Assembly: GCA_037042915.1 (NCBI GenBank)
Contig: CM073202.1
Span: forward strand, 1,922,001-1,986,000
Source of the DNA: Auricularia sp. M13
Lineage: Eukaryota > Basidiomycota > Agaricomycetes > Auriculariales > Auriculariaceae
Length of the DNA stretch: 64,000 nucleotides
Direction: 5' to 3'
Shown one piece after another: positions 1 through 64,000 of the stretch (position 1 is its first letter; every line of letters begins with the position of its first letter). A program made the position numbers and the translations under genes. The notes below the pieces were generated by a model, which ran no database searches, was not told the origin of the DNA, and was given only the letters and a program-made list of their open reading frames with translations.

Positions 1-1340
1 CCCTCTTTAACCTTCACAAAGCCTTACGATGCCCTTTTTGCATTATTCCGGATTATACTTAGGATCTTGCCGTTGTGAGTGTCTTTCCGTAAATAAGTAT
101 TCAGATCAATGATCCGTTCAACGCACCGCGGTGTCGCCATCCTGCTCGTTACGTCTGTACCCCATAACGAGTCCCGGTGCGGCTGCCTCGATTTCTGTGT
201 GAGGTCGCCATGAAGCTTCCTCAATGGGCCTCCCTTTCCACTTCACCAGATACCATCGTGCCTTGTTTCTACCATGTTCCTCGCCGTCGAGGATTGCTTC
301 GGGCATGAAGAACTCAATGCCGTCCTCGACGTGCATTGGTAGTCCGTACTCTGTGCAACTATTCCACTCGTTGGGTGAAGCAACATGAGGTTTAAGGTAC
401 TCTACGTTTATTGTACTGTGGATCTTCATGTCCGCAGGAAGCTCGAGCCCGTAACTGTTGACATTGATTACATCAGTTACCCGATATGGGCCAATTCACA
501 AAAGTCGTAACTTCTTTGTTTTTTGCTTCTTCGCCCATGGCGGATTGATATATTTGGTCGAAAGTAGGACCAAATCGTCTGGCTGGAATTGGTGTTCCTC
601 ACGCCCTTCATGGTGGTATATCGCCTGACGCCGCTGAACATCTTCAATGGCTTGCACGGCTTGTACTGTTTTTTCCTTGATCATGGCAAGCAAATCGTCA
701 ACCTCTTTGATATCCGATCTGTCCGTCACGTTAATGAGATCGTGCGGAAGCCTGGCTTGTTGTCCGGTATCCATCTCAAATGGGGTAAAACCAGTCGTCG
801 CGTTTACACTGCTGTTGTATGCAATTTCCAACATCGGCAAGAGCTCTTCCCAATTGTCTTGCTTGTAGTTAATATATTGGCGAAGCATTGTCTTGAGCGT
901 CTTGACTGCAGCCTTGCTCTGACCGTCAGTTTGAGGATGGTTCGCTGTTGAAAAGGCCGTTTTTATTCCAAAACATTCCATGATTGACGTCCAAAATGAG
1001 CTGGTAAACTTTCTATCTCTGTCAGAGATTATCACTCGAGGTAAACTGTGTAATCTCACAACGTGGATAATGAACAACTGAGCCGTCGCTTTCGCAGTGT
1101 CATTTTGCTTGCTATAAAGTGTGCTTCGTACATTTATCTACGACTAACAAAATCATGTCGTTCCCATGCAGAGACTTCAAGAACGGACCTTCAAAGTCCA
1201 CCGTTATTGTATGCCAACGCTCATTGACCACTGCTAATGGCTGTAGTAGCCCTGCTGGTGGGCGATTGGCATATTTATTTTTCTGGCACTTATCACAACT
1301 TGCCACGTACTTTTTGACGTCTAAATGAATCTTCAGCCAA
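1..1340 (-). mobile_element. Ty3/Gypsy LTR retrotransposon remnant (integrase with chromodomain)
   Basis: On the minus strand this stretch encodes the C-terminal part of a Gypsy pol. The parts seen are an integrase zinc-binding region (about 1112-1340, with a CDKCQ motif), an integrase core (about 496-1077) and a chromodomain (about 118-429, with WYLVKWKG). The integrase-then-chromodomain order is that of fungal chromoviruses. It is a fossil: broken in several places, with no LTR seen in the window, and possibly continuing beyond the left edge. Its right end runs into the inverted repeat that starts at 1343, whose arms also carry pol-like sequence. Recognition rests on family motifs read by eye. 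Confidence 0.85.
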
Positions 1341-1342
1341 TA

Positions 1343-2061
1343 GTAAGGTAGACGACACGGAAACTCAGCAAAGCTACCAAATGCGGCAAGTGACTGCTGT
1401 CAGACCGCATTTTGAGGATTTCCCCTCCCTGTAGACATACTATGGAAAATTGGTTTCCAACAATCTTTTCACGCAGCCTGTCAGATTCTGAAAGTGTAAG
1501 TATCAATGCAAACGGTGCTCAGGCTGTGCTGTTATCTTTTGTTTTGGTCCTGATCACTGCACTCGGGTGAGAGAACCATTGGGGCACACCAGAGGTCCCA
1601 AAACAGTATCTAAACGTCTTCTGTACATCTATAAGTACCATTGATTCTTCCTGGCTCGAAATAATCCAGAGAGTCGTGTTCTTTCACTCCTCCAAACCGA
1701 CTCTCACAAAATGGCAGGTCTTTTCACACATCTTCTGGATTATTTCGAGCCAGGAAGAGTCAATGGTACTTATAGATGTACAGAAGACGTTTAGATACTG
1801 TTTTGGGACCTCTGGTGTGCCCCAATGGTTCTCTCACCCGAGTGCAGTGATCAGGACCAAAACAAAAGATAACAGCACAGCCCGAGCACCGTTTGCATTG
1901 ATACTTACACTTTCAGAATCTGACAGGCTGCGTGAAAAGATTGTTGGAAACCAATTTTCCATAGTATGTCTACAGGGAGGGGAAATCCTCAAAATGCGGT
2001 CTGACAGCAGTCACTTGCCGCATTTGGTAGCTTTGCTGAGTTTCCGTGTCGTCTACCTTAC
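1343..2061. repeat. Long inverted repeat, two 328-bp arms with a 63-bp spacer
   Basis: Arm 1343-1670 is matched by the reverse complement of 1734-2061 with only a few mismatches. Arm lengths are equal and the spacer is 1671-1733. The outer part of the left arm is Gypsy pol sequence continuous with the element to its left, so the right arm is an inverted duplicate of part of that element. As single-stranded DNA or RNA it would fold into a hairpin of more than 300 bp. Confidence 0.9.
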
Positions 2062-2362
2062 AGTCGTGAGATTGACAGATATGTTAGACACTTGTAGTTT
2101 GGTTTGCTACTCCCAGCTCCCAGAACTCCCAGGTCCTGACTTTGACTGCTCCTGACTCCTGAACCTGAGACTTGTACTCCCAAAGTTAATGGTGAAATAA
2201 AACTTGTACTCCCAGAGCAACTTGTAAGGCGGAATAAAACACAAGTCACTCCTGACTCCCAAAATGGTCAAAGCAGAGCAGATGTATTGCGCAAGTTGTG
2301 TGCGAAAGATACAGTGTGTCGAGATGAGAAAAAAACGAGCTACGATACAGCTATAATACAAC
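2062..2362. other. Noncoding spacer with CTCC/ACTCCCA-rich simple sequence
   Basis: No convincing gene. The stretch is built from short irregular repeats such as CTGACTCCT and ACTTGTACTCCCA (twice). It lies between the inverted repeat and the stop codon of the minus-strand gene at 2363, so it may include that gene's 3' untranslated region. Confidence 0.5.
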
Positions 2363-5300
2363 TTATGCTACAGCTACAGGCAATTCCGGACGAAGGTGAG
2401 GCACCGGCGGCAGTCTGTGACGATAGTCCATGAAGGACTGGGCAAAGCAATGCCAAACACTGCTCTCCAGATCATAGAAGAGCTCGGACTCGCAGTTCAC
2501 GGAGTGGATGTTGCCGCCGATGGCGACGAGCTCATCCCACGGTTTGAGGAACTGGTCAGCTCGAGGCCAAGGGCGCATGAACGTGTAGAAGTTCCACAGG
2601 CTCTCGAGGCGCTCGGTGCGATCGACAATGGTCAGCTTGTTGATCGCATTCCGGTCCGTGCCAGGGACAAAGTCGAAGCCACCCCAGCAACCGCGGCATT
2701 GTCTATATCGCTGCTTTGCGTCGAACTGGAGTGGCGCGTGGTCGGGGTGACTCTGCTGGATTGTGAGGTCGAGGTAGAAGAGCTCATAGCGGAACTCTAG
2801 CTCTGTCAGTTCCCACATGATGTACCTGCGCCAATCCAGCGACGGCCAGACAGCATCGTCGTCCTTGCCCGCCGTGAAGGGAGGAAGCTCGTGACCGTCA
2901 AAGGTCGGGTGGTTGATTCGGTCGATATATTGCCCGATGCGCTTCAGCGGCTCGGCGGGCGGCATCTCGACGGGCGGCTCAGCAGGCGGCTCGGGCGGCG
3001 TCTTGTTGGCGGGGGGCTCAGCAGGCGGCTCAGGCAGTGTCTTGTTGGCGGGGGGCTCAGCAGGCGGCTCGGGCTGCGTCGTCAAAGGCTTTGGACCAGC
3101 AGTGGGAGGTGGTTCGAGTCGTGACGAGCTTGACGGCACCGCTGGCGGCTCGGGCCCAACAGACAACGGCGGCACAGACGGATCCTCAAAACGCGAACGG
3201 CGCCACTCGACGATGGTGCCAAGGGGGCCCATAACCGCAACGGGACCCTGCTTGTTGGCCTTTGGTTGCGGTTTTTTGACACCCGCACGTTCCCAGCATC
3301 TACAATTTCATGAGTGATTAATGACTGAGCACAACTGCGGACTCACCCATCCCAATCTGCCTGCCAAATCCGTCGCGATCGAGGTGCCAGTTGCGGATGG
3401 TCATCGTTTGTCCGCCACTCAATCGAGTTCTTGAGCAGCTGCTCGCCTTCGAGGTACTGCGTGGACAAGGGCAGATAGATGATGCGCTTCGCCTTGTAGT
3501 CCCACCACTCCGTCATGCCGCGCTTGATGTTGTGGAAGTCGCGATGCTTGCGACTGATCAGCCAGAACGTTGGGGCGTCGTCGTTTGCCTCATCCACGCT
3601 GAAGTACCACACAGTGTAGTACGTCAGCGGGCGCGTCTTCTTGCTCTTGGGCTCTGAGATATACCAGGTCTTGGGTTCGACCTGGCGCCGCTCAGCCTCG
3701 CTCCGTCGAGCTACTTCGCCTTGTTCGAGTTCGTCGAAAAGGTCGCGAATGAGCGTGTCCTTGAGCTCAGAGACGGTCTTTGCCTGGACGGGGGGACTAG
3801 GCGGACCGTACATTTCGTTCATTTCCTCCTCGCAAGAGTCAGAATCTTCGTCAATGTCGAAGACTCTCGCCGGCCGTGGACGGTTCAGACGGGGTGGAGG
3901 CGGCGGCGCAGGCTGGGGTCGAGGCGGCAGCAGATGCGGCGGCGCTGGAGCATGTACGGCTTGACCGGACTGTGCAGCAGACGGTTGGGATGCGGGCGGT
4001 AGCGGAGCAGGCTCGTCTTCGTCCTGCACACTAACATCCACAGGCTTGGGCAACGATGTGACCTTAGGTGCTGGTTGCGGCAGGCTCGCGTCCAGACCGA
4101 GCAAGTTGACCATGCAAGCGACATGCTGCTCCGGCACGACCAACTTCAACAAATTTCGCCAATGAGGCGCGGACATGCCTGGATTCTGACTGGCATCCGT
4201 CGTCGCCAGTCGCCGAAGAAAATAAGGACGGATCTTGAGCCAATGCAGCAAGGGTTTAGCGGTATTCAAGTTTCCGCTCTTGACTTCCTGGGGCCGCGTG
4301 GCACTGGCGAGGGGTACACCGCCCTTGCCCTTGCGTAAGTTAAAGCCGGGCTCCTTTGCGGCATTCCAGGCGTTGACGAAATACGCTGCCAAGGGGACCT
4401 TGTGCAGCTGCAACTTGCCGATGTTCGGCGGCACAGGCAGCACGTCAGCGGTCATGAGGTCCAGCTGCCGCTCCCGCGATACATTCACGCGCCCAGAGAC
4501 GTTATGAGCGGGCCTGAATACCGTTGGGAATCAGTGCGGCCGCTCCGTGCTCTTGTAAGCCGAAATCCTGTCTGGCGCCACGAGCACAATGTTGTCCAGG
4601 CCAATTGTCGAGTTCTTCCCTTCGAGCAGCTTCGCAGTCGTTCCGCGGTTGCGCTTCTTTGGCGGGGCATCCGCGCTGGAACCCGGGTCTTTGCAGTTCT
4701 GGTCAGTAACCTATCATGAGAAATAGCCAACAGATACATACCCTGTCTTTTGCGCTTGGACGACATGCCCGACCCTTTCGCGCCTGTCGATGGCCCAGCT
4801 GCTGACAGCTGCGGCGCTGGAGGCAGATGCCCTGCAAGATGCGCTGGCGGGGGAGGAAGTGGCGCTGGCGCTGGCAGCTTAGCCGGCCTCGGGTCACGGC
4901 TCGTCGAACTCGGACCTGCAACGCTGCTCGACGAGCTTGGTGGCGCTGGCGCTGGCGGCTTAGCCAGCCTCGGGTCATGGCTCGTCGAACTCGGACCTGC
5001 AATGCCGCTCGACGAGCTTGCGACGGGTACAGGCGCGTTGTCCTGGAAGCCGACGTCCTCGGTGCCATTCCAGACGGACTCGGTGACGGCGAGGTTTGAT
5101 CCAGAGAAGGTCGTGATGTCGCTGACGGGCTGCGCCTCGACATAATGGTTGCGCTCGATGTCATGTATATGAGCGCATTGCTGACTCCCATACATCCTGT
5201 ACATGGCTTGTCGGATGACTCCCGCCCGCTGCTTCTCAAGGAGCTCGTTGAAGTGTGCTCGAGTGAAAGGCAGGAGCTGCCACACAGGAATGTCTCGCGA

Positions 5301-6152
5301 TGCGTAGAACATGGTGAACTTGTCACTGGTGGTGAAGCAGCCCCGATAAGGCGCGACATGCCGAGTAGCCTGATATATACGCACCCGGCGAGCAACCTCG
5401 TACGATGAGACAGTGGGAATGTATGCGTCCAATCCCGCCTCGAGGTCGCCCGTCTTCTTCTCCAACTCCATCCAGCCCCGTATCTCGATCAGACAGCGCT
5501 GCCACTCTGCGAAGTTGATGTGACAGTCCCACTTCTTTAACGACTGTCGTCTCAGGCTGCTTGTGAGCTCAACGAACTTGTCGTACCGCTCCGTTGGAAT
5601 ACGGGCCAACGCAGTCCTGCGGCCTGGCTTCTCCACGGCTGCCCGCCAAAGGGGTGTCGTCTCCAGCTCCGTCGTTTCGATACGATTTAGAAGCAGCGTG
5701 GGCAACTTGAAGAGCTCGCTGCCTGCTGGTCGGAGGTGCTCGTCTTCGAGACAATACCAACCCAAGTCTCCGAGCACATTGGTATGCCGGAGATTCCACC
5801 AGGCGCGGCCAATCTGCAGCGGAACTTGTGAGCCCACTGGCTTGAGCAGCGGCACGAACGCCATGTGCAGGTTGTTCTCGTCGTGCATCTGCAGCAGTTG
5901 GCTTGCCTCGTAGAGACCAAAGCGACCGTCGACACAGCGCGTTGGGTCGACGACGGGGTAGTCTGGTATCTCGGGCACAACATCTCGATTCGTCCGCACG
6001 ATGTATCTGGCCTCCCGCAGGCTGGGCCAGGCGCAGAAATACGGCAGAGCGATGAACGCAGGGTCCTCCCTGAACGAAGCCATCAGAGGCTCGTCTGCCA
6101 GTAGAAACATCTCGAGAACTCACGATTCATTCTCGTCGATGGTATTTTCCAT
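2363..6152 (-). CDS. Unknown multi-exon protein with Pro/Ala-rich linkers
   Basis: I do not recognise the family. The proposed start is the ATG at 6152-6150 (MENTIDENES). Inferred introns, all preserving phase, are 6123-6070 (GTGAGT donor, CTGAT branch), 4741-4689 (GTATGT) and 3346-3300 (GTGAGT). The protein has a globular N-terminal block of about 330 residues rich in W, Y and R. A low-complexity block follows with two imperfect copies of an AGPSSTSRDPR unit, then a basic SSKRKRQ stretch, a second globular block, a second Pro-rich block, an acidic DEDSDSCEEE patch and a third globular block. Near the C-terminus, EPPAEPPANKT units repeat. An in-frame TGA at 4533-4531 separates exon sequence that stays in one frame on both sides. 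Either an intron I could not define lies there, or the gene is broken. Total length would be about 1,200 residues, probably intracellular, as no signal peptide is seen. Confidence 0.6.
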
Positions 6153-7751
6153 CTGGACGTCGACAGCCTGTGCCTGCGCGTTCGGATTCAACGCTGGCTG
6201 GCTGCGAGGTCGTCAGCATCAGATCGAGACGGCATACTCGAAACACTCATGCATTGTCGACGTCCATGTCGACGTCTCGAGAGTCCACGTTCATTTTCGT
6301 TTGCCTGAGCGACTTGTAAATAAAAATTGACATGGTTTCGGTCTAGATGGCTCACTAAAATACGAGTTCGAGAATATCTACTAGTGGATCTGTGGATAAT
6401 TTCTATACTACGTCTAATATACGACAGGCTGGATACTTGGGACGATTCTGAGTGGTGGGAGGGGGTGGAGAGAGACGGACGGTACAGGCGGTGACTGTGC
6501 GATGCACGAACGAACGGGACGCTTGAGCGCTGATCGCGGCAAGCTCAACAGCCACGTTCACTGATGCATGAGCGTGGCGCTGATTTATGTGGAGGTTCGA
6601 GGGAGAGACGGAATGGGGGTGCGCAGGCTGCGCAGTACAGGCGGCGATTGTCTGACGCTCAAAGACGCTGGTGTCACTGATGCGTGAACCAGGTCGATGG
6701 TGCAGGAGCTCCCAGTAGCGCGTCTAGCTACACGTTCGCTGACGCGCGAACGGTCCACTGGCGCGATACTCTGCGTCGACTGACTCGTCTACGCAGCGAA
6801 GGAGAGCTTGGAGAGCGCCCGGCGGCAGCCGGCGGCTGACTCGCGCACTTTGAACTCCGCTCAGCCAAATCGGTCGTCTAAGTTGTCGAATGGCCTTTCC
6901 TCAACGCAGAGGCCGAGAATAAATTTATAAAATTTCGAAAAAAATGATAAAACTACAACAAGTTTAAATGAGCACACTGGAATAATATCTCATGAAATTT
7001 CCGCTGTGCCCTTCCTGTCTCACACTCCTGACTCAACCTCATGGCCTGAGATAGCATTATTTTAACTGAGAAACCCTCAATTTAACTCTCAAAGGGGTCT
7101 TGTAGATTAGTTAAGTCATCTTGAGCCTGCATTGGCTGAGCTTTCATTTCCAGAGTTCGCGTTCCCGAACGGGACACGTCACGTGACACTGTTGACGGTG
7201 ACGCAATGAGCAGTGAGACGTGACTGCGACTGCACGTTGAGGATCCTGGCCCGGATACTTGCCGCAATATGTTCGCGATAATATCTTAAATACAATTCGT
7301 CGGTCGTGGGCGCGGGACGGACGCATCGCGAGCGACGGACGCGTCTCGCACCGACGACGACGAAAAGGGTATTCAACCGCTGCTCTGGCTGCCGTTCGCG
7401 ACCACCCTGAGCTGCCGCAACGGCGTCACTGGCTTATGCTAGGACCCTAGAGCTCCCTCAAGCTGCAGCGGCGAAGGTTGCTCCGGGGTATGCGGCCAGA
7501 GCAGAAGTTGAACACGCGGTTTAAAGTCCGCGCGTTCGTGGCTTCTGCGCGCCGGGTTGCACGCACCACGTGACCTGCATTCCCGATATGGCAACGATTC
7601 CGTGCCTGCACCGGTCCGCAAAACACGCGCCGCACATGATGTGCTGGCGTGGCTCTTATTGATCCTCGATCTCTCCCTAATAACCCACGTCGCAGCGAGC
7701 ACATAAGCCGTGCTTTTTCCGCAGCCGATCTCGCGCACATCCGTCCTGCCC
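6153..7751. other. Intergenic region with degenerate ACTGACGCGT motifs
   Basis: No gene is supported. The part next to 6152 should hold the promoter of the minus-strand gene. At about 6560, 6676 and 6738 there are copies of a motif close to ACTGAYGCRTGARC, which recurs at 14.9-15.3 kb and, inverted, at 28.2-35.0 kb. The right part (about 7700-7751) is presumably the promoter and leader of the TET/JBP-like gene. Short open frames at 7082-7450 have no recognisable protein features. Confidence 0.5.
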
Positions 7752-9550
7752 ATGGCCGACACTCCAGGTGCACAATTCATCATTCTGGCCATTGCAACTC
7801 ATCAACTTGTCGGTAGGACCATATCCCGAGAATGAGAGTATCCCGGTGGACTTTGCCAAGTTATTCCAGAGAATCGTGCAGCAGGCACAGCTCAGCGGTG
7901 GGGAAAAACTGCGAGATCTCTTTGGCATTCAACACGACGGTACGGAGGAAGCTCTATCGGACGACGATGCTGGACAGGTCACTGAGCAACCTGTGACTCC
8001 GGTACAAACTGCTGGGACTCTCGCGGCTGGCGAATCAGCTGCTGAGCCGCTCGCGGAAACTGGGACAAAAGCTAAAGGCTGCAAGCATAAGTCAGCATCG
8101 CCTGAACACTCACACACTTGCTCTGACTTGCCACAAAGGAAATCCAGAGCACTAAATCCCGAGAAACTTGAGGCGAAGATGCTTACAAGCTGGCATCGTC
8201 TCAATAAGAAGATGCTAGAGACTGCGCTGAAGCCCGGGAATATACGTATGTACTGTTGAGAATACATGCCCTCACCAACTCCTCCGTACAGACCGCGTTC
8301 CCGAGCTCAACCTCGCCGCGCTCGTCGACAGGAATCAAGAGCGCAACAGCAAGCCTTACCCTGCCTTCGAATCTGTGACGGCCAGGGTCAGCGATGAGCC
8401 TTTTGTCCTCATGGACAAGAAAGACGTACCTGCTGTTATCGTTTTCCCGAACTGGTTATCCAAAGCTAGTCATGTGCGTCCGCGCTGCTGCAGAAACTCC
8501 TACTCACGTGCGGAATAAACTCAGGACATCCTATTCAAGAGTCTCATGGACTTCGGGCGCAGTGTCGGTGTGAAAATTCGCGCTGGCGCAGATCAGAATG
8601 CGAGAGACGCGGACGAATGCTACGGCAGGAGCATCAAGACGAACAGCACGGCGTATTCCAGTTGGTATCCATCTGGAGGGCCCTCGGTCGATCAGTGAGC
8701 TCAGATGATCAGCCTAGAGTGTGTGTGCTCACCGGGTGAAGGCGAACAATGGCCCTGCGGGTCCTGCTCGCGATCTCTTCAAGAAAACAGACAACCTCAA
8801 CGCGGGGCTCGCGTTGCTTCGAGAGCTGCGGCTCGTGACCATTCATGGACATGTTCCAGCTCATCGACCCCGAGCAGTACAACCTCTTCAACGATTCCTC
8901 GGAGAAGTTGAAAGCCATGTACCCCACATATGCCGCGCTGGCCGCTGCCGACCCCTCCTTCCTCCACGGGAGAAGTCTCATCTACAATCGAGAGACCGGC
9001 GAACACACTGACCACCGCGATATGAAGCTCGCATGGACGCCGATTCTCACAGTGGGTAAATACCACAAAGGCACGCTTCGTGTCGCGGGTTCGGACATTA
9101 ACTATCTCCCTGGAACACTTGCGTTCATTAGAGGGGGCATCTTGAAGCACTCTGTTCAATTCGCAGGCGGTCAGCGCATCGCGATTGCGCACTTCATGCA
9201 CAAGAATGTCCTTGCGGAGGTCGGTGCAACGAAGGTCAAGCTTTTCACATACAAAGAAATGGCGGGCTATAAGCTGCCTTTTGACGAAGGCAACAGTGAC
9301 TGCGATGAACCGATGAATTAGTTTCTGAAGAGCGCATGTATTCAACTCACCCTGGCAAGCATATATGCACTCATATCTCAAGCTCGTACCCAGCGGCTTG
9401 CACTCGTTCGTTCGCGTTAAGCATATCGGCGGTGAATGTAGTCGTATAGATACAGGAGAAGACGGAGGAGCGGAATCAAACAAGGATCTGACGTTTGACC
9501 AAGAAGAGTGGGCGAAGAACTTCGTGCAACCGCTGGCACCAAAGTTCTAA
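7752..9550 (+). CDS. TET/JBP-like 2-oxoglutarate/Fe(II) dioxygenase, possibly frame-broken
   Basis: Fungal TET/JBP enzymes oxidise 5-methylcytosine in DNA; that role here is inferred from family resemblance. Inferred exons are 7752-7767, 7817-8245, 8292-8473, 8525-8686, 8742-9295 and 9360-9550, with introns of 46-64 nt. The start ATG at 7752 gives MADTPGPYPENES, and intron 1 (7768-7816) keeps phase. The N-terminal third is polar and low-complexity. The C-terminal third carries the double-stranded beta-helix signature: HTDHRD (HxD metal ligands, codons at 9004-9012), then LKHSV (distal His, about 9148) and QRIAIAHF (Arg for 2-oxoglutarate, about 9172). The reading frame appears to shift once near 8840, between LRELRLVTI and MDMFQLIDP. 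This is either a real frameshift or a base error. Such genes are often linked to KDZ transposons in basidiomycetes, and a KDZ transposase lies downstream in this window. Confidence 0.72.
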
Positions 9551-9902
9551 GCGCCCGCCAAAGCGCCCGTAGCTCCGGCGGGCAGTTCCGCCGTATCATC
9601 GACTTTTGGCCTGGAATCTAAGCCAACATTACCTTTCATATGCTGAAAATGACATCTGAGTGCCTCACTAAATTTTAGAGAGCGGGACGGCGGAACTGCC
9701 CGCCGGAGCTACGGGCGCTTTGGCGGGCGCTTAGAACTTTGGTGCCAGCGGTTGCACGAAGTTCTTCGCCCACTCTTCTTGGTTAAACGTCAGATCCTTG
9801 TTTGATTCCGCTCCTCCGTCTTCTCCTGTATCTATACGACTACATTCACCGCCGATATGCCTAACGCGAACGAACGAGTGCAAGCCACTGGGTACGAGCT
9901 TG
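9379..9902. repeat. Inverted duplication of the 3' end of the TET/JBP-like gene
   Basis: Arms 9379-9594 and 9687-9902 (216 bp each) are near-perfect reverse complements around a 92-bp spacer. The left arm holds the last exon and stop of the dioxygenase gene, and the right arm is its mirror copy. It is the second equal-arm, short-spacer palindrome in the window, after 1343-2061. Confidence 0.9.
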
Positions 9903-10038
9903 CTCATATCTCACCTTACTAATTTTCGGGCACTCATTCATCATGAACAAATGAAAGCATTAAGATTGGCGGTTAAGAGGGTCAAGGACAGGCTCATCGA
10001 GATTACAAAGTGATTAAAATAAATTAAGGGAAGGGTAT

Positions 10039-10974
10039 TCAAGCCGAACGAGACTTCTTCGTCACCAGCTGGAGTTCCTGCTGCTCATCGACCTCGCCCT
10101 GCATGTCTCTCTTGCGCTTGTCCCTGCTCGACGGTGCCACGGGTGCCTGCCTGGCACTGGCGACGTTGCGGCTCTTCGATGGGCCGGGAACGGGCACCGG
10201 GGTGGCGAACGGGTTAGGTTTGGGGCGGCCATTGCGGCTGGCCGAACCAGCCATTGGCCGCTGCATGATTGCCGTCCCGCTGGCGGCGCCACCGCCGAGG
10301 CCAGCGTTGGCGAGGGGAGTGGCAGCGGTGGCGGCAGCGGCGGCGGTGCTTCGCGGCACGGTGGCGGGGGCGACAGCGCGTTTGGCGCGTGGAGCGGGAG
10401 CGGTGGCAGTGGGTGCGTGAGCGGGAGCGCCGGTGGCGGCAGGGTTGGTGCATGGAGCGGCAGCGGCAGCGGTGTGGGCGCGAGCGGGAGCGGCAGCGGC
10501 GGTGTCGCCAGGTAGTATCTCCGGGATTCGGGTTCGCGGTTGGAGGATAGGATCTGGCAGCTCGGATCCGCTGTACGGCCTGCACACAAGCCGGAGCTGT
10601 ACGACGATGGACATGCCGTCACAGTCATGGCCATCCCAGCCCATGTCCATATTGTCGCCTTCCTTCAGGTGCGCATAGCGAGGAATATCCTCACCGTAAC
10701 TTGGGTGCACCTGCAACACCTCGACGAACAAGTTTTTCTCCCAGTCGTTCAGGAGAGAGAGCACGGTGGGCGGCAGCTCGTCGTAGCTCAACCACCGGTT
10801 GAAGCGCGGCGTGTTCACGATGATCGTCTCGCCAGTCTGATTGACTTTAGTCTCGCGCAACATAAGAAAAGCGCGGCGGATAATACGCACCACCATCTGA
10901 CAATAAAACTGCCACTCGCCGTTGGGGCGGGTCGGTTTGTCCGGTAGAGAGTAGAGGGGAAGCTTGGGGGGCAT
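10039..10974 (-). CDS. Unknown 311-residue protein with Ala/Pro-rich basic tail
   Basis: Single uninterrupted reading frame from the ATG at 10974 (MPPKLPLYSLPDKP). Residues 1-140 look globular (NGEWQFYCQMVVRIIRRAF, then an aromatic/acidic part with DMGWDGHDCDGM). Residues about 150-270 are Ala/Pro/Thr low complexity. The end is basic, with RDKRKRD and TKKSRSA clusters that could be nuclear localisation signals. I do not recognise the family. It lies between the inverted repeat and the divergent gene at 11233, with about 260 bp between the two starts, so they may share a promoter region. No signal peptide or membrane segment is seen. Confidence 0.55.
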   Translation of the reverse strand: MPPKLPLYSLPDKPTRPNGEWQFYCQMVVRIIRRAFLMLRETKVNQTGETIIVNTPRFNRWLSYDELPPTVLSLLNDWEKNLFVEVLQVHPSYGEDIPRYAHLKEGDNMDMGWDGHDCDGMSIVVQLRLVCRPYSGSELPDPILQPRTRIPEILPGDTAAAAPARAHTAAAAAPCTNPAATGAPAHAPTATAPAPRAKRAVAPATVPRSTAAAAATAATPLANAGLGGGAASGTAIMQRPMAGSASRNGRPKPNPFATPVPVPGPSKSRNVASARQAPVAPSSRDKRKRDMQGEVDEQQELQLVTKKSRSA

Positions 10975-11232
10975 GGAAAGAGGATTAAAGAGCGGGGTAA
11001 TGTCAAGTCTGTAACTGCGAGACCCAGACGTTTAAGTACGTCGCTGCGCGGTCCCACGATCTGGACCCAAGAATATTCCGATTGGATAGAGGACTTGAAA
11101 CGTGAAAGAGCTTCCCTCGTGTGGATCGCAGGCCATCACCGCATGACCTTCACCTTTTACTCATTTCTTTGAGGACGCGCCACCCAGATTTTATCCCTTG
11201 CTGCGCGAACACGACGACGGCCAGCAAATCCC

Positions 11233-14200
11233 ATGTCACCCCGGACTACTCGCAGCAGCCGGAGCGCGATCGTTCAGCAAGCTCCAGCGCAGGAGACGAT
11301 TAAGAGGGCCTGCAAGCGTTGCTCTGCCGCACAAGGCACGAAGGTCAGAGCCCATGGAAGAGCCCGTTGCCCGGTACGATGCTCGCGGTACGCGCTGCCC
11401 ACAAATGCTGAGCAATTTCTTAGCTCGCGGCCGATGAAGCCGCGAACCATCTTGAGCGGAAGCAGGAGTACATGGAGGCTACGCGTGCTCAAAGAGACAA
11501 GCTCGTTGCCAGCCGTCGCACGAAGGTCGACGAGCAGGCTTTGGATTCTGACGCCGAGCACGAGGGCGACACAACGCTCGACGAGAGCGAGAACAATGGC
11601 GATGTGACCCGAAGCACTGCCGCTACCTCCCTCATGGACGACGAGCAAGAGCAAGACGTTGCTCCCGCCTACGACGACGATGAGCACGAGCAAGAGCAAG
11701 ACGTCGAGGACGAGCAAGAGCAAGATGTCGCTCGCGCCTACGACGACGAGGGCTTGCAGGACAACGGCGCGAGCGTCAGCTACGCCGGCAGGAGGCTCAA
11801 CGACGACACCTTCTTCAATAGCGAGGATGGGCTGTATGCCACGCCGCTGATGCATGAGCCGCAGAACTTCGACGACGCCGATGCCGTTGCCTCTCAAATC
11901 GACGAGTTCACCGAGCAGGCCGCGTGCGAGTCTCAAATTGAGGACGCGAAGGGGTCACGAGAAAACCATGCGCACGTGCGCGGGGTCCGTGCGCAGCAGT
12001 AATCCTGCCCTAGAAGACTGTTCAGACATCCTAGAATGATTGTTGAGGGTCATTCCAGTAGCTTACACCTAGCCGCACATGTCTGTGTGCACAAACCTAT
12101 CAAACCTTAAAAACTGGCCAAGATATTGTCAAATTACTGGTTTCAAGTTCCGCGCGCATGTTGTGCACGTTGCGCACGGATGCGCACAGACTGCGCACGG
12201 ATTTTTCACACTGCGCACAGATTGTAAATCTGTGTGCACGGATGAAGGAGGACTGCGCACGGATTGTGATTTTGTGCGCACGACATTTTGGACCCTGCGC
12301 ACGGATGTTAGAATCATGCGCACGGACATGGTAGACATGCGCACGGACATGCTGACACTGCGCACGGATTTTGTGTGTTGCGCACGGATTCTGTATAAAG
12401 CACAACTGCATTAGTTTTTTTACTTTGGCACATCTAGGCGACTTGATTGAACTCATTGAAGTTCATTAACAAACACCAACAATTTCCATAAGTCTTGTTG
12501 CAATTGACTGCTCAAGTACAGTTTGTTAATACACTACAGAATGTAGTAAACACAGGTAGAAGTGCCACAAAATGGATGTCTATGACTGGATTTGAACTGA
12601 GGGTGTTTCGAATCCATTAAGAATATGTACATGTTAACCACTAGTCCAAACTACAGAAAATACATCCTGGTAACTTGAGTATAATATGGTGTGGGCGTGC
12701 AAGTCCCTCTGTGAGATGGCATGGTGAGGATGAGGTTGGAACCCATCTAATCAACAAGAAGATCTGAAGGGACGGGATGGTGGTGTGATGCAGGAGAGTG
12801 AGCACCTCTGTGGTACAGAGGTGGTGCAGCAGACACAGCAAACTTTGGCTTGTTCCAGGTCCACTCCACGGCCCAAAACACGTGTCTCGTCTCTCCTTGA
12901 CCCAGACAATTCATTTGAGATTTTTTGACCAAACTGGGATCAGGGCTTAGAATTTATTAGTAGATGAGTGAATCATGGTTACTCAGGCTGCAAAGGATAT
13001 TACTCCTGAATTCATGAACCAAAATAACATAAGTTCTAACCTTAGCAAGCTTAATCTAACCTAACATAACATAACTGTATGAGGGTAACATCTTTTGAGT
13101 TATGAGTACCTACTTAGAGCCTCTTCAGGAAATCAGCTTAGAACACAAACCGACATGCTGGCTGAATATTTCTGATCCTGTACTAACGTGGAAGTGAAAT
13201 TTCGAACAAATCATGTAGCACAGTAGTTTATCTAAAATAGTTGACACTAGAGATGTGCACCTCTATCAATGCACACAGTGCCATGAATACATCTATGATA
13301 TACATCTTCAAAGGATTTTTGATTTTTTTCACACTGCGCACGGATTTTTGTACTTTGCGCACGGATTGTGAAAACTGCGCACGGATATCAGGAGCCTGCG
13401 CACGGATTGTGAAAATTGCGCACGAAAGCACATTTCATGCGCACGGATGACCAGGACCCTGCGCACGGATTTTGAAAAGTGCGCACGGACATTTGGACCC
13501 TGCGCACGAAAGTTAAACTCATGCGCACGAAAGTTCTAACCCTGCGCACGGAAGTTCTGCGCACGGATATTCTTGCGCACGGATGCGCACGGACCCTGCG
13601 CACGGTTTTCTAGGGGTCCGGACGCGAAGAACCAGGGCGACGACAATCAGACCTCCGATGAGGACGAGGACAACAACCCATACACCGAAGCCAAAATCAA
13701 GAAGATGGCTATTCACGAGCTCAGGTCGGCACTCGCGTACATCTGGAACTCCAGCAAGGACCGCAAGTCCAAGATGAACGAGGCCGTGCAGCATATTGTA
13801 CAGGTGCGGAAGGACGTCGACACGAGCTCGTGCACGATACCAAACCTGTGGAAAGGCACGAGTACGGCGGGGGACTTCATTACAAGTAAAGTCCTTGCGC
13901 ATATACCGTGCTTCATTAACGTGCCGCTCGCAGGTATAAGTCATGCCTCGGACACCACTCGCCAGAGTCAGGTCCTCACACAGTGGGCGAAGAACGCCAC
14001 GAGCACCAACAGGTGGCACGACACCCTCCCCAACTTCGGCAGTGTTTGCCTGAAGGTGAGCCCTGTCCGTGCCGATGTGCTGTCTGCTGCTGACGTGCGC
14101 ACCTCGCAGATGGAGAAGCTCGCCGACTGGTGCCCGTCCTGGCCGTTCATCGCCTTCCTGCCCAAGGACAGCAGCGGGCAAATGTACACTTGGGTCTCTG

Positions 14201-14475
14201 AGTCGATCGCGGATGAGAAACCCGAGCTGGCGGAGGCCATGCGCAGCACGATGTTCGAGCAGCTGTACAACCTCCGCAAGCAGCGGGCTGCTGAGGACAT
14301 GAAAGCCCGCGCTGATCTGACGGCGAGGGCTGAGGCCGCTCAGGCGTGGATGATGGAACAGCAAGCAAAGTTCGACACGATGGAGGAGCAGCTGGAGCAG
14401 GCAGAGCAGGCTCGCAAGGAGCTCGAGGAGGCCGCGCAGTACTGGCGGGAGAAGGCGCAGAAGCGTTCGAAGTAG
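11233..14475 (+). CDS. Unknown acidic, coiled-coil protein split by element E1
   Basis: Exon 1 is 11233-11373. Intron 11374-11423 is 50 nt (GTACGA donor, CTGAG branch, TTCTTAG acceptor) and keeps phase. Exon 2 runs from 11424 to 11956, where E1 is inserted, and resumes at 13613-14475. The first part has a Cys pair (ACKRCS) followed by a basic segment, then an acidic low-complexity region with DEQEQDV repeats. The distal part continues with acidic DEDEDNN, a globular region (AIHELRSALAYIWNSSKDR, later DWCPSWPFIAFLPKDSS), and an Ala/Glu/Gln-rich segment (about 14270-14470) typical of a coiled coil, ending KAQKRSK. I do not recognise the family. Removing E1 with one GGGGTC leaves the two halves one base out of frame, while splicing from GT in the left target copy to the terminal AG would restore frame. 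Confidence 0.55.
12171..12388 (+). repeat. E1 left array: twelve TGCGCACGGA-like motifs at 21-bp phase
   Basis: Motifs begin at 12171, 12181, 12192, 12212, 12233, 12254, 12275, 12296, 12317, 12338, 12359 and 12379. From 12192 on, every step is 20 or 21 bp. The 10-bp motif is conserved, while the 10-11 bp between motifs differ in sequence but keep their length. This is the pattern of repeated protein-binding sites on one face of the helix (two turns). Confidence 0.88.
12582..12655 (-). tRNA. Degenerate tRNA-like sequence (SINE-like head or pseudo-tRNA)
   Basis: On the minus strand an A box (TGGACTAGTGG, 12648-12638) is followed about 50 nt later by a B box (GTTCAAATCC, 12597-12588). Between them lies a loop-like TTCTTAA that would give a CTT (Lys) anticodon. 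Stem pairing is poor in the anticodon and T arms, so this is not a working tRNA. It may be a tRNA-derived pol III promoter inside E1. Confidence 0.35.
13335..13606 (+). repeat. E1 right array: fifteen TGCGCACGGA-like motifs
   Basis: Motifs begin at 13335, 13356, 13376, 13397, 13417, 13438, 13460, 13480, 13501, 13522 and 13543 (steps 20-22 bp). Four more tightly packed ones follow at 13558, 13574, 13584 and 13597, up to the right end. They read in the same direction as the left array, so the two arrays are direct, not inverted, relative to each other. Confidence 0.88.
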
Positions 14476-15427
14476 CAGTATCACAGTACAGATACCTCAA
14501 TACCCCCCCCCCCCACATTCCTTTCTTTTTTCCTGGTCTCCTCGTCACACATCCGTCCGTCCGATTAATATCAGTCACTCGTTATTGCACTTGCCCACTG
14601 CTCCAGGAAATGCAAACAACAAATCATTTCATTGCACCACATAACAGGAAAAGTAGATCAGAGAGCCTGCTCCGCCGTGTCCCAGTGCTGCATATATGCA
14701 TGTATGCTGATAAGCGAGCATATAGCGCGCGGTGGTACTTCGTCAACGCCGTTCCGTTCCTGGACGTCTGAACAACACAGAACATAAGAAAATAGCACCT
14801 GATGCTCTTCAGGGAAGGGATCTTCCAATGCTCGAGCATATCTTCTGACTGTGGGCGCAACACTGATTTCGTCGGGGGGAATGGATGCGAGGAACGGGAA
14901 TGAGATGTCCAGGGACACCAAGGAGGGTATATTGACGCATATACCCTCCTCTGATCGCCCACGCTCACTGACGCGTGAGCGTGTATGCGGGTGGTGTCCT
15001 TGGGCGAGCAGGCGACTGCGTCTGGGGGTCTTGGGGGAATGGCTGCGAGGAACGACAAGAAAATGTACAGGAGCACTCTGAGGGACGCCAAGGAGGATAC
15101 ATTGACGCATGTACCCTCCTCTGACCGCCCACGCTCACTGGCGCATGAGCGTGTATGCGGGTGGCCGTGCAGGTACGCCTAAGCGAAGAACCTGTCCCCA
15201 TCATCTCGCCTATGAGGAGAACGCCAAGAAGCCGCTCACTGACGTGTGAGCAGCCTCGTCACAGGCCCGCAGTTAAGCGGGCCTGGCCGTGCTGTCGGAC
15301 GGACACTGACCCGTGGCGTCGACAGCAGCGGGCGGGCAGTGAGTCTGGGTCGGAGTTCGAACGGACTTTGGTCTTTCATCCGCCCTCCCCCTCCTCCGCA
15401 CACCCCCATCCCCGTCACCCACCCGCC
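14476..15427. other. Noncoding region with tandem repeats and CACTGACGCGTGAGCG motifs
   Basis: No gene is supported. A unit of about 158 bp is present twice (about 14881-15038 and 15039-15168). Each copy holds a CACTGRCGCRTGAGCG motif within a larger imperfect palindrome (GCTCACTGACGCGTGAGC at 14966). A third motif copy is near 15236. The region ends at the Copia target site CCGCC and continues in sequence after the Copia element at 28147. Confidence 0.6.
14881..15168. repeat. Two imperfect tandem copies of a ~158-bp unit
   Basis: Both copies share, in order, ATGGMTGCGAGGAACG, a TTGACGCAT-centred segment, CCCTCCTCTGA, CGCCCACGCTCACTG and GTGTATGCGGGTGG. A similar spacing (about 160 bp) separates the two related repeats at 34821 and 34981. 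Confidence 0.75.
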
Positions 15428-15591
15428 TGTTGATGTGTTATGACACGGTACGGACTATGCTACGGACTTAGATTGTACGCCCGGATTAGTTCCGCGCTAT
15501 ATAGTCTGGGTCCGCGGCGATGTGGCACTCTTTGCCCTTTCGTGCTCATCGTCGTGGACTCCAGGTCGTGGTCTCCCCTCGTGCGCTCACA
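15428..15591 (+). repeat. Copia 5' LTR
   Basis: 164 bp, TG...CA ends, with a TATA-like CGCTATATAG at about 15495, consistent with the promoter. It matches the 3' LTR at 27981-28146. Confidence 0.92.
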
Positions 15592-15851
15592 GGTTATGAG
15601 CCCTGCGCTCGCCTGAGACCACTACACTTGGTTCTGCCTCGCGATACCGCACTAGCGCCACCTCTGCACGGACCTCACACGTCCATCTGTCTTTTCAGTT
15701 CTACGCCTACCCAGTGCACGCGCGCCCGCTACGTTACGTTGCTCGTCGCTCACCGCGCTCAACCGGCATCAACCAAAGTGCTGCATTATCCGTCCTTTGT
15801 TCTGTCCGTGCCACCCGCTGCCCCCGCACCGTGTCCGCACCGTCCCTCGCA

Positions 15852-17118
15852 ATGTCTGAAGTCGATAACGCGCCCAAACGCCTGCCTGCCCTCACCAAAA
15901 CCAACTACGATAAATGGAAGCCGGTGATGCTAGCAACGCTCAGAAGTCGCGGCCTACGCTGGACCATCGACCCGACCGCCGTCAAGCCCAGCCCAGCCGA
16001 TCCCAACAAAATCACTGCGGCTGAAAGGCGCGAGGCGAAAGAATGGGATTCGGACCGCCAGAAGGCCGCCGGCAACATCTACATGGCCGTTCACGAAGAC
16101 ATCCGCAAAGACATCGACAGCGACCATGAGAAGGGCGACCCAGCTGCCATGTGGGCGACTCTCGCGAAACGCGGTGCGCAGAAGAAGCCTAGCGATCGTT
16201 TCAGCGCGCTCAGCAACATCATCGCGCTTCAGCAGGACAACGAGGAGAATCTCCTTGCATACCACGCGCGCTGCAAGAGCGCCGTCGCTGAGTGGTGCGC
16301 GCTCCTTCCGACCAAGTACACCATTGCCGAGATGAAGGAGGAGCTCGGGTGCTGGTGCACCATTCGCGGTCTGCTCGCCGAGAACGAGTCCTTGGCTTCC
16401 AACGTCATGCACACCATCGAGATCAGCGGCAAGGACATGAATATGGAAACGCTGCGTACCACCTTCGCCAACGAGAACTCGCACCGGAACGGCCGTCAGC
16501 ATCCTTCCACCCTCGCGATGCGCACCGCCACGTCTGCTCCCGTCACCTCGCCGTCGACTCCTGCAACCTCGCTCGTGTTGGAAGAGGATGCGCTCCAGGT
16601 TTTCGCTGCCAGTGCCGGTCACAAGACTTGCTGGATTTGCGGCAGCCCCGACCATCTCATTCCCGACTGCCCGAAGAGGGACTCGATCCGCGAGAAGGCT
16701 TCGAACGCACGCCGCGAACGCAACAACAAGAAGAACAAGAAGAAGAAGGACGACTCCAAGGACGACTCCAAGTCGGGGTCGACGTCAAACTCGGGCGCCG
16801 CCAACACCAATGCCGCCTCCGCTGCTCCCGCTTCTTCCTCTGCTGCTGCTCTCGCCGCTACTGTTCGGTCTCTTAATGCAAGTGCTGACTACCGTCTTCC
16901 CCTCTCTGCTCTGTGCGCTTCTGGTTCAAAACCGCGCGCTGACTGGAACACGGACACAGGCTGCACTGCACACATGACTCCTCACCGCTCGTACTTCCGC
17001 TCATACTTGCCGCACCAACAACCGATACGCCTCGCCGATGACACCTGCATTTATTCGGAAGGCTTGGGTTCAGTCGAGTTCCGGCCGCTGGTAGACGGGC
17101 AGGAGAGTGCTATGATTG
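15852..17118 (+). other. Copia gag and protease region
   Basis: Begins at an ATG at 15852. A gag domain of the UBN2/Copia type is followed by a CCHC zinc knuckle (CWICGSPDHLIPDC, about 16630), a Lys-rich stretch and a retropepsin-like motif (DTGCTAHM, about 16955). Fossil element. The target repeat of the half-LINE B1 ends this block. Confidence 0.85.
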
Positions 17119-17133
17119 TCTTCCACGATGTCC

Positions 17134-18937
17134 CCCAGAGTGCCTGGTTGAGCCCTGGTGAGGTGCTGCCTCAGGAGGCCGCGCGTTCACCGATTTCAAA
17201 CTCCGCTCCGGATACTTCCGGACCCCCTCCTCCTGCCCCTGCACCACCACAGGCTCATTTCTCCTCCTCTGGCCTCGATACTTCGGCTCTGGGTGCCCCT
17301 AGGGGTGCCCTGGAGACTGAGCCAGTTGCTCCTGATCAGGACATGGACTCAGACTCTGAGGAGGACTATGATGGAGTTGACCTTGCTGCCTTTGCAGCTG
17401 ATTGGGCCTCTACACCCCTGACTCCCAGCCACCTCAGGAACTCTGTCAAGCTGGTCAATAACCTTCTGGGCATGCTAAAGGTGCTCCTTGATTACAGGGA
17501 GCGTGTTCCACAGGCTGCTTCCATCATCAAGGACTTCTGCCACTCTGTTGTGCTGTCCTCCACCACTAGGCTGCTTCTTGCTCAGCAGGAGGAGCTTGGG
17601 AAGCTCTCTGCTATGGTAGCCTCGCTTAAGGACGCCCCTGGAGGTGTGCCTGCTGCTGCAACTTCGTCTGCACCACCTGCTCCTGCTCGTCCTGCCAAGG
17701 ACTCCTATGCTGCTCGCGCTGCCAAGTCAGCTGCACCACCACCTGCTGTGCCCTGCGTGTCAGCCCCAGCTACTTCTCTTGCCCGCCACGACGCTCGCTG
17801 CCTGATCCTCATGGTCAAGCCCAGTACCGCTGTTCGCCTTGCAGTCAAGAACGCTGCTGCTGCCCGCTCTGCCATCAACACTGCCCTCACCGGCGTCTCC
17901 CCTCCTGCTACGCCTCATCCCAGGCTTGGGGTGAGTGGTGTTGGCCTGACTCGCTCAGGCAACGTTGTTGTCTTTGCGCTTCCAGGTCTCACTCTGCCGA
18001 CTTGGAGCCTCACGGCGCTCTCATCGCCTCTGCCTTCCTGCCCCAGGAGGCCACCTTTTCTGGTGCTGCTTGTGACAGCCTTTGGTTCAAGGCCGTTGTC
18101 TCTGATGTTGTGCCTCCTGACCTTGGCCAGCCCCTGCCGACATCGCAGGAGTTGTAGGCTGAGGTGGAGGAGTTTACTGCCCACCAGTTTGCCTGGGCTG
18201 CCCCTCCTATGTGGTTGGGCCCGCCTACTCGCATCATCCAGCAGGGCTCTGGCTCTGTGCTACTTTCCTTCACTCGTGAAGACGACTTGCAGTACGTCCT
18301 TCGCCATGGTGTCTTCCTCTTTGGCCATGCTATGCGTGTTCGTCACTTCCACGACTCTGGTCGTCCTCGCCCCTGCTCCAACTGCTGCAGTCTGGAGCAC
18401 ACTGCTCGTGCCTGCACCCAGGCCCCTCGCTGTGGTCTGTGTTCTCAGAGTCATTTGACTTCTGAGCATGGCTGCAGTGAGTGCGACTTCTTTGCCGACG
18501 TCCATGATGGTCTTGCACACTGTGCACACACTGTCTTGTGCTGCCCCCACTGTGCTGGGTCCCACGCGATGTGCGACTCAGCTTGCCGTGTCTGGACTCG
18601 CCGTGCTGGTGGTCCCAGGAGAACTACGAGGACATCTGGTGGTGGTCAGGCGGCCACTGCCATGGATGTGACTTGATTTGCTTTTCCCCCTGAGTGCGTG
18701 TTTTGTTTTATGGTCTCTATGCCCCTATACCCCCCTCCCTATGCTTGCTGTGAACCTCTTGTCGACCCCCTGAATTCACACCTGTGTGCACTTGATCCCT
18801 CTTCAACCCTGTTTAGACCTCCCCCCTGCTCGCCCCCTGTTCACCATTTGGATGTGTACTCTGTGCACTCCACAGCGTCTTGGCTCTGTATTTGTAGCCT
18901 GCTTACGCTGTCTAAAAATGAAGAATCTCTCTCTCCC
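17134..18937 (+). mobile_element. Half-LINE (LINE-B), copy B1, 5'-truncated
   Basis: Inserted in the Copia element with a 15-bp target repeat TCTTCCACGATGTCC (17119-17133 and 18938-18952). It carries the distal part of the LINE-B ORF1, including the RRM-like region and the Cys/His knuckles (CSNCCSLEHTARAC). It has at least one frame change and an early stop relative to copy B3. Its 3' end has the shared hairpin and a (TC)n tail. No ORF2 is present. Confidence 0.85.
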
Positions 18938-18952
18938 TCTTCCACGATGTCC

Positions 18953-20082
18953 TACATGTCCCCAAGCTTGCTGCGAATTTACTTGCTGTCTTTGACCTCA
19001 CTCAGAATAAGGGCTACACCGTGCTTGCCCAGGGCGACAAAGTGGGATTTTTCCACTCGGGCGGACTTGCTTTCACTGCCTCTGTCAACTCTGCAAACGT
19101 CGGCTACTTGGACGGCTGTACTGTGGAGCACCCTATCGTGTTAGCCAACGCAGTCACGACTCGGGAGCTGGACTTCGCTCTTTGGCACGAGCGTTTGTCC
19201 CATATCAACCAGCGTGACTTGCGTGTGATGCACCGCCACGGATCTGTGATTGGCATGGAGGTCACGTGCACCGACCCTGTCGATCCGATCTGCGAGCCGT
19301 GCCTTGCGGGGAAGCAACACCGCCACGCGATTCCCTCGCGCGCCAGCCAACCGTGCTTCGGACCTGTTGGAGCTCGTGCACATGGATCTCAAGGGACCCC
19401 TGCCGCGCTCTCACAATGGATTCAGGTACAACATGGTGATAATCGACGATTACTCGCATCTGCGCGTCGACATGCCCTTGCACAAAAAGAGCGACGCTTT
19501 CGCTTCGTTCCTCCTGTTCAAGGCCTGGGCGGAGAAGAAGACCGGCAAGAAGATCAAGAAACCATGGGACGATAAGGGGGGGAGTTCATGTTGAAGGCTT
19601 GGGACGAGTACTGCAAGCGGGAGGGGATCGAGCGCCAGCACATGGAGACGGCGGAGCCGCACCAAAACGGCGTCGCGGAGCGCGCAAATCGAGACGGGAT
19701 CGAGCATGCAACTGCGTTGCTGAACCAGGCTAAGCTCCCCGCAATTTTCTGGGTCGAAGCGCTTGCCACACATACTCACACACGAAATCGCTCAGTGACG
19801 TCCGCGCTTGACTCATATCTCACGCCGTACACGCTGTTCTATGGCAAGAAGCCAGAGGTCGACTACTTCCGTGCGTTTGGGTGTCTCGCCTACGTGCTGT
19901 TGCTCAAGAGCGTGCGAGGTGCGTTTGATTCACACACTCGCAAATGCGTTTTCGTCGGTACCCGCAGGGCAAGAAAGCCTGGCGTTTCTGGGACCCTAAC
20001 GCACACGTTTTCGTTGAGAGTAGCCACGCAGTGTTCGACGAGAGGTACTTTCCCGGTAACTCTCCTCGAATCCTGCAGTTGC
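18953..20082 (+). other. Copia integrase region
   Basis: Contains the pre-integrase HHCC zinc domain (LWHERLSHINQRDL, then CEPCLAGKQHRH) and integrase core segments (ELVHMDLKGPLP, VIIDDYSH, AEPHQNGVAERANR). Part of the fossil Copia element. Confidence 0.85.
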
Positions 20083-20554
20083 TGTCACGGTGACTGCTAT
20101 ATCACTCTCTGAGACGACGCCCGAGGGGTATGGATGAGTGAGGAGAGGGAGGCGCGGATAAGCGGTATGATAGACCAGACCAAACCTAAGGTACAAGAGG
20201 GGGCTCCGGCCCAGGTATATATACTACGGAATCAAGGCCGAGGGGGCCCGCGGACCAATTGCGTCACCGACTGGGTGTCACACGGGCGCCACAGATCAAG
20301 CCGAGAGAGAGACCGCCGGGGTGTCTTCGGCGAGACAGGAAACCCGGGATAAATAGAGCCCAACCAAACCAGAAACATCCCGTCGTATTACCCTTCTCCT
20401 GGGAAGAGACCGAAACGCTCGCCGAGCGGGGAGACCGATAGGACATGCCGACGGAGGGGCTGCGGGGCCGGGTAGGCGCCCGAATGAAGGGCGAGGACCA
20501 CGGAACGGCGAAATGAGACAGCGGGGGAGGAGGGAACCGACGAAAACTGCAACA
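20083..20554. repeat. Solo LTR inserted in the Copia element
   Basis: A 472-bp block starting TGTCACGG and ending CTGCAACA interrupts Copia pol and is flanked by the 5-bp repeat GTTGC (20078-20082 and 20555-20559). It holds TATA-like sequences (TATATATAC, GGGATAAATAG) and no coding frame. Size, TG/CA ends and 5-bp target repeat fit a solo LTR of another, unidentified LTR element. Confidence 0.75.
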
Positions 20555-20559
20555 GTTGC

Positions 20560-22142
20560 TCTCTCTCAAGGCTGCAATCGAAGACGGAGAAGTGGCAGAT
20601 GCGGGGGGTGACCTGGTGGAAACACTGGACGGCGACGGTGATACTGGCGAAGACGACGTTATCTGGTGCGAGCTGGAGGACGAAGTTGTAGCTGAAATTG
20701 CTCTGGCCGTCGCACCTCCCCAAGCCGCTCCTCTGCCCGCGATTCCGCAACCCGCAGCGCAGGCTGAGCTGCGTCACGCTCCAGAGCGCACAGCTCAGCC
20801 GCAGGCCAGCTTACGCAAACCTGATTTGCGCAAAACATCTCAGTACCCCGTGGCACTGCCCGTCGGTGGTGCCGCACCGCCCGTTCCTCACGTCGACATT
20901 CCTGCGCCAGACAGGGGTGATTCCCCGGAGGCGCAGGCAAACCAAGCCCTTCATTTCTCTGCGCTGGAGAAGGCACTGCAGGCTGGCATGGAGTTCATGC
21001 TCTTCGACGGTCAGGAGTGCGATCTCAGGGATGCTCTCGAGTTCACCTACGACCAGAGAGTGCTGAAAGCCGGCGCTCACAGTGACGAACCGCGTACATT
21101 TGAAGAAGCAATGACCCGGCCTGACGAAGAAGCTTCTCAGTGGCTCAAAGCTACGCTCGAGGAGCTGAGTAGTCTGGCGAGCAACGAGACGTTTCGTCTT
21201 GTGCGCTTGCCAAAAGGCCGGCTAGCAATCGGGTCGCGCTGGGTCTTTAAGGTCAAGTGCAACCCCGATGGCACAATCGAGCGATAAAAAGCTCGCTTGG
21301 TCGCTCAGGGATTCTCTCAACGGCCGGGGTTCGACTTTACGGAGACTTTCGCGCCTACTCCCAAGTGGGCGTCGATCCGTATCGTTTTGGCTCTCACGGC
21401 TTTCGAGGATCTTGAGCTAGACAGTGTCAACATCTCGTCGGCTTTCCTCAACGGAGAGCTGACTGAGGAGGTGTACATGAAACAGCCGCCAGGCTTTGAA
21501 ACACAAGGGCCGGAGTGGGTTTTACAGCTGCTGAAGTCGTTATACGGCCTCAAGCAAGCTAGCCGCATCTGGCACGAGACGCTTGACAAAGCTCTCACTG
21601 AGATGGGTTTCAATAAGATCCTCGTAGACAACAGTGTGTGGATCTATCGTCGTTCGGATGCGCGCGTCATTGTACCCGTGTTCGTCGATGACATGACGAT
21701 CACCACCAAGTCCAAATAGGCGTCTGCTCGCTTGCGTAAGGAGCTCGGAATGCGTTTCAAGCTTCATGACCTCGGGCCCACAAAATGGTTGCTTGGTGTG
21801 GAGATCATTCGTGACCGCGACAAGCGGATCATCTCGCTCTCTCAGCAGCAGTACGCCCTGGACGTGCTTCGTCGTTTCGGCATGGAGGACTGCAACCCTG
21901 TCACGACCTCTCTGCCCGACACGCCTCTCAGTGCTTCCATGGCTCCCAAAGACGACGAAGAGCGCGCTTTCAGGTCGACTGTTCCGTATCTCCAGGCTGT
22001 TGGTTAACTGGCTTATCTGGCTATTGGAACGCGTCCCGATCTTGCTTTCCCCGTCGGTGTCCTTGCTCGCTTCAGCGCGAACCCTGGGCCCGAGCACTGG
22101 AAGGCGTGCAAGCACTTGCTGCGCTGTCTGGCAGGCACGATT

Positions 22143-22145
<3 letters not shown>
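20560..22145 (+). other. Copia reverse transcriptase region
   Basis: Contains Copia RT signatures: VAQGFSQRPGFDF, SAFLNGELTEEVYM, LYGLKQASRIWHE and VPVFVDDMTI (the catalytic DD block), followed by PTKWLLGVEI. Fossil element. It ends at the (GA)n end of LINE-A1. Confidence 0.85.
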
Positions 22146-22184
<39 letters not shown>

Positions 22185-22698
22185 TCTTGAATTTTAGACA
22201 GCGTAAGCAGGCTACAAATACAGAGCCAAGACGCTGTGGTCTGTACAAAGTACATTCCAATGGGTCAACATGGGGCAGGCAAGGGGGGTCGTAACAGGGG
22301 TGTAGAGGGATCTAGTGCAAACTGGTGTGGATTCTGGGTGTAACAAAGTTGTGAGCGCAGTTTTAGGGCATGGGGGTATAGGGGCATAGGGGCATAGAAT
22401 AAATAAAAATATACAAACATACCATAACTTCATGCGCCTCATCAGCACATGAAGTGACCAGCTCGCCAATAAGCAAGCAGATGTTAGCAAGTAAGCAGCT
22501 GCATGTGGCCCTTTAGGGCCACTGTGGGTGTATCTCTTGAGACACTCAAGAAAAGTATCTTAGGGACTGATAGAGGGTAGAGGGCAGAGTCTGGATGGGT
22601 GGGGCTGTAGCCTACAGACAAAGGCGCACCGCAACATGGTCAAAGCCATGTGGAGCCACGGCGCAGCTCATGGTCCTCCCAACCCATTGTATGAATGG

Positions 22699-25600
22699 TT
22701 AAGGGTCCTGCGGCGGTGGCTCACCAGTTTTGGTGAACGCACCCGACGAGTGGATGAATTTGGCCAAGGCAGAGATGCCCTTGCGCGTGCTGAGTAGCGC
22801 ATGCGTCCCAAGCAAGTCAGGCTTGAAGGAGGCAAAGTGGTGATAGTGCTCGTCATGGCGCTCGCAATCGCGAAGGATATGATCGCGTGTCTGCAAGTGG
22901 TGTCCACAAGGGCAAGTCACATCTTCAGTGGGAACATGGCGCTGATAGTACTCGCCCATGAACGCATGTCCAAGGCGGCACTGCATGACCAGTCCATAAA
23001 GACGGCGAGGCAGCTCACCAAAGTGAGGTGGAGGGCGCCTCTTGGGTGGCCCATAGGCTGCCCTGGCATACAAACCCCGAGGAGGTGACTCTGCCCACTC
23101 CTCTATCCAAGTCTCCATGACACGCTCCTTGGCACATCTTTTGAGGTGGGACACAGTGGCCCATGAGGGACCTTGCATGCGAGCTGCCTCCTTGGCTAAC
23201 TCATCTGCACGCTCATTGCCCCTTATGCCAATATGGCTGGGGACCCAAGAGATGGTCACCTCATGAGACGCATCAGCAGCAAGGAAGTCACGAGCATGCT
23301 CGCAGAAAGAAATGGAAAACTGCTGGGCAGAAGCAGGACGCTCCTTGACAATGGCCTCAACAGCTGAAGAGTTGTCAGCAAAGAAGTGGAGGTGGGAGGC
23401 CGAGCCCATGGGCAAGTCCATGTAATGGGCAACATGGTCCATGGCAGCAGAGAGGGCATGCATCTCAGCATCATAGACCTCAGCCTGGGACCCCATAGGG
23501 ATGCGACCGCAAGACTGCTCCTGACCCTCCAGGTAGGTCACAAAAGCTGCACCAGTCCTGCGACCAGTTGGAGTGTCTAAAAGGGAACCATCAGTGTAGA
23601 TCAGCAGGTTTGCAGAGCTGAGTTCCAGCATCTGCACAAGTCTGACATGGGACTCTGCAGCATCAGCTTTGCTCACACCCTTTGGCACAGGCCTGAGGTG
23701 GATGCGACCTGGAAAAGCTGCAAGCAGAGAAATGGCCCATGGGGCAATGTGGAAGGGCGCAATGCGCTCATTGCCAGGTGAGGTGAGCTTGGCAAGGTAG
23801 CGAAGAGAGGAGCGAGTTTGACCACGCTTGTGCACCACTGGTGGCTTCTCCATTGGAGACTGGTGCCAGGCAGGGTGCAGCCGCTGCAAGACAGGACTAC
23901 AAGGCCCCAACTTGTGCAGGCGAGCAGCAGCAAGGTCATCGGCCTTGTCTAATACCAAATGTATAGGTGGAATAGCTGCCTCCAACTCCAGAGCATAAAT
24001 GGGCGAAGACTTGAAGACAGCACAGATCATGCGCAGACACAAGTTCTGCACACGCATGAGCTTCTCAGCTTGCCATGCCCTTTGCATCCACCACACTGGT
24101 GAAGCATAGAGGAGAATGGGGAGAATGCAGGAGATGTACAGCCTGCGCATGTGTCCCTGGTGGAGACCACACACAGTGTTGGCCAGCATGCGCAATCCCA
24201 TGGCTGCCTTGCGCGCCTTGGCACAGGCCTTATCCACATGTGCGCGATAGGTCAACTTGGGGTCAAAGAAGATACCCAGCCAGCGTACAACTGGGAGAGG
24301 GCGCAGGCGAGCAACCTGGCCCTGAGTATCAGTGTAGGCCATAGCCAAGTCATCATTGGCAGCAATGTCAGCAAAGGAGCCATCCTTGCGACGCCAGGTG
24401 TGGTGCATAAGCTCACACTTGTCTAGGTCAGGCTGAAGACCTGCCAGGTTGAACCACTCCCGAATAATGCAGAAGCAGAAGCGCAGCTCAGCAGTGTTCA
24501 GCTCGAGGCTGTCAGAGTGCACTGTGCATCTCCCATCATCCACATAGAGGAAGAGGGTGGGTGCCACAAATGTGGGATTGAGCAGGCGCATCTCTGCCTC
24601 CCGGGCAGCTCGCCTCTGCTGCATGAACTCAATGAGCACAGTGGAGTAGAATGCAGAGAGTATGCCAGAGACTGGAGAGCCCTGAGGCACTCCATTCTCA
24701 ACTGGCTTGCAGCTGCTGACTCTACCATCCAGGCAGATGGATGCCTCTCTGTCCTGCAAGAAGGATGCAACCCACTGCACAATGGGCAGAGGCACACGCT
24801 TCTCTCGCAAGACCAGCAGGAGACGCTGGTGGTTGACAAAGTCAAAGTAGCCCTTGATGTCAAAGGTCAGGGAACTAAGCGCTTTGCCTGAATGTGCTCC
24901 AGGACTTTTCCCAAGCAGACAAGCAAGGTAATCAGTCTGTAAGACCTTGGATTAGACCAATCAGTCTTGCCAGCTTTCTTGAGCACATATGCAATGGCTC
25001 ATCTCCAGCGGCGAGGGTGGTCGCCCCAAAGAGCACAGCGCGCAATGAGAAGATAGATCTCCTCCTGTGCCACATCCCAAGCCCAGCGCAACCCAGTGTA
25101 GGGAACTCCCTCATCACCAGGCGCTTTCTGGGGGTTAGGTCCAAAGATGCCTTCTCTCACCTCCTCCAGAGTGACCTCCCTGTAGGGAATGTCTTCTGGG
25201 TGTGGTGTGGTCAGGTCTGGCTCGTCCAGGCCCTCTATGTGAGGAGGGCGCTGGTACAAGGTCTTGCGCAGTGCATCACACTTCTCAGCATGAGTGCGCG
25301 CAAAGGTGCCATCTGGGCGACGAATGTCAGGAGAACGGTACCCCCGACGTCCCTGGGACCACTTGCGCATGTCCCAGATGTCATCCACAGTGGCATCCTC
25401 CACTACCTTGTTCCAGTAGTCACGCTTGGTGCGCTTTACCTGGCGACGATGGTAGTTGCGCTCCCTGGCTGCAGTTGCAGTCAGGACTGCATTGGAGCGG
25501 CGCATGCGCCTTGCAAAGTCCTGTGCAGCTCTCTCTGCATCTCGCATCTTCTGCAAGCTCTGGGTGAGTGCAGGAGTCCACCAGGGCTGAGAGTGCTTAG

Positions 25601-26160
25601 AGGGTCTCCTCTTGGGCACCTTGGCCTGAGTGGCACCATTGAGAGCTTCATGGAGTGCTGCTGCAGTGCGCTCTAGGAGCTCAGTGTTGCGAGTGTGGTT
25701 GGGATCACTTTGCAGCTCTGCAAACACTGCTGCATGGCCATCCAGGCGAGAGCGAAACTCTGCCTTGAACTCGGCCTCGTCTGCATGCTTGAAGTTGTAG
25801 CTGGCTCCAGAACCAAGGTCCACATCCTCAGCACCCAGGTCAAAGACCCAGGAGACAGTGTGATGGTCAGAGAAGTCATGGACGTCATCTGACACCGCAA
25901 AGTCTTGCAGCAGACCAAGCGCAGCCATTTGGTCATTCTGCCACACCAAGTCCAGAACAGAGGACTGAGAGTGGTTGTCCTTGCGCCAAGTGGCCACATC
26001 AGGACTGTTGAGCACAGAGAACCCATGCTCCTCCATCCACTCCAGCATCTGCTCACCCCCTCGAGAGGAGTTGGCCGCAAACAAGTCCCACACATGGTGG
26101 TGTTCATTTGCATCCATGGCAATGGCAATTGGCATGTCTGGAAGGTCAATGAGCTTGAAG
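22699..26160 (-). pseudogene. LINE-A1 ORF2 remnant (EN-RT-RNase H)
   Basis: Carries part of the endonuclease (AIAMDANEHHHVW), RT motifs (FDIKGYFDF, NGVPQGSPVSG, YVDD), RNase H (IYTDGS, YDAEMHAL, FFADNSSA, WVPSHIGIRGNERADE) and the C-terminal Cys/His finger (CPCGHH...HILRDC). The first ~150 codons and a segment near 24880-25000 are missing relative to the intact copy at 30130-34158. Non-functional. Confidence 0.88.
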
Positions 26161-26224
26161 CGCGCAAGAGTGCGGCCAAGTCGCCAGTGTCAGGGGCAGG
26201 TGTGCTGGGCTTGTCACGAGTGCT

Positions 26225-26287
26225 AGAAATTCTTGAATTGTAGCCTGCTTACGCTGTCTAAAATTCAAGAATCTCTCTCTCTCTCTC
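26225..26287. mobile_element. Tiny fold-back LINE 3'-end insertion
   Basis: A 63-bp insert in LINE-A1, flanked by the repeat TCACGAGTGCT. It begins with AGAAATTCTTGAATT (inverted copy of the LINE tail) and continues as the last ~45 bp of the LINE 3' end with a (TC)n tail. An inverted-plus-direct tail of this size suggests a failed, twin-primed insertion. Confidence 0.75.
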
Positions 26288-27397
26288 TCACGAGTGCTGC
26301 TTGCAGTTGCTGCAGCCTTGGCCGCGGTGTCTGCCTCTGAGCGAGAGTTAGTCCCCAGAGGGACGGCATTGCTGCCAGACACATTTGCCTTGGGGCCAAG
26401 TGCAACTCTGCTCTTGGTGCGGCGCAGCTTGGGCGCCGTTGCAGCCTTGGGTGCATCATGTCTGGGCTTGCGCAGCGCCATGCGCTGCCAGATTTATATC
26501 CGAGACAAGGGTGTCAAGGAGTGTGGGCTGTGGGCAGGACAAGTACCCAAGGTGTTGCTCTGCTTCGCCTGCAGCTGCCGAAGAGCACATGACTCTGGCA
26601 AGCTCAGTGACACGCTCTGCTGTCCACAGGTCCGCCCAGCGCCAGTACTGGTCTTCCTTGTTCCAGACAGCCGCATTGACTGCAGTGGCACGTGCAATGA
26701 GGTGCTGCAGGTCAGACCTGATGTCATTGACTGCCTCCTCAAGTGGTGTGCCGTCTGGCAGACAGCCCAAGTTGGCTGGCACATTCTGTGCCCTCCAGTC
26801 ATGAACTGAGTGCACAGAGTGCATGTCCTCGTCACCACAGACTGACATAGTCTCCCCTTGGGGGATTGAGGTGCTAGGGCGAGCATAGGGCAACTTTGTT
26901 GCAGCAGAAGACAACTTGGTTGCCTGTGGTTCACCTGGGGCAGAACTGCCCCAGTTATGCGCCGATTGAGGCTCTCCAGGAGCTGAGTCAACACCCCAGT
27001 CATTTCTGACCGAGGGGGCGCGATCTAAGCCGCTGCCATGTGCAGCAACTCGAGGAGCGCGTCCAGAAGCGGTGGGAACGAGGCCCTGCATTCTGGATGC
27101 TCCCTCAGCCTGTTCTGGCGAGGCCGAACTCGTTTCGACGGTTTTGGGCGCAGCAGGTGAGCTAGTGGCTCGATATGCGGCGCCCTGCTCGAGGACAAGC
27201 CCATCCACCTTTCCTGACGCCCCCAGCCGGTCATCGATACCAATGCCCGTTGAACGAGCCGGAATTGCGCCCAGGGCATCCTTGGACACCCCAGAGCGCA
27301 CAGCAGATGTTGTGAGTGCAGCAGGCTCGTCCCCAGTGTGCAGTGCACTAAGGGGGCAAGGGGCAGACACTGTGGGCCGCATTGAAGCGGTAGGAGC

Positions 27398-27980
27398 CCT
27401 CGGACCGGGAGCTCTTCCGCGCTTTCAGTGACGCTGATCATGGTGGCAATCTGGACAACAGGCGCTCGACATCGGGTATGGTTGTGAACATGGGCTCCGG
27501 CGCTGTCAGCTGGCATAGCCGTCTCCAGCCTTTCGTCACCCTGTCTACCACGGAAGCCGAGTATGTTGCAGCGTGTGCAACCGGCCAGGAGATCCTCTGG
27601 ATGCGCAACTTGTTCGCGTGCTTCGGCTATGACGTTGCTGCTCCCTCGTCACTTGGCATTGACAACATGTCCACCGTCTCCGTCGCGCGCAATCCCGAAC
27701 ACCACGGCCGCATGAAACATCTGGACCTGCGTTATTACTGGCTTCGTCACGGAGTTGCTGAACGCCGCTCTATTTGCATCGTGCATGTGCCCACGGCGCA
27801 GATGCCTGCCGACATCATGACCAAACGTCTTGATCGCGTCAAAATGGAGTCTATGCGCTGCCTGCTTGGTCTCTCGAAGGACCCGCTCATGTTTCTCTAA
27901 TGGTTTCATTTCGTTTTATTTTTGATCCTACTATCTTTGATTTCTACTGCGTGTTTGCCCCGTACCAGGTCAGGGGGGTG
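27398..27980 (+). other. Copia RNase H region and 3' untranslated part
   Basis: Encodes typical Copia RNase H sequence (SGMVVNMGSGAVSW, TLSTTEAEYVAAC, HLDLRYYWLRH, MPADIMTKRL) ending at about 27900, then about 80 bp to the purine tract and the 3' LTR. Fossil element. Confidence 0.88.
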
Positions 27981-28146
27981 TGTTGATGTGTTATGACACG
28001 GTACGGACTATGCTACGGACTTAGATTGTACGCCCGGATTAGTTCCGCGCTATATAGTCTGGGTCCGCGGCAATGTGGGGCACTCTTTGCCCTTTTGTGC
28101 TCATCGTCGCGGACTCCAGGTCGTGGTCTCCCCTCGTGCGCTCACA
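27981..28146 (+). repeat. Copia 3' LTR
   Basis: 166 bp, near-identical to the 5' LTR, preceded by CAGGGGGGTG and followed by the target repeat CCGCC. Confidence 0.92.
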
Positions 28147-28253
28147 CCGCCTTCGCCCGCCACCCCGCCTTCCCCCTTCCCTCCTCCCTCCCTCCGCTCC
28201 GCCGGTGGCAACGCGTCAGTTGCCATCCAGAGGTCAGGTCGTTGGTGAGCGTG

Positions 28254-30133
28254 CTTCTGGACGCGCTCCTCGAGTTGCTGCACATGGCAGCGGCTCAGAT
28301 CGCGCCCCCTCGGTCAGAAATGACTGGGGTGTCGACTCAGTTCCTGGAGAGCCTCAATCGGCGCATAACTGGGGCAGTTCTGCCCCAGGTGAACTACAGG
28401 CAACCAAGTTGTCTTCTGCTGCAACAAAGTTGCCCTATGCTCGCCCTAGCACCTCAATCCCCCAAGGGGAGACTATGTCAGTCTGTGGTGACGAGGACAT
28501 GCAGTCTGTGCACTCAGTTCAGGACTGGAGGGCACAGAATGTGCCAGCCAACTTGGGCTGTCTGCCAGACGGCACACCACTTGAGGAGGCAGTCAATGAC
28601 ATCAGGTCTGACCTGCAGCACCTCATTGCACGTGCCACTGCAGTCAATGCGGCTGTCTGGAACCAGGAAGACCAGTACTGGCGCTGGGCGGACCTGTGGA
28701 CAGCAGAGCGTGTCACTGAGCTTGCCAGAGTCATGTGCTCTTCGGCAGCTGCAGGAGAAGCAGAGCAACACTTTGGGTACTTGTCCTGCCCACAGCCCAC
28801 ACTCCTTGACACCCTTGTCTCGGATATGGCTGAGGTCAAGCGCAACATTGCCTTCCTCACTGCCCAACAGGCCTCTGCGCCTTCAAGTGCCCAACAGCAG
28901 CAGCCTGCAGCAGCAGCTGCTGCCACAGCTGTTCCTGCAAAGGCAAGCGCACCTGGCCGCTCCTATGCGTCGCGTGCTGCTCAGCCAGCTGCCAAAGGCA
29001 CTGTGGTGCCGGCCCGTCCCAGTGCGGTGCCAAAGCCACCTCCTACCAATGGTCGTGCGCGCCACCACCCAGGTCGTCTCATCCTGAGCGTCCGTGCCAC
29101 ACCTGAGCTGACTGCTCATGTGCGCAACAATGCGAGCCGCTTGCGCGCTGCAGTGAACACTGCGCTTGCTCCTCACAAGAGCAAGTCGCCTGCCAAGCTC
29201 CCACTTCGTGTCACAAGCGTGGACACCACCGCCTCTGGCAACATTGTGGTGGTTGCGGCAGATGGACTGACTTCAGCAGATCTGGTTGAACATGGAGATG
29301 CAATTGCGTCTGCCATTGTGCCAGACTCTGGCTCATTCATCAAGGCGTCTCGCGATGAGCCTTGGCACCAAGTGCTAGTCAATGGTGTCTCGACTCGAGT
29401 TCATGACATTGAGGGACTGCCCACTGGGCAAGACCTCCTCTCAGACATTGTTGAGTTCAACACTCACAAGTTTGACTGGGCCACCATGCCACGCTGGCTG
29501 GGAAGTGCAGCAGACCTTGCTGGCAAGAGCTCAGGCTCTGTCATTTTGGCATTCCTGAGTGAGGCAGATGCTCGCTATGCAGTTGAGCATGCAGTCAGTG
29601 TCTTTGGACGCCTCTGCTCAGTTCGCTACTTTGAGGACATGCCTCGTCTGCGCACCTGTGACAGGTGTTGCAGCCTTGAACACACTGCTCGCATTTGCGA
29701 CAAGCCCATGCGCTGTGGAGTCTGCAGTGCCAGCACCCACACCACTGCCAACCACACTTGTGAGCAGATGGAGTGCGAGTTCTACAGCTCTGCACATGCA
29801 CCTGGAACTCACTGCGAGCACACTCAGCTCAAGTGCCCTCACTGTGGTGGGGCACATGTTGTGCGTGACTCCCAGTGCAAGATCTGGCAGCGGCGTCGCA
29901 TGGCGCTGCGCAAGCCCAGACATGATGCACCCAAGGCTGCAACTGCGCCCAAGCTGCGCCGCACCAAGAGCAGAGTTGCACTTGGCCCCAAGGCCAATGT
30001 GTCTGGCAGCAATGCAGTCCCTCTAGGCACTAACTCTCGCTCAGAGGCAGACGCCGCGGCCAAGGCTGCAGCAACTGCAAGCAGCACTCGTGACAAGCCC
30101 AGCACACCTGCGCCTGACACTGAGTCTGCATGA
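28254..30133 (+). pseudogene. LINE-A3 ORF1, 5'-truncated
   Basis: Distal ~625 codons of the ORF1 protein, open throughout. It has a Gln/Ala linker, an RRM-like region (GNIVVVAADGLTSADL) and three Cys/His knuckles (CDRCCSLEHTARIC, CGVCSASTHTTANHTC, CPHCGGAHVVRDSQC). ORF1 proteins of such LINEs bind element RNA. The frame happens to stay open upstream into flanking DNA. The stop TGA overlaps the ORF2 start (ATGA). Confidence 0.85.
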
Positions 30134-33100
30134 GAGACACCACTCGCCCCATTTGTGTCTCCATGACCAATGTGCGACGTCTCAATGACTCGCAGTCTGC
30201 ACTCTTCACTCCTGGCTCCCATTATGGGACCCCTCTTGCATCTGATATTTATCTGGTCACTGAACCGTGGTGGCACGTCGGTGATGAACCAGACGAGCCA
30301 CACTACTCTGTCAAGGAACCAGCAGGCATGTATCCCATCCTGCCAGTTCAAGTAGTGCCTGCTCTTGAAAGGCCACGTGTCTTTGCCTATGCGTCTGCGA
30401 CGCGGCGTGACTTTGAAGTATTTAACCGCTATGACCTTGCCCAAGATCTTGACTTTCTCATTCTTGAAATTCGTCAAGGGAGGCATCCAGCGTTCTTACT
30501 TGTCCTCATGTACAATGAGGACGCTCCTGAGGGGGCTGAGCGACTTGGCCGCACTTTTGCGCGCTTCAAGCTCATTGACCTTCCAGACATGCCAATTGCC
30601 ATTGCCATGGATGCAAATGAACACCACCATGTGTGGGACTTGTTTGCGGCCAACTCCTCTCGAGGGGGTGAGCAGATGCTGGAGTGGATGGAGGAGCATG
30701 GGTTCTCTGTGCTCAACAGTCCTGATGTGGCCACTTGGCGCAAGGACAACCACTCTCAGTCCTCTGTTCTGGACTTGGTGTGGCAGAACGACCAAATGGC
30801 TGCACTTGGTCTGCTGCAAGACTTTGCGGTGTCAGACGACGTCCATGACTTCTCTGACCATCACACTGTCTCCTGGGTCTTTGACCTGGGTGCTGAGGAT
30901 GTGGACCTTGGTTCTGGAGCCAGCTACAACTTCAAGCATGCAGACGAGGCCGAGTTCAAGGCAGAGTTTCGCTCTCGCCTGGATGGCCATGCAGCAGTGT
31001 TTGCAGAGCTGCAAAGTGCTCCCAAGCACACTCGCAACACTGAACTCCTAGAGCGCACTGCAGCAGCACTCCATGACGCTCTCAATGGTGCCACTCAGGC
31101 CAAGGTGCCCAAGAGGAGACCCTCTAAGCACTCTCAGCCCTGGTGGACTCCTGCACTCACCCAGAGCTTGCAGAAGATGCGAGATGCAGAGAGAGCTGCA
31201 CAGGACTTTGCAAGGCGCATGCGCCGCTCCAATGCAGTCCTGACTGCAACTGCAGCCAGGGAGCGCAACTACCATCGTCGCCAGGTAAAGCGCACCAAGC
31301 GTGACTACTGGAACAAGGTAGTGGAGGACGCCACTGTGGATGACATCTGGGACATGCGCAAGTGGTCCCAGGGACGTCGGGGGTACCGTTCTCCTGACAT
31401 TCGTCGCCCAGATGGCACCTTTGCGCGCACTCATGCTGAAAAGTGTGATGCACTGCGCGAGACCTTGTACCAGCGCCCTCCTCACATAGAGGGCCTGGAC
31501 GAGCCAGACCTGACCACACCACACCCAGAAGACATTCCCTACAGGGAGGTCACTCTGGAGGAGGTGAGAGAAGGCATCTTTGGACCTAACCCCCAGAAAG
31601 CGCCTGGTGATGAGGGAGTTCCCTACACTGGGTTGCGCTGGGCTTGGGATGTGGCACAGGAGGAGATCTATCTTCTCATTGCGCGCTGTGCTCTTTGGGG
31701 CTACCACCCTCGCCGCTGGAGACGAGCCATTGCATATGTGCTCAAGAAAGCTGGCAAGACTGATTGGTCTAATCCAAGGTCTTACAGGCTGATTACCTTG
31801 CTTGTCTGCTTGGGAAAAGTCTTGGAGCGCATTCAGGCAAAGCGCTTGACCTACATGGCATCTGCCATGGGTCTTGTGCACCCCAACCAGTTTGGGGCCA
31901 TGCCTGCCTCCTCCACTGTGGATGCTGCTCTGTGCTACACCCATGATGTGCAGACTGCTCGTGACAAGGGTTTGGTGACTAGTTCACTGACCTTTGACAT
32001 CAAGGGCTACTTTGACTTTGTCAACCACCAGCGTCTGCTGCTGGTCCTGCGAGAGAAGCGTGTGCCTCTGCCCATTGTGCAGTGGGTTGCATCCTTCTTG
32101 CAGGACAGAGAGGCATCCATCTGCCTGGATGGTAGAGTCAGCAGCTGTAAGCCAGTTGAGAATGGAGTGCCTCAGGGCTCTCCAGTCTCTGGCATACTCT
32201 CTGCATTCTACTCCACTGGGCTCATTGAGTTCATGCAGCAGAGGCGAGCTGCCCGCGAGGCAGAGATGCGCCAGCTCAATCCCACATTTGTGGCACCCAC
32301 CCTCTTCCTCTATGTGGATGATGGGAGATGCACTGTGCACTCTGACAGCCTGGAGCTGAACACTGCTGAGCTGCGCTTCTGCTTCTGCATTATTCGGGAG
32401 TGGTTCAACCTGGCAGGTCTTCAGCCTGACCTAGACAAGTGTGAGCTTATGCACCACACCTGGCGTCGCAAGGATGGCTCCTTTGCTGACATTGCTGCCA
32501 ATGATGACTTGGCCATGGCCTACACTGATGCTCAGGGCCAGGTTGCTCGCCTGCGCCCTCTCCCAGTTGTACGCTGGCTGGGTATCTTCTTTGACCCAAA
32601 GTTGACCTATCGCGCACATGTGGATAAGGCCGGTGCCAAGGCGCGCAAGGCAGCCATGGGATTGCGCATGCTGGCCAACACTGTGCGTGGTCTCCACCAG
32701 GGACACATGCGCAGGCTGTACATCTCCTGCATTCTCCCCATCCTCCTCTATGCTTCACCAGTGTGGTGGATGCAAAGGGCATGGCAAGCTGAGAAGCTCA
32801 TGCGTGTGCAGAACTTGTGTCTGCGCATGATCTGTGCTGTCTTCAAGACTTCGCCCATTTATGCTCTTGAGTTGGAGGCAGCTATTCCTCCTATACACTT
32901 GGTATTAGACAAGGCCGATGACCTTGCTGCTGCTCGCCTGCACAAGTTGGGGCCTTGCAGTCCTGTCTTGCAGCGCCTGCACCCTGCCTGGCACCAGTCT
33001 CTAATGGAGAAGCCACCAGTGGTGCACAAGCGTGGTCAAACTCGCTCCTCACTTCGCTACCTTGCCAAGCTCACCTCACCTGGCAATGAGCGCATTGAGC

Positions 33101-34158
33101 CCTTCCACATTGCCCCATGGGCCATTTCTCTGCTTGCAGCTTTTCCAGGTCGCATCCACCTGAGGCCTGTGCCAAAGGGTGTGAGCAAAGCTGATGCTGC
33201 AGAGTCCCATGTCAGACTTGTGCAGATGCTGGAACTCAGTTCTGCAAACCTGCTGATCTACACTGATGGTTCCCTTTTAGACACTCCAACTGGTCGCAGG
33301 ACTGGTGCAGCTTTTGTGACCTACCTGGAGGGTCAGGAGCAGTCTTGCGGTCGCATCCCTATGGGGTCCCAGGCTGAGGTCTATGATGCTGAGATGCATG
33401 CCCTCTCTGCTGCCATGGACCATGTTGCCCATTACATGGACTTGCCCATGGGCTCGGCCTCCCACCTCCACTTCTTTGCTGACAACTCTTCAGCTGTTGA
33501 GGCCATTGTCAAGGAGCGTCCTGCTTCTGCCCAGCAGTTTTCCATTTCTTTCTGCGAGCATGCTCGTGACTTCCTTGCTGCTGATGCGTCTCATGAGGTG
33601 ACCATCTCTTGGGTCCCCAGCCATATTGGCATAAGGGGCAATGAGCGTGCAGATGAGTTAGCCAAGGAGGCAGCTCGCATGCAAGGTCCCTCATGGGCCA
33701 CTGTGTCCCACCTCAAAAGATGTGCCAAGGAGCGTGTCATGGAGACTTGGATAGAGGAGTGGGCAGAGTCACCTCCTCGGGGTTTGTATGCCAGGGCAGC
33801 CTATGGGCCACCCAAGAGGCGCCCTCCACCTCACTTTGGTGAGCTGCCTCGCCGTCTTTATGGACTGGTCATGCAGTGCCGCCTTGGACATGCGTTCATG
33901 GGCGAGTACTATCAGCGCCATGTTCCCACTGAAGATGTGACTTGCCCTTGTGGACACCACTTGCAGACACGCGATCATATCCTTCGCGATTGCGAGCGCC
34001 ATGACGAGCACTATCACCACTTTGCCTCCTTCAAGCCTGACTTGCTTGGGACGCATGCGCTACTCAGCACGCGCAAGGGCATCTCTGCCTTGGCCAAATT
34101 CATCCACTCGTCGGGTGCGTTCACCAAAACTGGTGAGCCACCGCCGCAGGACCCTTAA
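30130..34158 (+). CDS. LINE-A ORF2: APE endonuclease, reverse transcriptase, RNase H (1,342 residues)
   Basis: Intact. Residues about 1-260 are an APE-type endonuclease (AMDANEHHHVW near 160, SDHHTVSW near 242) that nicks the target. The reverse transcriptase follows: motif A FDIKGYFDF (about 621), motif B NGVPQGSPVSG (about 680), catalytic YVDD (about 727). RNase H has IYTDGS (about 1043), AEMHAL, FADNSS and a HIGIRGNERADE block (about 1160). A C-terminal Cys/His finger (CPCGHH...RDHILRDCERH, about 1272) ends the protein. This order fits the Tad/I group of LINEs. The start ATG overlaps the ORF1 stop by ATGA, implying translation by termination-reinitiation. All catalytic residues I can check are present, so this is a plausible active source that could also drive the LINE-B half-elements. 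Confidence 0.95.
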   Translation: MRDTTRPICVSMTNVRRLNDSQSALFTPGSHYGTPLASDIYLVTEPWWHVGDEPDEPHYSVKEPAGMYPILPVQVVPALERPRVFAYASATRRDFEVFNRYDLAQDLDFLILEIRQGRHPAFLLVLMYNEDAPEGAERLGRTFARFKLIDLPDMPIAIAMDANEHHHVWDLFAANSSRGGEQMLEWMEEHGFSVLNSPDVATWRKDNHSQSSVLDLVWQNDQMAALGLLQDFAVSDDVHDFSDHHTVSWVFDLGAEDVDLGSGASYNFKHADEAEFKAEFRSRLDGHAAVFAELQSAPKHTRNTELLERTAAALHDALNGATQAKVPKRRPSKHSQPWWTPALTQSLQKMRDAERAAQDFARRMRRSNAVLTATAARERNYHRRQVKRTKRDYWNKVVEDATVDDIWDMRKWSQGRRGYRSPDIRRPDGTFARTHAEKCDALRETLYQRPPHIEGLDEPDLTTPHPEDIPYREVTLEEVREGIFGPNPQKAPGDEGVPYTGLRWAWDVAQEEIYLLIARCALWGYHPRRWRRAIAYVLKKAGKTDWSNPRSYRLITLLVCLGKVLERIQAKRLTYMASAMGLVHPNQFGAMPASSTVDAALCYTHDVQTARDKGLVTSSLTFDIKGYFDFVNHQRLLLVLREKRVPLPIVQWVASFLQDREASICLDGRVSSCKPVENGVPQGSPVSGILSAFYSTGLIEFMQQRRAAREAEMRQLNPTFVAPTLFLYVDDGRCTVHSDSLELNTAELRFCFCIIREWFNLAGLQPDLDKCELMHHTWRRKDGSFADIAANDDLAMAYTDAQGQVARLRPLPVVRWLGIFFDPKLTYRAHVDKAGAKARKAAMGLRMLANTVRGLHQGHMRRLYISCILPILLYASPVWWMQRAWQAEKLMRVQNLCLRMICAVFKTSPIYALELEAAIPPIHLVLDKADDLAAARLHKLGPCSPVLQRLHPAWHQSLMEKPPVVHKRGQTRSSLRYLAKLTSPGNERIEPFHIAPWAISLLAAFPGRIHLRPVPKGVSKADAAESHVRLVQMLELSSANLLIYTDGSLLDTPTGRRTGAAFVTYLEGQEQSCGRIPMGSQAEVYDAEMHALSAAMDHVAHYMDLPMGSASHLHFFADNSSAVEAIVKERPASAQQFSISFCEHARDFLAADASHEVTISWVPSHIGIRGNERADELAKEAARMQGPSWATVSHLKRCAKERVMETWIEEWAESPPRGLYARAAYGPPKRRPPPHFGELPRRLYGLVMQCRLGHAFMGEYYQRHVPTEDVTCPCGHHLQTRDHILRDCERHDEHYHHFASFKPDLLGTHALLSTRKGISALAKFIHSSGAFTKTGEPPPQDP

Positions 34159-34708
34159 CCATTCATACAATGGGTTGGGAGGACCATGAGCTGCGCCGTG
34201 GCTCCACATGGCTTTGACCATGTTGCGGTGCGCCTTTGTCTGTAGGCTACAGCCCCACCCATCCAGACTCTGCCCTCTACCCTCTATCAGTCCCTAAGAT
34301 ACTTTTCTTGAGTGTCTCAAGAGATACACCCACAGTGGCCCTAAAGGGCCACATGCAGCTGCTTACTTGCTAACATCTGCTTGCTTATTGGCGAGCTGGT
34401 CACTTCATGTGCTGATGAGGCGCATGAAGTTATGGTATGTTTGTATATTTTTATTTATTCTATGCCCCTATGCCCCTATACCCCCATGCCCTAAAACTGC
34501 GCTCACAACTTTGTTACACCCAGAATCCACACCAGTTTGCACTAGATCCCTCTACACCCCTGTTACGACCCCCCTTGCCTGCCCCATGTTGACCCATTGG
34601 AATGTACTTTGTACAGACCACAGCGTCTTGGCTCTGTATTTGTAGCCTGCTTACGCTGTCTAAAATTCAAGAATTTCTCTCTCTCTCTCTCTCTCGTTGG
34701 TGAGCGTG

Positions 34709-35042
34709 GACACGCGTCAGTGTCTGCGCTCTCTTCGGCCGTCCCTCCTGCCCCACTGAATACATAGTATAACCCCCTAGTGCCAGGCATAAATTTTCTT
34801 TATACTCTACCTTTGCCCATTCCCCTCCGTGGTAGTCAACGCGTCAGTTGTCTGCCCGGAGAATCGTCGAGCACGCGTCAGTGTCCGTACGCCCCACCAT
34901 CCTCAAATTAAATAATAAAACCTTGCCCATTGCTCTCCATAGCAGCCATAATCTCTGATTAATAATTTCTCTGTGTCCATTCCCCTCAGTGGCAGTCAAC
35001 ACGTCAGTTGTCTGCCCGGAGAATCATCGAGCACGCGTCAGT
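34709..35042. repeat. Noncoding upstream region with ACGCGTCAGT tandem repeats
   Basis: No gene. ACGCGTCAGT or a one-base variant occurs at about 34711, 34839, 34874, 35001 and 35035. Two larger units, about 160 bp apart (from about 34821 and 34981), share TCCCCTC, GTCAACRCGTCAGTTG, TCTGCCCGGAGAATC and GAGCACGCGTCAGT. The second unit is cut by the Harbinger insertion and continues at 40973, just before the KDZ gene. The motif is the inverse of that at 14.9-15.3 kb. Confidence 0.7.
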
Positions 35043-35470
35043 AGGCCCTTTCAAATATGATGCAATCGGCCGGCAATCCGAGCAACAACCTGAGCCGCAA
35101 GCCGACGGTAATCCCGTTTGCGAGGACCCCGGAAAACGGCCGAAATCCCGAAATGAGCTCTTTTCGGAAAGGACCTCCGGACGTGCTTTCCAGTCCGCAA
35201 TCGTACGAGAAAACCGTCTGCGCGCATCCCCGGAAGCTTTGGCTCATGACTCTGCTTTTGCCTCTGCCCGTCTTGTTGCCCGCTGTCGTGCTCTCAAAGA
35301 CTGCTTAATACCCTACTCTAGGCCGTGTGATCTTGCTTAATAGCTGCTCCCTCCTATTCTCAACCTTTTTATCCTACCAAATCCTACTACTCTCTCGTTT
35401 AACATACTACATCCTGCTACTCTTTCATCCGCTGCATCACACTGTCCATTTTTTTCCTATTCCTCCTGGC

Positions 35471-36999
35471 ATGCCGCCCAAAGCTAAGCCCGATGGGGCA
35501 GCCCGCAAGCCCCGTGCTACGGAGATTCCTTGGGCAAAAAATCTCGCACTCACCGATACGCTTGTAGCCTATTTTATGGACAACCCACGTTTCCGTCGGT
35601 CGTACTGGTCCGACTCTGTCGAGAGTGCACGCAACGAGGACCGCACCAAGAGAACCTCCCACGACAGCAAGGTGGCGCTGAACAAGACACTCGCCGAGCA
35701 CATCTTTGCGCAGCACCCTGACTTTTCGGCCGACTACCAAGCTGAACCCAAACGCTTTGCACTCTCTACTAGCAACCGTATTTCACGGTAAGTACTCTGG
35801 GACTCCTACATGCTTATGGTGCGCTTTAATGTTCAGTAGGTTGAAAGAGCAGTATAAACAGCACGTCGAGGCACTCAGCTCAACAGGCATCGGACTTCGG
35901 CGCGAGGACGTTGTGGATGGGTCACGCATTCAGAATCTTCACCGTGTGTACTCTTGTCCGCATGCTGCCCAGGTTTCTGATGAGCCGCAGAGGGGATTCT
36001 CAAGACATTCCCATGGTGGTACAACCTTGACAGCATGTGGCACGAGCTACCAAACTTCGTCCCAGTAGCCGTCTCTGCCGCTGATCAGGGTGTTAACCAT
36101 GCCGCCGCCGCCACCACTCTCTTTACCATGTCAGCAGCGGCCGAAGTCGAGAAAGACGCCTATGGCCCAGAAGAGCGTGGGGAGATGCTCGCCGATCCTG
36201 ACGTGCGCACATGTTGTCCATGTGCGATTGCTTGTGCTTATTCTATTACAGGCTGATATCGACTCGGGCGATGATGCTGCCGCAGGGAACGGCTCACTGG
36301 ATACCAGTGCCAGCGCGGATGAACGCGCAGCTTCACCGAGACCCACCGATGCTCCCACAGCCACCCACCGGATCCGTTCTGCATCGAGCGAGGACGACAT
36401 CTTTGGCGACACTGACGATGTGCACTCCCTCTCCCGCTGAGCTACGACAAACAAGCCCGCCTCGCGCGCAGTTACCGTACCTATCAACACTCATCCAACG
36501 GTGGTCCCCACGCGCCGCGCTGTATCCCATTCACGCAGTACAAGCGCCTCGACTCCATCTACCACCCGCACAGATGCTGGGACGCCCGTCAGCGCTTGCT
36601 CTGCAGCAAAGCCAGCCGCCAAGAGCAAGGACAAGGACACGATGGCGACCCTGAAGCGCATGCGAGAGGCCGACACTGTGCGCCAAGAAGAGAAAGATAA
36701 GCAGCTTCACCAGCAGCAGCTGGCGCGCATCGACGCCACCGTCAAACTCAAGAAGCGGAAGTACGATCTGAAGGAGAAGAAGCTTGAGAGCAAGGCTGAG
36801 GAAGCTGAGCGCACGAGCGCGCCAAGATGGAGGAGAATCAGCGTCAGCGTGAGTTTGAGCTTGCGCGCCTGCAGATGCAGATGCAGCTTCAGGTTCATCG
36901 TGGCGCTGGTGCAGACACAGGCGCGGGCATGAGCGCGGGCGCGGGCATGGGTGCGGGCGCGGGCATGGGTGCAGGCGTAGGTGCTGCTGGTTTGTTTTG
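35471..36999 (+). CDS. Harbinger Myb/SANT-like DNA-binding protein
   Basis: Accessory protein that in this superfamily binds subterminal DNA and helps the transposase enter the nucleus. It starts MPPKAKPDGAARK at 35471. The Myb/SANT-like domain spans about the first 130 residues (WAKNLALTDTLVAYF ... RLKEQYKQHVEALSSTGIG). Intron 35788-35839 (GTAAGT, 52 nt) keeps phase. A second intron lies near 35946-36002, leading into FPWWYNLDSMWHELPN, and a third at about 36211-36259. The distal part is low complexity, then a charged coiled coil (KLKKRKYDLKEKKLESK, later QREFELARLQMQMQL) and a Gly/Ala/Met-rich tail ending GAAGLF. Exons after 36440 are uncertain, and one apparent frame change lies near 36815. 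It ends 83 bp from the convergent transposase gene. Confidence 0.7.
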
Positions 37000-37082
37000 A
37001 CCCCGCGTAGACACTTCTAATGTTCCCGTGTGTATGAAGAACGCTTTCCTACAATTAATCTGCTACATCTAGTGCACACCGC

Positions 37083-40000
37083 TTATGGGCGTTCTACCAC
37101 ACCGCTGTTGTACAGAAGATCCTTGAGCTGTTCCCGTCGTGCCTGCCCTGCCGCAAGTAGCTGGGGTTCGCCCACATCCGCATCATGCTGACCGGGATTG
37201 GCATTACGAAAGGCCTGCTCATGAGCATCACCTTCTGCTATGATTTCACAAAGAAAGTCGGGATCCTTGTTGCCGTTCTCAATCCGCATGATGAGGTTGT
37301 GCAGCACAAGGCAGCATCGGACCCACATAACTGCGAGCTCGTGAGCCTGCTTGTTGTTGATTTGCTGTCGCAGCTCCCGCAAGGAGCCAAAGCGGCCTTT
37401 TAGAAGTCCCATGGTGTGCTCAGACTTGACACGGACCTTCGAATACACATGTAAGATGCCTGACTATTCTTGAAACGGGTATAGCACTCACACGAGACAC
37501 CCAGAAATTATATGTTTTGTGCTCCGGGATGTTGGCGGCGGGTTTCTTGTACGGTGTGACGCACCAAGTTCTGGTTGGATATGCTGAGTCTGCCCAGACC
37601 CACTCTGAGTTGTTGAGCAGGGTGTTATGCTCGCGGTAGATGCGGCTATCCTCAAATGCTGTTGAGTCGTGCACGCTGCCTACGTGGCCAAGAACGTAGT
37701 CGATGATGAGACCTTTGGGAAGATTGATAATCTACGGAGGATGAGTATCCCTTCGCGCTGCTGAGAGCGACTAGCCTGAGCACTGAGAGCATAGCACGAC
37801 TTCCATGAATAGTAGGCCTCGCCATAGAATCCCGGCTTGTCAAGTAGCGGGATGAGTGTGCCGTCGACCATGCTGTAACCATCCCTCCACTCAGCACATG
37901 CTGTCTCTTCCACCCAGTCCTTTGCCTCCTCCTTCTCGTCTTCATTTGGCCAGTGGATTGCTTCGTCATGTAAGCTGAGGAGAGCAACCATAACGCGACG
38001 TGTGGCGTTGAGCACAGTTCCAGCTGAGACGCCAGCCCACTGGGCAATATCCTCCATTGAAGCAGAGTTTCCGTCGTGCCCAAAGCGATACATAACAATT
38101 GCAAACTGCTCGCGCACAGAGGTCTGCTGATGCTGTGATTCGTTGTGGAAGACCGGGTCGGTGTCAATATAAGACACCAGTGTATCAAAAGTGGTAGGAG
38201 AGCAGCGTAGGTTTCGGCGAAAGCGAGTATAGTCATCCGAATAGAAGTCTCCAAGAACGAGCGGAAGTTGCGAGTGTTTCGCAACGGGGTTGCCAGGCAC
38301 AAGCACACGATGTGCGAGGATCTCGAACAGCATGTCCTCGACAGCCCGCATTCCCACCATGTAGTTCTCCTCTGGATCTCCTGGCTGCAGGTGCAGTGGA
38401 TCATCTGACAAAGCCGCTGAGACTTTGTCTACGGTCATAGAGTCTGAGGATGACGAGTCCGAGGATGATGATGAAGAGAGAGATAGGTGGGTATCAACTG
38501 ACATATTACTGCTGCTGGAGGACAAGCTGGAAGAGCTGCTAGACGAGCTGGAGGACGAGGACGAAGATGACGACAACGAGGACCCCTAGAAAAACGTGCG
38601 CAGGGTGCGTGCGCACACGTGCGCAGAATTTTGCGTGCGTACAACTTGTGTGCGCAGTTTTCAAAATGCGTGCGCATGGTTTTCACTTGCGTGCGCAGGG
38701 TCCAAAACTCTGAACGCACGCTTTTCCTCATGCGTGCGCAGGTCATGGGTGTGCGTGCGCAGGTCAGAAGCATGCGTGCGCAAGTCTGAGGTTGCTAGTG
38801 TATTGTATTATTCTTGATGGATAACACGCATTCAAAGTCAGCGGTATACTAAAGCTTATCTTATATTCAGCATACACATTAGAAGCCGCAAGTGTAATGA
38901 ACTAGAAACCACGTTACTGCGAGGAAGTCATCAGCAGTGTGGATTACAGAGCTTGCAATGCATGTTAAAGTGATCAGTTGGAGATTACATTAGGCCCAAA
39001 GATTAATGCACACTAGATATCACAAGTGTAATGAATTAGAAGTTGTGTTACACTCGAAGGTTAATGCACACTTGAAGTTGCACATGTATTTGATTGCCAA
39101 TTAACTTTCATCCATTCTTCCATCCCACAACAAGATGACAGTAGCTGAAGCTTGGGATCAGTACCAAATCAGTATAAAGGTCCCAAGCAGCAGGTTGACC
39201 TGGACGTGTTTGTGTTGTCCATCCTAGAGGACTTGATGCTTGATCAGTCCTGTGACCTAGGCTTATCTGCTTTGTCACAATGGGGCCTTGATGCTGGTCA
39301 CCACCAGCATCACTGGAATCCCTATGTGCATGGTCCAACGGAGGATAGACATGATGAAGCAGGATGGGACATAGAGTCTGAGGAATATAATTTGGCTATC
39401 ACAGTAAGTCATTCATTTTTTGCTTTGCAGAAGTTGATGCAAACACAACAATGCACGACGTGGACCAGACTATAGGGAAGATTCACCCAAAAGGCCACCC
39501 ACCCCGAAATGTCAAGTGCAGAAATGCGAGAAACACAAAGTTGAAAAAGGTTAAGTTTTTGGTGTCATCAAATTTAGCAAACTTACTGACCTGCTTTTAC
39601 AGACAATTCTTCGCAGAAATGGAAATGGAGGAGGAACAGGAACAGGCGGCAGCAAAGCACCAGAAAAGCAAAACTGTGGCAGTTGCAACAAAGCCTGTCA
39701 AAAAACCAAAGACACGTAAAAGAAAGTAGCACTAGGTCTGATGTATATTCATGTTGAGATGCACTAATGTAATAACCACATGGGCTTTGCTTCATTGGAG
39801 ATTAGTTAAGGGCTGGTCAACCAACTATAACTTTGGTAAACCAGACCTGTCTGTCAGAATGTAATGTTCTTGATAACGAACAAGACGCGTGAACTCAGAA
39901 CATGTGATCCTTGTCCATTAATTGCAGACTCATTTATGAGGGGTGCATGTAGGCTTAAGAAGAGCTTGTGTACATTTCTTTAACAGCGTGCGCAAAGTCC

Positions 40001-40577
40001 AAGTGAGCGTGCGCAACAATTACGACTGCGTGCGCATGTTCCAACAGTGCGTGCGCAAGGTTCCAACTTGCGTGCGCAGAGCGTGAGCATCTTTGCGCAC
40101 GCATTTCAATAGCGTGCGCATCTTGCAAACTTGCGTGCGCATACTTGCAACATGCGTGCGCAGTGCGTGCGTGCGCAGGCCACGTTAGTTTTTGCGCACG
40201 CGCGCACGTGCGCACACAAGTTGAAATGTGTATATCAACAATATCTCTGCGGATATTTAAGGTTTGATGACCGTTGTTGGATAATCACATGCAATGGTAT
40301 CATAGCTACCACAATCACCTTTAACGATGACAATATCTTATCTAAATGGGCTTCTATGGTTGAATTAATGTTGCGCACGCACCTTGCGCACGTGCGCACG
40401 TTTTTCTCATGACCCCGACAACGATGAGCTTGATTCAGCTGTGCCGTCGTGAAGGTCCTGATCGGCGACCATCCTGGCCTCCTGCTCAGCCTGCTCGGCC
40501 ACAAACTGCTCCTGAAGCAGTCTGGCTTCCGCAATCAATGTCCGTATAGCATTTTGACGCAGAGAATAGGCAGGCAT
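37083..40577 (-). CDS. Harbinger DDE transposase, split by element E2
   Basis: DDE_Tnp_4-type transposase that cuts and pastes the element. The proposed start is the ATG at 40577 (MPAYSLRQNAIRTLIAEARL). The N-terminal helix-rich part runs to a poly-Ser tract, where E2 sits at 38587-40410. Removing E2 with one GACCCC rejoins the tract in frame. A helix-turn-helix-like segment (IAQWAGVSAGTVLNATRRV) follows. The catalytic triad is D in SMVDGTLIPLL, D in WADSAYP and E in KSEHTMGLLKGRF, all present. Inferred introns are 37775-37732 (a GC-AG intron, 44 nt) and 37491-37437 (GTGAGT, 55 nt), both keeping phase. The C-terminus is NSGVVERP. Apart from E2 the gene looks whole. Confidence 0.85.
38595..38783 (+). 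repeat. E2 left array of CGTGCGCA motifs, 21-bp phase
   Basis: Motif starts are at 38595, 38608, 38618, 38634, 38649, 38669, 38690, 38733, 38754 and 38775, with a degenerate unit near 38711. Away from the very end the steps are 20-21 bp (or twice that). Intervening bases vary in sequence but not length. Confidence 0.85.
39152..39729 (+). other. Possible small spliced gene or captured gene fragment inside E2
   Basis: A reading frame from about 39152 (GSVPNQYKGPKQQVDLDVF ... HHQHHWNPYVHG) is followed by a well-formed intron at 39550-39602 (GTTAAG donor, TACTGAC branch, TTTTACAG acceptor). After the intron a short end can be read either as a Lys-rich tail (PKTRKRK) or as CGSCNKAC. I do not recognise it. 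It may be a host gene piece carried by E2 or the remnant of its own protein. Confidence 0.3.
39987..40178 (+). repeat. E2 right array of CGTGCGCA motifs, 21-bp phase
   Basis: Motif starts are at 39987, 40008, 40029, 40050 and 40071 (exact 21-bp steps), then a degenerate unit at 40082, then 40113, 40134 and 40155 (21-bp steps), and overlapping units to 40178. Same direction as the left array. The extreme right end (about 40372-40400) has further GTGCGCA units. Confidence 0.87.
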
Positions 40578-42008
40578 GATGGGTGCAGGAAGGAGCGGAT
40601 GACACGCGGTAGACGTGCCGTCTCCTCGCTTTGAATCCACAGCACGGCGGGCATGCTATCAGGGCACTAAAAAAGCAGGTAATGTATATGTTTTATACTA
40701 TATGAATTTATTTGGGACCCGCTCTGCTCTCGTGCATGGCCCATTTCCACTTGCTGTGGACTGCACGTCTCTGGGAGAGCAATTGCTTCCGACCGGATGC
40801 CGCCGTGATGCAGCCGGCATGCACTGCTGGCGGGGGGTCTCAAAATACAACCGGCGATTGTTGAGCGCTTCAGCCGTTTGAGCGGTGCCAAAACCTCGGC
40901 TTGCGGACGGCTTGCGGCTCGGATTATAGCACGGATTGCTGATCGATTTTGTCATATTTGAAAGGGCCTAGTGTTCGTACGTCCCAAATCCAGATCCTCA
41001 TGGCACGCGATATCTTCGTCGAGCCCACCTATGTGCAGCGGCAAGGCAAGAACAAGACCTCGCAGCCCACGAGCTCGTCAAGCGCTGCTCGCAAACGCAA
41101 TTCCACGAAGGCGACAGCGGCGGGCAAGCGCGCAGCACCTGCTCTTGACGTCGACCGTCCCGTGAAGCGGCGCAGGATCTTGGCGTCCCAGCGCGCTCCA
41201 GAGAGCGTTTATGAAGCCTACCGGGAAGCGGTCGATTCGCGTCGACTCGCCTTCTTCCACATCGATCCCTCAACCTGGGTCGCCGAGATATGCGACCTCG
41301 ACATGTTGGCTGCGCAAGGCAGTTGCGTCAAGGGCTGGGCTGTCCTGCGCAGCAAAGTCGACGAAGCAGAAGCCGTGTCGTATAACTGCACCTGCCCCGA
41401 CTACCTTTGCAACTCGGACATCAACCAACGATACTGTCTTCACACTATGCTGCTTTCGTCGGACCATCGGCCGCCGTTCAAGTTGTTCACTGAGAAAGGT
41501 TGGTTGACTGTCTGTAGTGTCGTCGAGCCTCGCACTGACTGCTGTAGACGATCCCTCCTCCATCTTGTTCGAACATATTCCAGCTACACCCCAAGCACCC
41601 GCCCTTTCGTTCTTCGTCTCCTTCGTCCCAGGGCACAGCAGACAAATCATCCAACATTGCGGGCGATCCTCGAACCAGGGTCACTGGACTTGCGGCAAGC
41701 ATCGCGACAACAACTGCGTGCACATCAAAGCCGCTCGTGCCCGCGACGCGTTGAAGTTACTGCTCGAGGAGGCGGAAGTCGATGAACACGAGGGTGACGA
41801 TCTAGCTGAGAGAGCGCGACTACGAGGTGAGCTCGCGTGTTCGATGCTTGGCCGGCCGAATGCTAATGGCCCTGCAGCCGAAGCCAAGAGTCTGAGGGAT
41901 TACAATGATGAGCAGAGCGTATCCCGCCTCAACGTTGGCCCACCGGCGTGGGCGCGCATTGCCTCAGATTCTGACGAGGATGCACCCACGTTCGCTCTCG
42001 TTGATCCT

Positions 42009-42483
42009 TTAGGGTTGGGAGGACCATGAGCTGCGCCGTGGCTCCACATGGCTTTGACCATGTTGCGGTGCGCCTTTGTCTGTAGGCTACAGCCCCACCC
42101 ATCCAGACTCTGCCCTCTACCCTCTATCAGTCTCTAAGATACTCTTCTTGAGTGTCTCAAGAGATGCACTCATAGTGGCCCTAAAGGGCCACATGCAGCT
42201 GCCTACCTGCTAACATCTGCTTGCTTAACAGCGAGCTGGTCACTTCATGTGCTGATGAGGCGCATGAAGTTATGGTATGTTTATATATTTTTATTTATTC
42301 TATGCCCCTATGCCCCTATACCCCTATGGAACTGCACTCACAACTTTGTTACACCCAGAATCCACACCAGTTTGCACTAGATCCCTCTACACCCCTGTTA
42401 CGACCCCCCCTTGCCTGCCCCATGTTGACCCATTGGAATGTACTTTGTACAGACCACAGCGTCTTGGCTCTGTATTTGTAGCG
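42009..42483 (+). mobile_element. LINE-A 3' UTR fragment joined head-on to LINE-A2
   Basis: Begins TTAGGGTTGGGAGG (the ORF2 stop and 3' UTR as in copy A4) and stops inside the 3' hairpin at CTGTATTTGTAG. It is followed with almost no spacer (CG) by the 5' end of LINE-A2 at 42484. It lacks its own tail and target repeat. The 16-bp target repeat encloses it together with A2. Confidence 0.85.
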
Positions 42484-42579
42484 AGCTTCTTGAACTCCGA
42501 CTTCCACCAAGTCCGAGTCAGTGGAGCAATTCTCGCTTTTCCAGCGCGCCCCTTCATCCGCCTCTTCGATCTAACGATC

Positions 42580-45501
42580 ATGGCGTCCTCCTGGACCCAC
42601 CAGGAGTCTATCGAGCCCGGGCGCGACCCTCCTGGGCCGGTGGATCGCGAGAAATCGCAGGTGCGAGTTCCAGACAAAACTGGGACTCCTAGAGCGCACC
42701 ACCACTCCCCCTCCGCTTCCCTCGCTTCCATGGAGCTAGATAACGACCCTGCGCACTCCCCCACGACTCTGCAGCGAATTGGCAGCTTTGTGCGGTCGGG
42801 TGTACGCCGGTTGACCCCCAGGAGCACCAGGAGCACCAGGAACGAGCTGCAGAGCAGGCAGCTCACTAGGAAGCGGTCTGACAGCCCTCCTAGACACTCA
42901 GGTGCGCCCCAGCCAGTTTCCAAGCGTTATAGACGCTCCTCCTTTCGTTCTTCGCATCCTGGGGTCGAGACGAACCAGGAGGCTCGCTTTGCAGCCCCTG
43001 GGGACGACCCCTTCGTTTCTGGACTCGATTTTCGCGCACACACATCTCCTACATCCCCTCCTGCATTCCACACCATTCCTGGCACCAGAGCGCACTCTGT
43101 GCGCGTCCCAGGCTCGTTTTTGCGCGAGGGTGACGTGGCCCCATCGGCTCCGGCCGGAGCGGACCGGTACCGCCTCCAGGAAGCGCCGGAACGCGCAGGA
43201 GGAGCCCAGCAGTCCCCTCCAGCCTCCCCAACTCGAGCTGCACACTCTGGTGTGCAGCAGCTGGCTGCACTGACTCCAAATCACTCAGAACACGCTCCTA
43301 CCGCTTCAATGCAGCCCACAGTGTCTGCTCCTCGCCCCCTTAGTGCACTGCACACTGGGGACGAGCCTGCTGCACTCACAACATCTGCTGTGCGCTCTGG
43401 GGTGTCCAAGGATGCCCTGGGCGCAATTCCGGCTCGTTCAACGGGCATTGGTATCGATGACCGGCTGGGGGCTTCAGGAAAGGTGGATGGGCTTGTCCTC
43501 GAGCAGGGCGCCGCATATCGAGCCACTAGCTCACCTGCTGCGCCCAAAACCATCGAAACGAGTTCGGCCTCGCCAGAACAGGCTGAGGGAGCATCCAGAA
43601 TGCAGGGCCTCGTTCCCACCGCTACTGGACGCGCTCCTCGAGTTGCTGCACATGGCAGCGGCTTAGATCGCGTCCCCTCGGTCAGAAATGACTGGGGTGT
43701 TGACTCAGCTCCTGGAGAGCCTCAATCGGCGCATAACTGGGGCAGTTCTGCCCCAGGTGAACCACAGGCAACCAAGTTGTCTTCTGCTGCAACAAAGTTG
43801 CCCTATGCTCGCCCTAGCACCTCAATCCCCCAAGGGGAGACTATGTCAGTCTGTGGTGACGAGGACATGCACTCTGTGCACTCAGTTCATGACTGGAGGG
43901 CACAGAATGTGCCAGCCAACTTGGGCTGTCTGCCAGACGGCACACCACTTGAGGAGGCAGTCAATGACATCAGGTCTGACCTGCAGCACCTCATTGCACG
44001 TGCCACTGCAGTCAATGCGGCTGTCTGGAACGAGGAAGACCAGTACTGGCGCTGGGCAGACCTGTGGACAGCAGAGCGTGTCACTGAGCTTGCCAGAGTC
44101 ATGTGCTCTTCGGCAGCTGCAGGCGAAGCAGAGCAACACCTTGGGTACTTGTCCTGCCCACAGCCCACACTCCTTGACACCCTTGTCTCGGATATGGCCG
44201 AGGTCAAGCGCAACATTGCCTTCCTCACTGCCCAACAGGCCTCTGCGCCTTCAAGTGCCCAACAGCAGCAGCCTGCAGCAGCAGCTGCTGCCACAGCTGT
44301 TCCTGCAAAGGCAAGCGCACCTGGCCGCTCCTATGCGTCGCGTGCTGCTCAGCCAGCTGCCAAAGGCACTGTGGTGCCTGCCCGTCCCAGTGCGGTGCCA
44401 AAGCCACCTCCTACCAATGGTCGTGCGCGCCACCACCCAGGTCGTCTCATCCTGAGCGTCCGTGCCACCCCTGAGCTCACTGCTCATGTGCGCAACAATG
44501 CAAGCCGCTTGCGCGCCGCAGTGAACACTGCGCTTGCTCCTCACAAGAGCAAGTCGCCTGCCAAGCTCCCACTTCGTGTCACAAGTGTGGACACCACCGC
44601 CTCTGGCAACATTGTGGTGGTTGCGGCAGATGGACTGACTTCAGCAGATCTGGTTGAACATGGAGATGCAATTGCGTCTGCCATTGTGCCAGACTCTGGC
44701 TCATTCATCAAGGCGTCTCGCGATGAGCCTTGGCACCAAGTGCTAGTCAATGGTGTCTCGACTCGAGTTCATGACATTGAGGGACTGCCCACTGGGCAAG
44801 ACCTCCTCTCAGACATTGTTGAGTTCAACACTCACAAGTTTGACTGGGCCACCATGCCACGCTGGCTGGGAAGTGCAGCAGACCTTGCTGGCAAGAGCTC
44901 AGGCTCTGTCATTTTGGCATTCCTGAGTGAGGCAGACGCTCGCTATGCAGTTGAGCATGCAGTCAGTGTCTTTGGACGCCTCTGCTCAGTTCGCTACTTT
45001 GAGGACATGCCTCGTCTGCGCACCTGTGACAGGTGTTGCAGCCTTGACCACACTGCTCGCATTTGCGACAAGCCCATGCGCTGTGGAGTCTGCAGTGCCA
45101 GCACCCACACCACTGCCAACCACACTTGCGAGCAGATGGAGTGCGAGTTCTACAGCTCTGTACATGCACCTGGAACTCACTGTGAGCACACTCAGCTCAA
45201 GTGCCCTCACTGTGGTGGGGCACATGTTGTGCGCGACTCCCAGTGCAAGATCTGGCAGCGGCGTCGCATGGCGCTGCGCAAGCCCAGACATGATGCACCC
45301 AAGGCTGCAACTGCGCCCAAGCTGCGCCGCACCAAGAGCAGAGTTGCACTTGGCCCTAAGGCCAATGTGTCTGGCAGCAATGCGGTCCCTCTGGGGACTA
45401 ACTCTCGCTCAGAGGCAGACGCCGCGGCCAAGGCTGCAGCAACTGCAAGCAGCACTCGTGACAAGCCCAGCACACCTGCGCCTGACACTGAGTCTGCATG
45501 A
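42580..45501 (+). CDS. LINE-A ORF1 protein (973 residues)
   Basis: Start ATG at 42580 (MASSWTHQESIEPG). The N-terminal ~400 residues are Pro/Ser/Arg-rich and disordered-looking. A conserved acidic/aromatic region follows (WRWADLWTAERVTELARVM), then a Gln/Ala linker, an RRM-like part (RLILSVRA ... GNIVVVAADGLTSADL ... SGSVILAFLSEADARYAVEH) and three Cys/His knuckles at residues about 816-890. By family knowledge ORF1 proteins coat LINE RNA. The stop overlaps the ORF2 start as ATGA. This is the only full-length uninterrupted ORF1 in the window. The same frame is also open for 101 codons upstream, through the leader and the 3' UTR fragment, but MASSW is shared with copy A4 and is the likely start. 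Confidence 0.9.
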   Translation: MASSWTHQESIEPGRDPPGPVDREKSQVRVPDKTGTPRAHHHSPSASLASMELDNDPAHSPTTLQRIGSFVRSGVRRLTPRSTRSTRNELQSRQLTRKRSDSPPRHSGAPQPVSKRYRRSSFRSSHPGVETNQEARFAAPGDDPFVSGLDFRAHTSPTSPPAFHTIPGTRAHSVRVPGSFLREGDVAPSAPAGADRYRLQEAPERAGGAQQSPPASPTRAAHSGVQQLAALTPNHSEHAPTASMQPTVSAPRPLSALHTGDEPAALTTSAVRSGVSKDALGAIPARSTGIGIDDRLGASGKVDGLVLEQGAAYRATSSPAAPKTIETSSASPEQAEGASRMQGLVPTATGRAPRVAAHGSGLDRVPSVRNDWGVDSAPGEPQSAHNWGSSAPGEPQATKLSSAATKLPYARPSTSIPQGETMSVCGDEDMHSVHSVHDWRAQNVPANLGCLPDGTPLEEAVNDIRSDLQHLIARATAVNAAVWNEEDQYWRWADLWTAERVTELARVMCSSAAAGEAEQHLGYLSCPQPTLLDTLVSDMAEVKRNIAFLTAQQASAPSSAQQQQPAAAAAATAVPAKASAPGRSYASRAAQPAAKGTVVPARPSAVPKPPPTNGRARHHPGRLILSVRATPELTAHVRNNASRLRAAVNTALAPHKSKSPAKLPLRVTSVDTTASGNIVVVAADGLTSADLVEHGDAIASAIVPDSGSFIKASRDEPWHQVLVNGVSTRVHDIEGLPTGQDLLSDIVEFNTHKFDWATMPRWLGSAADLAGKSSGSVILAFLSEADARYAVEHAVSVFGRLCSVRYFEDMPRLRTCDRCCSLDHTARICDKPMRCGVCSASTHTTANHTCEQMECEFYSSVHAPGTHCEHTQLKCPHCGGAHVVRDSQCKIWQRRRMALRKPRHDAPKAATAPKLRRTKSRVALGPKANVSGSNAVPLGTNSRSEADAAAKAAATASSTRDKPSTPAPDTESA

Positions 45502-48500
45502 GAGACACCACTCGCCCCATTTGTGTCTCCATGACCAATGTGCGACGTCTCAATGACTCGCAGTCTGCACTCTTCACTCCTGGCTCCCATTATGGGACCC
45601 CTCTTGCATCTGATATTTATCTGGTCACTGAACCGTGGTGGCGCGTTGGTGATGAACCAGACGAGCCACACTACTCTGTCAAAGAACCAGCAGGCATGTA
45701 TCCCATCCTGCCAGTTCAAGTAGTGCCTGCTCTTGAGAGGCCACGTGTCTTTGCCTATGCGTCTGCGACACGGCGTGACTTCGAAGTATTTAACCGCTAT
45801 GACCTTGCCCAAGATCTTGACTTTCTCATTCTTGAGATTCGTCAAGGGAGGCGTCCAGCGTTCTTACTTGTCCTCATGTACAATGAGGACGCTCCTGAGG
45901 GGGCTGACCGACTTGGCCGCACTTTTGCGCGCTTCAAGCTCATTGACCTTCCAGACATGCCAATTGCCATTGCCATGGATGCAAATGAACACCACCATGT
46001 GTGGGACTTGTTTGCGGCCAACTCCTCTCGAGGGGGTGAGCAGATGCTGGAGTGGATGGAGGAGCATGGGTTCTCTGTGCTCAACAGTCCTGATGTGGCC
46101 ACTTGGCGCAAGGACAACCACTCTCAGTCCTCTGTTCTGGACTTGGTGTGGCAGAATGACCAAATGGCTGCGCTTGGTCTGCTGCAAGACTTTGCGGTGT
46201 CAGATGACGTCCATGACTTCTCTGACCATCACACTGTCTCCTGGGTCTTTGACCTGGGTGCTGAGGATGTGGACCTTGGTTCTGGAGCCAGCTACAACTT
46301 CAAGCATGCAGATGAGGCCGAGTTCAAGGCAGAGTTTCGCTCTCGCCTGGATCGCCATGCAGCAGTGTTTGCAGAGCTGCAAAGTGCTCCCAAGCACACT
46401 CGCAACACTGAGCTCCTAGAGCGCACTGCAGCAGCACTCCATGAAGCTCTCAATGGTGCCACTCAGGCCAAGGTGCCCAAGAGGAGACCCTCTAAGCACT
46501 CTCAGCCGTGGTGGACTCCTGCACTCACCCAGAGCTTGCAGAAGATGCGAGAGGCTGAGAGAGCTGCACAGGACTTTGCAAGGCGCATGCACCGCTCCAA
46601 TGCAGTCCTGACTGCAACTGCAGCCAGGGAGCGCAACTACCATTGTCGCCAGGTAAAGCGCACCAAGCGTGACTACTGGAACAAGGTAGTGGAAGATGCC
46701 ACTGTGGATGACATCTGGGACATGGGCAAGTGGTCCCAGGGACGTCGGGGGTACCGTTCTCCTGATATTCATCACCCAGATGGCACCTTTGCGCGCACTC
46801 ATGCTGAGAAGTGTGATGCACTGCGCGAGACCTTGTACCAGCGCCCTCCTCACATAGAGGGCCTGGACGAGCCAGACCTGACCACACCACACCCAGAAGA
46901 CATTCCCTACAGGGAGGTCACTCTGGAGGAGGTGAGAGAAGGCATCTTTGGACCTAACCCCCAGAAAGCGCCTGGTGATGAGGGAGTTCCCTACACTGGG
47001 TTGCGCTGGGCTTGGGATGTGGCACAGGAGGAGATTTATCTTCTCATTGCGCGCTGTGCTCTTTGGGGCTACCACCCTCGTCGCTGGAGACGAGCCATTG
47101 CATATGTGCTCAAGAAAGCAGACAAGACTGATTGGTCTAATCCAAGGTCTTACAGACTGATTACCTTGCTTGTCTGCTTGGGAAAAGTCTTGGAGCGCAT
47201 TCAGGCAAAGCGCTTGACCTACATGGCATCTGCCATGGGTCTTGTGCACCCCAACCAGTTTGGGGCCATGCCTGCCTCCTCCACTGTGGATGCTGCTCTG
47301 TGCTACACTCATGATGTGCAGACTGCTCGTGACAAGGGGAGAGAGAGAGAGATTCTTCATTTTTAGACAGCGTAAGCAGGCTACAAATACAGAGCCAAGA
47401 CGCTGTGGAGTGCACAGAGTACACATCCAAATGGTGAACAGGGGGCGAGCAAGGGGGAGGTCGAAACAGGGTTGAAGAGGGATCAAGTGCACACAGGTGT
47501 GAATTCAGGGGGTCGACAAGAGGTTCACAGCAAGCATAGGGAGGGGGGTATAGGGGCATAGAGACCATAAAACAGAACACGCACTCAGGGGGAAAGCAAA
47601 TCAAGTCACATCCATGGCAGTGGCCACCTGGCCACCACCAGATGCCCTCCTAGTTCTCCTGGGACCACCAGCACGGCGAGTCCAGACACGGCAAGCTGAG
47701 TCGCACATCGCGTGGGACCCAGCACAGTGGGGGCAGCACAAGACAGTATGTGCACAGTGTGCAAGACCATCATGGACATCAGCGAAAAAGTCGCACTCAC
47801 TGCAGCCGTGCTCAGAAGTCAAATGACTCTGAGAACACAGGCCACAGCAAGGGGCCTGGGTGCAGGCACGAGCAGTGTGCTCCAAACTGCAGCAGTTGGA
47901 GCAGGGGCGAGGACGACCAGAGTCGTGAAAGCGACGAACACGCATAGCATGGCCACAGAGGAAGACACCATGGCGAAGGACGTACTGCAAGTCGTCTTCC
48001 CGAGTGAAGGAAAGTAGCACAGAGCCAGAGCCCTGCTGTATGATGCGAGTAGGCAGGCCCAACCACATGGGAGGGGCTGCCCAGGCAAACTGGTGGGCAG
48101 TAAACTCCTCCACCTCAGCCTGCAACTCCTGCGAAGTCGGCAGGGGCTGGCCAAGGTCAGGAGGCACAACATCAGAGACAACGGCCTTGAACCAAAGGCT
48201 GTCACGAGCAGCACCAGAAAAGGCGGCCTCCTGGGGCAGGAAGGCAGAGGCGATGAGCGCACTGTGGGGCTCCAAGTCGGCAGCAGTGAGACCTGGCAGC
48301 GCAAAGACAACAACGTTGCCAGAGCGAGTCAGGCCAACACCACTCACCCCAAGCCTGGGATGAGGTGCAGCAGGAGGGGAGACACCAGCGAGGCAGTGTT
48401 GATGGCAGAGCGAGCGGCGGCGGCGTTCTTGACAGCGAGGCGAACAGCAGCACTGGGCTTGACCATGAGGATCAGGCGGCGAGCGTCGTGGCGAGTAAGA

Positions 48501-51500
48501 GGAGTAGCTGAGGCTGGCACGCGGGGCACAGTGGGTGGTGGTGGAGCTGACTTGGCAGCGCGAGCAGCGTAGGAGTCCTTGGCAGGACGAGCAGGAGCAG
48601 CAGCAGCAGGCTGGGCAGCTGGGGCAGACGAGGTTGCAGCAGCAGAACCACACCCAAGGGTGCCCTGAAGCGAGGCTACCATGGCAGAGAGCTTCTTAAG
48701 CTCCTCCTGCTGTGCAAGAAGCAGCTGGAAGGTGGAGGATTGCACCACAGAGCGGCAAAAGTCCTCAACTGCAGCTCCAGCAGCACTAGGAAAGCGGTCC
48801 TTGCGATCATAGATCACCTTGACCATGTCCAGGCAGTAGGTCAGGAAGGAAATAATGTCCCTAGCCTTCCTGGAGGTCACAGGCTTGGCATCCAGTTCAG
48901 CAGCAAGTGTATCAGGGTCCAGAGCATCAGAGTCATTCTGTGGCTCCATATCCTGGTCCTGGTCAGGAGCAACTGGCTGAGAGGGCAGAGCATCCCTAGG
49001 GGCACCCACAGCCGAAGTATCAGGCAGATTGAAGCTGAAGGTAGCCTGCCAGGCAGCAGGGGCAGGAGGAGAGGGTCCGGAAGTATCCGGAGCGGAGTTT
49101 GAAATCGATGAACGCGTAGCCTCCTGAGGCAGCACCTCACCAGTGCTCAACCAGGCACCCTGGGAGCTAGCCCTTTCGGGTGGGAGGTGCTGGGAGGTGG
49201 TGGAGGGAATAGGACCGCTTTTCCTGGACTTTTTAGGCCCAGAAATGCGCCCAGGAGGTGGTGCAGACCCAGCAGAACCTGCAAGTTGCCCAGGACTAGC
49301 CAGAGCACCTACAGGCCGCTTAAGGGGGGCAAGGGAGGGGGGAGTGGTCCTAGAGGGAGGGCCAGGGCCAGAGGTGGGGACAGGGGCAGTGGTGGGGGCT
49401 GGAGTGGCCAAGGCAGGTTGGGCTGGAGCACCCAAGGACATGCCCCACTGGGGAGCCATGAGCAGGCTGGAGCCACTCTTTGGAGGGCCAGGGGGACCCC
49501 CTGGGCCCCTAGGAGGGCCAGTAGGACGAGATGTAGAGGACAGAGTGTGCCAGAGGTAGACTGACTCTGACCAGGTGGTGGTAAGAGTCCAAGAAGCTTT
49601 TTCCTGCTCGTGACAAGGGTTTGGTGACTAGTTCCCTGACCTTTGACATCAAGGGTTACTTTGACTTTGTCAACCACCAGCGTCTCCTGCTGGTCTTGCG
49701 AGAGAAGCGTGTGCCTCTGCCCATTGTGCAGTGGGTTGCATCCTTCTTGCAGGACAGAGAGGCATCCATCTGCCTGGATGGTAGAGTCAGCAGCTGTAAG
49801 CCAGTTGAGAATGGAGTGCCTCAGGGCTCTCCAGTCTCTGGCATCCTCTCTGCCTTCTACTCTACTGGGCTCATTGAGTTCATGCAGCAGAGGCGAGCTG
49901 CTCGCGAGGCAGAGATGCGCCAGCTCAATCCCACATTTGTGGCACCCACCCTATTCCTCTATGTGGATGATGGGAGATGCACTGTGCACTCTGACAGCCT
50001 CGAGCTGAACACTGCTGAGCTGCGCTTCTGCTTCTGCATTATTCGGGAGTGGTTCAACCTGGCAGGTCTTCAGCCTGACCTAGACAAGTGTGAGCTTATG
50101 CACCACACCTGGCGTCGCAAGGATGGCTCCTTTGCTGACATTGCTGCCAATGATGACTTGGCCATGGCCTACACTGATGCTCAGGGCCAGGTTGCTCGCC
50201 TGCGCCCTCTCCCAGTTGTACGCTGGCTGGGGATCTTCTTTGACCCCAAGTTGACCTATCGCGCCCATGTGGACAAGGCCTGCGCCAAGGCGCGCAAGGC
50301 AGCCATGGGATTGCGCATGCTGGCCAACACTGTGTGTGGTCTCCACCAGGGACACATGCGCAGGCTGTACATCTCCTGCATTCTCCCCATTCTCCTCTAT
50401 GCTTCACCAGTATGGTGGATGCAAAGGGCATGGCAAGCTGAGAAGCTCATGCGTGTGCAGAACTTGTGTCTGCGCATGATCTGTGCTGTCTTCAAGACTT
50501 CGCCCATTTATGCTCTTGAGTTGGAGGCAGCTATTCCTCCTATACACTTGGTATTAGACAAGGCGGATGACCTTGCTGCTGCTCACCTACACAAGTTGGG
50601 GCCTTGCAGTCCTGTCTTGCAGCGGCTGCACCCTGCCTGGCACCAGTCTCCAATGGAGAAGCCACCAGTGGTGCACAAGCGTGGTCAAACTCGCTCCTCT
50701 CTTCGCTACCTTGCCAAGCTCACCTCACCTGGCAATGAGCGCATTGAGCCCTTCCACATTGCCCCATGGGCCATTTCTCTGCTTGCAGCTTTTCCGGGTC
50801 GCATCCACCTCAGGCCTGTGCCAAAGGGTGTGAGCAAAGCTGATGCTGCAGAGTCCCATGTCAGACTGGTGCAGATGCTAGAACTCAGCTCTGCAAACCT
50901 GCTGATCTACACTGATGGTTCCCTTTTAGACACTCCAACTGGTCGCAGGACTGGTGAAGCTTTTGTGACCTACCTGGAGGGTCAGGAGCAGTCTTGCGGT
51001 CGCATCCCTATGGGGTCCCAGGCTGAGGTCTATGATGCTGAGATGCATGCCCTCTCTGCTGCCATGGACCATGTTGCCCATTACATGGACTTGCCCATGG
51101 GCTCGGCCTCCCACCTTCACTTCTTTGCTGACAACTCTTCAGCTGTTGAGGCCATTGTCAAGGAGCGTCCTGCTTCTGCCCAGCAGTTTTCCATTTCTTT
51201 CTGCGAGCATGCTCGTGACTTCCTTGCTGCTGATGCGTCTCATGAGGTGACCATCTCTTGGGTCCCCAGCCATATTGGCATAAGGGGCAATGAGCGTGCA
51301 GATGAGTTAGCCAAGGAGGCAGCTCGCATGCAAGGTCCCTCATGGGCCACTGTGTCCCACCTCAAAAGACGTGCCAAGGAGCGTGTCATGGAGACTTGGA
51401 TAGAGGAGTGGGCAGAGTCACCTCCTCGGGGTTTGTATGCCAGGGCAGCCTATGGGCCACCCAAAAGGCGCCCTCCACCTCACTTTTGTGAGCTGCCTCG

Positions 51501-51807
51501 CCGTCTTTATGGACTGGTCATGCAGTGCCGCCTTGGACATGCGTTCATGGGCGAGTACTATCAGCGCCATGTTCCCACTGAAGATGTGACTTGCCCTTGT
51601 GGACACCACTTGCAGACACGCGATCACATCCTTAGAGATTGCGAGCGCCATGACGAGCACTATCACCACTTTGCCTCCTTCAAGCCTGACTTGCTTGGCA
51701 CGCATGCGCTACTCAGTACGCGCAAGGGCATCTCAGCCTTGGCCAAATTCATCCACTCGTCGGGTGCGTTCACCAAAACTGGTGAGCCACCGCCGCAGGA
51801 CCCTTAA
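45498..51807 (+). CDS. LINE-A2 ORF2 (EN-RT-RNase H), split by half-LINE B2
   Basis: Coding blocks 45498-47338 and 49620-51807. With B2 and one target copy removed they add up to 4,029 bp, the exact length of the intact A3 ORF2, so the gene was whole when B2 landed. Endonuclease motifs are in the first block. RT (FDIKGYFDF, YVDD), RNase H and the C-terminal finger are in the second. The break falls just before RT motif A, in RDKG|LVTSS. Confidence 0.92.
47339..49603 (-). mobile_element. Half-LINE (LINE-B) copy B2, full length
   Basis: Minus-strand insertion in A2 ORF2 with target repeat CTGCTCGTGACAAGGG (47323-47338 and 49604-49619). The 5' end at 49603 reads AGCTTCTTGGACTCTTACC after a few extra bases, which resembles the LINE-A 5' end. 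It ends in the same 3' hairpin and (TC)n tail. It has ORF1 only. Confidence 0.9.
47601..49459 (-). pseudogene. LINE-B2 ORF1, one frame change
   Basis: Starts MAPQWGMSLGAPAQP at 49459 and ends TAMDVT at 47601. The reading frame shifts once near 48370-48400, between SAINTA and the downstream PHPRLGVSG block. Pro-rich N-terminus, RRM-like middle (GNVVVFALPGLTAADL) and three Cys/His clusters, homologous in order to LINE-A ORF1. Confidence 0.85.
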
Positions 51808-54800
51808 CCATTCATACAATGGGTTGGGAGGACCATGAGCTGCGCCGTGGCTCCACATGGCTTTGACCATGTTGCGGTGCGCTTTTGTCTGTAGGCTACA
51901 TCCCCACCCATCCAGACTCTGCCCTCTACCCTCTATCAGTCTCTAAGATACTTTTCTTGAGTGTCTCAAGAGATACCACAGTGGCCCTAAAGGGCCACAT
52001 GCAGCTGCTTACCTGCTAACATCTGCTTGCTTATTGGCGAGCTGGTCACTTCATGTGCTGATGAGGCGCATGAAGTTATGGTATGTTTGTATATTTTTAT
52101 TTATTCTATGCCCCTATGCCCCTATACCCCTATGGAACTGCGCTCACAACTTTGTTACACCCAGAATCCACACCAGTTTGCACTAGATCCCTCTACACCC
52201 CTGTTACGACCCCCCTTGCCTGCCCCATGTTGACCCATTGGAATGTACTTTGTACAGACCACAGCGTCTTGGCTCTGTATTTGTAGCCTGCTTACGCTGT
52301 CTAAAATTCAAGAATTTCTCTCTCTCTCTCTCTCTCTCTCTCGCTCTCGTTGATCCTATCCCAGACTACTTCTGCCTCGGCGAAGATCCTCGTTGCCGCT
52401 GTGGGAGTGGTCCGAAGGAATCGGCGCCAGTCAAGTTCTTCGACTGCATCGTATTCGGACTCTTGTCCGTGTGCGCTGCCCAAATCGAAGTCCAAGTCTG
52501 CAGCACCTGCGAGCCCCAAAGCCATCAGAATGCCGGGCCAGACCTGCGCGAGTTCGGTATCTTCAACTTCAATAATTCCCGCCTGTACACGCATGAGCTT
52601 CTCGACAAGTACACTAGCCTCATGACGCTTGCTGAGGTTCCCTTCCACGTGTTCCATATATCCGTTTGTCGAGATTATACCAAGTCGTCAATTCCCTTCG
52701 TCTGCGAGCGGACATTCCGAACAGCATATTTCTCGTTCTCCAGACTCCAGAAGCTGGAGTTAGCTTTGTCTGCGACATCTGCAGTGAAGAACCCGAGGTC
52801 GTCGTGTGTGATGGCGTGACTGCTGGCTTCAGAGCTGCTTGGTGACGGAGTCTCTGCGACCTCCTATGACCATCGATGCGCACGCGTCATCGATACTCAG
52901 CATGAAACCGATGCCAGGGGAGACGTCGTTGGTGAACGGCGATGTCAGAAAGCGCGCCCAACAGGCAGTTCGATGGCGCCTGAAGTTGCGGCAGGGAAAG
53001 ACGCCTCTTGCTCCAGGCGACGATTCGGAGGAGTCCCTTGACGAAGATGTTGATGCTGAGGGAGCGGAGCGCGTGGCGAATAAACGACGCAACAAGAGAG
53101 ATGCGGAAGATAAGGCCATGAGAAAGAAGTTGCCTGGGATTGTGGACGAACTCGCGAAGCAGAGCCGTGAATTAGCACAGATGTTCAGCATATATGTAGC
53201 GACCGATTTGAAGAGCCTTGACAGCACCGTCTTAAAGAATTACTTGCATCTATTGGAGCAGGTGGGTTCGTTTCCTTTCCAGGGTAATGTTGTCTCTAAC
53301 ATCGTATTTAGCTGCTGGCATTGTTGCGGTTCCTGGCGATGTTCTTCGCCCACGCCACTCCCGCGTTGTTTCGTCGACGCTCAGCCCATGCTCGTCGCCC
53401 TCCATTCCTATTACCTCGGACCCTTGACCTCGGTCGACACACTCCCGCAATGCCCTTTGGAGTCGCTCGCCAGACGTCACCCCTCTCTCGTCGCCGCGCC
53501 GATGCATCCCAGCACCGTCGGCAAAAAGCTTCTTGAACTCCGACTTCCACCAAGTCCGAGTCAGTGGAGCAATTCTCGCTTTTCCAGCGCGCCCCTTCAT
53601 CCGCCTCTTCGATCTAACGATCATGGCATCTTCCTGGACCCACCAGGAGTCTATCGAGCCCGGGCGCGACCCTCCTGGGCCGGTGGATCGCGAGAAATCG
53701 CAGGTGCGAGCTCCAGACAAAACTGGGACTCCTAGAGCGCACCACCACTCCCCCTCCGCTTCCCTCGCTTGCATGGAGCTAGATAACGACGCTGCACACT
53801 CCCCCACAACTCTGCAGCGAATTGGCAGCTTTGTGCGGTCGGGTGTACGCCGGTTGACCCCCAGGAGCACCAGGAGCACCAGGAACGAGCTGCAGAGCAG
53901 GCAGCTCACTAGGAAGCGGTCTGACAGCCCTCCTAGACACTCAGGTGCGCCCCAGCCAGTTTCCAAGCGTTATAGACGCTCCTCCTTTCGTTCTTCGCAT
54001 CCTGGGGTCGAGACGAACCAGGAGGCTCGCTTTGCAGCCCCTGGGGACGACCCCTTCGTTTCTGGACTCGATTTTTGCGCACACACATCTCCCACATCCC
54101 CTCCTGCATTCCACACCATTCCTGGCACCAGAGCGCACTCTGTGCGCGTCCCAGGCTCGTTTTTGCGCGAGGGTGACGTGGCCCCATCGGCTCCGGCCGG
54201 AGCGGACCGGTACCGCCTCCAGGAAGCGCCGGAACGCGCAGGAGGAGCCCAGCAGTCCCCTCCAGCCTCCCCAACTCGAGCTGCACACTCTGGTGTGCAG
54301 CAGCTGGCTGCACTGACTCCAAACCGCTCAGGACACGCTCCTACCGCTTCAATGCGGCCCACAGTGTCTGCTCCTCGCCCCCTTAGTGCACTGCTGGGGA
54401 CGAGGCTGCTGCACTCACAACATCTGCTGTGCGCTCTGGGGTGTCCAAGGGTGCCCTGGGCGCAATGCCGGCTCGTTCAACGGGCATTGGTATCGATGAC
54501 CGGCTGGGGGCGTCAGGAAAGGTGGATGGGCTCGTCCTCGAGCAGGGCGCCGCATCTCGAGCCACTAGCTCACCTGCTGCGCCCAAAACCATCGAAACGA
54601 GTTCGGCCTCACCAGAACAGGCTGAGGGAGCATCCAGAATGCAGGGCCTCGTTCCCACCGCTTCTGGACGCGCTCCTCGAGTTGCTGCACATGGCAGCGG
54701 CTTAGATCGCGCCCCCTCGGTCAGAAATGACTGGGGTGTCGACTCAGCTCCTGGAGAGCCTCAATCGGCGCATAACTGGGGCAGTTCTGCCCCAGGTGAA

Positions 54801-55199
54801 CCACAGGCAACCAAGTTGTCTTCTGCTGCAACAAAGTTGCCCTATGCTCGCCCTAGCACCTCAATCCCCCAAGGGGAGACTATGTCAGTCTGTGGTGACG
54901 AGGACATGCAGTCTGTGCACTCAGTTCAGGACTGGAGGGCACAGAATGTGCCAGCCAACTTGGGCTGTCTGCCAGACGGCACACCACTTGAGGAGGCAGT
55001 CAATGACATCAGGTCTGACCTGCAGCACCTCATTGCACGTGCCACTGCAGTCAATGCGGCTGTCTGGAACGAGGAAGACCAGTACTGGCGCTGGGCGGAC
55101 CTGTGGACAGCAGAGCGTGTCACTGAGCTTGCCAGAGTCATGTGCTCTTCGGCAGCTGCAGGAGAAGCAGAGCAACACTTTGGGTACTTGTCCTGCCCA

Positions 55200-57447
55200 G
55201 AAGGCTTCTTGGACTCTTACCACCACCTGGTCAGAGTCAGTCTACCTCTGACACACTCTGTCCTCTACATCTCGTCCTACTGGCCCTCCTAGGGGCCCAG
55301 GGGGTCCCCCTGGCCCTCCAAAGAGTGGCTCCAGCCTGCTCATGGCTCCCCAGTGGGGCTTGCCCTTGGGTGCTCCAGCCCAACCTGCCCTGGCCACTGC
55401 AGCCCCCACCACTGCCCCTGGCCCCACCTCTGGCCTTGGCCCTCCCTCTAGGACCACTCCCCCCTCCCTTGCCCCCCTTAAGCGGCCTGTAGATGCCCTG
55501 GCTAGTCCTGGGCAACTTGCAGGTTCTGCTGGGTCTGCACCACCTCCTGGGCGCATTTCTGGGCCTAAAAAGTCCAGGAAAAGCGGTCCTATTCCCTCCA
55601 CCACCTCCCAGCACCTCCCACCCGAAAGGGCTAGCTCCCAGGGTGCCTGGTTGAGCCCTGGTGAGGTGCTGCCCCAGGAGGCCGCGCGTTCACTAATTTC
55701 AAACTCCGATCCGGATACTTCCGGATCCCCTCCTCCTGCCCCTGCACCACCACAGGCTCATTTCTCCTCCTCTGGCCTCGATACTTTGGCTCTGGGTGCC
55801 CCTAGGGGTGCCCTGGAGACTGAGCCAGTTGCTCCTGATCAGGACATGGACTCAGACTCCGAGGAGGACTATGATGGAGTTGACCTTGCTGCCTTTGCTG
55901 CTGATTGGGCCTCTGGACCCCTGACTCCTCGCGACCTCAGGAACTCTGTCAAGCTGGTCAGTAACCTTCTGGGCATGCTAAAGGTGCTCCTCGATTACAG
56001 GGAGCGTGTTCCACAGGCTGCTTCCATCATCAAGGACTTCTGCCACTCTGTTGTGCTGTCCTCCACCACTAGACTGCTTCTTGCTCAGCAGGAGGAGCTT
56101 GGGAAGCTCTCTGCTATGGTAGCCTCGCTTAAGGGCGCCCCTGGAGGTGTGCCTGCTGCTGCAACTTCGTCTGCACCACCTGCTCCTGCTCGTCCTGCCA
56201 TGGACTCCTACGCTGCTCGCGCTGCCAAGTCAGCTCCACCGCCACCTGCTGCGCCCCGTGTGCCAGCCCCAGCTACTCCTCTGGCCTGCCACGATGCTCG
56301 CCGCCTGATCCTCATGGTCAAGCCCAGTGCCGCTGTTCGGCTCGCTGTCAAGAAAGCTGCTGCCGCCCGCTCTGCCATCAACACCGCACTCGCCGGCGTC
56401 TCCCCTCGCGCTGCACCTCATCCCAGGCTTGGGGTGAGTGGTGTTGGCCTGACTCGCTCAGGCAATGTTGTTGTCTTTGCGCTGCCAGGTCTCACTGCTG
56501 CCGACTTAGAGCCCCACAGCGCTCTCATCGCCTCTGCCTTCCTGCCCCAGGAGGCCGCCTTTTCTGGTGCTGCTCGTGACAGCCTTTGGTTCAAGGCCGT
56601 CGTCTCTGATGTTGTGCCTCCTGACCTTGGCCAGCCCCTGCCGACGTCGCAGGAGTTGCAGGCCGAGGTGGAGGAGTTTACTGCCCACCAGTTTGCCTGG
56701 GCCGCCCCTCCCATGTGGTTGGGCCCGCCTACTCGCATCATCCAGCAGGGCTCTGGCTCTGTGCTACTTTCCTTCACTCGTGAAGACGACTTGCAGTACG
56801 TCCTTCGCCATGGTGTCTTCCTCTTTGGCCACGCTATGCATGCTCGTCGCTTCCACGACTCTGGTCGTCCTCGCCCCTGCTCCAACTGCTGCAGTCTGGA
56901 GCACACTGCTCGTGCCTGCACCCAGGCCCCTCGCTGTGGTCTGTGTTCTCAGAGTCACTTGACTTCTGAGCACAGCTGCAGTGAGTGCGACTTCTTTGCT
57001 GACGTCCATGATGGTCTTGCACACTGTGCACACACTGTCTTGTGCTGCCCCCACTGTGCTGGGTCCCACGCGATGTGCGACTCAGCTTGCCGCGTCTGGA
57101 CTCGCCGTGCTGGTGGTCCCAGGAGAACTAGGAGGACATCTGGTGGTGGCCAGGTGGCCACTGCCATGGATGTGACTTGATTTGCTTTTCCCCCTGAGTG
57201 CGTGTTTTGTTTTATGGTCTCTATGCCCATATACCCCCCCTCCCTATGCTTTCTGTGAACCTGCTTGTCGACCCCCTGACTTCACACCTGTGTGCACTTG
57301 ATCCCTCTTCAACCCTGTTTCGACCTCCCCCCTGCTCGCCCCCTGTTCACCATTTGGATGTGTACTCTGTGCACTCCACAGCGTCTTGGCTCTGTATTTG
57401 TAGCCTGCTTACGCTGTCTAAAAATGAAGAATCTCTCTCTCTCTCTC
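55200..57447 (+). mobile_element. Half-LINE (LINE-B) copy B3, full length
   Basis: 2,248 bp in A4 ORF1 with target repeat TACTTGTCCTGCCCA (55185-55199 and 57448-57462). It begins GAAGGCTTCTTGGACTC, has one intact ORF, a 3' region ending in the LINE-A-type hairpin, then AAGAATCTCTCTC tail. It has no reverse transcriptase. Confidence 0.92.
55342..57180 (+). CDS. LINE-B ORF1 protein (612 residues), intact
   Basis: Start ATG at 55342 (MAPQWGLPLGAPAQP). Pro/Ser/Ala-rich first 130 residues, then an acidic patch (DSDSEEDYDG), a helical region (LRNSVKLVSNLLGMLKVLL), an Ala/Pro linker, an RRM-like part (RLILMVKPSAAVRLAVK ... SGNVVVFALPGLTAADL ... GSVLLSFTREDDLQYVL) and Cys/His clusters at about 512-590 (CSNCCSLEHTARAC, CGLCSQSHLTSEHSC, CPHCAGSHAMCDSAC). 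Domain order and several motifs match LINE-A ORF1, but the N-terminus is unrelated and shorter. Probably an RNA-binding protein that helps its own RNA use LINE-A ORF2. Confidence 0.9.
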   Translation: MAPQWGLPLGAPAQPALATAAPTTAPGPTSGLGPPSRTTPPSLAPLKRPVDALASPGQLAGSAGSAPPPGRISGPKKSRKSGPIPSTTSQHLPPERASSQGAWLSPGEVLPQEAARSLISNSDPDTSGSPPPAPAPPQAHFSSSGLDTLALGAPRGALETEPVAPDQDMDSDSEEDYDGVDLAAFAADWASGPLTPRDLRNSVKLVSNLLGMLKVLLDYRERVPQAASIIKDFCHSVVLSSTTRLLLAQQEELGKLSAMVASLKGAPGGVPAAATSSAPPAPARPAMDSYAARAAKSAPPPPAAPRVPAPATPLACHDARRLILMVKPSAAVRLAVKKAAAARSAINTALAGVSPRAAPHPRLGVSGVGLTRSGNVVVFALPGLTAADLEPHSALIASAFLPQEAAFSGAARDSLWFKAVVSDVVPPDLGQPLPTSQELQAEVEEFTAHQFAWAAPPMWLGPPTRIIQQGSGSVLLSFTREDDLQYVLRHGVFLFGHAMHARRFHDSGRPRPCSNCCSLEHTARACTQAPRCGLCSQSHLTSEHSCSECDFFADVHDGLAHCAHTVLCCPHCAGSHAMCDSACRVWTRRAGGPRRTRRTSGGGQVATAMDVT

Positions 57448-58787
57448 TACTTGTCCTGCCCACAGCCCACACTCCTTGACACCCTTGTCTCGGATATGGC
57501 CGAGGTCAAGCGCAACATTGCCTTCCTCACTGCCCAACAGGCCTCTGCGCCTTCAAGTGCCCAACAGCAGCAGCCTGCAGCAGCAGCTGCTCCTGCAAAG
57601 GCAAGTGCCCCTGGCCGCTCCTATGCATCGCGTGCTGCTCAGCCAGCTGCCAAAGGCACTGTGGTGCCTGCCCGTCCCAGTGCAGTGCCAAAGCCACCTC
57701 CTACCAATGGTCGTGCGCGCCACCACCCAGGTCGTCTCATCCTGAGCGTCCGTGCCACCCCTGAGCTCACTGCTCATGTGCGCAACAATGCGAGCCGCTT
57801 GCGCGCTGCAGTGAACACTGCGCTTGCTCCTCACAAGAGCAAGTTGCCTGCCAAGCTCCCACTTCGTGTCACAAGTGTGGAGACCACCGCCTCTGGCAAC
57901 ATTGTGGTGGTTGCGGCAGATGGACTGACTTCAGCAGATCTGGCTGAACATGGAGATGCAATTGCGTCTGCCATTGTGCCAGACTCTGGCTCATTCATCA
58001 AGGCGTCTCGCGATGAGCCTTGGCACCAAGTGCTAGTCAATGGTGTCTCGACTCGAGTTCATGACATTGAGGGACTGCCTACTGGGCAAGACCTCCTCTC
58101 AGACATTGTTGAGTTCAACACTCACAAGTTTGACTGGGCCACCATGCCACGCTGGCTGGGAAGTGCAGCAGACCTTGCTGGCAAGAGCTCAGGCTCTGTC
58201 ATTTTGGCATTCCTGAGTGAGGCAGATGCTCGCTATGCAGTTGAGCATGCAGTTAGTGTCTTTGGACACCTCTGCTCAGTTCGCTACTTTGAGGACATGC
58301 CTCGTCTGCGCACCTGTGACAGGTGTTGCAGCCTTGACCACACTGCTTGCATTTGCGACAAGCCCATGCGCTGTGGAGTCTGCAGTGCCAGCACCCACAC
58401 CACTGCCAACCACACTTGCGAGCAGATGGAGTGCGAGTTCTACAGCTCTGCACATGCACCTGGAACTCACTGCGAGCACACTCAGCTGAAGTGCCCTCAC
58501 TGTGGTGGGGCACATGTTGTGCGCGACTCCCAGTGCAAGATCTGGCAGCGGCGTCGCATGGCGCTGCGCAAGCCCAGACATGATGCACCCAAGGCTGCAA
58601 CGGCGCCCAAGCTGCGCCGCACCAAGAGCAGAGTTGCACTTGGCCCCAAGGCCAATGTGTCTGGCAGCAATGCGGTCCCTCTGGGAACCAACTCTCGCTC
58701 AGAGGCAGACGCTGCAGCCAAGGCTGCAGCAACTGCAAGCAGCACTCGTGACAAGCCCAACACACCTGCGCCTGACATTGAGTCTGC

Positions 58788-61700
58788 ATGAGAGACACCA
58801 CTCGCCCCATTCGTGTCTCCATGACCGATGTGCGACGTCTCAATGACTCGCAGTCTGCACTCTTCACTCCTGGCTCCCATTATGGGACCCCTCTTGCATC
58901 TGATATTTATCTGGTCACTGAACCGTGGTGGCGAGTTGGTGATGAACCAGACGAGCCACACTACTCTGTCAAGGAACCAGAAGGCATGTATCCCATCCTG
59001 CCAGTTCAAGTAGTGCCTGCTCTTGAGAGGCCACGTGTCTTTGCCTATGCGTCTGCGATGCGGCGTGACTTTGAAGTATTTAACCGCTATGACCTCGCCC
59101 AAGATCTTGACTTTCTCATTCTTGAGATTCGTCAAGGGAGGTGTCCAGTGGTCTTACTTGTCCTCATGTACAATGAGGACGCTCCTGAGGGGGCTGAGCG
59201 ACTTGGCCGCACTTTTGCGCGCTTCAAGCTCATTGACCTTCCAGACATGCCAATTGCCATTGCCATGGATGCGAATGAACACCACCATGTGTGGGACTTG
59301 TTTGCGGCCAACTCCTCTCGAGGGGGTGAGCAGATGCTGGAGTGGATGGAGGAGCATGGGTTCTCTGTGCTCAACAGTCCTGATGTGGCCACTTGGCGCA
59401 AGGACAACCACTCTCAGTCCTCTGTTCTGGACTTGGTGTGGCAGAATGACCAAATGGCTGCGCTTGGTCTGCTGCAAGACTTTGCGGTGTCAGATGACGT
59501 CCATGACTTCTCTGACCATCACACTGTCTCCTGGGTCTTTGACCTGGGTGCTGAGGATGTGGACCTTGGTTCTGGAGCCAGCTACAACTTCAAGCATGCA
59601 GATGAGGCCGAGTTCAAGGCAGAGTTTCGCTCTCGCCTGGATCGCCATGCAGCAGTGTTTGCAGAGCTGCAAAGTGCTCCCAAGCACACTCGCAACACTG
59701 AGCTCCTAGAGCGCACTGCAGCAGCACTCCATGAAGCTCTCAATGGTGCCACTCAGGCCAAGGTGCCCAAGAGGAGACCCTCTAAGCACTCTCAGCCCTG
59801 GTGGACTCCTGCACTCACCCAGAGCTTGCAGAAGATGCGAGAGGCTGAGAGAGCTGCACAGGACTTTGCAAGGCGCATGCACCGCTCCAATGCAGTCCTG
59901 ACTGCAACTGCAGCCAGGGAGCGCAACTACCATTGTCGCCAGGTAAAGCGCACCAAGCGTGACTACTGGAACAAGGTAGTGGAAGATGCCACTGTGGATG
60001 ACATCTGGGACATGGGCAAGTGGTCCCAGGGACGTCGGGGGTACCGTTCTCCTGATATTCATCACCCAGATGGCACCTTTGCGCGCACTCATGCTGAAAA
60101 GTGTGATGCACTGCGCGAGACCTTGTACCAGCGCCCTCCTCACATAGAGGGCCTGGACGAGCCAGACCTGACCACACCACACCCAGAAGACATTCCCTAC
60201 AGGGAGGTCACTCTGGAGGAGGTGAGAGAAGGCATCTTTGGACCTAACCCCCAGAGAGCGCCTGGTGATGAGGGAGTTCCTTACACTGGGTTGCGCTGGG
60301 CTTGGGATGTGGCACAGGAGGAGATCTATCTTCTCATTGCACGCTGTGCTCTTTGGGGCTATCACCCTCGTCGCTGGAGACGAGCCATTGCATATGTGCT
60401 CAAGACAGCTGGCAAGAGTGATTGGTCTAATCCCAGGTCTTACAGGCTGATTACCTTGCTTGTCTGCTTGGGAAAAGTCTTGGAGCGCATTCAGGCAAAG
60501 CGCTTGACCTACATGGCATCTGCCATGGGTCTCGTGCACCCCAACCAGTTTGGGGCCATGCCTGCGTCCTCCACTGTGGATGCTGCTCTGTGCTACACTC
60601 ATGATGTGCAGACTGCTCGTGACAAGGGTTTGGTGACTAGTTCCCTGACCTTTGACATCAAGGGCTACTTTGACTTTGTCAACCACCAGCGTCTCCTGCT
60701 GGTCTTGCGAGAGAAGCGTGTGCCTCTGCCCATTGTGCAGTGGGTTGCATCCTTTTTGCAGGACAGAGAGGCATCCATCTGCCTGGATGGTAGAGTCAGC
60801 AGCTGCAAGCCAGTTGAGAATGGAGTGCCTCAGGGCTCTCCAGTCTCTGGCATACTCTCTGCATTCTACTCCACTGGGCTCATTGAGTTCATGCAGCAGA
60901 GGCGAGCTGCCCGGGAGGCAGAGATGCGCCAGCTCAATCCCACATTTGTGGCACCCACGCTCTTCCTCTATGTGGATGATGGGAGATGCACAGTGCACTC
61001 TGACAGCCTCGAGCTGAACACTGCTGAGCTGCGCTTCTGCTTCTGCATTATTCGGGAGTGGTTCAACCTGGCAGGTCTTCAGCCTGACCTAGACAAGTGT
61101 GAGCTTATGCACCACACCTGGCGTCGCAAGGATGGCTCCTTTGCTGACATTGCTGCCAATGATGACTTGGCCATGGCCTACACTGATGCTCAGGGCCAGG
61201 TTGCTCGCCTGCACCCTCTCCCAGTTGTACGCTGGCTGGGGATCTTCTTTGACCCCAAGTTGACCTATCGCGCCCATGTGGACAAGGCCTGCGCCAAGGC
61301 GCGCAAGGCAGCCATGGGATTGCGCATGCTGGCCAACACTGTGTGTGGTCTCCACCAGGGACACATGCGCAGGCTGTACATCTCCTGCATTCTCCCCATT
61401 CTCCTCTATGCTTCACCAGTGTGGTGGGAGAGAGAGAGAGAGAGAGAGAGAGAAATTCTTGAATTTTAGACAGCGTAAGCAGGCTACAAATACAGAGCCA
61501 AGACGCTGTGGTCTGTACAAAGTACATTCCAATGGGTCAACATGGGGCAGGCAAGGGGGGTCGTAACAGGGGTGTAGAGGGATCTAGTGCAAACTGGTGT
61601 GGATTCTGGGTGTAACAAAGACCAGTGTGGTGGATGCAAAGGGCATGGCAAGCTGAGAAGCTCATGCGTGTGCAGAACTTGTGTCTGCGCATGATCTGTG

Positions 61701-63022
61701 CTGTCTTCAAGACTTTGCCCATTTATGCTCTGGCGTTGGAGGCAGCCATTCCACCTATTCATTTGGTGCTAGACAAGGCCGATGACCTTGCTGCTGCTCG
61801 CCTACACAAGTTGGGGCCTTGCAGTCCTGTCTTGCAGCGCCTGCAGCCTGCCTGGCACCAGTCTCCAATGGAGAAGCCACCAGTGGTGCACAAGCGTGGT
61901 CAAACTCGCTCCTCTCTTCGCTACCTTGCCAAGCTCACCTCACCTGGCAATGAGCGCATTGAGCCCTTCCACATTGCCCCATGGGCCATTTCTCTGCTTG
62001 CAGCTTTTCCAGGTCGCATCCACCTCAGGCCTGTGCCAAAGGGTGTGAGCAAAGCTGATGCTGCAGAGTCCCATGTCAGACTTGTGCAGATGCTGGAACT
62101 CAGCTCTGCAAACCTGCTGATCTACACTGATGGTTCCCTTCTAGAAACTCCAACTGGTCGCAGGACTGGTGCAGCTTTTGTGACCTACCTGGAGGGTCAG
62201 GAGCAGTCTTGTGCTCACATCCCTATGGGGTCCCAGGCTGAGGTCTATGATGCTGAGATGCATGCCCTCTCTGCTGCCATGGACCATGTTGCCCATTACA
62301 TGGACTTGCCCATGGGCTCGGCCTCCCACCTTCACTTCTTTGCCGACAACTCTTCAGCCGTTGAGGCCATTGTTAAGGAGCGTCCTGCTTCTGCCCAGCA
62401 GTTTTCTATTTCTTTCTGCGAGCATGCTCGTGACTTCCTTGCTGCTGATGCGTCTCATGAGGTGACCATCTCTTGGGTCCCCTGTCATATTGGCATAAGG
62501 GGCAATGAGCGTGCAGATGAGTTAGCCAAGGAGGCAGCTCGCATGCAAGGTCCCTCTTGGGCCACCGTGTCCCACCTCAAACGACGTGCCAAGGAGCGTG
62601 TCATGGAGACTTGGATAGAGGAGTGGGCAGAGTCACCTCCTCGGGGTTTGTATGCCAGGGCAGCCTATGGGCCACCCAAGAGGCGCCCTCCACCTCACTT
62701 TGGTGAGCTGCCTCGCCGTCTTTATGGACTGGTCATGCAGTGCCGCCTTGGACATGCGTTCATGGGCGAGTACTATCAGCGCCATGTTCCCACTGAAGAT
62801 GTGACTTGCCCTTGTGGACACCACTGGCAGACACGCGATCACATCCTTAGAGATTGCGAGCGCCATGACGAGCACTATCACCACTTTGCCTCCTTCAAGC
62901 CTGACATGCTTGGGACGCATGCGCTACTCAGTACGCGCAAGGGCATCTCTGCCTTGTCCAAATTCATTCACTCGTCGGGTGCGTTCACCAAAACTGGTGA
63001 GCCACCGCCGCAGGACCCTTAG
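58788..63022 (+). CDS. LINE-A4 ORF2 (EN-RT-RNase H), split by a small LINE fragment
   Basis: Blocks 58788-61427 and 61634-63022 sum to 4,029 bp, identical in length to the intact ORF2 at 30130, so the only break is the 193-bp insertion. The break is within ILLYASPVWW, downstream of the YVDD motif. All RT and RNase H motifs are present. The stop TAG is followed directly by GGTTGGGAGG, without the 15-bp ACCATTCATACAATG stretch of copies A2 and A3. Confidence 0.92.
61428..61620 (-). mobile_element. 193-bp 5'-truncated LINE-A 3' end in A4 ORF2
   Basis: Minus-strand insert that starts with (GA)n and ends inside the 3' UTR. The target repeat is ACCAGTGTGGTGG (61415-61427 and 61621-61633). It carries only the last part of the 3' UTR, the hairpin and the tail. 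Confidence 0.92.
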
Positions 63023-63733
63023 GGTTGGGAGGACCATGAGCTGCGCCGTGGCTCCACATGGCTTTGACCATGTTGCGGTGCGCCTTTGTCTGTAGGCTAC
63101 AGCCCCACCCATCCAGACTCTGCCCTCTACCCTCTATCAGTCTCTAAGATACTTTTCTTGAGTGTCTCAAGAGATACACCCATAGTGACCCTAAAGGGCC
63201 ACATGCAGCTGCTTACTTGCTAACATCTGCTTGCTTATTGGCGAGCTGGTCACTTCATGTGCTGATGAGGGACATGAAGTTATGGTATGTTTGTATATTT
63301 TTATTTATTCTATGCCCCTATGCCCCTATACCCCTATGGAACCGCGCTCACAACTTTGTTACACCCAGAATCCACACCAGTTTGCACTAGATCCCTCTAC
63401 ACCCCTGTTACGACCCCCCTTGCCTGCCCCATGTTGACCCATTGGAATGTACTTTGTACAGACCACAGCGTCTTGGCTCTGTATTTGTAGCCTGCTTACG
63501 CTGTCTAAAATTCAAGAATTTCTCTCTCTCTCTCTCTCCTCAGCGTGTACACAGAATGGTGTGAAAAGTATCGCAACATCAACTCCAGCGCGGGTGAATG
63601 TGGGAACTCCAGTCTGCTCAAGATCTGCAAGTTGCTCAGTTACATGGGCCAACGGCACGGCATCGTTCTCGTGTACACGTTCCTTGCCATTTGGAACCGC
63701 ATGCGGCAGAAATCGCGAGAGGCAGCTGTTTAA

Positions 63734-63909
63734 TCACGTGGCTTGAGACCCTGTCGATCAGGCGATCATAGATAATCCTGTATAATCCCAAGTGCCTGAA
63801 CTTCCGTCTGCATTACTGGTGAGTCATTTTATTATGTCTGTGTGCTCAATATATAACAAAACCGTACAGTTGCAGTAAACGTTTTAATAGACTGTGCTTT
63901 ACAGACGAA
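63734..63909. other. Short intergenic region, possible leader intron
   Basis: Follows the KDZ C-terminus. A GTGAGT (63820) and a TTTACAG (ending at about 63903) could bound an intron in the leader of the gene that starts at 63910. Confidence 0.35.
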
Positions 63910-64000
63910 ATGAGCCCGCAGTATCCGCAACGGTCTCCCTCCGCCCACTCACCCTCCGTTCGCCCTCCCTCAACGTCGAGTCCGTTCTCGGGCTCGACGT
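63910..64000 (+). CDS. Start of an unknown Ser/Pro-rich protein, cut by the window edge
   Basis: ATG at 63910 opens a frame, MSPQYPQRSPSAHSP and onward, that stays open to the end of the window. A splice-acceptor-like TTTACAG lies just upstream. Only about 30 low-complexity residues are visible, so neither family nor function can be given. Confidence 0.35.
   Translation, partial: MSPQYPQRSPSAHSPSVRPPSTSSPFSGST

Follow-up and report, generated by a model that had tools for sequence, protein, structure and literature searches.

Phased arrays of a CpG-containing motif at the ends of two related DNA transposons in Auricularia sp. M13

E1 and E2, found in a 64,000-bp stretch of Auricularia sp. 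M13 DNA (the window), are two related DNA transposons with ends in common and different interiors, and both carry arrays of a CpG-containing motif, CGTGCGCA, conserved in a two-turn register. Protein binding is the likely reason for the phasing, and the arrays most likely form a landing strip for a putative protein that moves or protects the elements. We consider it probable that E1 and E2 are non-autonomous cut-and-paste elements of one superfamily, most likely Mutator-like, whose arrays would bind a protein made in trans, a reading that rests on two copies (n = 2). The elements, their parts and the genes they interrupt are located as follows.

11424..14475, plus strand: E1 host, a reading frame with no assigned function, interrupted after an acidic stretch
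11942..11951 and 13620..13629: E1 target-site duplication GGACGCGAAG, copies identical at 10/10 bases
11952..13619, minus strand: E1, 1668 bp, with inverted ends, end cores and an abutting 10-bp duplication
11952..12151, minus strand: right terminal block of E1, with no intact motif over about 155 bp, followed by terminal motifs
12171..12385, minus strand: E1 right array, 11 intact GTGCGCA motifs
13335..13603, minus strand: E1 left array, a phased run of 11 GTGCGCA motifs (mean 20.80 bp) out of a total of 15
37083..40655, minus strand: E2 host gene, frames joined by eye, with a DDE_Tnp_4 segment
38571..38579 and 40416..40424: E2 target-site duplication CGACAACGA, copies identical at 9/9 bases
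38580..40415, plus strand: E2, 1836 bp, with inverted ends and a core 17 bp from each end
38596..38782, plus strand: E2 left array, 9 intact GTGCGCA motifs
39988..40214, plus strand: E2 right array, nine TGCGCA cores at exactly 21 bp, then irregular motifs
40220..40415, plus strand: E2 right terminal block, containing the shared stretch TTTAAGGTTTGAT and terminal motifs

The initial annotation had placed the element ends at 11957-13612 and 38587-40410; the true ends lie 5-7 bp farther out, at 11952-13619 and 38580-40415. The terminal inverted repeats are imperfect, with the pattern GG..C...AGAAAA and the end pair GGACCCCTAGAAAA / GGGTCAYGAGAAAA. In E1, GGACCCCTAGAAAA agrees with GGGTCACGAGAAAA at 10/14 bases, and in E2 it agrees with GGGTCATGAGAAAA at 9/14, followed by identity through the first motif; the strand of E1 was assigned so that its left end, GGACCCCTAGAAAA, corresponds to that of E2. 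In each element a TGCGCA core stands exactly 17 bp from either end, and the one near the right end of E1 is also flanked as a forward motif. The direct repeat GACCCC/GGGGTC was rejected as the target duplication, being present at both ends of both elements with longer duplications outside. The right terminal block of E1 is homologous to that of E2 (133 identities, 61 mismatches, 8 gap positions), and the interiors are unrelated, since among the blastn matches listed all involve arrays or ends. These common ends and differing interiors bear out the earlier proposal of a related non-autonomous pair. No further copy of the left end (up to 3 mismatches) or of TTTAAGGTTTGAT (up to 2 mismatches) was found elsewhere in the window.

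When the empty sites were rebuilt from the flanks and one copy of the duplication, the reading frame was open across both, indicating that E1 and E2 are precise, probably recent insertions. E2 sits in the Ser-rich N-terminal part of its host, where the frame is open across the site from about 77 codons upstream. This host gene carries a DDE_Tnp_4 segment (PF13359, 37083-37463, E = 2.2e-06, 27.8 bits against a cut-off of 24.8) and is presumably HARBI1-like; the two pieces of the E1 host frame that were tested gave no Pfam match.

On both strands, GTGCGCA occurs 30 times in E1 (dinucleotide-shuffle mean 0.44, maximum 3) and 27 times in E2 (mean 0.88, maximum 5; 300 shuffles each), each GTGCGCAC scoring twice. 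Forward motifs number 15 and 11 in the left and right arrays of E1, and 9 and 10 in those of E2. The arrays had been described as pointing the same way instead of being inverted, and they do: cores flanked only in reverse make up 1/28 in E1 (at a distance of 38 bp from its right end) and 4/24 in E2, where two belong to the right array and the other two lie in the last 40 bp of the element. Such parallel arrays are at odds with a simple symmetric transposase model. The base at position -2 of the forward motifs differs between the elements, being C in 22/27 in E1 and G in 16/20 in E2, which gives the forms TCCGTGCGCA and TGCGTGCGCA, respectively.

The spacing of the motifs is far from random. 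Over the four arrays, 27/41 adjacent gaps measure 20-22 bp (random placement gives a mean of 3.24 and a maximum of 11 in 2000 trials), and the phased runs have mean periods of 20.8-21.0 bp. For the palindromic core TGCGCA, 18/27 gaps in E1 and 13/23 in E2 fall at 20-22 bp, against 0/43 in the rest of the window. The right array of E1 holds ten phased register positions (mean 20.78 bp), one of them GTGCACA, and one of the nine exactly spaced cores in the right array of E2 is reversed in place. The left array of E2, with two decayed units placed by eye (GTGCGTA and GAACGCA), follows the register of the E1 left array, 11 positions agreeing within 1 bp; in the register common to both elements, core identity reaches 74/77 on the left and 61/63 on the right. 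Four motifs of the E1 left array lie beyond the phased run, toward the end, at gaps of 15, 16, 10 and 13 bp, and these first four gaps (13, 10, 16, 15 from the end) are common to E1 and E2. This departure from the 21-bp rule close to the left end counts against the preferred explanation.

About 10-15 motifs per end, mostly 20-21 bp apart, had been reported initially; the regular spacing stands for the 27 gaps above, whereas the other 14/41 depart from it (three, of 42, 42 and 43 bp, skip one unit), and the arrays hold 9-15 motifs. The further claim that helical phase is under selection is tentative: from a list of ten irregular gaps picked by hand, with gaps common to E1 and E2 entered once, just three lie near whole 10.5-bp turns, and helical phase did not hold as a rule for all motifs. 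A period of 21 bp is also plausible as the footprint length of a protein.

The motifs stand out against a CpG-depleted background. Outside intact motifs the CpG observed/expected ratio is 0.31 in E1 and 0.44 in E2, compared with 0.79, 0.94, 1.08 and 1.36 in four flanking stretches. Intact motifs hold 54/73 CpGs of E1 and 47/78 of E2 on 13% and 11% of the bases, a share that is partly built in because an intact motif contains CpG by definition; the persistence of motif cores at the register positions is the independent part of this evidence. Depletion is also seen in two LINE-like stretches near the elements. Three observations weigh against the preferred explanation: the Copia-type stretch at 15714-18458 shows no strong depletion (0.83), the ratio for the right block of E2 is 0.70 (from 3 CpGs), and just 2/5 isolated one-base motif variants are CpG-to-CpA changes.

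In the preferred explanation, an autonomous relative elsewhere in the genome would make the binding protein, either a transposase or a separate accessory protein. Many copies of this protein would sit next to one another on the motifs, one for every two helical turns and aligned on one face of the DNA, and could in this way gather both ends into a transposition complex, perhaps also shielding them from silencing. Motif and protein may co-evolve, which would account for the change at base -2. The target duplications, 10 bp in E1 and 9 bp in E2, lie within the 8-11 bp given for MULEs (PMC6446971), and a barley MULE family has duplications of 9 bp in 267/278 cases, 8 bp in 10 and 10 bp in one, together with GGG..CCC ends (PMC9168764). 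Two interior frames of E2 (108 and 112 aa) gave no Pfam match above cut-off, one match lying below its cut-off, and no transposase or VANC-like gene was recognised in them.

A possible, though not probable, alternative is that the arrays are mainly anti-silencing, with an element-encoded protein that would remove or block cytosine methylation in a VANC-like manner; it overlaps the preferred reading, and the two probabilities are not exclusive. It would agree with the retention of CpG-containing motifs within CpG-depleted elements, with the noncoding motif arrays of VANDALs, which differ between related families (PMC5735166), and with the TET/JBP genes carried by fungal DNA transposons (PMC12730594). 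However, the presence of a core 17 bp from every element end points to a role in transposition, and no such protein was found in the two E2 interior frames.

We also think it unlikely that the elements are of the hAT or Zisupton/Kyakuja type rather than Mutator-like. Clustered subterminal motifs are known from hAT elements, and Hermes is sensitive to how exactly the first of them are phased (PMC10368747). The duplications of 10 and 9 bp nevertheless differ from the 8 bp usual for hAT and Zisupton and the 7 bp of hAT7 and Kyakuja, the last of which has CA..TG ends (PMC12730594); assigning the last base to the element would give 8 bp in E2 and 9 bp in E1.

It is more doubtful still that the arrays are plain, functionless 21-bp tandem repeats, a minisatellite whose cores seem conserved since the repeats are young, although Tandem Repeats Finder does call pieces of the arrays at 69-90% matches. 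Spacers within an array are not more alike than spacers of different arrays (difference -0.008; 1403/2000 label shuffles as high; 33 spacers), nor are adjacent ones more alike (means of 0.29-0.34 per array, against 0.32-0.37 within arrays), which upholds the initial view that the spacing did not arise by recent tandem duplication. Between the right arrays of E1 and E2, spacers are at chance level (0.352 in register, 0.335 permuted, 2010/5000 as high; 8 spacers), so that position-by-position homology was not detected there, and yet the cores are kept. Spacers and interiors are CpG-depleted and cores are not, which also argues against a minisatellite. The initial description of the spacers as unrelated is close to the mark but not fully accurate: they show no relatedness specific to an array, but they share positional composition, and four pairs score at least 9 (shuffled mean 0.37, maximum 2 in 300 shuffles; 27 spacers). 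Left-array spacers of E1 and E2 are partly homologous (0.53 in register, 0.38 permuted, 225/5000 as high; 6 spacers), and one consecutive spacer pair recurs between the left and right arrays of E1 (17/1000, one of six array pairings tested, the other five giving 84 to 976 of 1000); these two results indicate that old duplication contributed to the arrays.

Very improbable is the proposal that E1 and E2 are introners, spliced out of open frames between a GT near one end and TTTTCTAG, with its pyrimidine-TAG, near the other: both are oriented alike with respect to the gene they interrupt (which has probability one half), and by arithmetic from the sequence splicing at E1 would leave 18 extra bases, in frame, but the equivalent splice at E2 leaves 17 and shifts the frame, and the donors GTCACG and GTCATG are far from the usual splice consensus. 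Introners accompanied by duplications and added bases have been described, with family medians of 30-654 bp against 1.7-1.8 kb here (PMC9860276).

Beyond the preferred explanation, a bolder version can be offered as a tentative, rather unlikely proposal: the phased CpG-bearing operator arrays would be a methylation-sensitive landing strip on which a self-encoded protein polymerises every two turns, tests or keeps the unmethylated state and only then permits transposition, the subfamily-specific motif letter serving as private recognition. If true, this would be a fungal equivalent of the TNPA/VANC systems of plants, independently evolved and having a defined filament geometry. With the register kept, the spacers scrambled and CpGs lost elsewhere in the elements, E1 and E2 offer a clean, testable system for the assembly of transposon-end complexes, and their arrays also bear on the joint change of binding protein and motif, as well as on whether CpG-sensitive control operates in fungal elements.

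The search for relatives covered several sources. Three CGTGCGCA units at 20-21 bp were matched by a pattern scan in 4 viral and 99 prokaryotic stretches. For each of these 103 loci some 110 bases at its first match were inspected by eye; most look like short tandem repeats whose spacers are nearly identical, and no relative was accepted among them. The element end patterns had no match in viral contigs. ARAGORN and Rfam (at gathering score) reported nothing in the window, and with E-values up to 1 the sole Rfam match in E1, to MIR4380 (25 bits; gathering score 83), is taken as chance similarity to the repeated motif. No described fungal element of this phased-array design was recognised in the open PMC literature. 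The fungal KDZ, Plavaka, IS3EU and hAT7 transposons, some of them linked to methylation through TET/JBP genes, differ from E1 and E2 in their duplications of 2-8 bp and their end motifs, as far as the relevant parts of PMC12730594 describe them; its main text does not contain the word "subterminal".

Among better-known systems, the CACTA elements (En/Spm, soybean Tgm) resemble E1 and E2 in having many short motifs at both ends, there bound by TNPA-like proteins, which are asymmetric between ends, diverge between subfamilies and act as cis-determinants of excision and transposition (PMC2613891). Subterminal motif arrays are thus shared, whereas the GG..CC ends and 10- and 9-bp duplications of E1 and E2 differ from the CA..TG (CACTA) ends and 2-5 bp duplications of the CACTA/CMCT group (3 bp in CACTA), and the nearly one-way, 21-bp-phased motifs differ from the direct and inverted motifs, with possible stem-loops, of soybean CACTA. 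VANDAL MULEs of Arabidopsis likewise repeat a short, VANC-bound motif in noncoding parts; it varies between related families, as base -2 does here (22/27 C against 16/20 G), and motif/protein co-evolution has been proposed (PMC5735166). Unlike E1 and E2, VANDALs have arrays described as tandem repeats (PMC5735166) and inverted repeats that are absent or short and degenerate (PMC6446971). The hAT element Hermes has 17 and 14 short-motif copies in its two ends, several of which on the left are bound by BED domains; unlike the arrays of E1 and E2, these copies are asymmetric and concentrated toward the tips (PMC10368747). In the portions of these sources drawn on here, the accounts of soybean CACTA, VANDAL and Hermes give tandem, stem-loop or asymmetric arrangements of the motifs and no fixed two-turn register. 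From these comparisons, the general design of E1 and E2 has precedents in CACTA and VANDAL elements of plants and hAT elements of insects, while its strict spacing and preserved CpG sites are unusual.

Two related non-autonomous DNA transposons with the architecture described in the initial annotation, namely rows (arrays) of the motif GTGCGCA near both ends, are present in the window; their real ends lie 5-7 bp further out than had been proposed.

11952-13619, minus orientation: E1, inserted inside a reading frame of unknown function
38580-40415, plus orientation: E2, inserted in a gene whose DDE_Tnp_4 segment (PF13359, E 2.2e-06) was joined by eye to upstream frames

Read in the orientation of E2, E1 shares with it the left end GGACCCCTAGAAAA; the right end, read from the other side, is GGGTCACGAGAAAA in E1 and GGGTCATGAGAAAA in E2. 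Given the corrected boundaries, the palindromic motif core TGCGCA stands exactly 17 bp from each end in E1 and E2 alike. Target-site duplications abut these boundaries, with GGACGCGAAG (10 bp) present twice at E1 and CGACAACGA (9 bp) twice at E2. As a control, both boundaries were moved by up to 40 bases and abutting repeats of at least 8 bp were counted over 6560 pairs per element; they occurred at 11/6560 pairs for E1 and 8/6560 for E2, the longest measuring 9 bp, and five and two of them, respectively, were the real duplication in shifted view. Once the flanks are joined with one duplication copy, the empty E1 site restores a single open frame (...QIEDAK|NQGDD...), open over 600 bases, and the empty E2 site restores a frame that encodes a Ser run and is open from about 77 codons upstream. 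A frame adjoining E2 (40949-41785, plus strand; Cys-Pro-Asp-Tyr ... Cys ... His) resembles a SWIM zinc finger by eye, and Pfam returned no match for it.

With both strands counted, E1 has 30 copies of GTGCGCA and E2 has 27 (shuffle means 0.44 and 0.88). Gaps between neighbouring forward motifs measure 20-22 bp in 27 of 41 cases, as against a mean of 3.24 and a maximum of 11 in 2000 trials of random placement. The mean period is 20.80, 20.78, 21.00 and 21.00 in the four phased runs, decayed or reversed units being included among the counted positions of the register of about 21 bp. A period scan from 9 to 40 bp gave a best fit of 10.45-10.5 bp in every array, which is mainly the half-value of the 21-bp spacing; three of ten irregular gaps, from a hand-made list, fall near a whole helical turn. 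The rest of the window has 44 TGCGCA cores, and 0/43 of the gaps between them measure 20-22 bp.

The spacers, the bases between motifs, show no array-specific likeness: similarity within minus between arrays was -0.008, a value reached in 1403 of 2000 label shuffles, and adjacent spacers were no more alike than others (33 spacers in both comparisons). Overall spacer likeness was 0.348, against 0.275 (sd 0.007) when composition-shuffled; column-wise shuffling nearly removed the difference (3.940 observed, 3.911 shuffled; 27 spacers), so most of the excess reflects positional composition. Four spacer pairs scored at least 9 (shuffled mean 0.37, maximum 2 in 300 shuffles), and a consecutive spacer pair is common to the left and right arrays of E1 (17/1000), recurrence in the remaining five array pairings giving 84, 106, 207, 745 and 976 of 1000. 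These pairs are traces of old duplication.

Eleven left-array motif starts, spread over 180 bp, differ between E1 and E2 by no more than 1 bp; the irregular first ones are among them, and two decayed E2 units were positioned by eye. Core identity is 74/77 on the left and 61/63 on the right. Left spacers compared in register scored 0.53 against 0.38 when permuted (225/5000 as high; six spacers of at least 8 bases), and some homology is kept there; none was detected among eight right-array spacers (0.352 against 0.335; 2010/5000). The right-terminal 200 bp are homologous, with 133 identities, 61 mismatches and 8 gap positions, and the interiors, the parts between the arrays, share no likeness among the blastn matches listed. 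At motif base -2, 22 of the 27 forward motifs in E1 read C and 16 of the 20 in E2 read G; with left-array units staying in place, such a change at one base across the arrays would be more readily explained by an altered binding protein than by the exchange of whole sets of units. Within E1, 12575-12660 (minus) resembles by eye an internal promoter of tRNA type, with A and B boxes, where neither ARAGORN nor Rfam reported a tRNA. The E2 interior carries two overlapping frames of 108 and 112 aa (39149-39729, plus); they show intron-like breaks, have a Lys-rich C-terminus and may be what is left of a captured gene or of the autonomous element's gene.

Both interiors are poor in CpG (observed/expected 0.27 on 10 CpGs in E1, 0.35 on 18 in E2), with TpG and CpA at 1.38-1.53, and the spacers stand at 0.27. 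Values were 0.43 and 0.45 for LINE-like stretches at 30130-34158 and 55342-57180 (the latter labelled by likeness to other repeat copies, not by a domain search), 0.83 for a Copia-type stretch at 15714-18458, and 0.79, 0.94, 1.08 and 1.36 for four stretches beside the elements. The right terminal blocks, beyond the right arrays, gave 0.16 on 1 CpG (E1) and 0.70 on 3 CpGs (E2). Outside intact motifs, the whole elements hold 19 CpGs against 60.5 expected (E1) and 31 against 71.2 (E2). Intact motifs hold 54/73 and 47/78 of all CpGs, although part of this share follows from the definition of an intact motif, which includes a CpG; the independent observation is the persistence of cores at register positions. 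Two of five isolated one-base motif variants are CpG-to-CpA, both in E1. Both insertions appear recent, so the greater part of this CpG loss probably took place beforehand, with the motifs kept meanwhile.

Retroelement matches in the window comprise a Copia-type Pol_BBD, a gag below the cut-off, and a reverse transcriptase accompanied by endonuclease and RNase H, a content compatible with the assumed fungal host. Other repeats were also observed.

22162-34695 and 42006-63538: a reverse-transcriptase/RNase H/endonuclease element in nested and inverted copies that carry (GGGCATAG)n or (CTATGCCC)n tracts and are depleted in CpG (0.43 at 30130-34158); most of the longest pairs are 96-99% alike
1343-2061: near-perfect inverted repeat, arms 328 nt (99%), 63 nt between
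9379-9902: near-perfect inverted repeat, arms 216 nt (99%), 92 nt between

The two inverted repeats could fold into long hairpins and are possibly foldback or MITE-like elements. Beyond the window, several bacterial MAGs (Tannerella/Tannerellaceae, Prevotellaceae, one Treponema) carry 20-22 bp arrays around (A/T/C)CGTGCGCAC (L009, L024, L030, L035, L056, L062, L082, L091, L098, L101 and others). They look like ordinary tandem repeats, as their spacers are much alike; that unrelated bacteria have this core in common is odd.

Judged from two copies, the anatomy of E1 and E2 (short inverted ends with the motif inside, arrays behind, unrelated interiors) is that of elements mobilised in trans. Their duplication length is unlike that of the fungal superfamilies in the consulted passages of PMC12730594 and is consistent with MULEs as described in PMC6446971 and PMC9168764. 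No transposase or binding protein was seen, the Pfam scan of element interiors covering the two E2 frames, so MULE membership stands as a lead that draws on this one defining feature. CACTA elements combine subterminal repeats with TNPA-like proteins (PMC2613891), VANDAL elements combine motif arrays with VANC (PMC5735166), and Hermes has subterminal repeats whose phasing matters (PMC10368747); in all three, the repeated motifs at the ends parallel the arrays of E1 and E2.
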